Origin: a virus
Direction: 5' to 3' (one strand)
IMG/VR virus record: IMGVR_UViG_3300026519_000005
Location: 1-38,186 of that record
Length of the DNA: 38,186 bases
Shown: positions 1 to 38,186 of the stretch, one piece after another
How the letters are laid out: every line of letters begins with the position of its first letter
Position numbering within the stretch: the stretch's first letter is position 1
Made by a program: the position numbers and the translations under genes
The notes under the pieces: generated by a model
What the model was told of the DNA's origin: nothing
Seen by the model: the letters and a program-made list of their open reading frames with translations, nothing else
Database searches by the model: none

Positions 1-127
1 AATAGATAGAACCACTATCATAATAGCCCCAGGGTTTCGTTTTTTGATTATATCATGTAATTCATCAACGAGAGGGAAAGGAGAGAAGTCATACTGGAAG
101 TTTCCAAAAATCTGATTCCCATCCTCA
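1..127. repeat. 127-bp terminal direct repeat, left copy (contig closure)
   Basis: Bases 1-127 are identical to 38060-38186. A perfect overlap of this length is typical of an assembler's largest k-mer and means the molecule is circular or circularly permuted, with a unique length of 38,059 bp. A coding frame reads straight through the join, which supports closure over a true terminal repeat. Confidence 0.95.
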
Positions 128-207
128 ATGTAAACTGCACTGAAAAAATAAGTTCTTTTTTTTTCTTTGCCACTGTCGTCGCAAATGTTAATTTCGTTGT
201 TTGTCAT
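1..207 (-). CDS. Small hypothetical protein, 5' part of a gene crossing the contig ends
   Basis: ATG is at 207-205 and the frame stays open to base 1. Joined to 38059-37991 it encodes about 91 residues ending ...SMCYE. I recognise no family. The middle is rich in Phe, Tyr and Asp, and a hydrophobic stretch (GAIMIVVLSI) sits near residues 60-70. It follows the 101-aa gene by 16 nt and overlaps the next gene's start by 8 nt, so it belongs to the early operon. Any annotation of the linear contig will miss it or call it partial. Confidence 0.7.
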   Translation of the reverse strand, partial: MTNNEINICDDSGKEKKRTYFFSAVYIEDGNQIFGNFQYDFSPFPLVDELHDIIKKRNPGAIMIVVLSI

Positions 208-223
208 CGTTGTTTGTGTTGAA

Positions 224-529
224 TTATCTTTTTCTCTTATAATTAGGTACCGACTTCTGAATTAGATCTGCATCTGCTTTTGGCAACCAGCAATAGTTGC
301 CATTTGGCCACTTCCTGAAAATCTGAATGTAGGCCTCTGATTTCAATCCTGCATAATATTCTTCAGTAAGCGCAACAGCTGAAAAATCAATGAGGCCTGC
401 ATATTTTCCACTCATCACTTTGTTTTTCCATTTTTCAACATCCTGAATACTCCAGGCTTTTAGTTTGTCTTGCTGGTTCATGTTCTTGAACCTAGTTAGC
501 GCAACATATTTACTTGTAATCTTGCTCAT
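224..529 (-). CDS. Hypothetical protein, 101 aa, early operon
   Basis: An intact ORF with ATG at 529, starting 6 nt after the stop of a 33-aa ORF. It is basic at both ends (starts MSKITSKY, ends NYKRKR) with aromatic residues in the middle (EEYYAGL, WPNGNYCWLP). No signal peptide or membrane segment is visible and I do not recognise a family. Tight spacing on both sides and the shared strand place it in the early leftward operon downstream of the replication-initiator-like gene. Confidence 0.6.
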   Translation of the reverse strand: MSKITSKYVALTRFKNMNQQDKLKAWSIQDVEKWKNKVMSGKYAGLIDFSAVALTEEYYAGLKSEAYIQIFRKWPNGNYCWLPKADADLIQKSVPNYKRKR

Positions 530-535
530 TGCTTC

Positions 536-637
536 CTATTTTTTCAAGTCGCTACGCAAATAAATAGAACCGCCTATTTCATCTATTCCTGAAAATTCTC
601 GTTTTGTTAGTTTTAAAATTTCATTAATCATTATCAT
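536..637 (-). CDS. 33-aa ORF coupled to the replication gene (TAATG)
   Basis: A short frame starting MIMINEILKLTKREF and ending SDLKK. Its ATG overlaps the TAA stop of the 429-aa gene (TAATG), and its TAG stop lies 6 nt before the ATG of the 101-aa gene. The exact fit between two genes and the overlap with the upstream stop suggest it is translated by coupling. No function can be read from 33 residues, and a chance ORF cannot be excluded. Confidence 0.4.
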   Translation of the reverse strand: MIMINEILKLTKREFSGIDEIGGSIYLRSDLKK

Positions 638-1926
638 TATTTTGAATTTAAAATTATATCGTTGATTCGTTTGTCAAAAAATTGTACGGTATCTGTACCA
701 TATTTTTTTCGTAGATTTTGCGTCAGCTCGTGGTATAGCGTTCTTTTATCTACTTTGCTGCCTGGCAGCAAAGCTTTTGAGTACTTGCTCACGGCTGCTC
801 TCATTGCTTTGCGTCGGCGATCCTTGTATTGAGTTCGTTGATGATCTTTGAGCAGTTGTTCTGTGAAAACAAATGAACCTTTCTCGTTCCTCATGTTGAA
901 ATAATAATCAGGCAATCTAGCAAATCGGTAGGGTTTGTAGTTGAACCATTTTGCCGCCAGATATATCCGCTTCATCAAAATGCCTTTCACGGCATTGTAC
1001 TGCTTTGGCGTTGCTCCCCATGCAATGTATTCGGCTAGGCCTCTGATTCCTGCCTTTTTTTGTTCATCTGACAGCCAATCATATTTTTGATTGAAAATCA
1101 GTTCCTCAGCGTAAGAGAAACAGATTGTTGCAATCAATTTCACGCTTTTGGCATCTTTTTCCGACAAATGAGCAAGTACTTCCTCAACCGTTTCGGGCAT
1201 TAACGCTGGGGGGGCGGCCGCAACAGGGGGGGCTGTAACTTGTTTCGCTTCCCCTACTGGATTTATCTTGCTTGGTTGGTAACCAGTTTCATTTGTAACT
1301 TGAATATTATTTGTCGAAGAAATTGTATTCCCAGTAGACTGAGAAAAGTTATCCACATTTTCATCAATTTCTTCTCCTTTCCTATTCTTTTCTTTATTAG
1401 TATCTTGAACAGGGTACAACCCTGTCTCTCTATGGGGCAAAGTTTGCCTATTAGATGTAAAAAAAAGGTGGTTCAAATTTGCCGAAAACGGATGTCCTTT
1501 CACGCGATTCTTCGCATCAGAGAAATACAGCACTAAAGGGTTGATCCACAGCTCGTAAGGCGCACTTGAGCCATGCCAACATTTATAAACGACCAGCCCT
1601 GCTTTCTCCATACGTTTACGGGCGTTCTTTATCGTTGTCCTGCAAACGCCAAATTCTTTGGCTAATGCACCGTTACTAGTTCGTAACGTGGGTAATTCAC
1701 CCCTTTTAAGGTTGAACATGGTCGTCTTCTTATTCGACTCGAAATTTGACCAAAACAACCTTATCATGTGCATCGTTAGATCACGCTGAAAAGCCCTTAT
1801 TTGGTTTTTAAGTGGCCTGCCTTTATTGTACTCTGCACACCACGCATCCAATAATTTTTTGCTCCTGTCTAGCCGTATCTCAAGCTTAAGGTCTGTCAAT
1901 AAATTAGTAGAATTCTGAATCATCAT
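637..1926 (-). CDS. Replication-initiator-like HTH protein, 429 aa
   Basis: A large basic protein with a winged-helix-like region near residues 85-125 (GALAKEFGVCRTTIKNARKRMEKAGLV). A linker rich in Gln, Asn, Pro and Ala follows (about 175-250), then a basic helical C-terminal half. This layout, HTH then linker then oligomerisation or partner domain, and its place as the first large gene after the lysogeny switch fit a phage replication initiator of the lambda O / RepA type. That is inferred from layout and not from a recognised family motif. Two ATGs (1926, 1923) are possible. A 9-bp hairpin ends 14 nt upstream of the start. The upstream 740 nt are gene-free and highly structured. Confidence 0.6.
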   Translation of the reverse strand: MMIQNSTNLLTDLKLEIRLDRSKKLLDAWCAEYNKGRPLKNQIRAFQRDLTMHMIRLFWSNFESNKKTTMFNLKRGELPTLRTSNGALAKEFGVCRTTIKNARKRMEKAGLVVYKCWHGSSAPYELWINPLVLYFSDAKNRVKGHPFSANLNHLFFTSNRQTLPHRETGLYPVQDTNKEKNRKGEEIDENVDNFSQSTGNTISSTNNIQVTNETGYQPSKINPVGEAKQVTAPPVAAAPPALMPETVEEVLAHLSEKDAKSVKLIATICFSYAEELIFNQKYDWLSDEQKKAGIRGLAEYIAWGATPKQYNAVKGILMKRIYLAAKWFNYKPYRFARLPDYYFNMRNEKGSFVFTEQLLKDHQRTQYKDRRRKAMRAAVSKYSKALLPGSKVDKRTLYHELTQNLRKKYGTDTVQFFDKRINDIILNSK

Positions 1927-1940
1927 TTTTGTTTTAAGAG

Positions 1941-1978
1941 TGGGTGGCCAGTATGCTAGAATAACAGTAGGCCACCCA
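1941..1978 (-). promoter_or_regulatory. 9-bp hairpin in the leader of the replication gene
   Basis: TGGGTGGCC and GGCCACCCA form a perfect 9-bp stem around a 20-nt loop and end 14 nt before the first ATG of the 429-aa gene. No U-tract follows on either strand, so it is not a simple terminator. A translational control element or a protein-binding site is possible. Confidence 0.4.
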
Positions 1979-2046
1979 TCTTGCTAGGTTATCTTTAATG
2001 TGGATCAATGATTGAGAAACAATAGATGTGAATCTTGGCTACTGGA

Positions 2047-2078
2047 TTTTGACGATCGTCGAAATGTTTGTACATTTG
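2047..2078 (+). promoter_or_regulatory. Candidate plus-strand Bacteroidota-type promoter
   Basis: TTTTG (2047-2051) is followed after 19 nt by TACATTTG (2071-2078), an exact TAnnTTTG box at the expected spacing. A 10-bp palindrome GACGATCGTC (2051-2060) abuts the -33 box. It would drive antisense transcription into the structured region and meets a terminator about 20 nt downstream. The promoter is inferred from motif match only. Confidence 0.4.
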
Positions 2079-2098
2079 ATTACACATTTTTATTTCAA

Positions 2099-2130
2099 CG
2101 GGAATAGCCACTGGCTGTTTCCGTTTTTTT
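2099..2130 (+). terminator. Intrinsic terminator, plus direction
   Basis: An 11-bp stem (2099-2109 with 2113-2123) with a 3-nt loop is followed by seven T. Two pairs are G-U only when read on the plus strand, and the T-run is on the plus strand, so it acts rightward, against the surrounding genes. Together with the promoter at 2047-2078 it would define a transcript of about 45 nt or an attenuator. Confidence 0.65.
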
Positions 2131-2242
2131 ATTCATTAACCTCATCGTAAGCATATCAAAGCTTTTTAAATTTTACAATACAATATAGTGTGAACAGTTT
2201 AGTGTTCACGGTATGTATCGTTGCTCTGTAAATGCTCTTTTG

Positions 2243-2293
2243 TGCAGGATATGGATTCGAACCAAACGATAAGCACCAACTGCCTATCCTGCA
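2243..2293 (-). ncRNA. tRNA-like element lacking an anticodon arm
   Basis: On the minus strand: a 7-bp acceptor stem (TGCAGGA at 2293-2287 with TCCTGCA at 2249-2243), then U8-A9 as in tRNA. A D-arm follows, with a 3-bp stem (GGC/GCT) and the consensus loop AGTTGGT. Five nucleotides (TATCG) then lead straight into a T-arm with loop TTCGAAT and one U-U mismatch in the stem. The T-arm abuts the acceptor strand. Total length is about 51 nt. The 17-nt anticodon arm is absent and no CCA is encoded. It could be a decayed tRNA, a tRNA mimic, or a module of the larger structured RNA. Confidence 0.6.
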
Positions 2294-2390
2294 ATTTCCT
2301 ACAGATAGAGGATAACTAACTGTAGGACACTGATACCAAGTGAGATTATTCTACTTTTAGAAGCTTGCTCACAAACAGCGATTTTTTTAA

Positions 2391-2454
2391 GGGATAGTCG
2401 GGTTGATGTCCCGAGATGTTGCTTTGAAACACCACCATCAACCTACACTATCCC
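2391..2454 (-). ncRNA. Bistable hairpin / tRNA-like fold
   Basis: The outer stem GGGATAGT/ACTATCCC is perfect (8 bp). Inside, GGTTGATG (2401-2408) can pair with CATCAACC (2436-2443), or TCGGG (2398-2402) with CCCGA (2410-2414), but not both. In the second form, read on the minus strand, a 5-bp hairpin with a 7-nt loop abuts the 3' strand of a 7-bp closing stem, as a T-arm does in tRNA, and an anticodon-arm-like hairpin (GTGTT/AACAT, 7-nt loop) can form beside it. Confidence 0.45.
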
Positions 2455-2593
2455 TATGTTTTTACAACCTATCCTCGTTAGAGGACATATAGGTTGCATA
2501 AATTTTGAAATTATTTTGTTTTTCGGGTTAAAAGCTGTGCTGCACCTTTAAAAATACAGCACAGAACCTTTAACAAAAATTATAATCCCATGG

Positions 2594-2640
2594 ATCAGCG
2601 TCAGGTGTCGCTCCTGCTGGGCATCTTTTGCCACGCTGAT
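2594..2640 (-). ncRNA. Three-way junction, tRNA-like with CCA
   Basis: A perfect 8-bp closing stem (ATCAGCGT/ACGCTGAT) encloses two hairpins, CAGG/CCTG with a 7-nt loop and GGCA/TGCC with a 5-nt loop, with no unpaired linker at either outer joint. On the minus strand the T-arm-like hairpin abuts the 3' strand, and the next bases are CCA. Like the 2243-2293 element it has no anticodon arm. Confidence 0.45.
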
Positions 2641-2668
2641 GATTAAACTCTACACGCTCTATATCTTG

Positions 2669-3016
2669 CTATAAATAATTAACTTTTGCTTCTGCTATCT
2701 TACTCGCAAGTGATTGAATATCAGTACGCCAATACATTCTTGGCTTACCCTCTTTAAACTTAGTTATCAATCCTTTTTTAATGTACTTACTAATGATTCT
2801 CACGTGATAACCACTCTCATTTATTCTTATGCCTAATAAAAGTGCCACCTCGCGGTCGTTTATCCAAGGACTGACTACCCCTTTGCGTTCGATCGCTTGA
2901 GCTAGCTGAGCGACAGCTTTCGACATAGCGTTCATTTGTTCCATGTAGGGCTGCATGAAGGCTGCCATAGCTGCTAAATCCACCGACTGTTCTATATTCT
3001 TCATATCTGCGCTCAT
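2669..3016 (-). CDS. HTH / excisionase-like DNA-binding protein, 115 aa
   Basis: The start is taken at ATG 3016 (MSADMKNIEQS); the longer frame begins at a TTG inside a hairpin. The first half is helical (AAMAAFMQPYMEQMNAMSKAVAQLAQAI). The second half, from about residue 52, has WINDREVALLLGI...RIISKYIKKGLI, resembling helix-turn-helix domains of excisionases and small phage regulators. It lies between the Cro-like gene and the structured region in the early operon. A role in excision or early control is inferred from domain type and position. Confidence 0.55.
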   Translation of the reverse strand: MSADMKNIEQSVDLAAMAAFMQPYMEQMNAMSKAVAQLAQAIERKGVVSPWINDREVALLLGIRINESGYHVRIISKYIKKGLITKFKEGKPRMYWRTDIQSLASKIAEAKVNYL

Positions 3017-3033
3017 GATTTTGCTTTTAAATA

Positions 3034-3057
3034 GCGAGCCAGCCAAGACTGACTCGC
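3034..3057 (-). promoter_or_regulatory. 9-bp hairpin before the HTH gene
   Basis: GCGAGTCAG pairs with CTGGCTCGC around a 6-nt loop. One pair is a G-U wobble only on the minus strand, pointing to the leftward mRNA. It lies 17 nt upstream of the chosen ATG and could act in translation control. There is no U-tract. Confidence 0.4.
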
Positions 3058-3078
3058 GTTAAATAAACACCTAAAACC

Positions 3079-3417
3079 CTATCTTACTTTGGCGAATGAG
3101 ACGGTGCAACCGTCGCCTTTAGCAAACGCCATTAGTTCTTTTCCTGTGAGGTTTTTAAGCCCCAATCCATAAGTTTTAATCAATGACGTAGTTGAAACAC
3201 CAATGAACTCTCCTAGTTTCTCTAACTCTACAGCATTGAAGTCCTTTGTGCCATTTTGCAAAGCCGTCCATTTGTAATTGGACGCTCCTATGAATATTCG
3301 TAGATTTTCAAAATCCTCGGCACTTAGCTTGCGCTTAGTATTGACCCAAAATTTATCTGCTCGGTTATTATCTTCCATTTTTTTATAATTATGCAGGGTA
3401 TAGCCGTGTAAAGACAT
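3079..3417 (-). CDS. Cro-like / XRE-type regulator, 112 aa
   Basis: Start at ATG 3417; the longer frame begins with TTG. Residues about 35-95 have an XRE-like layout (LRIFIGASNYKWTALQNG... LEKLGEFIGVSTTSLIKTYG), the helix-turn-helix fold of phage Cro and CI proteins, though the match is loose. It diverges from the repressor at 3576 with a shared 158-nt control region and is the first gene of the leftward early operon, which is the position of cro. Cro function is inferred from context. Confidence 0.55.
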   Translation of the reverse strand: MSLHGYTLHNYKKMEDNNRADKFWVNTKRKLSAEDFENLRIFIGASNYKWTALQNGTKDFNAVELEKLGEFIGVSTTSLIKTYGLGLKNLTGKELMAFAKGDGCTVSFAKVR

Positions 3418-3439
3418 ACCTTTATCATTCAAAAAAGAC

Positions 3440-3469
3440 TTGCTTTATTGGTAAAGTTTTTTAAATTTG
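3440..3469 (+). promoter_or_regulatory. Repressor promoter
   Basis: TTG (3440-3442), 19 nt, then TAAATTTG (3462-3469) matches the Bacteroidota primary-sigma consensus exactly. Transcription would start near 3476, leaving a leader of about 100 nt before the repressor ATG at 3576. The minus-strand counterpart is probably TTG-N20-TTAGTTTG, with its -7 box overlapping the operator at 3472-3486. Confidence 0.6.
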
Positions 3470-3471
3470 CA

Positions 3472-3486
3472 TTAGTTGCAAACTAA
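3472..3486. promoter_or_regulatory. Operator-like palindrome TTAGTT-GCA-AACTAA
   Basis: A perfect 6+6 inverted repeat with a 3-nt centre sits at the start site of the repressor promoter and over the likely -7 box of the divergent early promoter. That is the expected place for a switch operator. Confidence 0.5.
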
Positions 3487-3494
3487 AGCCGTTT

Positions 3495-3560
3495 AAATAA
3501 TTACGACAATGCAATTTTACGTACAAATTATTACAAAAACAAATTTTATCGTAATTATTT
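3495..3560. promoter_or_regulatory. Paired 12-bp inverted repeat between the switch genes
   Basis: AAATAATTACGA (3495-3506) and TCGTAATTATTT (3549-3560) are perfect inverted copies 42 nt apart in the repressor leader. They could be two operator half-sites bridged by the repressor, or a stem in the leader RNA. Confidence 0.45.
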
Positions 3561-3575
3561 GAAGATTTTTTTTAA

Positions 3576-3950
3576 ATGAAAACAACTTTCGGCAATAGGG
3601 TAGGGGAAGTTCTTAAAGCCAAAGCGCTGAAAAAGAGCGTGTTTTGTAAGATGACAGGGTTTAGTCATGTTACGTTATCCAATATCATAAATAATAAAAC
3701 ATTATTACCGAGTATCAGTATTTTGAACACAATTAGTGAACATTTCCCCGAAGTGGATATGAATTGGTTGGTGACGGGGAAAGGAAAAATGTATAGATCG
3801 ACGGCTGCGGTATTGGGAGAAATAGGAGAAGATGACAAAAGCAAATTCAACCCTGAGACAAAGGAAGCAATGAAGATGTTAATAAATACACAGCAGAAAC
3901 TTATGCTTATGATGGAGAAAGATATTGAGAGAATGCAGAAGGAGAAATAA
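3576..3950 (+). CDS. Phage repressor (XRE HTH, CI-like), 124 aa
   Basis: An N-terminal XRE-type helix-turn-helix (about residues 5-62: FGNRVGEVLKAKAL, FCKMTGFSHVTLSNIINNKTLLP) is followed by the WLVTGKGKMY motif common after the HTH in Bacteroidota XRE regulators. The C-terminus is a charged helix (MLINTQQKLMLMMEKDIERMQKEK) probably used for oligomerisation. There is no LexA-type protease domain, so induction by self-cleavage is unlikely. It is one of very few plus-strand genes and diverges from the Cro-like gene, which supports the lysogenic repressor role. Confidence 0.75.
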   Translation: MKTTFGNRVGEVLKAKALKKSVFCKMTGFSHVTLSNIINNKTLLPSISILNTISEHFPEVDMNWLVTGKGKMYRSTAAVLGEIGEDDKSKFNPETKEAMKMLINTQQKLMLMMEKDIERMQKEK

Positions 3951-3981
3951 TGATTATTAGTCAACAAAATGTCTATTATTA

Positions 3982-4494
3982 TTACCTTGTCTTCTTATTG
4001 TTTTCTACATTCATTATCTTCTTCAGAAAAGGAAATCGAACAAATAAAGTCGTTCGGACAACACCTATTATATTACGCCCTGTAATACTGCTTATGTTTT
4101 CAAGATTAGAAAACAGCTCTACAATACTTATATACAAGGCCACCACAGCCACTAAGTAATTACTTTCAAAAAATGTGGTTTCCACGACCATTACTAAAAC
4201 AATAGCAAGGCTGTATAGCAATACCTTCCCAACAGTTCTACGTAATCCCTTACTGGTTATTTTTTCTTTTCTATTGATGGCAGCCCATACGCCAGTTACC
4301 CAGTCGCATAGGACAAGTAAAACCCCTATGGCTAAAAAATGCGCAATAGGTAGCAGGTGCAGCGCGACAAAAGCACCCGATAAAGAAAAGAAAGCCTTAA
4401 GTCCGTGCGCTTTGCTTAAAGCAATAATAAAATCTTGAAAATTCATCATGTGCCGTCCAAGTTGTTTAGTGACGGTATTGTTTTTGCCTATCAT
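3982..4494 (-). CDS. Holin of the toxin secretion / phage lysis type, about 154-170 aa
   Basis: Three to four hydrophobic segments (FFSLSGAFVALHLLPIAHF, LAIGVLLVLCDWVTGVWAA, VLLYSLAIVLVMVVETTFF, LVAVVALYISIVELFSNL). The LCDWVTGVWAA...KEKITSKGLRRTVGK stretch is typical of holin family 4. It would permeabilise the inner membrane at lysis. ATG 4494 or the internal MM at 4449/4446 may be used. It is driven by a late promoter about 55 nt upstream, stands apart from the other late genes between repressor and integrase, and has no recognisable endolysin beside it. Confidence 0.75.
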   Translation of the reverse strand: MIGKNNTVTKQLGRHMMNFQDFIIALSKAHGLKAFFSLSGAFVALHLLPIAHFLAIGVLLVLCDWVTGVWAAINRKEKITSKGLRRTVGKVLLYSLAIVLVMVVETTFFESNYLVAVVALYISIVELFSNLENISSITGRNIIGVVRTTLFVRFPFLKKIMNVENNKKTR

Positions 4495-4550
4495 GCCCCT
4501 GATTTAAATTATTGAATAGTACATGTTCACAGGGATGAAGCTCTCGATAG

Positions 4551-4586
4551 TAAATATAAATGAGAACGGTATGATAATAAAGGACA
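4551..4586 (-). promoter_or_regulatory. Late promoter A (holin)
   Basis: Minus strand: TGTCCTTTA (4586-4578), 19 nt, TATATTTA (4558-4551). It shares the motif and spacing of the other late promoters. The predicted leader is about 50 nt, unlike the leaderless units. Confidence 0.6.
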
Positions 4587-4676
4587 TCAGTGTGAAGTGT
4601 TAAAAAAACGGTAATATTTGGTTTTTATATTAATGTTTTTTAATATGTGCTTGATTTATATATAAAGTTATTTCCT

Positions 4677-4940
4677 ATGAGAAAACAAGCACTAATGCTA
4701 CGAGTAGCCTACTTGCAGCGGGTGCTCCGAGATGCTCATTGTTTTGAACATCGCTTAATTTTTCTCACCCAATTGTACGTATCTATGAAAGAATTACATG
4801 ATTGTTTCGGAGATAACCTTATTGAAAAAATGGATGATCTTTTACAGCCTGAGCAGACTCAACATTTGAATTGCGCAGGTAACTCTCAAAGCTCTTTAAC
4901 GATCGCCAACCACCAAGATCAGCTATTAGTTGATGACTAA
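4677..4940 (+). CDS. Possible small protein, 87 aa, overlapping the integrase end
   Basis: Frame starting MRKQALMLRVAYLQRVLRDAH. The first 55 residues read like a real helical protein and fill an otherwise empty interval. The last 40 codons lie opposite the integrase 3' end (122-nt convergent overlap) and look less protein-like. No clear promoter precedes it. I do not recognise it; it may be a small regulator or a chance ORF. Confidence 0.35.
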   Translation: MRKQALMLRVAYLQRVLRDAHCFEHRLIFLTQLYVSMKELHDCFGDNLIEKMDDLLQPEQTQHLNCAGNSQSSLTIANHQDQLLVDD

Positions 4941-5988
4941 GTCCTTTGAGACTTAGATTGGTTGCTGCGCTCCTTCTGGCTGTGTGTGTTGTAACGAAAT
5001 TCCATTTAGGCGCAACTTTGCCGTCTTGGCTAACTTCCTGATGGATACCAGCTAAGGCGGCAATTGTTTTTAATTTCCTGTTGGCTTCCTGGTTGGTATC
5101 TCCTGATAGGTTGAAGCTTCTACGCTCTAGTATTTCCCAAGCGATTGGTTTAACAGGGATGACGCTCTTCTCTCCTGTTTTTCCTGCAATATTCTGATAG
5201 TATCTTTGTCCTTCTATTTCAAAGAAGTGGTCACGTCTGATCTTTACGCTGTCACCATACCTCAAAATAAAGTAGTAGCTTATAAGGAAGCGGTCACGTT
5301 CACGTTCTAGGCTGGTGTTGTGGCTCAAGCTAACGTCTCCTATTTGATCTATTTCATCCTGTGTTAGGTAAATCTTCTCTGTGCGTGTAGCATGGCGTTT
5401 AAAATCTCTATGCTCATGTATTTTGCAATCATGAAGCCCTCGAACTTTAGCGACACTCATTGCGGCCTTCACCATTTTGATGTGTTTAGAGAATCCTCCG
5501 TTTAGTTTGCTACCATTTGAGAGCATAAAAACCTTGAAATTTTCATAAAAGGCCATGTTTATTTCTTCGAACGCAATATCTGTTCGGCCTTCACTTTTCA
5601 TCCATGCATAAAAACGCCTGCGAAATGATTGGTAATTCTTAACGGTACCAGCCTTAAACTCTGTGATGCCGTTACCCATATCTTCGACATAGCTATCTAG
5701 GAAAGCTACAAAGCTACCTGATGCCTTTTTGTGCATTCCATTTATTGTTCCACCAGTTATCAGGAATTCAAGGGCGTGGTTTACTTCTTGCTGAATCTTA
5801 GCATTGTAAACAGATGAAAGGGGGTGGCTTTTTTTGACTAACCCTGCTTTAGCATCCCAATCTTTAGGGTGTATTTTTATTTCTAGGGATGTGTACTTTC
5901 GTGTTCCGTTGTGACGAATGTATAATTTTACATCACAAGTACCATCAGCCTGTGGCTCATAAGTCCAGAGTTTAGCTTTTACCGTCAT
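4819..5988 (-). CDS. int: Tyrosine-recombinase integrase, 389 aa
   Basis: Catalyses integration and excision between attP and the host attB. Residues 1-90 are the arm-binding N-terminus with the DVKLYIRHNGTRKYTSL signature of Bacteroidota integrases. About 93-190 is the SAM-like core-binding domain. About 205-385 is the catalytic domain, with Arg243 (ILRYGDS), HTARR (His335, Arg338), GGW at 359-361 in place of the second His, and the nucleophile Tyr370 (SFESYL). Length is normal and nothing is broken. A tRNA-end-like attP lies about 185 nt upstream, so the gene is placed as in a functional integration module. Confidence 0.92.
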   Translation of the reverse strand: MTVKAKLWTYEPQADGTCDVKLYIRHNGTRKYTSLEIKIHPKDWDAKAGLVKKSHPLSSVYNAKIQQEVNHALEFLITGGTINGMHKKASGSFVAFLDSYVEDMGNGITEFKAGTVKNYQSFRRRFYAWMKSEGRTDIAFEEINMAFYENFKVFMLSNGSKLNGGFSKHIKMVKAAMSVAKVRGLHDCKIHEHRDFKRHATRTEKIYLTQDEIDQIGDVSLSHNTSLERERDRFLISYYFILRYGDSVKIRRDHFFEIEGQRYYQNIAGKTGEKSVIPVKPIAWEILERRSFNLSGDTNQEANRKLKTIAALAGIHQEVSQDGKVAPKWNFVTTHTARRSAATNLSLKGLSHQLIADLGGWRSLKSFESYLRNSNVESAQAVKDHPFFQ

Positions 5989-6119
5989 TTCTTAACCGTT
6001 GTGTTTTGTTTCTCAACAAATGCTAAACCAATGTACTACACTTTTGTACAAAAACCTACTTTTAAGTACTATTTAATTATGATTTCATCTAATACACTAA
6101 CGCTTGTGTATCAATAAGA

Positions 6120-6149
6120 AAAGCCCTGACTATTGATAGTCAAGGCTTT
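6120..6149 (-). terminator. Terminator after the tape measure gene
   Basis: AAAGCC and GGCTTT plus TGACTAT and ATAGTCA form a 13-bp stem with one mismatch and a 2-nt loop. On the minus strand it is followed by TTTTCTTATT. It lies about 110 nt past the tape measure stop and would end the last late operon. Confidence 0.6.
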
Positions 6150-6158
6150 ACAGAATTT

Positions 6159-6191
6159 CCGTTTTAAAACGGTAGTGATCCCGACAGGATT
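6159..6191. other. Candidate attP core (tRNA 3'-end-like)
   Basis: Minus strand 6191-6173 reads AATCCTGTCGGGATCACTA, which matches the end of a tRNA: last T-loop bases, T-stem strand CCTGT, acceptor strand CGGGATC and discriminator A. A 14-bp palindrome CCGTTTTAAAACGG (6159-6172) abuts it. Phages with tyrosine integrases often carry such a tRNA end as the crossover site. Short inverted repeats between here and the integrase (around 6041-6115) could be arm sites. The tRNA cannot be named without the host. Confidence 0.5.
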
Positions 6192-6260
6192 ATCATATAT
6201 ATCACATAAAGCTGATTATCAATTAATTAAATTTAATTTTAAAAAAAACTTAACAATTAC

Positions 6261-9182
6261 TTAACCGATTTTTCCTGAAGCACGGTCAATTTTCACTAAT
6301 CGTTTTTGCATATTCACTAAAGTATCGTCGCTAATGTACGCATCAATTCCGTTTTCTTGTATGTTTTCCAAAACATTTTTTAATTCAAAAAAAACGGCAA
6401 CCATCTCAGGAGGGAATGAAACTTGTGATACTGATGAAGACTGAGGTGTAGTTGCATTGACTTCTGTAGTGTCTGTGAAGCCACCTTCTGCAAATTGAGG
6501 TACTGATGTAGTACTGCCAAATTTTCTAATATTTTCTATTGCCCTTACATGATCGACTACATAGGGATTTTGCAAGTCGGAATGGCTTACAAAGTACTCT
6601 GCTCCTCGTTCGCTGGCTAGCACCAAGGATGGAGAAGATGGAAGCATTCCTGTATTTCTGCGACCTAAATAATTAGCGTAATATGTTTTACCATCTTGCT
6701 GGCCTTGTACGTTAAATGGACCACCTGTATAACGTTGTGGCACCTCTGGAGTAGCTGCGAGCAGTTTTCTAGCCTTTGCCATATTTCCTAATACTGTCGC
6801 GACGGCTGATGCTATTGCTAAAAGGTTACCAGGGAAAGGTAACTTGGCGGCACTCGCAGTAGCTGCTGACAAAGCTTTTGCGCTATTAACACCTATTTCT
6901 ATAAGGGCTAAAACTTTACCAAGCTCTGCCTGCTTTTTTGCTTCAGTACCTGCCAGTTGTGTTGCGGCAGTTACTACTTCAGACAGCGCACCAAATGCCT
7001 GACCTATCCCTTCTAGTTGTTTTTTAGTTGCTTCTTCTGCATCTTTTATTTCCTTATCCTGAAGGTCTTTTATTAATGCATCTTTTTGTCGGGTGTATGA
7101 AATTTTGATATCAAGGGTATCAATTTCAAACTCTTCTGCCTTTAAGAGCAACTCATTATAATGCTCTTCTAATAACTGAATGGCTGTTTGTTCCTCCTGC
7201 TCAACAGCTAATGCTGCAAATTCATTTAATTCTGTTATTAAATTAGCCCTTCTTTCTGCTACTTCTTTACGTTTAGTTTCAGCAGCTTGGTATTCTTCCT
7301 CAATCCTAGCTTCCTCTTTTGCAATGGATTCATTAGACAACTGAATAAATAGATCATTTAACTCCTGATCTCTTACTTTTTCAAGTTCTATTCTCAGGGC
7401 GGTGGCTTCTTTTACGCCTTTGGTTTCTAGTGCCTTGGCTAGGTCAATTTCTTTTTGATATTGTAACCTTATCCGTTCTCGTTTTTGATCTGTTTCTGAT
7501 AGCTCACTTATTCGCTGCTCTTCGTGATAACCATCAAGGACATTAGCTAAATTTTCAAGATGCTTTTTTTGCTGTTCCAGTTCTCTAGCTGCTTCTTTTT
7601 CTCTTCTTTTTTCTCGACTTACTTGTAGTTTTTTATCTTTTTCTAACTCTAAGGCTTCCTCAATAGTAACTTCTTTTTCAGCCTGAATACGTAATTGTTC
7701 TTCATTTAAATCTGTGTCTGTAATAGAAGTTACTCCTTGAAGACGTTCAAGCTCTAACCTGGCCCCCTCAATAGACCTGGTAATGTCTCCATATTCTTGG
7801 GTGAATTTTCTTAATTGGTCAGGCGATAGATCAGAACTGAAAATTCCTTTGTTTGTTTCACCTGTTTCAATTACATCTTTCCATATTTTTGCACGTAATT
7901 CTAACCCTTCAATTACATCATTAAGCTCCGTTATTGACTCTTTATTAACGAACTCTAGACGTTTTCGTTCTGCCTCTAAGAATTCCCTTGAGGCTGATGC
8001 ATTTATTTTTAATGCATTTCCGTACTTATCAATTTCAGAAACAGCCGTTGGTGTTATTTTACCTACTTTTATAATAATTGCCGCCAGTTCTGTTTGTTCA
8101 TCTTTACTTAGTTCTGATTTATTTGTAAGTTCATCATATCTATCTAATAAAGGAACTAGGTTTTTTTCTAGATTAGAAACCACTTTGCTTTGTTCATCTA
8201 CTGCACTTGTCACGGCAGCTACAGGGTCTGCTAAATTTTCCATAAAGGAAGTAACATCTTCTATACCACCAGCGAGTATTTCAGCTACATCTACTAACCT
8301 ATTAAATACAGGTATTAAGGCATTGGCCAAACTTTCAACTGTCGTTTCAATACGTGCGTTAAGTTCTGCCTGTCGCCTAATTAGCGTGTCACTATTATTT
8401 GCAAATGCAGCCTGTGCATCCGTACTCTTTTCAGTAATCAATTCAAGCGTTGCAGCAGCTTTTGCCTGTTGTAGCATTGTACCAGTAAGCTTGTGCAAGC
8501 CTTTTTCCTGCAATCGAGTTTTTATATCGGCCTCCTGAATGGATATGCCTAGCGTCTTCAATTGCTCACGCTCTCCTAGTATTGCTTTACCTAGTATGTC
8601 TGTAACTTCCTGTGCGGTCTTTTGCCCACCAGTCCACTCTGATAATGCACCCGACAAATCAACTAAGGTCGTACTTATACTTGCTGCTTCTTGCCTTTGA
8701 AAACCCATAGGGATAAGCAAATCACCTATGGCGGCCGAGGCATCTGTATATTGGCTTATGGTTAAGCCCATGGCGGCAGCGTTGTTTTCAGCTTCTCTAG
8801 TTACCTGCGGTAAGGCTGTGCCGAATACAGTTTGTGCTTTCTTGGTCAATAGTTCCATTTCTGCACCTAGTCTAAACAGTTCTTTTCCGTACCCAACTAA
8901 TTCAGTTACGGCAAATGCACCTGCTGCAATGCCTACATACTTGCCAATGCCAACTTTCATTTTGTCATAGGTAGATTCTACTCCACGAAGCCGTTTATTA
9001 TGCTTTTTTATTACCTTATTTAAAGGGTCTAATTTCTTAAGGGTCTTATTATACTCATCTGACCCCTCAATCATGTGATTAAGTTGTGAGACTATTTTTC
9101 TTTTTGATTTATAGATATTATATAAAGTTGATTCAACTTGCTTACCATCTATAAATACCGATACCTGCCTTCTAGTAGCCAT
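6261..9182 (-). CDS. Tail tape measure protein, 973 aa
   Basis: Sets tail length and is threaded through the tail tube. The start is ATG 9182, 1 nt after the upstream stop, so the longer frame is not needed. Residues about 65-90 are hydrophobic (YVGIAAGAFAVTELVGYG). Residues about 100-300 resemble the phage minor tail/tape-measure N-domain (TISQYTDASAAIGDLLIPMG, ILGKAILGEREQLKTLGIS). Long charged coiled coils span about 330-740, and an Ala-rich hydrophobic stretch lies at about 765-840. The C-terminus is soluble. No lytic transglycosylase or peptidase motif was seen. Its size predicts a tail on the order of 145 nm at about 1.5 angstrom per residue. Confidence 0.85.
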   Translation of the reverse strand: MATRRQVSVFIDGKQVESTLYNIYKSKRKIVSQLNHMIEGSDEYNKTLKKLDPLNKVIKKHNKRLRGVESTYDKMKVGIGKYVGIAAGAFAVTELVGYGKELFRLGAEMELLTKKAQTVFGTALPQVTREAENNAAAMGLTISQYTDASAAIGDLLIPMGFQRQEAASISTTLVDLSGALSEWTGGQKTAQEVTDILGKAILGEREQLKTLGISIQEADIKTRLQEKGLHKLTGTMLQQAKAAATLELITEKSTDAQAAFANNSDTLIRRQAELNARIETTVESLANALIPVFNRLVDVAEILAGGIEDVTSFMENLADPVAAVTSAVDEQSKVVSNLEKNLVPLLDRYDELTNKSELSKDEQTELAAIIIKVGKITPTAVSEIDKYGNALKINASASREFLEAERKRLEFVNKESITELNDVIEGLELRAKIWKDVIETGETNKGIFSSDLSPDQLRKFTQEYGDITRSIEGARLELERLQGVTSITDTDLNEEQLRIQAEKEVTIEEALELEKDKKLQVSREKRREKEAARELEQQKKHLENLANVLDGYHEEQRISELSETDQKRERIRLQYQKEIDLAKALETKGVKEATALRIELEKVRDQELNDLFIQLSNESIAKEEARIEEEYQAAETKRKEVAERRANLITELNEFAALAVEQEEQTAIQLLEEHYNELLLKAEEFEIDTLDIKISYTRQKDALIKDLQDKEIKDAEEATKKQLEGIGQAFGALSEVVTAATQLAGTEAKKQAELGKVLALIEIGVNSAKALSAATASAAKLPFPGNLLAIASAVATVLGNMAKARKLLAATPEVPQRYTGGPFNVQGQQDGKTYYANYLGRRNTGMLPSSPSLVLASERGAEYFVSHSDLQNPYVVDHVRAIENIRKFGSTTSVPQFAEGGFTDTTEVNATTPQSSSVSQVSFPPEMVAVFFELKNVLENIQENGIDAYISDDTLVNMQKRLVKIDRASGKIG

Positions 9183-9183
9183 T

Positions 9184-9654
9184 TTACAACTTAATTCGTT
9201 CATCAATAATACCTGGAATCAAAAACCTTAGTTCATCAGCAATCTCTCGTGAGTAGAATTCTGATAATGAATCTGCCAAGTCTTCAATTGCTGGTTTTAA
9301 TACAGGGGCTAACCATGGACGAGCAGCAGCCTTTGCAGCAGCACTATTAACAGGCCTACCTTTACCCACTCCTCTTTCTATGAAAATACCATGCCTCGGA
9401 AATGAAAATCCAAGCCTGTCAAGATCACCTCTTACTTTGTTTAATTTGTAACTAACACTTCTTGTAAGCGGTTTTGCTGCACCCTTTTCTTTAATGTCGC
9501 CTATAACCTTACTTTTTTGATTCAGATCTAAACTGGCCAATTTGAAAAGCAATTGCTTTTTGGTTGCGATAAGCCAAGCTCTTCCTACTACTAATAATCT
9601 CTCTTGATCGATCTCCCTTTTAGTGGTCTTTATATAGACTTTTTGTTGTGCCAT
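9184..9654 (-). CDS. Tail-completion / minor tail protein, 156 aa
   Basis: A basic protein with GIFIERGVGKGRP near residues 89-101 and ARPWLAPVLKPAIEDLADSLSEFYSREIADE toward the C-terminus, a pattern seen in HK97 gp10-like tail-completion proteins. It directly precedes the tape measure gene. Its ATG starts exactly 4 nt after the -7 box of late promoter B, so its mRNA is predicted to be leaderless. Function is inferred from pattern and position. Confidence 0.55.
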   Translation of the reverse strand: MAQQKVYIKTTKREIDQERLLVVGRAWLIATKKQLLFKLASLDLNQKSKVIGDIKEKGAAKPLTRSVSYKLNKVRGDLDRLGFSFPRHGIFIERGVGKGRPVNSAAAKAAARPWLAPVLKPAIEDLADSLSEFYSREIADELRFLIPGIIDERIKL

Positions 9655-9658
9655 TTAC

Positions 9659-9694
9659 GAAAGGTAGGCGTAAAGTGGGGTTGAACGAAGGACA
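9659..9694 (-). promoter_or_regulatory. Late promoter B (tail completion, tape measure)
   Basis: Minus strand: TGTCCTTCG (9694-9686), 19 nt, TACCTTTC (9666-9659), 4 nt, ATG. It faces away from the Dam late promoter; the two -33 motifs are inverted copies separated by 7 nt. Confidence 0.7.
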
Positions 9695-9701
9695 GTAATG
9701 G

Positions 9702-9737
9702 TGTCCTTTATTACATATTGTATTTTTTGTTAATTTG
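9702..9737 (+). promoter_or_regulatory. Late-type promoter of the Dam gene
   Basis: Plus strand: TGTCCTTTA (9702-9710), 19 nt, TTAATTTG (9730-9737), then ATG at 9747. The same motif and spacing as the minus-strand late promoters put the methyltransferase under late control from a divergent, shared control region. Confidence 0.65.
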
Positions 9738-9746
9738 TAATAAAAA

Positions 9747-10538
9747 ATGAAGCCACCATTCAGTTATTACGGGGGCAAGCAGAAACTAGCAAAGCGCATT
9801 ATATCTCTGTTTCCTAAACACACACTTTATGCTGAACCTTTTGTAGGAGGAGGAGCAATTCTTTGGAATAAAGAAAAATCAGAAGTAGAAGTTATTAATG
9901 ATACCAATAGGGAGTTGATCAACTTCTACAGAATGGTACAACAGGAGTTTCCTTCACTAGAAAAGGAGATCGCCATTTCATTACACAGTAGAGACCTGTA
10001 CAGAAAGGCAAGTGTTATTTACAATAACCCTGATATGTTTCCTGAAATCAAACGCGCATGGGCTGTATGGTTACTGGCCAATGAAGGATTTGCAAGTAAA
10101 ATAGATGGTAGTTGGGGCTATGATATTAAGAAAAACCAAACCTCTAAAAAGATAAGAAATAGACGTGATAGTTTCACATTTGATTATGCAATCAGGATTC
10201 AGGATGTACAGATAGAATGTACTGATGCGCTTAGGATAATAAGATCGCGCGATTTTGAAGAGGCTTTCTTCTATTGTGATCCTCCTTATTATAATTCAAA
10301 TTGTGGACATTACGATGGCTATACAATTGAGGATTTTGATATGCTGCTTAAAGCACTTAGTGAGATAGAAGGTAAATTCCTATTAAGCTCATACCCTAGC
10401 GACATCCTAAAGGAGTACACTAAAAAACATGGATGGTATACGATTGAGATTGAACAAAAAGTAACGGTGGCCAGAAAAAAGGCTTATCAAAAAAAGAAGG
10501 TAGAGGTCTTGACTTCTAATTATAATAATACTTTGTAG
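9747..10538 (+). CDS. dam: D12-class adenine-N6 DNA methyltransferase, 263 aa
   Basis: Transfers a methyl group from S-adenosylmethionine to adenine in DNA. Motifs in order: YGGKQKLAKRI (8-18) and AEPFVGGGAI (29-38) for the cofactor, and the catalytic DPPYY (178-182). Order and length match Dam/D12 methyltransferases. It stands alone on the plus strand inside the late region, and its 3' end overlaps the convergent 94-aa gene by 19 nt. It has its own late-type promoter. It may mark or protect progeny DNA; the target site is not readable, and GATC is only the family norm. Confidence 0.88.
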   Translation: MKPPFSYYGGKQKLAKRIISLFPKHTLYAEPFVGGGAILWNKEKSEVEVINDTNRELINFYRMVQQEFPSLEKEIAISLHSRDLYRKASVIYNNPDMFPEIKRAWAVWLLANEGFASKIDGSWGYDIKKNQTSKKIRNRRDSFTFDYAIRIQDVQIECTDALRIIRSRDFEEAFFYCDPPYYNSNCGHYDGYTIEDFDMLLKALSEIEGKFLLSSYPSDILKEYTKKHGWYTIEIEQKVTVARKKAYQKKKVEVLTSNYNNTL

Positions 10539-10804
10539 TTATTATTATTTCTATTTCTTGATTTTTTACGTTCTTCTAATTTTTCTAATGAATCAATATC
10601 TCCGTTTTGTGCATTTTCAAATAATCGTAAATCAATAACATATTGTGACCTATGTAGCCCTTTGTTATAAAGGCTTTTAAAATCATTCGATAATATATCC
10701 GATTCTTCCCACCCTAAAACATCTGCACACATTTTTGTTGAATATTCTAATGCGCCTAAATTAATAATTATTTCTTTTTCTTCCTCTTTTATAATTCTGA
10801 CCAT
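10520..10804 (-). CDS. Small helical protein, 94 aa (terminase-small-subunit-like?)
   Basis: EIIINLGALEYSTKMCADVLGWEESDI looks like a helix-turn-helix with a wing, followed by RSQYVIDLRLFENAQNGDIDSLEKLEERKKSR. This layout resembles small DNA-binding proteins of Bacteroidota phages and small terminase subunits. Its start overlaps the end of the PLD-like gene by 16 nt, so the two are co-translated. The terminase role is uncertain because the large subunit lies 13 kb away next to another candidate. Confidence 0.45.
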   Translation of the reverse strand: MVRIIKEEEKEIIINLGALEYSTKMCADVLGWEESDILSNDFKSLYNKGLHRSQYVIDLRLFENAQNGDIDSLEKLEERKKSRNRNNNNYKVLL

Positions 10805-11412
10805 CCTTGAATTGTGTTTTTATTATTAATAAATAAATTCAAATTTTTATTAACAATTTTAGACTCTTCAATAAATCCATTATCTTGATTTTTAAAGATA
10901 AACTGAACAAATTCTTTGTAAAATATATAAATACTTTCGTCTTCATCAATCTCAAAATTTTCACAAGTTTTATTCGCGTTTAAATTCATGCTTGTTCTTA
11001 CAGAAACTTTATATTTTTCATTTGAAATCAGAACAAATTTAGCATGAATTTCAGATGTCCTAATGTTTTCAATTCCAAATAGTTCTTCTATTGATAATGC
11101 GTATTTTTTCTGTCTTGATTTGTAACTGTGGTCAGTGATTAGTTTAAAAGAATTTATATAATCTTGGTCTTTTAGCCATTTTACATTATGTGCATCTTTT
11201 ATTCCTGCACTCCATGTTACACATACTACATCAGCTGCGCCTGTTTTTTTTAAGATTCCATGTATTAAGTCAATGAGAGAAAACTCCCCCATTGTTAATC
11301 CTAATATCCTACAGTCTTTTTTAAAATCTCGTAAAACATATTTTACGTTTTTAGATTTAAAAATTCCTAAATCTGCTTTTTTGAATCGGAATGAAGTGGA
11401 TTTTTGTTTCAT
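10789..11412 (-). CDS. Phospholipase-D-superfamily protein, probable nuclease, 207 aa
   Basis: One HKD-like motif: His123 and Lys125 in EIHAKFVLIS, followed by RTSMNLNANKTCENFEI (about 139-155), the Ser-x-Asn...Asn-x-Glu pattern of PLD-like nucleases. A single motif implies it acts as a dimer, as in Nuc and BfiI. The ATG overlaps the stop of the upstream 345-aa structural gene (ATGA), and the 94-aa gene follows by overlap. Next to a Dam methyltransferase it could be the nuclease half of a modification-linked system, or a packaging/DNA-processing enzyme. Both are inference. Confidence 0.6.
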   Translation of the reverse strand: MKQKSTSFRFKKADLGIFKSKNVKYVLRDFKKDCRILGLTMGEFSLIDLIHGILKKTGAADVVCVTWSAGIKDAHNVKWLKDQDYINSFKLITDHSYKSRQKKYALSIEELFGIENIRTSEIHAKFVLISNEKYKVSVRTSMNLNANKTCENFEIDEDESIYIFYKEFVQFIFKNQDNGFIEESKIVNKNLNLFINNKNTIQGWSEL

Positions 11413-12446
11413 AATTGAACAATACCTTTACGACCTGATTGGATTTGGATATAATCATTGCATTGCTCCTCTTCTCTTTCATCAACTTGTTCAGCTTCTT
11501 CTAATGCCTGTACATCTAAGAATGCTTTGTATAAAGGGTAGTCATCAATATTATCATTAAGGTAATCTGTAATAAAGGAGATGTATCTATTTGCATACTT
11601 ATCTGCCTGCATTAACAGCAAACTGACAGCAGAAGATCCGCTTTCAGGTGGAAGTGATTGTTGGCTGGAGTCAATTGATCTTTGTACGTTTTGAATTACA
11701 TTGCGTCCATCTATTAAAACCCATTGTCTTAAAACACCTTCATGTATAGCAAAATTACCGACTACTTTACGCAAGTATTTCAGCAATTTTTTTTGCGGAT
11801 CGCTAAATGTGTTGACTAATATGGCTGCTTTAATATCATCATATTGCGCCTGACCAAGCACAGGCACTAGAGCAAATAGTTCTACGTCTTCTATAAGGCT
11901 TCTAATGATCTCAAATGTATAGCGACTAATATATTTGCTGTATGCATCACGCAGCTCGCTTGCATAGTTTATGATAAGGCTTCTAGACTTGTCTTTATGA
12001 TCCCATGTTTGATAATTGTCTGCATTTTCATGTAGGAAACGCTGCATTAATTCTATCCCTTCATATCCATTATTGAGCATACTTTCTCTGTAGTTTGCTT
12101 CTTGGTATTTATAGGCACTTTTATATTCTTCTGTTTCTAACCTGAACAAGCCAGCTTCTCCAAACTGGATTGCACCAATGAAAGAATACTCGTACATAGT
12201 TAGCATCGCCAAAGGGCTACATACTTTTATAAGTAATTTTTCATCAGCACTCCCTGAAGAAATACTCCCTTCTGCTACTTTTGTGACTAGATCATCCCAA
12301 AGGGTTCTACCCAACCAAGGCATGATGTGGTTTTCTGCTGTCTTTTCTATCCAAGGAGACAGGCTTCGCATATCCATGCTCTTGTTAGTAGCACCACCTA
12401 CATAGTTTTGAAAATCAGCTATATCAGTAAATAAAAAAGAGGCCAT
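11409..12446 (-). CDS. Structural protein after the portal, 345 aa
   Basis: The start is ATG 12446, 1 nt after the portal stop; the longer frame reads into the portal gene and its first 40 residues are not protein-like here. Mostly alpha-helical, with WIEKTAENHIMPWLGRTLWDDL near residue 30, which recalls a protein found after portals in Bacteroidota prophages. No enzymatic motif. Head-completion or connector function is inferred from position. Its TGA overlaps the PLD gene start. Confidence 0.55.
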   Translation of the reverse strand: MASFLFTDIADFQNYVGGATNKSMDMRSLSPWIEKTAENHIMPWLGRTLWDDLVTKVAEGSISSGSADEKLLIKVCSPLAMLTMYEYSFIGAIQFGEAGLFRLETEEYKSAYKYQEANYRESMLNNGYEGIELMQRFLHENADNYQTWDHKDKSRSLIINYASELRDAYSKYISRYTFEIIRSLIEDVELFALVPVLGQAQYDDIKAAILVNTFSDPQKKLLKYLRKVVGNFAIHEGVLRQWVLIDGRNVIQNVQRSIDSSQQSLPPESGSSAVSLLLMQADKYANRYISFITDYLNDNIDDYPLYKAFLDVQALEEAEQVDEREEEQCNDYIQIQSGRKGIVQL

Positions 12447-12447
12447 A

Positions 12448-13854
12448 TTATTTAGGTTGAATAGTTGTATTGCTCTCCACCATGCCGCTCTCTTCGTTGT
12501 TGGTGGTAGTATGGTAAGTGTGGTCAATGAAGAAAGTAACGTCCCAATCAGGATCCGTCTGTGCATTGAATCGAGCTATCCAGTTCAATGGTTCTAATAC
12601 GACTAATTGATCCATGGTGTTTAATGTGATACCAGTATTAAAGCTTTCACGCTGATCTGAGCCTGATCCTGCACCCATCTTTCCACCTTGTGGTGATAAG
12701 CCTACTTGACTAGGGTGTAAACCTAATCCTTGTACAATTTGCGCATCCGCCTTGTCACTACTAGGCACCCATGCGCTTTCTTTAATCTTATTATCCACAG
12801 GAATGATCTCTATTTTTCCTACAGGTTGACGTGTATTATGATCCTCACGATAAACTGTTGCGATACTGCTATAAATATTATCAACTCCACGCAGACTACT
12901 ATTGATGTTAGTGATTAGCTGATCTATTTTAGCATTACGTTTCTTATCAGTCATGCCCTGCCAATCGCTGTATCTTATTTCAAAATAAGATTCAGGAATT
13001 AGGATGTGATACTTCAAACGAAGCTGATTGTGCTGCATGCTACTGATGATTTTGGGAACGGATGCACTAACATCTATCCATCCATCTTTTGCAAAAAGCC
13101 CAAGCCATAATGGACGGGCGTAGTAATCTGTGCCAGGCGTTGGAAAATAACTATGCCAAGCAAATTTCCAGCCTGTGATTTTATTCAAGAAATCATCTTC
13201 ATTTACCCAGTCAAATAGCTGAATGCTTTTTATTTGCTTTGATGTTGGCACATAACCATCTGCAAACCTAGGACTGTAGTATAAGTTTTCAATTGCCCCC
13301 GTCTTTTTGTTTTGAACGCTTAGACGGCTAAATTCTGCCTTCTTATGGTAGATTCCTGTGATCTGATTCCTTGCATTATTGAAAATCATTTCACTAAAGC
13401 AGTTCATGTAAAATCTATAATCAATCAATTGGGCAGGAAGCCAATTGGTGGCAATTCTATTCTTCGAAAGAAATGATTCTATTTTAGGTGTGAATGCCCG
13501 TGACACTTTTGGACCATCTTGCAACTCTCTATTGTTGTAATAGGCGATTCCATTTCCATACATCATTTGTACCAGCTGGTATATTGCTCTACCAGCCATT
13601 GGTACGCTGTATAGTTTTTCTCTTATTGTAGTAGGCAAACAATCATCTTCACCCCAAGGTGCCCAATCATACCCAGACGTTTTCTCATAAGGCAATATAC
13701 CTACAGTCTCCTGCGGGCTGCTGTCAACTTTTGGTCGTCTTGATGTGCCTGTGCCAGCATTCATTTTAACATCGTAAAATGATGCACTAGGCAGTATGCA
13801 CTTCGTTACTCCTCCATCTTCTACAATATGCGCTGTGATGTATTTACCTTCCAT
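12448..13854 (-). CDS. Portal protein, 468 aa
   Basis: The C-terminal third has the portal-like run DAQIVQGLGLHPSQVGLSPQ, GGKMGAGSGSDQRESFNTG and LEPLNWIARFN. The N-terminal part has RAIYQLVQMMYGNGIAYYNN. Length suits a ring subunit at the capsid vertex through which DNA is packaged. It lies 2 nt after the 99-aa gene and 9.4 kb downstream of the terminase in transcription order, separated by the baseplate and fibre genes, which is unusual since portal normally follows terminase directly. Confidence 0.7.
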   Translation of the reverse strand: MEGKYITAHIVEDGGVTKCILPSASFYDVKMNAGTGTSRRPKVDSSPQETVGILPYEKTSGYDWAPWGEDDCLPTTIREKLYSVPMAGRAIYQLVQMMYGNGIAYYNNRELQDGPKVSRAFTPKIESFLSKNRIATNWLPAQLIDYRFYMNCFSEMIFNNARNQITGIYHKKAEFSRLSVQNKKTGAIENLYYSPRFADGYVPTSKQIKSIQLFDWVNEDDFLNKITGWKFAWHSYFPTPGTDYYARPLWLGLFAKDGWIDVSASVPKIISSMQHNQLRLKYHILIPESYFEIRYSDWQGMTDKKRNAKIDQLITNINSSLRGVDNIYSSIATVYREDHNTRQPVGKIEIIPVDNKIKESAWVPSSDKADAQIVQGLGLHPSQVGLSPQGGKMGAGSGSDQRESFNTGITLNTMDQLVVLEPLNWIARFNAQTDPDWDVTFFIDHTYHTTTNNEESGMVESNTTIQPK

Positions 13855-13856
13855 AT

Positions 13857-14156
13857 TTAGGGCATGACACTTTCGCCATTGAATTTAATGATTAGAGGAA
13901 TGTGTAATGTTCTGATTTGATCAACAGGGTGGCCATCAACAAGCACCTGCACGTTTCGGGTGTGCTTTTTCTTCTTAGGAGCTCGTTTTTTTTCATTAGA
14001 TGTTAGTGGTCTGCTGTTCAATTTATCGTTCAAAACAACCGCTTGGATTCTTTTAACATCGCCGCCTGTCCTACGGTTTTCATCAAATGTGATGTACTCG
14101 CAAGTAAATGGCTTACCATTATTCATGGCATCTAACATGGTTCTGAATGTAAACAT
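13857..14156 (-). CDS. Hypothetical protein, 99 aa, first gene of the portal operon
   Basis: Basic, with a KKRAPKKKKHTR stretch in the middle and short hydrophobic ends (LHIPLIIKFNG). No family recognised. Its ATG is exactly 4 nt after the -7 box of late promoter C, so translation should begin at or within a nucleotide or two of the mRNA 5' end. Two nucleotides separate it from the portal gene. Confidence 0.6.
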   Translation of the reverse strand: MFTFRTMLDAMNNGKPFTCEYITFDENRRTGGDVKRIQAVVLNDKLNSRPLTSNEKKRAPKKKKHTRNVQVLVDGHPVDQIRTLHIPLIIKFNGESVMP

Positions 14157-14160
14157 AGTA

Positions 14161-14196
14161 GCAAGATAGATGCTTAATAGATGCTTAGAAAGGACA
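14161..14196 (-). promoter_or_regulatory. Late promoter C (portal operon)
   Basis: Minus strand: TGTCCTTTC (14196-14188), 19 nt, TATCTTGC (14168-14161), 4 nt, ATG. It sits in the 43-nt gap between the 298-aa and 99-aa genes. Confidence 0.72.
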
Positions 14197-14199
14197 TCC

Positions 14200-15096
14200 T
14201 TATCTTGCTCGGCGCTTGTTTTTATATTCTGCTATTTTTCGTTCATCTTCGAGAAAGCTTAAATAGGTCAATCCGTGTTGATATGGTTGACTGCCAACGA
14301 CCTTTAGATTGACTACACCACCTGATAAATTTAGCAAGATTCCACCCCAGCCATAATCGTTTCCTATTTTTTCCAAGTTGGATGCTTCTTTTTTGAAGAC
14401 ATTAGGATGGCCATCAATGATTTGGTTTCTGCAACTGGCAAACCAAAAAAACAAGATGCTTTTAATGAATGCTGGCCACTTATTTATTATAGGAATACGT
14501 CGATCAACTGTCGTTTCGTAATCTTGATAAGGAAGCCGCCTGTCTCCATTATAATCGCTTCTTATATTGTCCTTGGTTTTTGGCTTGGATGGTCGAAACA
14601 AAACAGCTAATAATTTATTTAGATGTGTTTCATCATGATCCTTTAGGTATCTTTCAAAAAGAGTAAAGGTTGTGCCCAGCTCATACAATGAAATATTTGA
14701 TAATGAATTACCAGCACCGTATAAGTATTTCTTCTTTTTGTTCCGCCTGTAGGCAATTCTAGGATAAGGGTTTCGAGTTAAACCCAACTCAACCTCTTCA
14801 TTTTCATTGAATAGAAAATTAGTGACTGCGTAGGATACTTTCTTTAGTTCGTCTTCAAAAATCAATTCACCGAACTGTTCACAATCATTTTTCCATTTCA
14901 CTAGGAAATCATCATCTATCTTTAGCAGGTATTTTGCTAATTCTATTCTCACAAAATGCGGTATTTCTTCTTTTGTGAAAACAAATGCCGGCACACTTTC
15001 TACAATAAACTGATAAACAGTCAATAACTCAGTATGAGTGAGGTCGTTCCACGAATCAGGAAGGAAGCGTTTAATGTTATTTATTTCTACTTTCAT
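14200..15096 (-). CDS. Tail-associated protein, 298 aa
   Basis: Begins with FLPDSWNDLTHTELLTVYQFI, a start seen in proteins beside baseplate genes of Bacteroidota prophages. The protein is basic and helical with an aromatic segment (FIKSILFFWFASCRNQI, about 205-221). No catalytic motif. Its start overlaps the end of the 633-aa gene by 4 nt. It could be a tail assembly chaperone or a baseplate component. Confidence 0.5.
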   Translation of the reverse strand: MKVEINNIKRFLPDSWNDLTHTELLTVYQFIVESVPAFVFTKEEIPHFVRIELAKYLLKIDDDFLVKWKNDCEQFGELIFEDELKKVSYAVTNFLFNENEEVELGLTRNPYPRIAYRRNKKKKYLYGAGNSLSNISLYELGTTFTLFERYLKDHDETHLNKLLAVLFRPSKPKTKDNIRSDYNGDRRLPYQDYETTVDRRIPIINKWPAFIKSILFFWFASCRNQIIDGHPNVFKKEASNLEKIGNDYGWGGILLNLSGGVVNLKVVGSQPYQHGLTYLSFLEDERKIAEYKNKRRAR

Positions 15097-16994
15097 AATT
15101 TCACAAATACTACTTCTGCTAATCCTATTCCTTTTGTACTTACTTTGAATTTGACTGATTTCACTATGCCTGTAAACTCGCCAAACTCGTTATACACCTT
15201 CTTTACAATGTGATCCCAGCTTCTTAATGCTAGGATTTCAGTAATAGGTAGATTCATTATTTTAGTGATGGTCTGGCCTTTTAATGTCATTTTTATATAG
15301 TCTGACCAAAACGAATAGAGCCCTCCTTCTTCATCCCAGCTTAATGAATATTCACCAACAATATCCTGTTCGAAGTTATGACGGCCATGGGTCGCTAATG
15401 CATAAGGTTGGCCTCGGCTATCATTGTGCTTTCCTCTATAAAACAAAAGCCTAAATGATGTTTTTGTAGAGCTGTCAAACGCCTGGCTTATACCTGATTC
15501 GGAAGTATATGGAGTGGTCCAGGACCTTATATCAAAGGGTGCTGGATTATAATTATCACGATCAGACCTATCGTATAATGTAAAGAATCCTGTGATAAAT
15601 TCCTCAGCATCTATTCCACCATCGATGCGCTCCAACTGTCCTTCTATTCCTGTTTCGTCATCAGGCTTTTCGTAATCCAATGTGAAATTTTGACTTTCTT
15701 CTATTTGATTATCATATTCAGGATCGGCATAATTCGTCCAGTCTTGTGGCCTCGCCTTCAATAATGGTCTTATTAATTGAAATCGAAGCACTCCATTTCG
15801 GTAAGTAAGAAAAGCGCAAAATGTGTTGATAATTCTCGTTAGAAGCTCCTGTACAGTTGCCTGAGGTAGATGGTTTTGTATATGAATAGTTGAATCAACA
15901 ATACGTATTTGTCCAACACCTACGTCTTTTATTGGCTTAATTAACTTTGTCCATAGTTTTTCAGCAGGTTTATTTGTCCAAATAACCAATTCATCTTTGA
16001 GTTCTTGAATATTCCAAAGACTTCCGTCTAGGTATATATTAAAATAGGACGCGATTTGTTCAAGAACATAATACAGCCTAGGAAAAGGTAAAACAGTTGT
16101 TTCCCATCTTAAAGGATCACCACTAAACTGATAACCAGGCAGCAGGTTTATTTCTCCTACGTAGTTAGGATAATTGGCATAGCCACTAAATAGGGCGTTT
16201 TCGCCATCGTATAGTTTCGGTACATAAGTAACAGGAAATCTTAAGCTATCTTCAAAGACACCTGTTTCTACTATTGATTCTACATCATCAGCGACACGTT
16301 CTTCATCAGCTTCTCGCTCTTTAACGGTCATCAACTCAACAGTTGGTCCAATTGGATCACTGAAGGATATTTGAATATCAATATATTCTACATCTGTAAT
16401 ACAATGGATGATGATTCCATCAAATCCACCGACTGGAGGTGCCTGGGGTAGAAGAACTTTTGAGCAGAGTCCTGGATAAATAACGTTTATTTCATCTACG
16501 AATGGCTGTAGGTTGCTTTTGAGACCTGTGTAAACAATGTCATCTATTTTAATAGCAACAGAAACAGCAGGGTTTTGAGCGTCTGGAAAAGTGCCTCCCA
16601 AGGTGATATCAGGGCAATAATCTTCTGTTAGTTTTACAGGCATTTCGATGTCCTGAAGTTGTACAGTACGAAGATCATTGAGCAGGTTAATTGCTTTATT
16701 TTGAAAGGTGACGCTGATGTCTTTAGATGTGCTTCCATTGATGATTAATATACCTTCCTCGAATGTGTTTCGAGCAATGAAAAGCGTTGCAGGTATTTTA
16801 TTGTTAGTGACAACATCTATCCTATTTGCAAAGGATAATGCCAACACATTATTGGGTGTACTAGGCAATGTAAAAGGGTAACTGTAAATACGCTCCATGC
16901 CTTCTCTGTCGAATATTGGATTTTCCATGCTAATAGTTAGCGTAGTTTTATCACCAAAATCCAAAAATGTATCTATGACTTTTAAGGCGAGCAT
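15093..16994 (-). CDS. Tail tip / baseplate protein (Dit-Tal-like), 633 aa
   Basis: Starts MLALKVIDTFLDFGDKTTLTISMENPIFDREG...YSYPFTLPSTPNN, a beta-rich N-terminus typical of the tail-tip proteins of Bacteroidota siphophages. Alternating hydrophobic residues continue through the protein, and a PRLYYVLEQIASYFNIYLDG segment lies near 308-327. No peptidase motif. Length and its place in the tail gene run suggest a distal tail or baseplate hub protein. Confidence 0.55.
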   Translation of the reverse strand: MLALKVIDTFLDFGDKTTLTISMENPIFDREGMERIYSYPFTLPSTPNNVLALSFANRIDVVTNNKIPATLFIARNTFEEGILIINGSTSKDISVTFQNKAINLLNDLRTVQLQDIEMPVKLTEDYCPDITLGGTFPDAQNPAVSVAIKIDDIVYTGLKSNLQPFVDEINVIYPGLCSKVLLPQAPPVGGFDGIIIHCITDVEYIDIQISFSDPIGPTVELMTVKEREADEERVADDVESIVETGVFEDSLRFPVTYVPKLYDGENALFSGYANYPNYVGEINLLPGYQFSGDPLRWETTVLPFPRLYYVLEQIASYFNIYLDGSLWNIQELKDELVIWTNKPAEKLWTKLIKPIKDVGVGQIRIVDSTIHIQNHLPQATVQELLTRIINTFCAFLTYRNGVLRFQLIRPLLKARPQDWTNYADPEYDNQIEESQNFTLDYEKPDDETGIEGQLERIDGGIDAEEFITGFFTLYDRSDRDNYNPAPFDIRSWTTPYTSESGISQAFDSSTKTSFRLLFYRGKHNDSRGQPYALATHGRHNFEQDIVGEYSLSWDEEGGLYSFWSDYIKMTLKGQTITKIMNLPITEILALRSWDHIVKKVYNEFGEFTGIVKSVKFKVSTKGIGLAEVVFVKL

Positions 16995-16997
16995 ATT

Positions 16998-17348
16998 TTA
17001 CTTTTTGTAAGTGCCAACAACACTTCTTTTAATCCTATCAATTTGACGCTGACGCATCCAGTTTAACGCATTTTGTAGGCTTGTAATAACCAATGCGCCT
17101 TCCCTACTAGGAACTAAACTGTCTTTGAATTGCAAATCTGAAATCATTGCAGAAATAAGATGCTCATGAAGTGTACCTTCTCTTTTTTCAACATCTTCGT
17201 CTTTTAGCTTACTACCTCTCACAAATTTAAGGTCAATAAAATTTGATGTTCTTTCAATGCCCTTTCCATCTACAACTTTATAGCAAGGCAGTTTATAGTG
17301 AGTGCCTTTTTCAGTCACTTCAAAATCTTCTTTTAGTTCAATTTTCAT
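16998..17348 (-). CDS. Hypothetical tail-module protein, 116 aa
   Basis: Charged protein with a beta-like N-terminus (FEVTEKGTHYKLPCYKVV) and a helical basic C-terminus (ALNWMRQRQIDRIKRSVV). No family recognised. It lies 3 nt before the baseplate gene and 12 nt after the membrane protein gene, so it is co-transcribed with them. Confidence 0.55.
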   Translation of the reverse strand: MKIELKEDFEVTEKGTHYKLPCYKVVDGKGIERTSNFIDLKFVRGSKLKDEDVEKREGTLHEHLISAMISDLQFKDSLVPSREGALVITSLQNALNWMRQRQIDRIKRSVVGTYKK

Positions 17349-17360
17349 ATTATCGAATAT

Positions 17361-17798
17361 TTATAAAAACGTATAAGTAAGGTGAAATCCTATTGCCTGA
17401 GCAATGTACAAGACAATAAATGAAGCTATCCAAAAAGTAAACATTATATATTTTTTATGCTTTTTTCCTTTATAATGTATGTTACCCATAAAAATAAAAA
17501 TGATAGCGAACTTCAATAAGGTGTTATATAGCATTTTGAAGAGATGCCAAGCGTCAGTTGTCCAAACGAAAAATGTTTTTGCTCCAAAATACTTCTCCTT
17601 TAGAGGCTTTATCAAAAGCCCTTCTGAGTCTACTTTGTATTTATTTTCCCAGCTTATTGCTGGATTCCAATATTGTGCATTCCATTCTTGCTTGGCAGGT
17701 ATGCTAGCTGAATAATGGAATTGAATCGAGTCCATAAAACCGTTACATATTCCTGCTAATACAACAAATAAGGTAATAATTAATACTTTTTTACTCAT
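17361..17798 (-). CDS. Membrane protein in the tail operon, 145 aa
   Basis: Hydrophobic N-terminus (VLIITLFVVLAGICNGF) that may be a signal anchor, a periplasmic-looking loop rich in aromatics (about 25-85), then two membrane segments (LKFAIIFIFMGNI and FTFWIASFIVLYIAQAI). It follows another small membrane protein by 4 nt. The pair may work in lysis or host-envelope interaction; no sequence motif decides this. Confidence 0.55.
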   Translation of the reverse strand: MSKKVLIITLFVVLAGICNGFMDSIQFHYSASIPAKQEWNAQYWNPAISWENKYKVDSEGLLIKPLKEKYFGAKTFFVWTTDAWHLFKMLYNTLLKFAIIFIFMGNIHYKGKKHKKYIMFTFWIASFIVLYIAQAIGFHLTYTFL

Positions 17799-17802
17799 AA
17801 AT

Positions 17803-18042
17803 TTATTTTTCTAGCTTTAAAAAAACGAGTGGTGAAATTGTAAAAACTATATCCATCCACGACCAAAAGCTATTAAGCCATAACACATCAGCCGCTTCTT
17901 TTCCTAAGGCCACAAAGATTATAATCATAAATGTGGTTGGTTGATTAAGTCTCTTAAGTACTAGCACCAAAACAGCACCAACAATTAAATGCCGCAAATA
18001 GCCATTTGGGTCACTTGGCCAGTAACCCAATGGACTAATCAT
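17803..18042 (-). CDS. Small membrane protein, 79 aa (YfiM-like?)
   Basis: Two to three hydrophobic segments (LIVGAVLVLVL, FMIIIFVALGKEAADV, WMDIVFTISPLVFL). The GKEAADVLWLNSFWSWMDI stretch recalls the KE-x-D...SWKD pattern of YfiM/DUF2279-type proteins. Its ATG overlaps the stop of the fibre gene by 8 nt, so translation is coupled. A lysis-accessory role is possible because no endolysin or spanin is recognisable elsewhere. Confidence 0.5.
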   Translation of the reverse strand: MISPLGYWPSDPNGYLRHLIVGAVLVLVLKRLNQPTTFMIIIFVALGKEAADVLWLNSFWSWMDIVFTISPLVFLKLEK

Positions 18043-20533
18043 ACCACCTTATTTTTACTTTTTCACCGCCTGTGAATGCTGTGTTGAATGTGATTATGCC
18101 TGTTGATGCGACGTAGGTGTAGTATTCTGCTGCGCCTTCTGTTTTTTCTAGTCCGTCAACTGTTAATACTAGGTTTGCGCTTGCGCTTGGGAGTTTGCTG
18201 TTTGCTGTTGTATATGTTGTTTGTGCTGCGGTGGCTGTGAAGGTTTCTTGATTCCAAATCGGGGCGCTGTACGAATATGGGTGAACTACTGTTATATCGA
18301 CATTTGAATCAGTTGCTGTTTGATTGCTATATGTACCATTTATTCTAGCCGTAGCTCCAGGTACACTAGATTGAATTGCAAGTTGACCTGATTGTAATTT
18401 CAAATAGCTGGTTATTAAATCTGGTGAGCCTTCTGCGTTTGTTATAAGTATAGCACAAGTATCCGTCTTTACATCTATAAAGCTATTTGATATGAAAACC
18501 CCACTAGTTTCATCAACTATTATTGCAGGGGTATTCTCACATTCTATTGTTGCGTTTTTAATAATATAGGTCATTTGTTCTGACGTTACACTATTGTCAT
18601 TCTTATTAGAAAACAAAGGTGAGTCTTTTATAAAAAAATTGCCTGTTAAAACCATCTTGTTTCCTAAGTACTCTGGTCTACGTACAGAATAACCGTTACT
18701 AAATCTTATCCCATCTAGTCTCGCATTCTTAATATCGAATAAGAACGTACTATTTATACATTTTCTTGATGGATTAGAGTAATTACCGCGAACGAAAAAA
18801 TCCTGAGAACCAGGTGTTGTTTTCCTCACATTCAGGTTATCACAAGTGAGCGAAAACAAAGCGTCTACCATGTATATATTATCAATTGAGTAGGCAGTTT
18901 GGTCTACATTTAACGTTCCGAATTTTAATTGGATGCTACCACCTTTAACGGAGGGGTATGCAAAAGTTAAACTTGAACGAGGCCAATCCGAAGTGTTAAA
19001 CGTTATTTTCAAATCGTTTGTTATCGTATCATTTGTCCAACCTCGAATGAACCAAACATTTTCTAGTTTCAGATAATCCCCACTCAGATTAAACTCTTTA
19101 AATCCTCCAACCGTCCATGCGGTATTGAAAGAAGAAGAAGAACTTCCTACTAAAAAACTATCTACTTCTACTGTAAACCTAGTATCAGATTGTTTTCCAG
19201 AAGGCCCGACTTTTCCTAGAGAGGACCCAGTGTAAAGGGAATAATCTATCGTCGCTTTCCCTAGAAATTTTATCGTCACCCCAACTGTGTCGTAAAACAT
19301 AGGAATAGCGGCAGAAGTAGCCAAATTAGTGTATCTTACTCCTTTGGCATTAATATAGGTTAGATTTTTCGTAGACATCAAACTAGATGCCATTTTATCT
19401 CCAGAAGGAAACAATATGTTACCAATTGAACTGCCTACAATATCCATTAGGAAATCCCCATCTAGGATAACAATTATATCATTTAAAACCGCCGAATCTC
19501 TTGCTGCCCATGGGTCAGCCCATGTACGCCCTAAGTCTCCTTTCGTAGCTGTAATATTATTGCCGAAACGTTGGGATACGTATAGAAAATCACTTACAGA
19601 TATTTCTTTTAACGATAGCTCATCCAAAGCAGTTTTTACAGTTTCTGAAATCAAATTGCCGTCACTATTATCGTACCCAACATTAACAGCCTCCATGTCT
19701 GAACGCCTCATAACGTCATTACTGCTTTGAATTACATTTTGTGCGTCAGGAAAAATGTAATGCTCGATATTAAATCCATCGTTCAATAGAAAATCACCTG
19801 AAGAGTTTTCAGATATAGTCCAAACAGAATTGTCTGAATTTGTATTTGCAAAACGTAAGAAACCTAGGTTAGTCAAAAATGCAGCATTTGCATTTGAACC
19901 TGTTGCTAGGACTTGTTCTATATTTTGCGAACTATTTGATATTCCTGTTTCCAATTCCTGCAAAGCATTCTTAACGGTTGTGTTATCACTGATTGTACTA
20001 CCTGTAAAAGTCCCTAAATCTGTCGAAAAATAAGGTACACCCTCTAAGGTGTAATTGTTCGCTAGTGCTTGATCTAACACGTTTATATTGCTGAATGCTT
20101 CGTTTAGTGCTGTTTCTACGTTGTCGCCTGTTATTAAGCCTGCTGTGTCTTCCACAGGAACATCAGCTGCATCTTGTATTTCATTAAGGGGGTCATTGTC
20201 TAATACAGTAAAGCTAAGCGTTCCTAATATGTCATCATAAACCACCGATAATCCGTTGTGTGGACTGCTCGTAATTAAGTTTGATACAATGTCTTCTACA
20301 TTTTCAGAGCTAAGGGAATTGATTTCAACCACATCAACCCATTGGTTATCTATCCTATCCCAAACATACACCTTTTTTAGATTAATTGAGTAAGAGACCT
20401 CAACTCCTCGTGGAGGGTTTGCGTCAGTTGTTGGTGCATCTTGAAAATACCAAATACCTGAACTTTTAATTGGTGATTGCGAAAATGCTGAAATAGAAAA
20501 CATCAGCATAAAAAATAGTAATAAATTTTTCAT
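18035..20533 (-). CDS. Tail fibre / adhesin-like protein with a signal peptide, 832 aa
   Basis: The N-terminus MKNLLLFFMLMFSISAFSQ is a textbook Sec signal ending in the FSQ cleavage context common in Bacteroidota exports. Residues about 100-320 carry three copies of a VxTALxE-like repeat (NVETALNEAFSNI, TVKNALQELETGI, TVKTALDELSLK). The middle (350-750) is rich in Asn, Ser and Thr with alternating hydrophobics, as in beta-helix fibres. The last 60 residues form a compact domain (LVLTVDGLEKTEGAAEYYTY...KVKIRWYD). Position between tail genes argues for a virion fibre; the signal peptide argues for export. The two are not easily reconciled. Confidence 0.6.
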   Translation of the reverse strand: MKNLLLFFMLMFSISAFSQSPIKSSGIWYFQDAPTTDANPPRGVEVSYSINLKKVYVWDRIDNQWVDVVEINSLSSENVEDIVSNLITSSPHNGLSVVYDDILGTLSFTVLDNDPLNEIQDAADVPVEDTAGLITGDNVETALNEAFSNINVLDQALANNYTLEGVPYFSTDLGTFTGSTISDNTTVKNALQELETGISNSSQNIEQVLATGSNANAAFLTNLGFLRFANTNSDNSVWTISENSSGDFLLNDGFNIEHYIFPDAQNVIQSSNDVMRRSDMEAVNVGYDNSDGNLISETVKTALDELSLKEISVSDFLYVSQRFGNNITATKGDLGRTWADPWAARDSAVLNDIIVILDGDFLMDIVGSSIGNILFPSGDKMASSLMSTKNLTYINAKGVRYTNLATSAAIPMFYDTVGVTIKFLGKATIDYSLYTGSSLGKVGPSGKQSDTRFTVEVDSFLVGSSSSSFNTAWTVGGFKEFNLSGDYLKLENVWFIRGWTNDTITNDLKITFNTSDWPRSSLTFAYPSVKGGSIQLKFGTLNVDQTAYSIDNIYMVDALFSLTCDNLNVRKTTPGSQDFFVRGNYSNPSRKCINSTFLFDIKNARLDGIRFSNGYSVRRPEYLGNKMVLTGNFFIKDSPLFSNKNDNSVTSEQMTYIIKNATIECENTPAIIVDETSGVFISNSFIDVKTDTCAILITNAEGSPDLITSYLKLQSGQLAIQSSVPGATARINGTYSNQTATDSNVDITVVHPYSYSAPIWNQETFTATAAQTTYTTANSKLPSASANLVLTVDGLEKTEGAAEYYTYVASTGIITFNTAFTGGEKVKIRWYD

Positions 20534-20535
20534 AA

Positions 20536-20823
20536 TTAAATTATTCGTTTTTTAATTGTTCCTTCAGTTGCACCTTCTTCATGTGCTATGCCTACTTCAT
20601 AATATTCTCCTACTCCTACTCCTCCTGCCGCAGCAAATGCATCGCTTGTAAAAGGAGAAGCTCCTTTCACTTGGATGAATCCTTGTTGCTCAAAAAAAGA
20701 CATAAGTAAACTTATATCAAACCTATAATTTGTAGGTGATTCACTATTCTTTCTGCGCTGTGTGTACAACTGTGTTTCTTCATCAATTGTAGGAATGATT
20801 GGATACAGATGTGTTTTTGCCAT
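20536..20823 (-). CDS. Hypothetical tail-module protein, 95 aa
   Basis: Contains a Gly-rich stretch (AFAAAGGVGVGEYYEVG) near the C-terminus after a helical middle. No family recognised. It fills the space between the 564-aa tail protein and the fibre gene with 3-nt and 2-nt gaps, so it is part of the same operon and may be a fibre-attachment or chaperone protein. Confidence 0.55.
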   Translation of the reverse strand: MAKTHLYPIIPTIDEETQLYTQRRKNSESPTNYRFDISLLMSFFEQQGFIQVKGASPFTSDAFAAAGGVGVGEYYEVGIAHEEGATEGTIKKRII

Positions 20824-20826
20824 GTC

Positions 20827-22521
20827 TTATTGTTGTTCCCAAGGAATGCCTGAGTTAGTTAACCAAAAACCATCATTATCTTCTTCCCAAAATCCAGTTG
20901 GTAATGGTGGCATTAGATTGCTATAGTGAACAAGTTGCAATGCTGGTTCTGCTAATATTATATGGCTATTTAGATTTCTTTTAGTACTAGTTATATCTAT
21001 CTTATTTCCTATGATTTTCAATGGGACATAGCCCTTGTCGCTTATTTCGTATACTTTTCGATGAATGTAGATTTCCTGTATAAATTCCATCTCGTTAGTA
21101 CTCAAATAACCAGTATTGTACTTAAACCTATTTACCCAATCTGATCGATAGCTATAATTCGCGGCTATCGTACTCGTATAACCTGGTTTAAGTGTTTGTT
21201 CTGCATCATTAGTAATAGACTCCATGCTTTTGCCTAAATCACCTGTGCATCGTAATAACTCAGGAGTGTAAAAGCTATTCAAATATTGTAAATACCTTAC
21301 CTCTTCATAATACTTACGATCAACATTTATTTTAACAATTGGTGATATCGGTGTTACTTGCTGCCCTTGCTCTACCCAATCAAAGTGATTAATCATTTGT
21401 ATTGTGTAGTAGGCCGTATTTGACGAGATAGAAAGCTGCCTGGCACCAATCGGCAGCAAAACAATCCTGCCTGATAGTACTGAATATTGGTCATCATCAA
21501 ATAGAACTTTGGTAATAATTGGATTTTGATCAGTATCGTTGTATTCTTTTACTTCTAGCAATATACCTATCTCCAATGCATTGTAATTATAATAAGGCAT
21601 CCATTCAGGTTGATATTCATCGACTGTGCGCTTAAGACCTTTCCAAGAAATGAATGATGTTTCTTCAATAATTGAGCCTAAATAATCCTGATTGTCTGCA
21701 AATATATTGTAAGAAATACCGCCTACTATTGCTGATGATTCAGGTTCTATCAATACATCTCCAAATCCAATTTGCGGTTCTGCTAATATTTCATATATTC
21801 TCAGGTAATAATTCCTATTAGTATTTAGCCTTTTGGGAAAGTCATCACTCCAGTTTGGTACAAGCAAATCAAGTAACTGATCTTTTATGCCTGCATCAAG
21901 AACATTGCTAATATCAAACCTAACCTTACTGTCGCTACTAGGAATCTCCTCTAGCATTCCTATTTTGTTATACACTCCTGAATCTAATGAATCTTCTAAG
22001 AAGATGTCAAGAAACACCCTATATTCACTAGGAACTGTAGTTGTAGGAATTGTTACATTTGCAACGGTAGTATTAGCGATCATATTTACATCCCAAGTAA
22101 CCATCCATTCGGGTGATTGATCTATTGCTTCTGCTACTAATTGAACACCCATTCCTATGTCAGTTGCATATACTTTTAGTCTGCTATTTACCTGTGGATG
22201 TGCTTGTATCTTTTCTGCTACAGCAGTCCAGTATGCAACATCAGAGGGATATACGACTGTGTTGTCAGGAATACCATTTGTGCTACTATCAGGTGTAGGT
22301 GTCGTGATAAAATTCACATTAAAATCAAGACCAGATGGTTCCGTGTATAATATCTGAATAGTCTTACCTGCCTGAAGCCTGAAATATCCATTTGTAATCA
22401 TGTTAGAATAAACTCCCCTCCATTGAAGTGCATCACCTGACCCTTCTGTACAGGCAATCGTGACAACCATAGGGTTGCCAGTAAGGCTTGGACTTGCTGG
22501 TCGTGAGAGTACACTAATCAT
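20827..22521 (-). CDS. Large tail/baseplate protein, 564 aa
   Basis: The start is ATG 22521, 1 nt after the stop of the 178-aa gene. The longer frame overlaps that gene by over 110 nt and is less likely. Beta-rich with aromatic clusters (DNYNYNALEIG-like segments, GFWEEDNDGFWLTNSG at the end). No enzyme motif. Position between terminase and fibre genes suggests a baseplate or receptor-binding structural protein. Confidence 0.55.
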   Translation of the reverse strand: MISVLSRPASPSLTGNPMVVTIACTEGSGDALQWRGVYSNMITNGYFRLQAGKTIQILYTEPSGLDFNVNFITTPTPDSSTNGIPDNTVVYPSDVAYWTAVAEKIQAHPQVNSRLKVYATDIGMGVQLVAEAIDQSPEWMVTWDVNMIANTTVANVTIPTTTVPSEYRVFLDIFLEDSLDSGVYNKIGMLEEIPSSDSKVRFDISNVLDAGIKDQLLDLLVPNWSDDFPKRLNTNRNYYLRIYEILAEPQIGFGDVLIEPESSAIVGGISYNIFADNQDYLGSIIEETSFISWKGLKRTVDEYQPEWMPYYNYNALEIGILLEVKEYNDTDQNPIITKVLFDDDQYSVLSGRIVLLPIGARQLSISSNTAYYTIQMINHFDWVEQGQQVTPISPIVKINVDRKYYEEVRYLQYLNSFYTPELLRCTGDLGKSMESITNDAEQTLKPGYTSTIAANYSYRSDWVNRFKYNTGYLSTNEMEFIQEIYIHRKVYEISDKGYVPLKIIGNKIDITSTKRNLNSHIILAEPALQLVHYSNLMPPLPTGFWEEDNDGFWLTNSGIPWEQQ

Positions 22522-22522
22522 A

Positions 22523-23059
22523 TTAAAAAGGAGTTTGTCCGCCATCGAGCCAAGCAGGGGCTTGTGCATCTGCCAGGCATACCCTGAAGTAGTTATTCCA
22601 ACTGATAATCGTTCTATATCCACAGTAGCTTGCATCACCTGTGAACCGTATTGGTTGCACGTTGATACTCATTGCCTTGCTGTAGCTATTGCACCATAAT
22701 GGATGGCCTAGCTGGCTATCATTTATTATTCGTTCAATGAATTCGTCATTGGATTTCTCTGCTTTATTGAGTGCTTCATAGTATTGCTCTTCTGTGGCCT
22801 GTCTGTTGCCGTAGTAGTGCGCCAACACCCAGCCGCCAGTGCATCCTTTCATATCATCTGACCCTATTAGACCTACATTATAGGTGTAGTTGATGAGGCG
22901 AAATATGTAACTCTTTTCCTTCACACTAATCCTCATATCTCCAAAGCTATCCTCTATATCTATCATACCAAAGACTTCTTTGTCTGCTGTGTGCAGCAGG
23001 TCAGGGTGCTGTTCAGTCAGGTACTTGAAGTAGTTTTGATATACATCTGCTTGTAACAT
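22523..23059 (-). CDS. Hypothetical protein, 178 aa, first gene of the tail operon
   Basis: An intact ORF whose ATG lies exactly 4 nt after the -7 box of late promoter D. It has five Cys (for example GCTGGW, LWCNSY, SYCGYR) and many aromatics. I see no lysozyme, amidase or peptidase signature. It is followed by the 564-aa gene after 1 nt. Head-tail joining or tail-tip function is possible from position only. Confidence 0.55.
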   Translation of the reverse strand: MLQADVYQNYFKYLTEQHPDLLHTADKEVFGMIDIEDSFGDMRISVKEKSYIFRLINYTYNVGLIGSDDMKGCTGGWVLAHYYGNRQATEEQYYEALNKAEKSNDEFIERIINDSQLGHPLWCNSYSKAMSINVQPIRFTGDASYCGYRTIISWNNYFRVCLADAQAPAWLDGGQTPF

Positions 23060-23063
23060 GATT

Positions 23064-23099
23064 ACAAGGTATGCAGGTAGGTGTGATGTTGAAAGGACA
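23064..23099 (-). promoter_or_regulatory. Late promoter D (tail and fibre operon)
   Basis: Minus strand: TGTCCTTTC (23099-23091), 19 nt, TACCTTGT (23071-23064), 4 nt, ATG. It sits in the 198-nt gap after the terminase. That gap also holds a GCGAAT/ATTCGC hairpin at 23186-23217, which may end terminase transcription. Confidence 0.75.
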
Positions 23100-23257
23100 G
23101 CATTGAGAGCAGCGACTGCATATATCCCTATTTTTGCCCAAAGACGCGCGCTTATAGCGACAGGCGCAGCAGGTTAAATCTGTAAGCGAATGTTAAAAAT
23201 AAGACTTAAATATTCGCATTAATAACATTATCAACAATATACATATTGAATAAAACA

Positions 23258-24871
23258 CTAATTAAAAACCGACATATCAGGGAGTGTATGGGATGAATAG
23301 TGTAACATCCTGTAAAACATACCATGTATAGGGCTATCATTTGAATCGCTTAAGTCGGTTGCGTATTGGCGTTGTATTTTACTGCTTTTTTCACTGCTCT
23401 TGTCTTTTTTTATTTCACCATTACGTCCAATCTTTACTTTTGCAAATCGCATGGACAACCAACACTCTGGAGCATTTTGTTTATTAATTCGATATCTGGG
23501 TAATTGGATATTATCTCCACGAAGGATAGCTTCCCATAATAAATGTTTTTCTGAATGCATTGGATTGTTCTTTGTACTGGTCATCAAATGAACTTCCCAA
23601 CCAAATTCACGTAATAATTTCCTGGCCTGTTCTGCACGAGTTATTCTAGTGTTTCCTGTACGGTGGTTTCCTGATCCATCGTACCACAGGTATATGGTTT
23701 TGCACGAATCCTTATGATACTGGTAGTAATTATTAAAATCTCTAATTAAATCATCTTGTATTTTTTGATCTTCTCCTAGAACAAACATGGACTTAATTGT
23801 TCTGTATTCTTTGATACTTCGCAGGTGCTGATTAACAGTTAAGCAATTGATAGCTGCACCCCAATCTACACCTAGAATCAGAGGAACTTTTGCAACTAGA
23901 TCAGTGTCTTTTCGGCAATCGTTTCCTGACAAAACATTATCATGAAAATCAAAAGAAGAGGTGTCATTTGAATAAGCGTGTATGTCAGTATCCAGCTGGG
24001 CATAAAACATATTCTTAGTAAACTTAGGTCTTATGTTTTCATACTCTGCTTTATAGACCCACTCTGCGTAAGCATCACGCCTTGCTTCTTTTAAGAATCC
24101 GTCACGAAGATTGTGTTTGTTGTATTCAGATGTAGCAGAAATGAATGTAATGTACTGCGGATCTGCAAGAGCTTTTTCTTCGTACTCTACAAACCACATT
24201 CCTTCAGGTGTCAGAGGCGTACTACTTGTGTAGAATTTTGACCCAAAAAAATGAGAATGTTCTAAAGCTTGCTTTCTTGTTCCTCTTAATGTTGGGTCTG
24301 TGTTTTCTTGTAATTTTCTAGGATCAAGCATTGCAGCCTCATCTCCATCGATCCAGTCTGTGTTTAAACCGCGGCCGTCACCTGCCACATCCTGACTAAT
24401 AAGATGAACGCCCATTCCATTCCAAAATGTGATATAGTGGTTGTATTTTTCGGGTGGTTGATAGGCAACGCCCCAACTTCTACGCCATGATCTTGGTGGT
24501 GACTTTCCTATGAAATAATGTAAGTCTTTATAAATTCCAAACATTTCTAATCCCTGGACCAAACTAGGAATAATCCTAGTAAGTGAGAACGTGTAAGAAG
24601 GACTAATGAATAGGCCAGTACTACGTGGCATTTCTTTTAACTTCTTATTCCACCTGATCCCCCTCATTGTTGTTTTTCCTGTTCCTCGCCCCCATTCAAG
24701 CAGTAGCATTTTCGACTTAGAAATAGAGGCCATCATTTGAGGGAGGTTCAATTCCACCTTTTTATATTCATTATTTACTTGACGTAGAAGTGTCTCATAA
24801 TCACTTTTATCCTGATCATGAAGACTTGATATTGCTAGATTTATTTGTTCGCTAATCTTTGACATCCTCAA
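23258..24871 (-). CDS. terL: Terminase large subunit, 537 aa
   Basis: The ATP-driven packaging motor and nuclease. Walker A GRGTGKTT (61-68), Walker B WIDGDEA (173-179), and the RNase-H-like nuclease carboxylates GVDWGA (Asp336), YDGSGNH (about 397) and DLSDSNDSP (about 506). Length and motif order are normal. The start overlaps the end of the 180-aa gene by 20 nt. It lies downstream of the capsid genes, the reverse of the usual terminase-portal-protease-capsid order. Confidence 0.93.
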   Translation of the reverse strand: MRMSKISEQINLAISSLHDQDKSDYETLLRQVNNEYKKVELNLPQMMASISKSKMLLLEWGRGTGKTTMRGIRWNKKLKEMPRSTGLFISPSYTFSLTRIIPSLVQGLEMFGIYKDLHYFIGKSPPRSWRRSWGVAYQPPEKYNHYITFWNGMGVHLISQDVAGDGRGLNTDWIDGDEAAMLDPRKLQENTDPTLRGTRKQALEHSHFFGSKFYTSSTPLTPEGMWFVEYEEKALADPQYITFISATSEYNKHNLRDGFLKEARRDAYAEWVYKAEYENIRPKFTKNMFYAQLDTDIHAYSNDTSSFDFHDNVLSGNDCRKDTDLVAKVPLILGVDWGAAINCLTVNQHLRSIKEYRTIKSMFVLGEDQKIQDDLIRDFNNYYQYHKDSCKTIYLWYDGSGNHRTGNTRITRAEQARKLLREFGWEVHLMTSTKNNPMHSEKHLLWEAILRGDNIQLPRYRINKQNAPECWLSMRFAKVKIGRNGEIKKDKSSEKSSKIQRQYATDLSDSNDSPIHGMFYRMLHYSSHTLPDMSVFN

Positions 24872-25394
24872 ATGGTATTTCTTCTAATTCTATAACAGGA
24901 GCTTTGTTTAGATTTATATGCCCTTGTGATAATAGATTTATTATTTGTTGCTCCATGCCTTCAGGTAAGGCAGTAACAATAAGGCTTGGTTGTATTTTGT
25001 CAAACTGCGGTGTTTCGCCTGGATCATCACCAATGGCCTTTACTAGAGCTTGCTGTGCTTTTATCATGGTGGACACTTGCTGCTTGTCTAGTGCCATTTG
25101 ATAGGCTGTCTTTGCCATCTCTACAGCAATATGTTGCTCAATGGTTCTGTTTATTTTATTGTATGCACCGAAGACGCGCTCGGTATCTCGTTCTAAAGAA
25201 TATTGCGCAGCATAAGTAAGATGATACAGCTCTTGAATAGTCCTACGAATGAAGGTCTTAGGATGCCCTTCAGTCATCAAATGATATACTTTCATCATTT
25301 GCTCCATATAGGTCTCTTCTGCAAAGGTCATTTCATCCTTTCGAAGCTGTCCATTTAGGTAATCACTGACTGCATCTGCTCTACTTCTCTTCAT
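24852..25394 (-). CDS. Candidate terminase small subunit, 180 aa
   Basis: Almost wholly alpha-helical and charged (MKRSRADAVSDYLNGQLRKDEMTF; VEMAKTAYQMALDKQQVSTMIKAQQALVKAIG), with an acidic tail (IELEEIPFEDVKD). It overlaps the terL start by 20 nt, the classic place of the DNA-recognising small subunit. No strict family motif, so the call is positional. Confidence 0.5.
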   Translation of the reverse strand: MKRSRADAVSDYLNGQLRKDEMTFAEETYMEQMMKVYHLMTEGHPKTFIRRTIQELYHLTYAAQYSLERDTERVFGAYNKINRTIEQHIAVEMAKTAYQMALDKQQVSTMIKAQQALVKAIGDDPGETPQFDKIQPSLIVTALPEGMEQQIINLLSQGHINLNKAPVIELEEIPFEDVKD

Positions 25395-26111
25395 TTATAA
25401 GTTAAGTTCTTCTTTTATTGTGACCATTTCTGATTTTTTTGCGGCCATTTCTGATTCGTACTTTTCCTGTTCAGTCGATTCCAGTTCCCCGCCTTTTATC
25501 CAGCCATTGATTTTACTGATGCGCTTGCGTAGATTTTCGTACTTCCTTAATTTGGCAACTGTATCTGCTACTATTCGTTCTTTTCCAGCGACGGGAATAC
25601 TTCCATTTATTTGCCATTCCCTGATGGCACCATATACTTCATCCAACTCAGGTTCTATCTTGGTCATCAGTTGCTTGGCTAACTGATATAATTTTACTTT
25701 AAATTTTGTAGGGTTCTCTGTATTGGCATAAGCTTTCATTTGCCCATGAATATCGCTCTCTAGTCCTTTAAGGTGCTTACCTCTTTGTCTAAGCGAAAGA
25801 ATTGCCGTTGGTTCATTGTCTGTATCTGAATCGTATTGTTTCTTTTTGTATTTTGATTTTAAATTTCCTGAAACAATTATCAACGATCCTCTTAGTCGGT
25901 CGTAAGTGTCTGGTGCAATAAAATCCTGATAAGCAGCTTGTTCAAACTCGCTTAAATATTGTGAAAGCCCTGCTTTTTTATAGAGCTCTAGCCCCATTTT
26001 AAAGCCCCCTTCGGTCTTTAACCACAATTCAATTTGATCTTTCAAAATGACAGGACATTTAGGTTGCAAGAAAATTAAAAAAAATGGCAGAAACATCGCT
26101 GCTACTGCCAT
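25395..26111 (-). CDS. Helical protein upstream of terminase, up to 238 aa
   Basis: The conserved-looking part starts near DQIELWLKTEGGFKMGLELYKKAGLS (from residue 25), a start pattern seen in Bacteroidota phage proteins. The hydrophobic first 20 residues (MAVAAMFLPFFLIFLQ) run through a T8 stretch and may not be translated; a TTG at residue 15 is an alternative start. The rest is coiled-coil-like. It abuts the next gene with no gap. Possibly a packaging or scaffolding partner. Confidence 0.5.
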   Translation of the reverse strand: MAVAAMFLPFFLIFLQPKCPVILKDQIELWLKTEGGFKMGLELYKKAGLSQYLSEFEQAAYQDFIAPDTYDRLRGSLIIVSGNLKSKYKKKQYDSDTDNEPTAILSLRQRGKHLKGLESDIHGQMKAYANTENPTKFKVKLYQLAKQLMTKIEPELDEVYGAIREWQINGSIPVAGKERIVADTVAKLRKYENLRKRISKINGWIKGGELESTEQEKYESEMAAKKSEMVTIKEELNL

Positions 26112-26135
26112 TCAATCTTCCCTATTGTTTGAAAA

Positions 26136-26348
26136 TTATTTGCCTTTTGAAGGAGGATCAGCCTTAGCATCTTTACGTGCCAGTTTTTTAAAACCTCTTT
26201 GGATAAGGCTATCTGCCTGAGCAGGCGTTAATGTTTTAAGGTTTACAATTCCGAATTTTCCAAAATTCTGACGCGTACCACCTAACCATCCAACTAGTTT
26301 GAACTCCTTAGATAGCTCTTGGCTTAATACTGCATTATTGTTACTCAT
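26136..26348 (-). CDS. Small structural-module protein, 70 aa
   Basis: Contains WLGGTRQNFGKFGIVNLKTLTPAQADSLIQRGF, a short motif like that of proteins that follow tail-tube or capsid genes, then a basic tail (KKLARKDAKADPPSKGK). It lies between the 189-aa tail-tube candidate and the helical pre-terminase gene. Function unknown. Confidence 0.5.
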   Translation of the reverse strand: MSNNNAVLSQELSKEFKLVGWLGGTRQNFGKFGIVNLKTLTPAQADSLIQRGFKKLARKDAKADPPSKGK

Positions 26349-26384
26349 ATTACTACATTGAAAAGTTGAATGAAACTAGATTGA

Positions 26385-26954
26385 TTACGGGTTTGGAGTG
26401 ATATTAATACCATGCGTGTCAGCATTATACAAAAGTGAAGAATAGCCCGTATTGGCCATTGCACTCATTTCATATCCTACTTTGTCGCCTCCGCTGCCAC
26501 CAGTGTATGGTTTGATAAAAACAGGGTTATCTAAATCGCCTACAACATGAAAACTACCATCTTGAGTTGGAATTATAGCAATAAGGCAACCGCTATGTGC
26601 AGTAAGGGCATCAAGGTTTTCTTGTTGAATGGCTTTGTTTCCAAGAAGGAAAAAATCAACTTCCTGAATATGTTTCAATGATCCAATTTCACCCTCACCT
26701 ATTTCACGTAATTGACCCGTATCAACTAAGATGTCCATTGATCGCCAATAGCCAACTCCTGATGTGGCAACAAAAGCAAATGGTTCATCATATATTTTCG
26801 TGTCTCCTGGGGCCGCTACTGCGGGTGCAATAACTAGATCTGCACGAGTAGCAGGCATACTTTGCAGCTCCTCTTTGAGTGTCCAGTATAATTTTGATTT
26901 AGTGCCAGGTGGTCGTTTTTCGCCACAAGCAAGCAGCATATCATTTAAACTCAT
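26385..26954 (-). CDS. Tail tube / structural protein, 189 aa
   Basis: Beta-rich protein (ADLVIAPAVAAPGDTKIYDEPFAFVATSG, CLIAIIPTQDGSFHVVGDLDNPVFIKPYTGGSGG). The size and the late GGSGGDKVGYE segment suit a major tail or head-tail structural protein. It shares design features with the 159-aa product at 29808-30287, which also carries a WIIGSLDAPL-type segment, so the two may be distant relatives. Confidence 0.5.
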   Translation of the reverse strand: MSLNDMLLACGEKRPPGTKSKLYWTLKEELQSMPATRADLVIAPAVAAPGDTKIYDEPFAFVATSGVGYWRSMDILVDTGQLREIGEGEIGSLKHIQEVDFFLLGNKAIQQENLDALTAHSGCLIAIIPTQDGSFHVVGDLDNPVFIKPYTGGSGGDKVGYEMSAMANTGYSSLLYNADTHGINITPNP

Positions 26955-27008
26955 ATTTATGTATTAATTGAAATTTTATAATAAATTCAAACGCCTAGCA
27001 AGAGCAGA

Positions 27009-27431
27009 CTAATCTGCTCCTACTGGCACCAACCAGCCAACATTCTTTGCAGCACAAGCTGACAAGAAAGCCACCGCTTTTTTCTTGTCCCAATCTTCAA
27101 GGATTGAGTTGTTTTCAGCTTCTTCTTCAGATAATTTGCCTTTCGATGCAAGGCTCAATAAAGCAGAACTTTCTACAATATCGCCATTATCAAGTCGGAT
27201 GAAAGGATGGCCATCTTTTACTTTCAAGGATTTCTTGATAGCTTTACCTCCTTTTATAGGGATAATCGTAACAGTCACTTCACCAGTTGTTTTATGCAAT
27301 GGTTTCTTTCCTGTTTGGTATTCTTTGTGAACAGCCGCTATCCTTTTAGCTGATTCATCACCAAGTCGAGAAATGTCTTTTTTCAAGTTATAATTTTCTT
27401 CTTGGAGTGCTTTGATTTCTTCAGTAGTCAT
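27009..27431 (-). CDS. Head-module protein, 140 aa
   Basis: Short coiled coil at the N-terminus (MTTEEIKALQEENYNLKKDISRL), then a beta-like domain (EVTVTIIPIKGGKAIKKSLKVKDGHPFIRL). It follows the capsid gene by 38 nt. It may be a head decoration or completion protein; no firm family. Confidence 0.5.
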   Translation of the reverse strand: MTTEEIKALQEENYNLKKDISRLGDESAKRIAAVHKEYQTGKKPLHKTTGEVTVTIIPIKGGKAIKKSLKVKDGHPFIRLDNGDIVESSALLSLASKGKLSEEEAENNSILEDWDKKKAVAFLSACAAKNVGWLVPVGAD

Positions 27432-27469
27432 TTTATTGATGTTATGTTGACAAAAAAGGTTAATCAGTA

Positions 27470-28435
27470 CTACGCCTGATCATTCACAAATGTGTGCAAG
27501 CAGGTCTCGAAGTTGAAGAAACGGTAAATTTCTGCAAACACTTTCAACTGACGATCAAACTCCTGAAAACGAAACTGGAAGTAATCTGGGAAGCCTTTAC
27601 GCTTTCCAACAATCATACTTTCATGGTTATCAAAAGTGCAAATCATACGATCACTACCTTCCATTGCTGTACGGCCTATAATCATTTTATTAAAATGATC
27701 TACTTTGAGGTACAAATTATCTTGCTGTTCTTCATTCACTTTACGAGTTGGGTGTAAAACTTGATAACGATCAGCATATTTTTGAGCATTCGTCTTGCTC
27801 ATTTCAATCTTACCTTTTTTGTACCTGTAAGCCATTGGCAACGCTTTACAAAAGTCTCTAACTTGTGTAACCATCGTTGCCTCCACAAGAGCACCTGTAT
27901 TGATAGGAACAAGTCGGCCATCACTAATGTGAGTAGTGATTTGTGTTCCTAGGCCATCAAATGACTGTAAAACAGTACCAGGTACTCCAGCGACAGGGTT
28001 AACACGAACGCCTGAGTAACTCGCCTGATTCAGTTCTTCACCCAGTTGAGGAAGAACATGTGCGCCCATGATGTAACCAGCATAAGTGCTTTTTATTTCG
28101 GCAGGGTTTGGCGTAAACCAGTTGCATTTCCACTTATTGAAAAAGTTTTCCAATTGTTCAGCAGTAAACAACAAATCGACTTTCGCAACCTGCAATGAAC
28201 TGTCGATACCATCGAAGCTTTCTGTGTTATTAGGAGTGAAAGTTGATTGATAAGGCTGCAATAAAGAGCTTATTCCAACCTCTTGTCCTGTGTAAGAATG
28301 GTCAACACTTACACTTGGTAAGTCTTTATCAAATTCAAGCTCTTGCTTGACAGTTTGAGAAATCTTATTGCTGTACTTGGTACAGAATTGATTGAGGCCA
28401 GCTGCCGTTCCAGCTATGGTTACAGTATGAGGCAT
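27470..28435 (-). CDS. Major capsid protein, 321 aa
   Basis: Immediately follows the S49 protease gene, where a HK97-type capsid is expected. The sequence has an N-terminal helical segment, EFDKDLPSVSVDHSYTGQEVG, a long acidic loop, and a C-terminal FPDYFQFRFQEFDRQLKVFAEIYRFFNFET run like P-domain strands. No cross-link residues can be assigned. The call rests on size, order and composition, not on a recognised motif. Confidence 0.7.
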   Translation of the reverse strand: MPHTVTIAGTAAGLNQFCTKYSNKISQTVKQELEFDKDLPSVSVDHSYTGQEVGISSLLQPYQSTFTPNNTESFDGIDSSLQVAKVDLLFTAEQLENFFNKWKCNWFTPNPAEIKSTYAGYIMGAHVLPQLGEELNQASYSGVRVNPVAGVPGTVLQSFDGLGTQITTHISDGRLVPINTGALVEATMVTQVRDFCKALPMAYRYKKGKIEMSKTNAQKYADRYQVLHPTRKVNEEQQDNLYLKVDHFNKMIIGRTAMEGSDRMICTFDNHESMIVGKRKGFPDYFQFRFQEFDRQLKVFAEIYRFFNFETCLHTFVNDQA

Positions 28436-28497
28436 TGTTTACCTGTTTTAATTTTTTAAAATGTCGTTGCCTGTAATTCCTTTTAATTAATCTATTA

Positions 28498-29763
28498 TTA
28501 TGAAATGATAACAGAATCAATTGCAGCCGTTGCCGCCTCTAATTCGTCCAGTTCTTTAAATTCGGATTCTTTTTTCCCAGCGATTGGATCAATAGGGTCG
28601 CCTTCGCTATGTGGTCGTGTTGGACCAGCTCCTGGCTTTCCTCCAATTCTATCGAGTTCAGTTTCATTCAATGCAACTTTATCAGAAAGTTTTGTAAGAT
28701 CATTAGACATTTCAGTCATCTTAGTAGAAAGGTCTCCTAAGTTTCTTTGAATGGCCTCCAGTTTGTCTTCTTCAACAGGAATTTCACTTTCTAATACCAT
28801 TCTTTTTTCAATTTTCGATAGTTCATCTTCTCGTAAGAATGCACCGCCATCTTGTAATTGTAACTTGTAACCTAAAACTGCTTCAATACGTGTCATATTA
28901 GTTGAAATATTTTGCTGACTTGAATTGTTAGCCAACTTATTTACTTGATTAATTGCTTCATTGAATGTCATTATACCATCAATCAATCCTAAATTGATTG
29001 CTTCTTTTGACATATATACTTTACCTTTGAATACATCACTTTCGTGAATATTCGGTCGCATTTCCTTTACTGTGTTAATGAATCTTTGTGCATAAGGATT
29101 TAAAAATCCTTTCTTTATCAATTCGTACTCTCCGTCTCTAGCTTTTATAAAATCATCGTTTTTCAATGTACTTTGGTCTGCATATACTTCGTGTAAGGTG
29201 ATGCCTTGTTCTTCATAAAGTTTTCGCAAATCCATGAAGCTTATCATCACACCAATACTTCCAACAACATCTGTTTGCTCACTTGCATAAATTTCATCTG
29301 CCGCAATGGATATATAGTAAGCAGCACTAGCACAAGTGCCGTTATACAAAGCGACAATAGGCTTCGTTATTTCTAATTTTAAATAACGAACAACCGTTTC
29401 AAGGTTTGTTCCTTGTCCTCCTCCGCTATCAATTTCTAATAAGTGACCTAATATATTTGATTGCTGGTCAGCCTTCTTCATTTGTTTCATTAAGGATTCA
29501 GTTCCATAATTACACCAACCATCATATTTCGTGATCGGACCAGTAATCGGGAATACAGCTACACTTCCACTCGGCGCATTCGCAAAATTTGAATAAGAAG
29601 TCTGCATATTAGAATGATAGGCGAATGGTGTTTTACCTTTTTCACTATCTGCAAAGTTTACATCTTCACCTTTTGCCATACGAAGTACCTTTGGCAACCA
29701 AGCATCTTTGGTTGCTGGGTCAACCATCCATGGTTCATTTAGTACTGCTCTTAGTAAATTCAT
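28498..29763 (-). CDS. S49 (SppA/ClpP-fold) head maturation protease fused to a scaffold-like tail, 421 aa
   Basis: Cleaves the scaffold during capsid maturation. The S49 core spans about 65-280: EIDSGGGQGTN (110-120), catalytic Ser146 in GTCASAAYYI, DVVGSIGV (165-172), and a downstream Lys (STLKNDD, Lys201) as the likely general base. From about 320 the protein becomes a charged coiled coil (EEDKLEAIQRNLGDLSTKMTEMSNDLTKL) with a Gly/Pro linker, like the scaffolding part in lambda C/Nu3. Its ATG is 4 nt after late promoter E. Confidence 0.88.
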   Translation of the reverse strand: MNLLRAVLNEPWMVDPATKDAWLPKVLRMAKGEDVNFADSEKGKTPFAYHSNMQTSYSNFANAPSGSVAVFPITGPITKYDGWCNYGTESLMKQMKKADQQSNILGHLLEIDSGGGQGTNLETVVRYLKLEITKPIVALYNGTCASAAYYISIAADEIYASEQTDVVGSIGVMISFMDLRKLYEEQGITLHEVYADQSTLKNDDFIKARDGEYELIKKGFLNPYAQRFINTVKEMRPNIHESDVFKGKVYMSKEAINLGLIDGIMTFNEAINQVNKLANNSSQQNISTNMTRIEAVLGYKLQLQDGGAFLREDELSKIEKRMVLESEIPVEEDKLEAIQRNLGDLSTKMTEMSNDLTKLSDKVALNETELDRIGGKPGAGPTRPHSEGDPIDPIAGKKESEFKELDELEAATAAIDSVIIS

Positions 29764-29767
29764 GCTT

Positions 29768-29803
29768 GCAATTTCTTATCTATTAGTAACCTATGAAAGG
29801 ACA
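29768..29803 (-). promoter_or_regulatory. Late promoter E (head and packaging operon)
   Basis: Minus strand: TGTCCTTTC (29803-29795), 19 nt, GAAATTGC (29775-29768), 4 nt, ATG. The -7 box is the weakest match, but the -33 motif and distance to ATG are exact. Confidence 0.68.
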
Positions 29804-29807
29804 CCCC

Positions 29808-30287
29808 CTAAAGTGTTGGCTTATAACCATACATTGGATGTGGGATTTTTGCTGACCATTCTATGTCATATCTGTTTTTACTACCATCTATCGCAGCCTG
29901 ATATTGAAATGATAATGGAGCGTCTAAAGAGCCTATGATCCAAGGTGTGCCTTCCTTAGAAGTGATTCTTAGCAAAAAACGATGACGAGACATTTCTGCT
30001 AGCGTTCCTGTTGATACAGGATTCATTTTAAGCGTTCTACCTGCGGCCTGTACTTCCCAGTAGGAGCCAGCAGCGGAAGGTTTACTATTTTCTTTTACTA
30101 GATCACCAAATGGGATAATTGGCGTTTTCAACCATCCTCCCTGAATAAAAGGTATCTCATATTGCCAATTGTGGATAGAATTGATTAACTTGTTGTAAGC
30201 TTCTCTATCTATCCAAGCAATTGGAGCGTATTCAATAGATTTTATTCCTGGTAAAACGCGACCACAGAATGCTGCTAATTCGATCAT
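29808..30287 (-). CDS. Structural-like protein, 159 aa
   Basis: Beta-rich with GSYWEVQAAGRTLKMNPVSTGTLAEMSRHRFLLRITSKEGTPWIIGSLDAPLSF. The ITSKEGTPWIIGSL segment parallels the IPTQDGSFHVVGDL segment of the 189-aa protein. Start at ATG 30287, 4 nt after late promoter F. Function unknown; head or tail component suggested by regulation and neighbours. Confidence 0.5.
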   Translation of the reverse strand: MIELAAFCGRVLPGIKSIEYAPIAWIDREAYNKLINSIHNWQYEIPFIQGGWLKTPIIPFGDLVKENSKPSAAGSYWEVQAAGRTLKMNPVSTGTLAEMSRHRFLLRITSKEGTPWIIGSLDAPLSFQYQAAIDGSKNRYDIEWSAKIPHPMYGYKPTL

Positions 30288-30291
30288 AACA

Positions 30292-30327
30292 CAAGATTAG
30301 GTTTAATAACATAACAAAAAAAGGACA
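30292..30327 (-). promoter_or_regulatory. Late promoter F
   Basis: Minus strand: TGTCCTTTT (30327-30319), 19 nt, TAATCTTG (30299-30292), 4 nt, ATG. Its T-rich -33 motif doubles as the U-tract of the terminator at 30328-30349. Confidence 0.68.
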
Positions 30328-30349
30328 GCCCCTTACTAAAGTAAGAGGC
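30321..30349 (-). terminator. Intrinsic terminator overlapping late promoter F
   Basis: Minus strand GCCTCTTAC pairs with GTAAGGGGC (9 bp, one G-U wobble only in this direction) around TTTA, followed by TGTCC and seven T. It would end transcripts of the 161-aa gene just as the next late promoter begins. Confidence 0.55.
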
Positions 30350-30380
30350 CGTGCATTTACAAAACAACGGTTAAAATAAA

Positions 30381-30866
30381 TCAACTAATAAGGATACCAG
30401 CTGATATTTTACTTTTTCGATAACGCTGAATGCCTTTTTTTAATGCATCGAAACTGATGTCATCAACGATATCTAATTCATGTATAAAAATCTTAATGGT
30501 ATCAGCCTCATTGATTTTAATAGCTGAATTTGCTTCAATTCTATCCATTAATATTTCTCTGAGGTGATTCCTTAAGAAGGAATTAAAGAGTCTTATGTTT
30601 TCTGCACTTAGGAAACATCTTCGTGTTCCGTTGAGCCGCCTTTCGTTTATCGCGAAATAAAGGCGATCATCATACTCTTTGAATTCTTCATTTGGTCGCG
30701 GATCTGCCCTTATTTTACCTTCTAGTAATGAGCCTAGAAATAACCCGATGCAACCGTAACCTGTTAACATTAAGACACCTTCTTCAGGAAGTTGCTCTCG
30801 CCAAATTGCAAACTTACGTAAGTAGGTGATCGTAGGAATCGAACTTTTTATAATCATCTGGTGCAT
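30381..30866 (-). CDS. Hypothetical late protein, 161 aa
   Basis: Mixed helical protein with a hydrophobic patch (EGVLMLTGYGCIGLFLGSLLEGKI, about 29-52) and a basic C-terminus (KKGIQRYRKSKIS). No family recognised. The first ATG lies inside a 6-bp hairpin (GGTGCA-AAA-TGCACC), which could limit initiation; ATG at residue 4 is an alternative. It is the second gene of the unit driven by late promoter G. Confidence 0.5.
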   Translation of the reverse strand: MHQMIIKSSIPTITYLRKFAIWREQLPEEGVLMLTGYGCIGLFLGSLLEGKIRADPRPNEEFKEYDDRLYFAINERRLNGTRRCFLSAENIRLFNSFLRNHLREILMDRIEANSAIKINEADTIKIFIHELDIVDDISFDALKKGIQRYRKSKISAGILIS

Positions 30867-30897
30867 TTTGCACCCCTGAGCTTCACTTAGGTACTAG

Positions 30898-30925
30898 GAG
30901 CGACCATGCGAGGTCGCTCTTTTTT
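30898..30925 (+). terminator. Intrinsic terminator, plus direction
   Basis: GAGCGACC and GGTCGCTC form a perfect 8-bp stem with a 6-nt loop, followed by six T on the plus strand. Both flanking genes run leftward, so it would stop antisense transcription, or serve as a processing hairpin in the leftward mRNA. Confidence 0.6.
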
Positions 30926-31405
30926 CTATGCTGCTTTGTTCAGACGATCAGAAAGTTCAACCAGTTCTCCTTCTTTATTGAAGATAAAACTAATCTCTTG
31001 ATAAATCTCTCTACCTGTTCCTACTAGATCTAAACCGTCAATTATAAGTTGGTAAATTCGAGGAATCGTACTGATAGCCTGTTCAATCAGCATTTCAGTA
31101 GTGTCGTTTTCCAAATCAAACTCTTTGCTGAAGTGTTCGTAAATTTGCTGGCTTTCCTCTTGACTCACATCTTTGAGTTCTTTTAAGGCATCTTTTGCAA
31201 TATCTACAATGTTGCCATATCTAGTTAGACTAAATACGATTTCAACTAACCGAATCCAGTTCTTGGTTCGGATAATTGTTAACACATCTACCAGAAAGGT
31301 GATGATTACTGTAAGGACAAGTTTGATGTTGTCAATACCTAATTCACCATTCTTTTGATAAACGATTCTCAGCGGTGACAATTTTTTGTGACGTAGTTGG
31401 TACAT
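30926..31405 (-). CDS. Membrane-anchored hypothetical protein, 159 aa
   Basis: One clear membrane segment (LVLTVIITFLVDVLTII, about 27-43), then acidic helices (DVSQEESQQIYEHFSKEFDLENDTTEML). It is the first gene of the late region and has late promoter G upstream with a leader of about 27 nt. It could be a second holin-like or lysis-timing protein; nothing in the sequence proves this. Confidence 0.5.
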   Translation of the reverse strand: MYQLRHKKLSPLRIVYQKNGELGIDNIKLVLTVIITFLVDVLTIIRTKNWIRLVEIVFSLTRYGNIVDIAKDALKELKDVSQEESQQIYEHFSKEFDLENDTTEMLIEQAISTIPRIYQLIIDGLDLVGTGREIYQEISFIFNKEGELVELSDRLNKAA

Positions 31406-31438
31406 GACTTGTGTGTTAAGTTATTAAATACTTGAACC

Positions 31439-31474
31439 ACAAGTTCGCACCAATTGGCTACTCACGAAAGGACA
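31439..31474 (-). promoter_or_regulatory. Late promoter G
   Basis: Minus strand: TGTCCTTTC (31474-31466), 19 nt, GAACTTGT (31446-31439). The ATG is 33 nt beyond the -7 box, so this unit is not leaderless. The rest of the 31406-31689 gap holds AT-rich sequence, a motif relic at 31530-31538 and the hairpin at 31639-31669. Confidence 0.65.
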
Positions 31475-31638
31475 CTACTTTGTATGTTAGTATGCGAAAT
31501 TACCTCTAAAGCTCTGAGCTTGCTGATGTGAAAAGACACCCCTTCGGGACCAGGGGCGCAAGCTCAAGAGTAAATATAAGAAAAATGTATATAAAATAAA
31601 ATATATCTTTTATATTTCTATTAATTTGATTATAAATT

Positions 31639-31669
31639 GTCGACACAAAAAATGGATTCTTGTGTCGAC
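31639..31669 (-). terminator. Early-operon terminator candidate (10-bp hairpin)
   Basis: GTCGACACAA and TTGTGTCGAC are perfect inverted copies around 11 nt, 20 nt past the stop of the last early gene. On the minus strand it is followed by AATTTATAAT, only a weak U-tract, so an operator is an alternative. Confidence 0.45.
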
Positions 31670-31689
31670 CTGTTTTGATTTAACGCTGG

Positions 31690-31977
31690 TTATTTAGGAT
31701 CGCAAATGCAATTATTTTTTTGTTTGCGGCATTTCCCGCAAAATTTTATCCCTTTTTTGTTTCCTGACCCAATTCTGGAACCTCCCAACCCTTTTCCTTT
31801 TGGGTAGAGTTCTTGAAGTTTATTCTTCCATGCGGAAGAATATTCTACGTTCATCATTTCTGCGAATTTTTTGGCTGTTAGGTCTTTTTTTATGTAGTAT
31901 CTCAAGATACTACTTTCATTCTCTATCATCCAGTTCGGCACTGAGCCGTAACTGGATAGTTTTCTCCTTAGCTTCAT
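31690..31977 (-). CDS. HTH plus Cys-cluster protein, candidate late-gene activator, 95 aa
   Basis: Residues about 27-50 (RYYIKKDLTAKKFAEMMNVEYSSAWKNKL) look like a helix-turn-helix. The end has four Cys as C-x2-C-x6-C-x-C (FCGKCRKQKNNCICDPK), a possible zinc site. It is the last early gene, directly before the late region, and is ATGA-coupled to the gene before it. Size, Cys site and position recall the P2 Ogr class of late activators, without sequence homology that I can assert. Three perfect hairpins and a fourth nested one lie inside the coding sequence. Confidence 0.5.
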   Translation of the reverse strand: MKLRRKLSSYGSVPNWMIENESSILRYYIKKDLTAKKFAEMMNVEYSSAWKNKLQELYPKGKGLGGSRIGSGNKKGIKFCGKCRKQKNNCICDPK

Positions 31978-32261
31978 AATTCTTTTTCTATTATGCCGCG
32001 AAGCAGCTCTAATGCCTCACGGTTTGTTATTTCTTCTCCTGCACTTGCAATAGTGCTAAGAAGAAGAATTTTAAAATTCTTCGGAAGTACTTCAAGTGTA
32101 CTTCCTGTGAAGTCGACAATTTTTTCGAGTTCACTTATTTTTTTCAGGAGCGCATACTTATGGTGCGTCCTATGGTTTTTTCTTCCTAAAGCCGTAGATA
32201 TTAACGACTGCGGTTTTAGATATTTAATGTATTTTTCTGCTTTCATAATTCCGTTTTTCAT
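31974..32261 (-). CDS. Small regulator-like protein, 95 aa
   Basis: Start taken at ATG 32261, which overlaps the upstream stop as ATGA. The N-terminus is basic (MKNGIMKAEKYIKYLKPQ); the rest is helical (ALLKKISELEKIVDF, NREALELLRGIIEKEL). Unknown family. Middle gene of the 122-95-95 trio, coupled on both sides. It contains a 20-bp perfect palindrome (32063-32082) directly followed by an 8-bp hairpin (32083-32105). Confidence 0.5.
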   Translation of the reverse strand: MKNGIMKAEKYIKYLKPQSLISTALGRKNHRTHHKYALLKKISELEKIVDFTGSTLEVLPKNFKILLLSTIASAGEEITNREALELLRGIIEKEL

Positions 32262-32626
32262 TCCCATTCTATTTCTGGGGCCATGTTCCCCCTATCTAAT
32301 TCAGGGTCAGATAGGAAGGCCTCGACTTCCCATTTTTCTGAATCAGAATTTAAATGACCATTTGTTTCTTCAAACCCATTGGTGTAATAATTACCATCAG
32401 GGTTTCTGCCCCTAATGGTCTTTTTTTCCATATCAACTACATACCATTTCTGGTATGTAGGTTCATATGAGAAATGGAACATATATATCTCCTCGTTCAA
32501 TTCTTCAATTGAAGAATTGAACATTTGTTCAAATTCTTCTTCCTTAATGCCTACGATCTCGCATATATCTGTCTCCAAAATTGGGCGAGATCTAAATTCG
32601 ATCTCGTCATTATAATACAAATTCAT
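32258..32626 (-). CDS. Acidic hypothetical protein, 122 aa
   Basis: Start taken at ATG 32626; the longer frame begins at TTG. Very acidic (KEEEFEQMFNSSIEELNEEI; DPELDRGNMAPEIEWE) with an aromatic middle (FHFSYEPTYQKWYVVDM). Acidic pI and small size would suit a DNA-mimic or anti-host protein, but that is speculation. First gene of the trio and preceded by a host-type promoter. The gene holds a 28-bp perfect palindrome and several other hairpins. Confidence 0.5.
   Translation of the reverse strand: MNLYYNDEIEFRSRPILETDICEIVGIKEEEFEQMFNSSIEELNEEIYMFHFSYEPTYQKWYVVDMEKKTIRGRNPDGNYYTNGFEETNGHLNSDSEKWEVEAFLSDPELDRGNMAPEIEWE
32437..32522. repeat. Long perfect palindromes inside the 122-aa gene
   Basis: CTACATACCA/TGGTATGTAG (32437-32446 and 32451-32460, 10 bp, 4-nt loop) and a 28-bp palindrome with no spacer (32495-32522, half-site GTTCAATTCTTCAA). 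Both are perfect and within coding sequence. Confidence 0.7.
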
Positions 32627-32659
32627 AATAGTATGTGTGTTTTTGTTATTAATTATACA

Positions 32660-32691
32660 CAAATATACATACTTTTATGTTATTGTGCAAG
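32660..32691 (-). promoter_or_regulatory. Host-type promoter of the regulator trio
   Basis: Minus strand: CTTG (TTG at 32690-32688), 20 nt, TATATTTG (32667-32660). This is the Bacteroidota primary-sigma pattern and not the TGTCCTTTC type, so the trio would be made before the late genes, as expected for a late activator. Confidence 0.6.
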
Positions 32692-32725
32692 TTTTTGTCC
32701 ATAAAAAAACATAAAAATATACAGA

Positions 32726-33004
32726 TTACGCGCTTTTGGCTTTATTAAACGCATTTATTATTTTTTCTTCATAACTACTACCTCTTCCATATTTCTTCCG
32801 TATAGCCTCTATTGTTTCACTCAAATTGCCTGTAAAGCACCATAAGGAAACAACCCATCCTTTTTCTTTGTGATGCCACAAATAGATATCTCTATTTGAA
32901 TTACCTGCATTACTTTCAATAGGAGTAATTCCTGTATCTTTCAAATTAAGAGAACCGCCGACTGTAAGATTGTCGGGAAAATCTATTATTTCTGATAATT
33001 TCAT
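32726..33004 (-). CDS. Hypothetical protein with an LRR-like start, 92 aa
   Basis: The start LPDNLTVGGSLNLKDTGITPI-like segment (residues 9-29) is one copy of the leucine-rich pseudo-repeat that occurs many times in larger phage proteins. The rest (DIYLWHHKEKGWVVSLWCFTG) is aromatic. It may be a remnant of a longer repeat protein or a small accessory protein. Confidence 0.5.
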   Translation of the reverse strand: MKLSEIIDFPDNLTVGGSLNLKDTGITPIESNAGNSNRDIYLWHHKEKGWVVSLWCFTGNLSETIEAIRKKYGRGSSYEEKIINAFNKAKSA

Positions 33005-33026
33005 AATCCTATGTTTTGGTTATTAA

Positions 33027-33725
33027 TTAAAATAAGGTTAATTCATTAGCCTGCACATATTCATGTAATCTTGCAAGGCTTTTGTTATACATTTCTTCAT
33101 TCTTCTCAATGCCCATGTACTCCAGTCCAGCAGCTTCGTAAGCAATTAGACTTGATGCTGACCCTACATGAGTATCTAATATTGTATCACCTGCGTTCGT
33201 GTAACGCATCACAAGCCACTTGTATAGATTGACAGGCTTTTGTGTTTGATGTATCTTTTTTTCATTCAATTTCTTGTTTCCTTGCTGACGATGCCCCTCC
33301 TTAATCGACTTTCCCTGCATCATTCCATTCCACATATACCGAAAAAGTCGCGTGGAATTATGCTTTGTGCAACTCGCAATTTCACAATCTGAAAAAGAAG
33401 ACTGACCATTACACTTATCCCATATTATTCTGCCAGGCACATTACCTGAAAATTCAAAATAATTAATACCCCATATTATCTGGTCTTTTGATACCCGACA
33501 AAGCTCCTTATAGTATTCGTTTGTAGGAATTTCATCCCCCCAATCAAGTATCATATAGCGTTTTCGTTTTACCTTTTTTGCAGAAATATCGCTACCGTAG
33601 AAACCTCTTTTGTCGGGTCCAACAAAATAAGGAGGATCAACAATCGCAATGGAAAAATGATTATCAGGAAAATGCTTCAATACATTCCTCCAGTCGTCGT
33701 TTATGTATTCACCGTTAAGTTTCAT
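33027..33725 (-). CDS. N4/N6 amino DNA methyltransferase, 232 aa
   Basis: Catalytic DPPYF at 30-34 comes before the cofactor motif LDTHVGSAS at about 183-191, with TQKPVNLYKWLV (161-172) between, which is the beta-class order. It methylates adenine N6 or cytosine N4. The ATG overlaps the stop of the C5-methyltransferase-like small frame (ATGA). A plausible anti-restriction or origin-marking enzyme. No partner nuclease lies beside it. Confidence 0.82.
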   Translation of the reverse strand: MKLNGEYINDDWRNVLKHFPDNHFSIAIVDPPYFVGPDKRGFYGSDISAKKVKRKRYMILDWGDEIPTNEYYKELCRVSKDQIIWGINYFEFSGNVPGRIIWDKCNGQSSFSDCEIASCTKHNSTRLFRYMWNGMMQGKSIKEGHRQQGNKKLNEKKIHQTQKPVNLYKWLVMRYTNAGDTILDTHVGSASSLIAYEAAGLEYMGIEKNEEMYNKSLARLHEYVQANELTLF

Positions 33726-33930
33726 TCATTTATATTTTTTTCAAATTCGTGTATCGCCGTAAAAATATGTAAAGCCACTTGTGGTACTATTGCATTACCT
33801 CCTACTTTGATGCTTTCTGATCTCCACTTAGAAAAGGTAATAGCGTCCAGTCTGGTTCGTTCACCCCGTCGACGTATCTGTCGACTTTTTTAGAAGTTTT
33901 TTGTTCGTAGTCGTTTAAAAAAATAATCAT
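33722..33930 (-). CDS. C5-methyltransferase-like small protein, possible -1 frameshift
   Basis: The frame ending at 33722 reads ...RTRLDAITFSKWRSESIKV, then GGNAIVPQVALHIFTAIHEF, which is the closing motif of cytosine-C5 methyltransferases (GNA-x-x-PQ). It has no ATG and an upstream TAA. A 42-aa frame from ATG 33930 (MIIFLNDYEQKTSKK) would join it after a -1 slip at the run of six A (minus strand of 33886-33891), giving 69 aa. The stop overlaps the next ATG as ATGA, which argues that this frame is translated. Alternatively it is a remnant of a deleted gene, or one A is missing from the assembly. Confidence 0.5.
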
Positions 33931-33943
33931 AATTTTGTTGTTT

Positions 33944-34198
33944 TTAAAAAAGTAATAATTTGTTTTTGATCGATATTTGTTCTTTGGTGAATTTTTCTCC
34001 TCCTGTGCCCCTCTTAAACACACCTCGCTTGACACGAATTAAAAGCTTTGAATTACACATTCTCGAAAGGATATCTCCTATGTGCTTATTTGAATTATAT
34101 AAATACCAGCCGCCAAAGCGATTAACGATTTGTGACTTTGTCTTTTCTGTATCAGCGATATATTCTAGTATCGCTCTTTGATGTTGTGTGAGTGCCAT
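33944..34198 (-). CDS. Winged-helix DNA-binding protein, 84 aa
   Basis: TQHQRAILEYIADTEKTKSQIVNRFGGWYLYNSNKHIGDILSRMCNSKLLIRVKRGVF is a compact winged-helix domain covering most of the protein. It is probably a transcription regulator of the early region or a partner of the methyltransferases it precedes. The 13-nt gap to the frameshift candidate suggests one transcript. Confidence 0.6.
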   Translation of the reverse strand: MALTQHQRAILEYIADTEKTKSQIVNRFGGWYLYNSNKHIGDILSRMCNSKLLIRVKRGVFKRGTGGEKFTKEQISIKNKLLLF

Positions 34199-34240
34199 TC
34201 GACTGTTTTGTTGGTTATAATCCGCACTAAGGGTAACATT

Positions 34241-34285
34241 ATCTATATTCCATATTTGCTGAAAAGCAAATCCGATAACATAGAT
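34241..34285 (-). promoter_or_regulatory. Nested hairpin after the 214-aa gene
   Basis: ATCTAT/ATAGAT (6 bp) encloses ATTTGCT/AGCAAAT (7 bp, 4-nt loop), starting right at the stop of the gene upstream. No U-tract, so RNA processing or stability is more likely than termination. Confidence 0.4.
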
Positions 34286-34930
34286 TTACCGTTGTGTTAT
34301 TTCAAAAAGGTATTTACCCCATTGCTGACCAATTGCGTCAGCTAATCCTTTAGGTGTTAGGCTTCTTTCTTTACTTTTTCCTTTGCCCATCATTGCAAAT
34401 TTTGAGTATTTGCTTTTACCTGATTTATTCTTCTTAGAATTACAAAGAATGTACTCAGGTTCTACATGTGTTTTCGTTGCAAATAGATCGTTTTCTTTCG
34501 AATGAAAAAGTCTAGGTAAATTCTTCAACCAAAAGCAAGTTGATTTGCTGTAGGCATCCCCAAAGAAATAAGGATGAACTATCTGATCCGGCTTTCTGTA
34601 CAATGTCGACATAATGCCAACTGGATTCTCTATTGCTATAATGCCAATTGGTGCATTTACCAGCTTCATAAAAAAATCAATTCCTTTCTGCTGCCTGCCA
34701 TCTTTTCTTTTTTGTTCAAACCAAGCAGCTCCGGACACAGCTAAGTGTGTGCAGGGTGGAAAAGCAATCATCGCATCCCATCCATCATTTAGAATTTCTA
34801 AAACATCACCTTGGTAATGCTTACCAGGCGTTTCGCTAGGAAGAATATCACAACTGGTAGCATGATGTCCAGCGCGTGTAAAGGCATCCCTTACAACTCC
34901 TGAATACTCACATGCTACTAATATTTTCAT
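34286..34930 (-). CDS. Cytosine-methyltransferase-like phage protein, 214 aa
   Basis: Starts MKILVACEYSGVVRDAF, with CDILPSETPGKHYQGDVLE and AFPPCTHLAVSG (PPC at about 58-60) and IAIENPVGIMST, a set found in a common phage family annotated as C5 DNA methyltransferase-like. The PPC and ENP-V motifs match motifs IV and VI of C5 enzymes. The protein is short and lacks a normal target-recognition domain and the GN-x-x-P end, so activity is uncertain. Confidence 0.7.
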   Translation of the reverse strand: MKILVACEYSGVVRDAFTRAGHHATSCDILPSETPGKHYQGDVLEILNDGWDAMIAFPPCTHLAVSGAAWFEQKRKDGRQQKGIDFFMKLVNAPIGIIAIENPVGIMSTLYRKPDQIVHPYFFGDAYSKSTCFWLKNLPRLFHSKENDLFATKTHVEPEYILCNSKKNKSGKSKYSKFAMMGKGKSKERSLTPKGLADAIGQQWGKYLFEITQR

Positions 34931-34963
34931 ATTCTTTTTAATCCTGCGTTATTAAAGATTTCA

Positions 34964-35007
34964 AAATAGCATAGGTTCTATTTCGATAAATAAAACCTAT
35001 ACTATTT
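34964..35007 (-). promoter_or_regulatory. 14-bp hairpin upstream of the 214-aa gene
   Basis: AAATAGTATAGGTT pairs with AACCTATGCTATTT around 16 nt. The single non-Watson-Crick pair is G-U on the minus strand and A-C on the plus, which points to leftward RNA. It lies between the tiny peptide ORF and the next gene. Confidence 0.5.
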
Positions 35008-35023
35008 CAAGTTGTAATTTTTA

Positions 35024-35083
35024 TTATCGGTCTTCAAAGACCATGCACAGTACGCATACTGACAATATTCCGAGTATAATCAT
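35024..35083 (-). CDS. 19-aa hydrophobic peptide ORF
   Basis: MIILGILSVCVLCMVFEDR: one membrane-spanning stretch with a charged end. Its ATG is 5 nt after the stop of a membrane protein, and a strong hairpin follows. It resembles small membrane toxins or holin-type peptides in design, but a chance ORF is possible. Confidence 0.35.
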   Translation of the reverse strand: MIILGILSVCVLCMVFEDR

Positions 35084-35088
35084 TGTGT

Positions 35089-35454
35089 TCAATTTTTAAA
35101 GGTGACTGGCGCATTAAAGGTGACTGGCGCATTAAAGGTGATATTGCTACCACTTGGTTTTTCGTTCTTTTTATGCTTTGGCAGCCTTCTATATTTTGGT
35201 CGCACAGTACTTGCTACTTCTTTTACTATGCTAGCAATAACAACAGCTATTACCACTACAGCACCTACCACCAATGTACCTGCAAGTACTAATGTAGGGC
35301 GCACAATAACTTTGTATGCCTGTGCACCTACCTCCTTGCTAACCTCTACGCTATTCACAATCCTCACCATTACGCTCTTTTCTACCTTTGCATCCTCAAT
35401 TGGTCCAGCTAATGGATTGGGTCTTCTGATTTCTTTATGCTGATATTGATTCAT
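35089..35454 (-). CDS. Membrane protein with tandem FNAPVT end, 121 aa
   Basis: Start taken at ATG 35454 (MNQYQHKEIRRP). One long membrane segment (LVLAGTLVVGAVVVIAVVIASIV), then a basic segment, then NITFNAPVTFNAPVTFKN, encoded by an 18-bp direct repeat at 35101-35136. The start overlaps the end of the 78-aa frame by 20 nt. Function unknown. Confidence 0.5.
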   Translation of the reverse strand: MNQYQHKEIRRPNPLAGPIEDAKVEKSVMVRIVNSVEVSKEVGAQAYKVIVRPTLVLAGTLVVGAVVVIAVVIASIVKEVASTVRPKYRRLPKHKKNEKPSGSNITFNAPVTFNAPVTFKN

Positions 35455-35671
35455 TGTTTTGTAATTGCAAGGGAAGTTGTATGCTTCCCTTAATGAATTG
35501 GATGTCGAGTAAATCAACTGGCATTTTGCCTTTGTACTTATATCGACTTTGATTATCAATCTTGTTGTAGGCTTCTTGTAATGAATTGGCGTATATTACT
35601 CGATATGCCTGTGAGCCATTTAGTTGAAAGATGTAAACCATTTGATTTTGATTTTTTAGGCTTTTTGACAT
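35435..35671 (-). CDS. Small protein, up to 78 aa, overlapping its neighbours
   Basis: The core VYIFQLNGSQAYRVIYANSLQEAYNKI reads like a small domain. A diverged DNA copy of the SLQEAYN segment lies about 100 nt downstream, in the frame of the next ORF (SLREAYN), showing a local duplication. It overlaps the end of the 188-aa gene by 116 nt, so one of the two frames is probably extended past its true limit. Confidence 0.4.
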   Translation of the reverse strand: MSKSLKNQNQMVYIFQLNGSQAYRVIYANSLQEAYNKIDNQSRYKYKGKMPVDLLDIQFIKGSIQLPLQLQNNESISA

Positions 35672-36122
35672 CGTACTTGATGCCTACCTGCCCGTGAACT
35701 TCTCTTAGATAATATTCCCTATTCTCATCATCCTGTATCTTATTGTGTCGTTCAATTTCAAGTACTCGAATAAGTACTGCTTTACGCTCCTGATACTCTT
35801 CCCATGACTCTGTAGGATTGTCTTTATCGCGAAAAAGGATAATGACTACCTGTACATCTTTTTCGTTTCCTGATTTTATAAGCCAGTCTTTATGTTCTTT
35901 TGCTCTTTTATAGACAAATCTGTCCGTTTCATTTTCTGAAAACTCATAGATATTCAGTAATCGTAGTCCGTACCACTTTATTTTTTTCCTGTAATCGTAC
36001 AGGAGGTAGATAATTATTGCGAGTGGAACACCTATCACAAATGAATAGAATGCAATGATGATTCCCTGAGTGGCCATTAGTAGCCCTAATAAGGCAAATG
36101 TGATGATGATTGAAGTTTTCAT
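35556..36122 (-). CDS. Membrane protein, 188 aa
   Basis: Two membrane segments at the N-terminus (IIITFALLGLLMATQGIIIAF and FVIGVPLAIIIYLLYDY), then a soluble charged domain (NPTESWEEYQERKAVLIRVLEIERHNKIQ). The last 38 residues overlap the 78-aa frame and look less conserved in style. Early-operon membrane protein of unknown role, possibly superinfection exclusion. Confidence 0.5.
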   Translation of the reverse strand: MKTSIIITFALLGLLMATQGIIIAFYSFVIGVPLAIIIYLLYDYRKKIKWYGLRLLNIYEFSENETDRFVYKRAKEHKDWLIKSGNEKDVQVVIILFRDKDNPTESWEEYQERKAVLIRVLEIERHNKIQDDENREYYLREVHGQVGIKYDVKKPKKSKSNGLHLSTKWLTGISSNIRQFITRSLQQD

Positions 36123-36140
36123 GTCGTTGTTTTGTTATAA

Positions 36141-36246
36141 GTTACCACTACTTACCACCCAATTACCATAGGAAATTGGCAAGTAATACCGATGTAACTT
36201 GTTGATTATCAATAAAAAGATGGTAACTTACCATTACTTACCACCC
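36141..36246. repeat. Two iteron-like 20-bp direct repeats
   Basis: GTTACCACTACTTACCACCC (36141-36160) and CTTACCATTACTTACCACCC (36227-36246) match at 18 of 20 positions and start 86 bp apart. Extra TTACC/GGTAA half-sites, including the palindrome GGTAACTTACC (36222-36232), lie around them. They fill the 152-nt gap between two early genes and could be replication iterons or operators. Confidence 0.55.
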
Positions 36247-36274
36247 TTGTTTAGTAAACCCCTCCCCCACCAAT

Positions 36275-36721
36275 TTAAATAGGGGAGGAGGCCTTGTTGA
36301 ATAAGGCCCAATATTTCTTTATGGTGCTGAAACTGTACCCCCACTTTCCAATATACCTATCTACACATTGCTGAATTGAATCTCCACACGCCCACCATAC
36401 CTTTAGCTCCTCTCCTTTGTCCAATTTCATACCTTCAGTTGTAGTCATGTATTCAATTTCTTCTTCCGTTAAAATAGGTGATCTTTCTAATGTGTCCGTT
36501 TGAGTATTCTCCGCATTTAGGTTTTGCCAAGATGGAATCCCGTTTTCGTCAGTCGTGAATAATTCCAGCCAACCTGTCCGAGGTTTTGGCGTTACATTAC
36601 TGGGTAATGAAACACCTTTTGCTACTATCCGTTGATTGTCCGTTTTTGTTGGCAGGTGAACCTGCTTTCGTCCGTCTCTTTCAGGATCATATCCTACAAG
36701 AAAATTAAGTAGTCTGTTCAT
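36275..36721 (-). CDS. Hypothetical early protein, 148 aa
   Basis: No clear domain. The C-terminal half (EELKVWWACGDSIQQCVDRYIGKWGYSFSTIKKYWALFNKA) looks like a HTH module of the kind used by phage or transposon regulators. Its ATG overlaps the stop of the 301-aa gene as ATGA. It is followed by the iteron-like repeats, so it could be the protein that binds them. Confidence 0.5.
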   Translation of the reverse strand: MNRLLNFLVGYDPERDGRKQVHLPTKTDNQRIVAKGVSLPSNVTPKPRTGWLELFTTDENGIPSWQNLNAENTQTDTLERSPILTEEEIEYMTTTEGMKLDKGEELKVWWACGDSIQQCVDRYIGKWGYSFSTIKKYWALFNKASSPI

Positions 36722-37623
36722 GGCTTGTCATTTTGCTTATGGAATAATAAAACGGACAATCCAGCGGTAGCCATTGGTATACCTGTTGATATCAAACCCT
36801 GGCTTATCATATCGTTCCATGTCCGAAAAGAATCTGTTGCTGCTCCGTGCAAAATTATTTGAAAAACAGTAAAAACTACTATCCATGTTATCGCATGATT
36901 AGTCTCCCAGCTTTTTCGTGGTATTTTACTTAGCGTATAGGCATTTTGAAGGGCTGCATAAGCGACGATAGCACCCGCAATAAAATAAAACACTTGTATA
37001 ATTAGTCCTAGTCCTACTACCTCCTTTGCTATTACCGACATCGCAACACCATCTATCAGGCAAATAAGCCCAAGCATTGTTAAAAATAAATACTGATTCT
37101 CGAAAACTATTGATTGAGGGTTTTTTTTGGTTTGTCCGCTTGGACGCATCTTGTCCGCTTGGCTGTCCGTTGTCCGCTTGGACGCATCTTGTCCGCTTGG
37201 CTGTCCGTTGTCCGCTTGGACGCATCTTGTCCGCTTGGCTGTCCGATTCTTCATTCGACTGAAATTCGTTGTAATCCTGTCCGTTTCAGAACTGTCTGTT
37301 TCCTGTCCGATCGATTCAGCTAATTTGTAATCACTATCGTCCGAACTGAGTCCGCTTTCAAATCCATTGTTTTCAAAAAACTCAAGGATGATATTAGCCT
37401 GATGCTTGGTAATATTGCTTCCTGTTTGTGAGTATTTTTCAGCGATTTTATTTATCTGATAATCAAGCAACTCATGCTTCCGGTTAAATCTTCCTGGCAC
37501 TACCTTCCACCGCTTGATGGATTTGCGCAAAGAATCAATCGAAGGCAGCCTTAAGAAATCTGCGAGCTGCTGCGGATCGGTTGGTAAATCTTGTTTTTTC
37601 ATTGTAATTGTCATAACACACAT
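36718..37623 (-). CDS. Membrane protein with a repeat-coded linker, 301 aa
   Basis: Residues 10-80 form a soluble HTH-like domain (LADFLRLPSIDSLRKSIKRWKVV). Residues about 125-165 are a basic linker coded by three 38-bp tandem repeats. Residues 175-300 carry four membrane segments (FLTMLGLICLIDGVAMSVI, LGLIIQVFYFIAGAIVAYA, AITWIVVFTVFQIIL, GIPMATAGLSVLLF). Because 38 is not divisible by 3, the linker is read in all frames, and the membrane half stays in frame only with three copies. ATG 37623 or the Met at residue 8 may be used. Confidence 0.6.
   Translation of the reverse strand: MCVMTITMKKQDLPTDPQQLADFLRLPSIDSLRKSIKRWKVVPGRFNRKHELLDYQINKIAEKYSQTGSNITKHQANIILEFFENNGFESGLSSDDSDYKLAESIGQETDSSETDRITTNFSRMKNRTAKRTRCVQADNGQPSGQDASKRTTDSQADKMRPSGQTKKNPQSIVFENQYLFLTMLGLICLIDGVAMSVIAKEVVGLGLIIQVFYFIAGAIVAYAALQNAYTLSKIPRKSWETNHAITWIVVFTVFQIILHGAATDSFRTWNDMISQGLISTGIPMATAGLSVLLFHKQNDKP
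37133..37246. repeat. Three tandem 38-bp repeats (six 19-bp half-units)
   Basis: Copies at 37133-37170, 37171-37208 and 37209-37246 are identical except for the last base. Each is two 19-bp halves that share TGTCCGCTTGG. The array lies inside the 301-aa gene. Confidence 0.9.
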
Positions 37624-37653
37624 TTTTATTTTCTAATTTGACTAGATCTAGAT

Positions 37654-37998
37654 CTAGAAGTAGGTTATCTTTTGATGTAGATATCCTATAATCTTGTTTC
37701 TTATAACATCGGCCTGATCTCTCATAGTTGTGTAGAATAATAGCCTTTTGAATGCTATTGCTTCTGCTGCGGTAAGGTTATATTTACCCGATTTTATAAG
37801 GGTTATTTTTTTGAAATTCTTTTCAAAGAAACTCATCAACACACATTGTTCTAATGCTGTATCGTTGGTAATCGGGTTCTCCATCGTCATTATTATGAAA
37901 CCGCAAAAGAATTGATTCTCCATATCCGACAGTTTCAGTTTTATTTTATTTGAAACTGGCAGGAGGACGGTTTCTAATGCTAATGCCTTATCATTCAT
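37654..37998 (-). CDS. Hypothetical early protein, 114 aa
   Basis: Start taken at ATG 37998, which overlaps the end of the junction-spanning gene by 8 nt; the frame is open a few codons further upstream but coupling favours this ATG. The body (TLIKSGKYNLTAAEAIAFKRLLFYTTMRDQADVIRNKIIGYLHQ) is helical and basic. No family recognised. Confidence 0.55.
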   Translation of the reverse strand: MNDKALALETVLLPVSNKIKLKLSDMENQFFCGFIIMTMENPITNDTALEQCVLMSFFEKNFKKITLIKSGKYNLTAAEAIAFKRLLFYTTMRDQADVIRNKIIGYLHQKITYF

Positions 37999-38186
37999 AA
38001 CACATCGATTTACTATCAAAATCGAATTGTAAAAAACAGAATTCCTTTGGAAGCTGTGTAATAGATAGAACCACTATCATAATAGCCCCAGGGTTTCGTT
38101 TTTTGATTATATCATGTAATTCATCAACGAGAGGGAAAGGAGAGAAGTCATACTGGAAGTTTCCAAAAATCTGATTCCCATCCTCA
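37991..38186 (-). CDS. 3' part of the gene crossing the contig ends
   Basis: Continuation of the gene starting at 207; the portion 38060-38186 repeats 1-127. It ends with TGA at 37993-37991. Joined, the product has about 91 residues. See the entry at 1-207. Confidence 0.7.
   Translation of the reverse strand, partial: EDGNQIFGNFQYDFSPFPLVDELHDIIKKRNPGAIMIVVLSITQLPKEFCFLQFDFDSKSMCYE
38060..38186. repeat. 127-bp terminal direct repeat, right copy
   Basis: Identical to 1-127; remove one copy to obtain the 38,059-bp circle. Confidence 0.95.

Follow-up and report, generated by a model that had tools for sequence, protein, structure and literature searches.

An anticodon-armless tRNA-like element in a phage genome and its possible role in ending a structured RNA

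The tRNA-like domain of tmRNA encloses a long mRNA part, that of YrlA is joined to a Ro60-binding module and lies in a Ro60 operon, and mascRNA of MALAT1 is a tRNA-like structure in which a long non-coding RNA terminates and which is cut by RNase P. Excerpts of two tmRNA studies describe a tRNA-like end without an anticodon (PMC2481249, PMC3985003). As far as these excerpts go, the element reported here shares this end but differs in being 51 contiguous nucleotides. Furthermore, the tmRNA covariance model found no match in the window, the whole stretch of 38,186 bases of an IMG/VR virus record that we analyzed (Rfam gathering score; E 10 for positions 1900–2700). The element has the tRNA-like 3' end in common with mascRNA, but mascRNA is eukaryotic and cleavage of the window element is putative. 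With YrlA, in the excerpted description, it shares the tRNA-like domain, whereas the Ro60-binding module and the Ro60 operon are features of YrlA. Among phage RNAs, GOLLD and ROOL are presented in excerpts of PMC12286853 as large structured RNAs whose function is not known and which lie near tRNA islands. Elements lacking the anticodon arm are found 3' of GOLLD (loci L143 and L316) and of ROOL (L365 and L402); the RNA predicted upstream of the window element matches neither. A feature labeled "tRNA-OTHER, Undet" in Polaribacter phage Danklef_1 is armless and belongs to the same class, again in a Bacteroidota phage. Unlike the window element, it has intact stems and an 8-nt linker and lies directly before a gene, with no large RNA seen upstream. 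The literature searched, which covered few subscription papers, contained no description of a class of anticodon-less phage tRNAs.

The window encodes matches to an integrase, a terminase, a head maturation protease, and a tape-measure protein, as well as a holin. Given these matches and a terminase 37% identical to that of Polaribacter phage Leef_1, the source is likely a temperate Bacteroidota phage. No relatives of the window were found by protein, nor by DNA among the phages searched. A DNA search of 395 Bacteroidota genomes returned four weak matches of 24–67 nt, which resembled chance or AT-rich matches and were rejected, as was the single match, not tRNA-like, to a pattern for window-like D-arms. 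On the minus strand, a 125-aa ORF, a non-coding stretch, the tRNA-like element, and a 429-aa ORF follow one another (table 1).

Table 1. Features of the element and its surroundings, listed in the order in which they are read on the minus strand (element parts from 2293 to 2243)
Feature	Position	Strand	Basis
Tyrosine integrase of the phage (context)	4819..5988	-	phrog_1 / phrog_216
Upstream ORF, 125 aa, phrog_5238 (function not assigned)	2669..3046	-	Profile match
Putative structured non-coding RNA	2294..2668	-	Fold z, no Rfam match
Hairpin directly 5' of the tRNA-like element	2298..2326	-	MFE fold, inverted repeat I4
Anticodon-armless tRNA-like element, 51 nt	2243..2293	-	Sequence reading, descriptor, covariance model R1
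Acceptor stem 5' strand, TGCAGGA	2287..2293	-	7/7 pairs with 2243-2249
U8-A9 (TA)	2285-2286	-	Descriptor
D-arm, GGC-AGTTGGT-GCT, 3 bp including one G-U	2272..2284	-	Descriptor
5-nt joint TATCG replacing anticodon arm and variable loop	2267..2271	-	Descriptor
T-arm, TTTGG-TTCGAAT-CCATA, one T-T mismatch	2250..2266	-	Sequence reading, descriptor
Acceptor stem 3' strand, TCCTGCA	2243..2249	-	Sequence reading
Downstream ORF, 429 aa	637..1926	-	Weak HTH match under Pfam cut-off

The initial annotation had described U8-A9, a consensus D-loop, a TTCGAAT T-loop, a 7-bp acceptor stem, and a 5-nt joint, and we found all of these on the minus strand. Compared with a canonical tRNA, the acceptor, D-arm, and T-arm are present with the elbow consensus, and only 4/5 pairs form in the T-stem. 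The anticodon arm is missing, and ARAGORN reported no tRNA for the element. Rfam gave no match to it at the gathering score, and none at E 10 within 1900–2700. The base following the acceptor 3' strand, position 73, is C, and CCA is not encoded after it. With its closed 7-bp acceptor, D-arm, short linker, and T-arm, the element fits the recurrent armless class described below; C48 and a linker of 8–11 nt, common but not universal in that class, are absent, position 48 being G instead of the usual C.

The resemblance to a tRNA was measured in two ways. A descriptor (7/7 acceptor pairs, T-stem of at least 4/5, GTTCRANYC, closed D-arm with an A[AG]..GG loop, linker of at most 17 nt) had 2243–2293 as its sole site in the window, no site in 400 dinucleotide shuffles, and one across the other phage loci scanned (1.02 Mb). 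A covariance model, R1, built from 23 other elements with the window excluded, scored the element at 24.9 bits (E 6.8e-6), and the next site at 12.1 bits. Since ordinary tRNAs also receive high scores, R1 measures tRNA likeness alone, and the absence of the arm is read from length. The model is also unusable for prevalence, because 118/118 Bacteroidota genomes match it, at tRNA length (about 72 nt) among the matches listed. Together, the descriptor and R1 rule out a chance origin at the level of sequence. The earlier proposal of a tRNA-derived element without an anticodon arm, able to form an elbow, is supported, and we regard the element as a real, tRNA-derived variant of tRNA mimicry.

The non-coding stretch upstream is predicted to be strongly folded. 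Including the element, positions 2230–2668 reach −142.1 kcal/mol versus −103.1 (sd 6.2) for shuffles (z −6.3; 0/100 as good). In the MFE fold, a long closing helix (2582–2598 with 2330–2349) encloses several arms. Minus-strand windows of 130 nt gave z values of −6.1 and −6.9, and the plus strand gave −5.4 and −3.8 at the same places. No Rfam family, GOLLD and ROOL included, matched the stretch (gathering score; E 10 for 1900–2700). It may be a large structured RNA outside the Rfam families, which would end in the tRNA-like element, 4 nt past the last hairpin. Two strong inverted repeats lie downstream of the element (1943–1979 and 2097–2125), the second of which is terminator-like on the plus strand.

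Armless elements recur in phages. Viral contigs (at least 120 stretches in the second scan) and genome contigs (113 stretches) were scanned with a pattern in which the D- and T-loops are fixed and the acceptor is free. In the first pattern scan, most short matches were ordinary tRNAs whose anticodon stem mimicked the D-loop; matches with CATA were Met tRNAs and those containing N were gapped MAG tRNAs. Among the matches listed from the viral scans, 96 are distinct and 76 have a closed D-arm. The acceptor forms 7/7 pairs in 51 of these 76 and 6/7 in 9 (60 together), compared with 1.2% and 3.3%, respectively, for shuffled acceptor partners. On genome contigs, the D-arm is closed in 48/53 distinct N-free matches, with 7/7 acceptor pairs in 13 and 6/7 in five; many of the others come from a different chromosomal class, the Bacteroidota tRNA-like arrays. 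The descriptor gave 112 matches (101 distinct), of which 68 were kept after leaving out N-containing matches, duplicates, and ten loci by eye (L027, L135, L161, L168, L215, L254, L290, L375, L392, and L398), and these were reduced to 43 representatives below 80% identity, window included. As the descriptor requires 7/7 acceptor pairs, covariation there is partly by construction, and the acceptor count of the pattern scan is the unselected test.

Across the representatives, linker length peaks at 8–11 nt and the last linker base (C48) is C in 39/43. G15 is present in 43/43, at a place where the descriptor pattern demanded A followed by A or G in most. Three pairs of phages, 98% alike inside, show compensatory acceptor changes and are still armless (L181/L201, L192/L216, and L185/L256). 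The evidence of compensation rests on these named pairs and not on the totals for all relative pairs (187 two-sided, 109 one-sided, 204 broken), which are not clean, the Band_7-linked chromosomal class being mixed in. Acceptor pairing, the linker and C48 preference, and the compensatory acceptor changes thus indicate, from sequence comparison, that structure rather than an anticodon is kept in this class. The class is more interesting than the divergent single copy of the window. ARAGORN missed the armless elements in the loci tested. In the P335-type Lactococcus phages (42 matching records), a 60-nt version occurs whose linker contains a tiny hairpin; in Lactococcus phage 63301, this version is located after the endolysin gene. 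These 60-nt elements (L193:2960–3019, L400:2561–2620, and L401:2561–2620), in which a 4-bp mini hairpin stands for the anticodon arm, are mostly unannotated among the matches listed. Two viral contigs holding armless elements also carry tmRNA-like genes, alpha and beta (L130:13239–13552 and L209:2632–2938), which match the permuted tmRNA model as well.

Some of the elements are found at the end of giant RNAs. In Streptococcus porci (L143 and L316), the element begins 3 nt past GOLLD, and in Lactobacillus xujianguonis (L365 and L402) ROOL has it at its 3' end; in a single case (L247), about 50 nt separate it from a Pseudomonadales-1 RNA on its 5' side. Among 26 Streptococcus phage records with GOLLD, nine were fetched, and in every one GOLLD is closely followed on its 3' side by a tRNA or a tRNA-like remnant: tRNA-Phe, tRNA-Ser, a TTA "stop" tRNA, or, in two, a 112-nt degenerate form; four of the nine remnants were judged by eye to be degenerate and Leu-like. 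The position 3' of GOLLD is thus taken across phages by full, degenerate, or armless tRNAs. In the 112-nt degenerate form (L405 and L411), an extra T-arm-like insert lies between the acceptor strands. Many other armless elements are placed just after a gene. The neighboring genes encode late transcription activators, terminases, portal proteins, and endolysins, with few of each among the 68 and 63 proteins scanned.

RNase P processing is the simplest reading of these data, because the elbow and the acceptor are kept and the elements lie between a structured RNA, or a gene, and the next part. We therefore propose, with a probability of roughly 45%, that the window element is a tRNA-derived, non-decoding element that punctuates a structured non-coding RNA, by means of host RNase P, in an operon of a temperate Bacteroidota phage. 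Its anticodon arm would have been lost because the element does not serve in decoding. Once transcribed, it would be recognized by host RNase P through its acceptor, T-arm, and elbow, and a cut at its 5' end would both define where the upstream RNA ends and part this RNA from the downstream mRNA. It might also recruit the CCA-adding enzyme and affect RNA stability. Bacterial RNase P favors U at position −1. In the 43 representatives, base −1 is U in 20, against a background of 26% (p 0.0025), and base 73 appears unconstrained (A16 C11 G11 T5), both of which fit an RNase P processing signal. Because base 73 is unconstrained, aminoacylation is unlikely as a function common to the class. The suggestion of the initial annotation that the element caps a larger RNA is the best supported of its three options, given the folded stretch directly 5' and the comparable elements 3' of GOLLD and ROOL.

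Several observations count against such punctuation. Viral records holding an element contain GOLLD in 1/50 and ROOL in 0/50, and an armless element follows 1/6 ROOL loci. According to an excerpt of PMC7567579, the ~800-nt RNA of ICP1, a phage without tRNAs, is its most abundant transcript, and no tRNA-like element was found for this RNA. Upstream of the 67 elements measured, fold z values are no more than moderately low (median z −1.48; below −3 in 15/67); downstream, the median z is −0.88, with 13/68 below −3. The position of many elements right behind a gene, and the lack of any relative of the window RNA in the searches above, also weigh against it. The general form of the proposal is that anticodon-less tRNA-like elements are widespread in phages of several phyla, are under selection, and cap RNAs including the nanocage-forming GOLLD and ROOL, the window adding a new large RNA. 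We hold it tentatively and somewhat short of even odds.

The element could instead be a decaying tRNA pseudogene, from which the anticodon arm was deleted and whose sequence is drifting. This is unlikely. The full tRNAs, the "stop" tRNA, and the degenerate or armless forms that occupy the same place in GOLLD phages speak for decay, and the T-stem mismatch and missing C48 of the window copy point the same way. For the class, however, decay is disfavored by acceptor pairing retained in most unselected matches listed, by compensatory changes between relatives that are all armless, and by the linker length and C48 preferences. The relic envisaged by the earlier reading is therefore disfavored as an account of the class but may apply to the divergent window copy. 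Fragments of tRNA genes left by integrated elements are discussed in an excerpt of PMC9897764.

Rather improbable is a stand-alone small decoy RNA that would bind a tRNA-binding host factor, such as RNase P, the CCA-adding enzyme, a T-arm modifying enzyme, EF-Tu, or a tRNA-cutting defense nuclease. The parts retained here are exactly those that such enzymes read. NCCA is encoded in 4/43 representatives (p 0.0045), and one armless element (L150) lies within an array of eight tRNAs. Conversely, 39/43 are without an encoded CCA, base 73 is free to vary, and some elements abut large RNAs.

More doubtful still is a plain stem-loop that might serve as a terminator or stabilize an mRNA, and whose likeness to a tRNA would be coincidental. 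The predicted MFE fold of the 51-mer is indeed a longer hairpin at −18.6 kcal/mol, versus −12.2 kcal/mol for the tRNA-like fold, and several further hairpins lie nearby. This preference of 6.4 kcal/mol counts against the window copy, as do its T-stem mismatch and missing C48; across the representatives, the tRNA-like fold is at most 2 kcal/mol from the minimum in 26/43. A coincidence is nevertheless contradicted by the shuffles and the R1 score, and a terminator by the absence of a T-run after the element. Terminators downstream of the elements showed no enrichment (3/43).

Very improbable is a part of an attachment site that the phage would have copied from a tRNA gene of its host. In favor of this origin, the phage has a tyrosine integrase, such enzymes often use tRNA genes, and an excerpt of PMC10865867 describes attP cores that overlap the 3' half of tRNA genes. 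Against it, the element retains both halves of a tRNA, 2.5 kb separate it from the integrase, and the window holds no second copy of at least 10 nt of the element.

On Bacteroidota chromosomes (L315, L319, L321, L328, L337, L344, L389, and others), we observed arrays of tRNA-like pieces that resemble permuted tRNAs, in the order T-arm, acceptor 3' strand, short loop, acceptor 5' strand, D-arm, and so on. They are upstream of a gene for a Band_7/SPFH protein of ~364 aa (Pfam for L315 and L319), and in L319 the preceding gene resembles, by eye, the end of a Ro60/TROVE protein. These arrays are possibly Y RNAs. That the window element is likewise the tRNA-like module of a Ro60-bound, YrlA-like Y RNA is suggested by the arrays beside Band_7 genes and by the tRNA-like domain of YrlA, as given in an excerpt of PMC7790460, but is highly unlikely, as it has no Rfam Y RNA match and the window proteins searched (10 + 4, a subset of the window ORFs) included nothing that resembled Ro60.

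Tools for tRNA detection miss or mislabel armless elements, as with ARAGORN in the loci tested and the "tRNA-OTHER" label in Danklef_1. If punctuation by RNase P is correct, it would offer a testable answer to the question of how the 3' ends of giant phage RNAs originate. Phages would then use the elbow of tRNA without decoding, and the armless elements would be minimal substrates, provided by nature, of RNase P and of other enzymes that read the elbow.

Follow-up and report, generated by a model that had tools for sequence, protein, structure and literature searches.

A shared two-box promoter element at predicted late genes of Bacteroidota phages, and a candidate protein to read it

How do phages of Bacteroidota switch on the genes for their particles? 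In the literature that we searched, we came across no account of how these phages control their late genes, and a search with TGTCCTTT in combination with Bacteroid- returned unrelated papers only. The question is raised by the viral genome IMGVR_UViG_3300026519_000005 from IMG/VR, of which the whole analysed stretch of 38,186 nt is referred to here as the window. A first-pass annotation had proposed seven phage-specific two-box promoters on its minus strand, five of them placing an ATG 40 nt from the start of the motif. We find that a group of Bacteroidota phages, with hosts from sea, soil, gut and mouth, appears to switch on its particle genes via one shared element.

Promoter-like sites in the window

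All seven minus-strand sites (4586, 9694, 14196, 23099, 29803, 30327 and 31474) were present in the window, and five of them (9694, 14196, 23099, 29803 and 30327) have an ATG whose distance to the first motif base is exactly 40 nt, as had been claimed. The arrangement TGTCCTT-N33-ATG occurs five times where 0.13 occurrences are expected, and 100 dinucleotide shuffles gave no more than two. By itself, the box is a weak signal in the window: TGTCCTTTC with at most one mismatch is found 27 times against 11.2 expected, and it is the fixed geometry that carries the signal. The -7 box had been described as TAnCTTG, but nAnnTTTG or nAnnTTGC fits it better, which makes it a variant of the host -7 element, and at 29803 and 31474 it starts with GA rather than TA. 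A scan of the window for the strict TTTG pattern gave no matches, because its -7 boxes are mostly TTGC/TTGT variants.

An eighth site, at 9702 on the plus strand (TGTCCTTTA-N19-TTAATTTG), stands back to back with 9694 and 45 nt upstream of the ATG of a DNA methyltransferase gene. Predicted leaders are about 50 nt for site 4586 and about 30 nt for site 31474. One exact copy of TGTCCTTTC, at +1493, falls within a gene of the opposite strand and is due to chance. The features are as follows, with the candidate activator discussed further below.

31466..31474, minus strand: -33-type box TGTCCTTTC, with -7 box GAACTTGT at 31439-31446
30926-31405: gene downstream of site 31474, preceding the candidate activator gene
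30381..30866, minus strand: candidate activator of the late promoters (161 aa), without a known family or fold
30319..30327, minus strand: first late promoter, -33-type box TGTCCTTTT, 54 nt past the stop of the candidate activator gene
30292..30299, minus strand: -7 box TAATCTTG, followed 4 nt later by the ATG of gene 29808-30287, predicted leaderless
29808..30287, minus strand: virion-type gene under promoter 30327, family detected in 32/33 genomes
29795..29803, minus strand: -33-type box TGTCCTTTC, with -7 box GAAATTGC at 29768-29775
28498..29763, minus strand: head maturation protease (phrog_53, 1.9e-54), predicted leaderless
27470-28435: major capsid protein gene, after the head maturation protease gene
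23091..23099, minus strand: -33-type box TGTCCTTTC, with -7 box TACCTTGT at 23064-23071
22523..23059, minus strand: gene under promoter 23099, predicted leaderless, in 14/25 family genomes
14188..14196, minus strand: -33-type box TGTCCTTTC, with -7 box TATCTTGC at 14161-14168
13857..14156, minus strand: small gene immediately upstream of portal, predicted leaderless, orthologues in relatives
12448..13854, minus strand: portal protein, homologous to the portal annotated in Leef_1
9702..9710, plus strand: divergent box TGTCCTTTA, with -7-like TTAATTTG at 9730-9737
9747-10538, plus strand: DNA methyltransferase (phrog_56), ATG 45 nt from box 9702
9686..9694, minus strand: -33-type box TGTCCTTCG, with -7 box TACCTTTC at 9659-9666
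9184..9654, minus strand: gene preceding the tape measure protein, predicted leaderless
4578..4586, minus strand: -33-type box TGTCCTTTA, with -7 box TATATTTA at 4551-4558
3982-4494: holin gene, about 50 nt past the transcription start predicted for 4586

The 'late' timing of these units is inferred from their gene content (head, tail, portal and lysis), without RNA data.

The element in related phages and in host genomes

Relatives that kept the genes but not the motif had been named in advance as a refutation; the opposite was found. Phages at 26–65% TerL identity keep the two-box promoter with unchanged spacing, often before the same genes, and the consensus across them reads [T/C]GTCCT[T/A]TY-N19-nAnnTTTG. 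For the pre-portal gene, the distance from promoter to ATG is 40 nt in the window, in Leef_1 (2475 to 2515), in Mea-Yong924-1 (13088 to 13128) and in Porphyromonas phage019a (19667 to 19707). Flavobacterium phage 6H has kept the structural genes and carries no motif.

In a non-redundant set of relatives (<70% identity; 824 YGTCCTW sites), AHHTTTG lies at offset 29 in 112 sites and in no more than four at any other offset, while ATG lies at offset 40 in 142 sites, against about 13 per other offset. When 7-mers were ranked by ATG at +40 in the relatives only, with the window left out, TGTCCTT (105/439) and TGTCCTA (53/174) came out on top, with a background of 1.6%. Among 255 promoter-like sites of the non-redundant set, 116 have ATG or GTG at exactly +40, and 105 of these starts (91%) are open for at least 50 codons, compared to 26% for random ATGs. 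TAHHTTTG boxes without the motif in the same phages showed no ATG peak at +4. An unbiased scan of IMG/VR returned at least 120 matches versus 9 for the reversed -33 box, and about 70 of 80 loci among the matches listed carry proteins of this phage family; the head maturation protease, used as a probe in IMG/VR, found no relatives.

The near-identity of the element in phages whose hosts range from Flavobacteriia to Bacteroidia could mean that it is read by a host alternative sigma factor or activator conserved in Bacteroidota and exploited by the phages. We regard this as very improbable. In 296 Bacteroidota genomes, the host chromosomes gave 45 matches versus 74 for the reversed-pattern control, and this lack of any excess supports the earlier description of the promoter as phage-specific. 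In lysogens, moreover, the matches cluster in prophages. (A second chromosomal locus, in a Saprospiraceae genome, has two matches to the motif and was suspected to be a satellite, but was discarded: it has no phage genes and looks like repeated chromosomal sequence.) Finally, one phage carries CGTCCTTTY at all eight minus-strand sites and a Flavobacteriia clade has TGTCCTATT at nearly all of its sites: the motif letters drift in concert within a single phage, which would be expected of a phage-encoded reader.

Inverted motif pairs are seen at 9694/9702 in the window and in several relatives. Such AAGGACA-N-TGTCCTT dyads might suggest that the TGTCCTT sites are operators of a phage repressor. 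Yet most of them stand alone as half-sites, with a single orientation and a single, fixed distance to the -7 box, and the dyads fall between divergent genes, where back-to-back promoters account for them; we therefore give the operator reading next to no weight.

The factor that may read the element

Bacteroidota primary sigma promoters consist of a -33 TTTG and a -7 TAnnTTTG, with transcription starting 4-5 nt downstream of the -7 box (PMC6847099). The phage promoters have a -7 box of a related type and the same spacing class, but the -33 TTTG is absent; instead, a strong 9-bp -33-type element, [T/C]GTCCT[T/A]TY, dominates. Whereas the host T at -12 is near-invariant, the first base of the phage -7 box is mostly C (132 of the 255 promoter-like sites; T in 50), even though the place of AnnTTTG is fixed.

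The reading that we favour, and consider probable, is that these are phage-specific late promoters used by the RNA polymerase of the host, whose primary sigma factor would read the -7 box nAnnTTTG at positions -12 to -5. The 9-bp [T/C]GTCCT[T/A]TY at -40 to -32 would stand in for the host -33 element and be recognised by a factor that the phage encodes; the likeliest candidate is the 161-aa protein of 30381-30866, produced ahead of the late genes. What the sequences show is the element with its geometry, its confinement to these phages and the near-universal presence of the protein; late timing, start site, binding and activation are inferred.

The 161-aa protein is the sole near-universal non-virion family, detected in 30 of 33 genomes. 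Two of the three gaps were filled on reading the full records, and essentially all complete family genomes carry it. No motif stands at the start of its gene, which usually directly precedes the first late promoter; in many phages the stop codon lies 3-96 nt ahead of the following motif, and in the window this distance is 54 nt. In two phages the gene lies in the early region, after the primase. As promoter 31474 lies upstream of 30926-31405 and then of the candidate activator gene, feedback is possible. Phages of Bacteroides and Porphyromonas have homologues, which led us to the same promoter in those genomes, and 6H has only a marginal homologue (E 2.7e-4). In Bacteroides thetaiotaomicron phage BT-TP2, where the corresponding protein is gp8, promoters are predicted at 17977, 25811 and 32316. 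For the 29 members no convincing Pfam or PHROG family was found, and a fold search of the PDB gave nothing usable (best E 0.95), the predicted fold matching no known DNA-binding protein. In BFVD only the Leef_1 homologue was confident (6.4e-7, TM 0.72). Polaribacter phage Leef_1 (Helgolandviridae) is the nearest classified relative, with 37% TerL identity and homologues of the protease, portal and capsid proteins, and shares both late promoter and candidate activator, but its record names neither the promoter nor a function for the protein (Leef1_39, hypothetical). That this protein works the late promoters is the most likely assignment, with binding, activation and the need for it in late transcription inferred; as its gene lies next to virion genes, a role in virion structure or assembly would fit too.

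Alternatively, the same promoter could depend on another phage factor at the -33 element, either a LuxR/GerE-type protein or a divergent sigma factor, which we consider unlikely. A LuxR/GerE-type protein is seen in Leef_1 and Mea-Yong924-1 (GerE domain in the latter, 6.4e-16), with related proteins in several phages and in 6H. As the universal factor it was rejected: GerE occurs in only 6 of 25 phages and is absent from the window, and 6H has the LuxR protein but lacks the motif. A phage sigma factor was likewise dismissed, sigma-70 region 2 (PF04542) being found in none of 24 phages with positive controls. A search for a phage single-subunit RNA polymerase (PF00940) gave 0 of 24 phages, and the control genomes likewise gave nothing.

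At T4 middle promoters, MotA acts with AsiA in sigma appropriation: sigma region 4 is displaced by phage protein and a 9-bp phage box near -30 supplants the -35 element, while the host polymerase keeps the -10 box. The Bacteroidota phage promoters would similarly combine a 9-bp phage-specific box in place of the host upstream element with retention of the host RNA polymerase. Their box, however, is farther upstream, they serve predicted late genes, and an anti-sigma partner is not known. In Gram-positive temperate phages, the gene of a small protein (Ltr, RinA or ArpU) lies directly upstream of the late promoter that it activates. The candidate activator gene likewise lies just upstream of a late promoter, its activation being only presumed, but it has no detected family match. 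Moreover, the proposed site of action of Ltr in phage phi13 is a set of four direct repeats ahead of one promoter (PMC13123087), whereas the Bacteroidota phages have one half-site at many promoters.

Leaderless late mRNAs and their meaning

If transcription begins 4-5 nt past the -7 box, as in the host, a start codon exactly 40 nt from the motif would make the mRNA leaderless, and about 45% of these promoters should yield such mRNAs. Since a start codon at +40 is missing from more than half of the promoter-like sites, leaderlessness would be common but not general. Of the earlier 'leaderless' claim, the placement of the ATGs at the published host start distance stands; leaderlessness itself remains an inference, compatible with the sequence, without mapped RNA 5' ends. 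This lack leaves room for starts farther upstream or processed 5' ends, with the 40-nt spacing acting as a translation signal, and B. thetaiotaomicron mRNAs rarely have leaders below 10 nt (~3.7%, PMC7366714). We nevertheless hold such non-leaderless mRNAs to be improbable: the offset from motif to -7 box is just as constant at sites that lack a start codon, the position of the ATG agrees with the published start distance, and even where no start codon is present A is favoured at +40 (59%), though the region is generally A-rich.

Whether this amounts to an undescribed phylum-wide late system, in which a small new-fold activator would commandeer the host polymerase at a 9-bp -33 element to make largely leaderless structural mRNAs with their own translation route, we judge to be evenly balanced. 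If true, leaderless late mRNAs would be the reverse of host practice in a phylum without Shine-Dalgarno use: the phage start codons lie on the predicted start, whereas leaders exceed 10 nt in 87% of cases in F. johnsoniae. They would also raise the question of how ribosomes that do without Shine-Dalgarno signals choose a bare 5' AUG. The promoter marks operons, corrects start codons in poorly annotated phages and aids host assignment, and it could serve in Bacteroides and Flavobacterium as a tool for expression that depends on the phage. With a single motif and a single protein family, there is now a directly testable scheme for marine, soil, gut and oral Bacteroidota phages.

Geometry and spread of the two-box element

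The first-pass annotation had placed seven copies of a motif on the minus strand, each followed at a fixed distance by a -7-like box, and had described five of them as having an ATG 4 nt past that box, 40 nt from the motif start. All seven sites are indeed present, and at five of them the ATG lies exactly 40 nt from the first motif base (position +40). The combination TGTCCTT-N33-ATG occurs five times in the window, compared to 0.13 occurrences expected from shuffles and a maximum of two in any shuffle, while the motif box by itself is in slight excess (27 vs 11.2 expected, with one mismatch allowed). There is also an eighth site:

9702, plus strand: eighth motif site, in divergent orientation

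Back-to-back AAGGACA-N7..9-TGTCCTT pairs are found between divergent genes at 9686-9710 of the window and in four related loci (L027, L032, L038, L103 near 9355), and look like two late promoters with a common centre.

The window record comprises 38,186 bases with a direct terminal repeat of 127 bases, which we took as the assembly overlap of a circular genome, and carries genes for an integrase, a tape measure protein, a terminase, a head maturation protease and a holin. Judged by TerL, the named phages nearest to it are Polaribacter phage Leef_1, at 37% identity, and 'Microcystis' phage Mea-Yong924-1, at 28%. Using a five-sequence TerL profile, we gathered 63 IMG/VR loci and 42 loci in bacterial genomes, almost all Bacteroidota. 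Late genes of Leef_1, Mea-Yong924-1 and closer relatives from IMG/VR are preceded by the element at unchanged spacing. Across the TerL-profile loci, AnnTTTG follows TGTCCTT at an offset of 29 at 67 of 195 coding-strand sites (two or fewer at any other offset), and an ATG stands at +40 at 62 coding-strand sites. When all 7-mers were ranked by ATG at +40, with the window excluded, TGTCCTT came first and TGTCCTA second, by a wide lead. Removing sites at least 70% identical to one another left 255 promoter-like sites, 116 of which have ATG or GTG exactly at +40; 105 of these 116 starts open reading frames of at least 50 codons, compared to 26% for random ATGs.

A T-run (ggcggggcttttttgTGTCCTTTT) often lies immediately 5' of the motif in many related loci (e.g. 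L080 at 3482, L092 at 3605), as if the terminator of the previous unit were fused to the following late promoter. In Porphyromonas phage032a (L315), the annotated start of gene 26279-26713 lies upstream of a late promoter at 26302; we predict that the gene begins at an in-frame ATG, at 26342.

Promoter class and inferred leaderless transcripts

In F. johnsoniae, transcription starts 4 or 5 nt downstream of the -7 element TAHHTTTG (PMC6847099); in the phages, the ATG itself lies 4 nt past the -7 box, and we infer that transcription starts on it. Numbered from this ATG, the -7 box occupies -12 to -5, and at -40 to -32, the place of the host -33 element, stands the TGTCC element. Whereas T is almost invariant at -12 in host promoters, the phage sites mostly carry C (132/255; T in 50/255), a pattern expected for activator-dependent promoters. 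Host leaders are mostly longer: 87% exceed 10 nt in F. johnsoniae (PMC6847099) and only ~3.7% are below 10 nt in B. thetaiotaomicron (PMC7366714). Ordinary TAHHTTTG boxes without TGTCC in the same phages show no ATG peak at +4, and leaderlessness, inferred without mapped 5' ends, is therefore tied to the TGTCC promoter class. Where no start codon lies nearby, 59% of the sites still have A at +40, which is only weak support because the region is generally A-rich. That the promoter class is real we regard as practically certain.

Restriction to phages

An IMG/VR scan with the exact 17-base pattern returned at least 120 matches vs 9 with the -33 box reversed, and about 70 of 80 loci among the matches listed encode structural proteins of the family. 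In genomes carrying such prophages, the matches are concentrated in the prophages. No excess was found in 296 evenly drawn Bacteroidota genomes (45 matches vs 74 for the reversed control, our own count from the results table); the host therefore makes no use of the element. The earlier description of the promoter as phage-specific is thus supported, and a pair of boxes in fixed geometry, specific to this group of phages, is demonstrably linked to start codons at +40.

Two host assignments deserve mention. The TerL of Mea-Yong924-1 (L004, MZ447863; compare L079 and L106) has counterparts of 88-89% identity in Sphingobacteriaceae assemblies, and the phage has Bacteroidota-type promoters; its true host is probably a member of the Bacteroidota that lives alongside Microcystis. 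Prophages from an 'Alphaproteobacteria' MAG and a Saprospiraceae MAG of one pond series (L066/L067) have identical TerL match values, probably a binning error.

A candidate activator

The motif drifts in concert within phages: in one phage, each of the eight minus-strand sites has CGTCCTTT with one additional base, usually a pyrimidine, and in a clade whose hosts are Tenacibaculum and Polaribacter almost every site has TGTCCTATT. Among early-gene families, the only near-universal non-virion one is that of window gene 30381-30866, found in 30 of 33 genomes by iterated profile search and recovered independently from a Leef_1 seed. Fuller records revealed the protein in two of the three missing genomes; the third, L283, is a chromosomal locus, not a phage. 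This family accompanies the two-box element. No family member has the motif at the start of its own gene. In many phages, 3-96 nt separate the stop codon of this gene from the late promoter that follows; in Mea-Yong924-1 and in one Sphingobacteriaceae prophage, the gene follows the primase, distant from the virion genes. The window (31474) and genomes G025, G033, G009 and G011 have a late-type promoter upstream of this gene, at a distance of 286-650 nt, which could provide positive feedback.

The AlphaFold2 model of the window protein is confident (pLDDT 90.4, pTM 0.85); no PDB relative was found for it, and in BFVD only the Leef_1 homologue matches with confidence. Two alignment columns, P11 and R148, are almost invariant.

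The association was also checked in TerL outgroups and in phages reached through the protein. Human faecal phage MT835542 (3e-11) and B. thetaiotaomicron phage BT-TP2 (1e-10) carry both protein and promoter; in Flavobacterium phage 6H the homologue is marginal (2.7e-4) and the motif is absent. The BT-TP2 homologue, gp8, is annotated 'transcriptional regulator' and has homologues in 18 Porphyromonas phages; all three of these that were fetched contain TGTCCTTT-N19-box sites, two of which in phage019a lie exactly 40 nt upstream of annotated starts (19707, 28457). Because these phages share structural ancestry with the family, they widen the protein-promoter association but, taken alone, do not single out the protein among the genes in common.

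As a universal reader, a LuxR-type protein was rejected: it was detected in just 6 of the 25 phages, the window not among them. LuxR/GerE-type proteins with a common N-terminal domain do occur in the early region of some loci (L003 19714-20301, L004 859-1440, L312 44905-45462). Sigma-70 region 2 was detected in none of 24 phages, with positive controls; a search for a single-subunit polymerase carries no weight, since its controls gave no match either.

We infer that the genes behind the element are expressed late and that the host polymerase transcribes them from it. That the 30381-30866 family is its activator is an inference we favour with moderate confidence; a phage-encoded protein would then read the -33-type motif.
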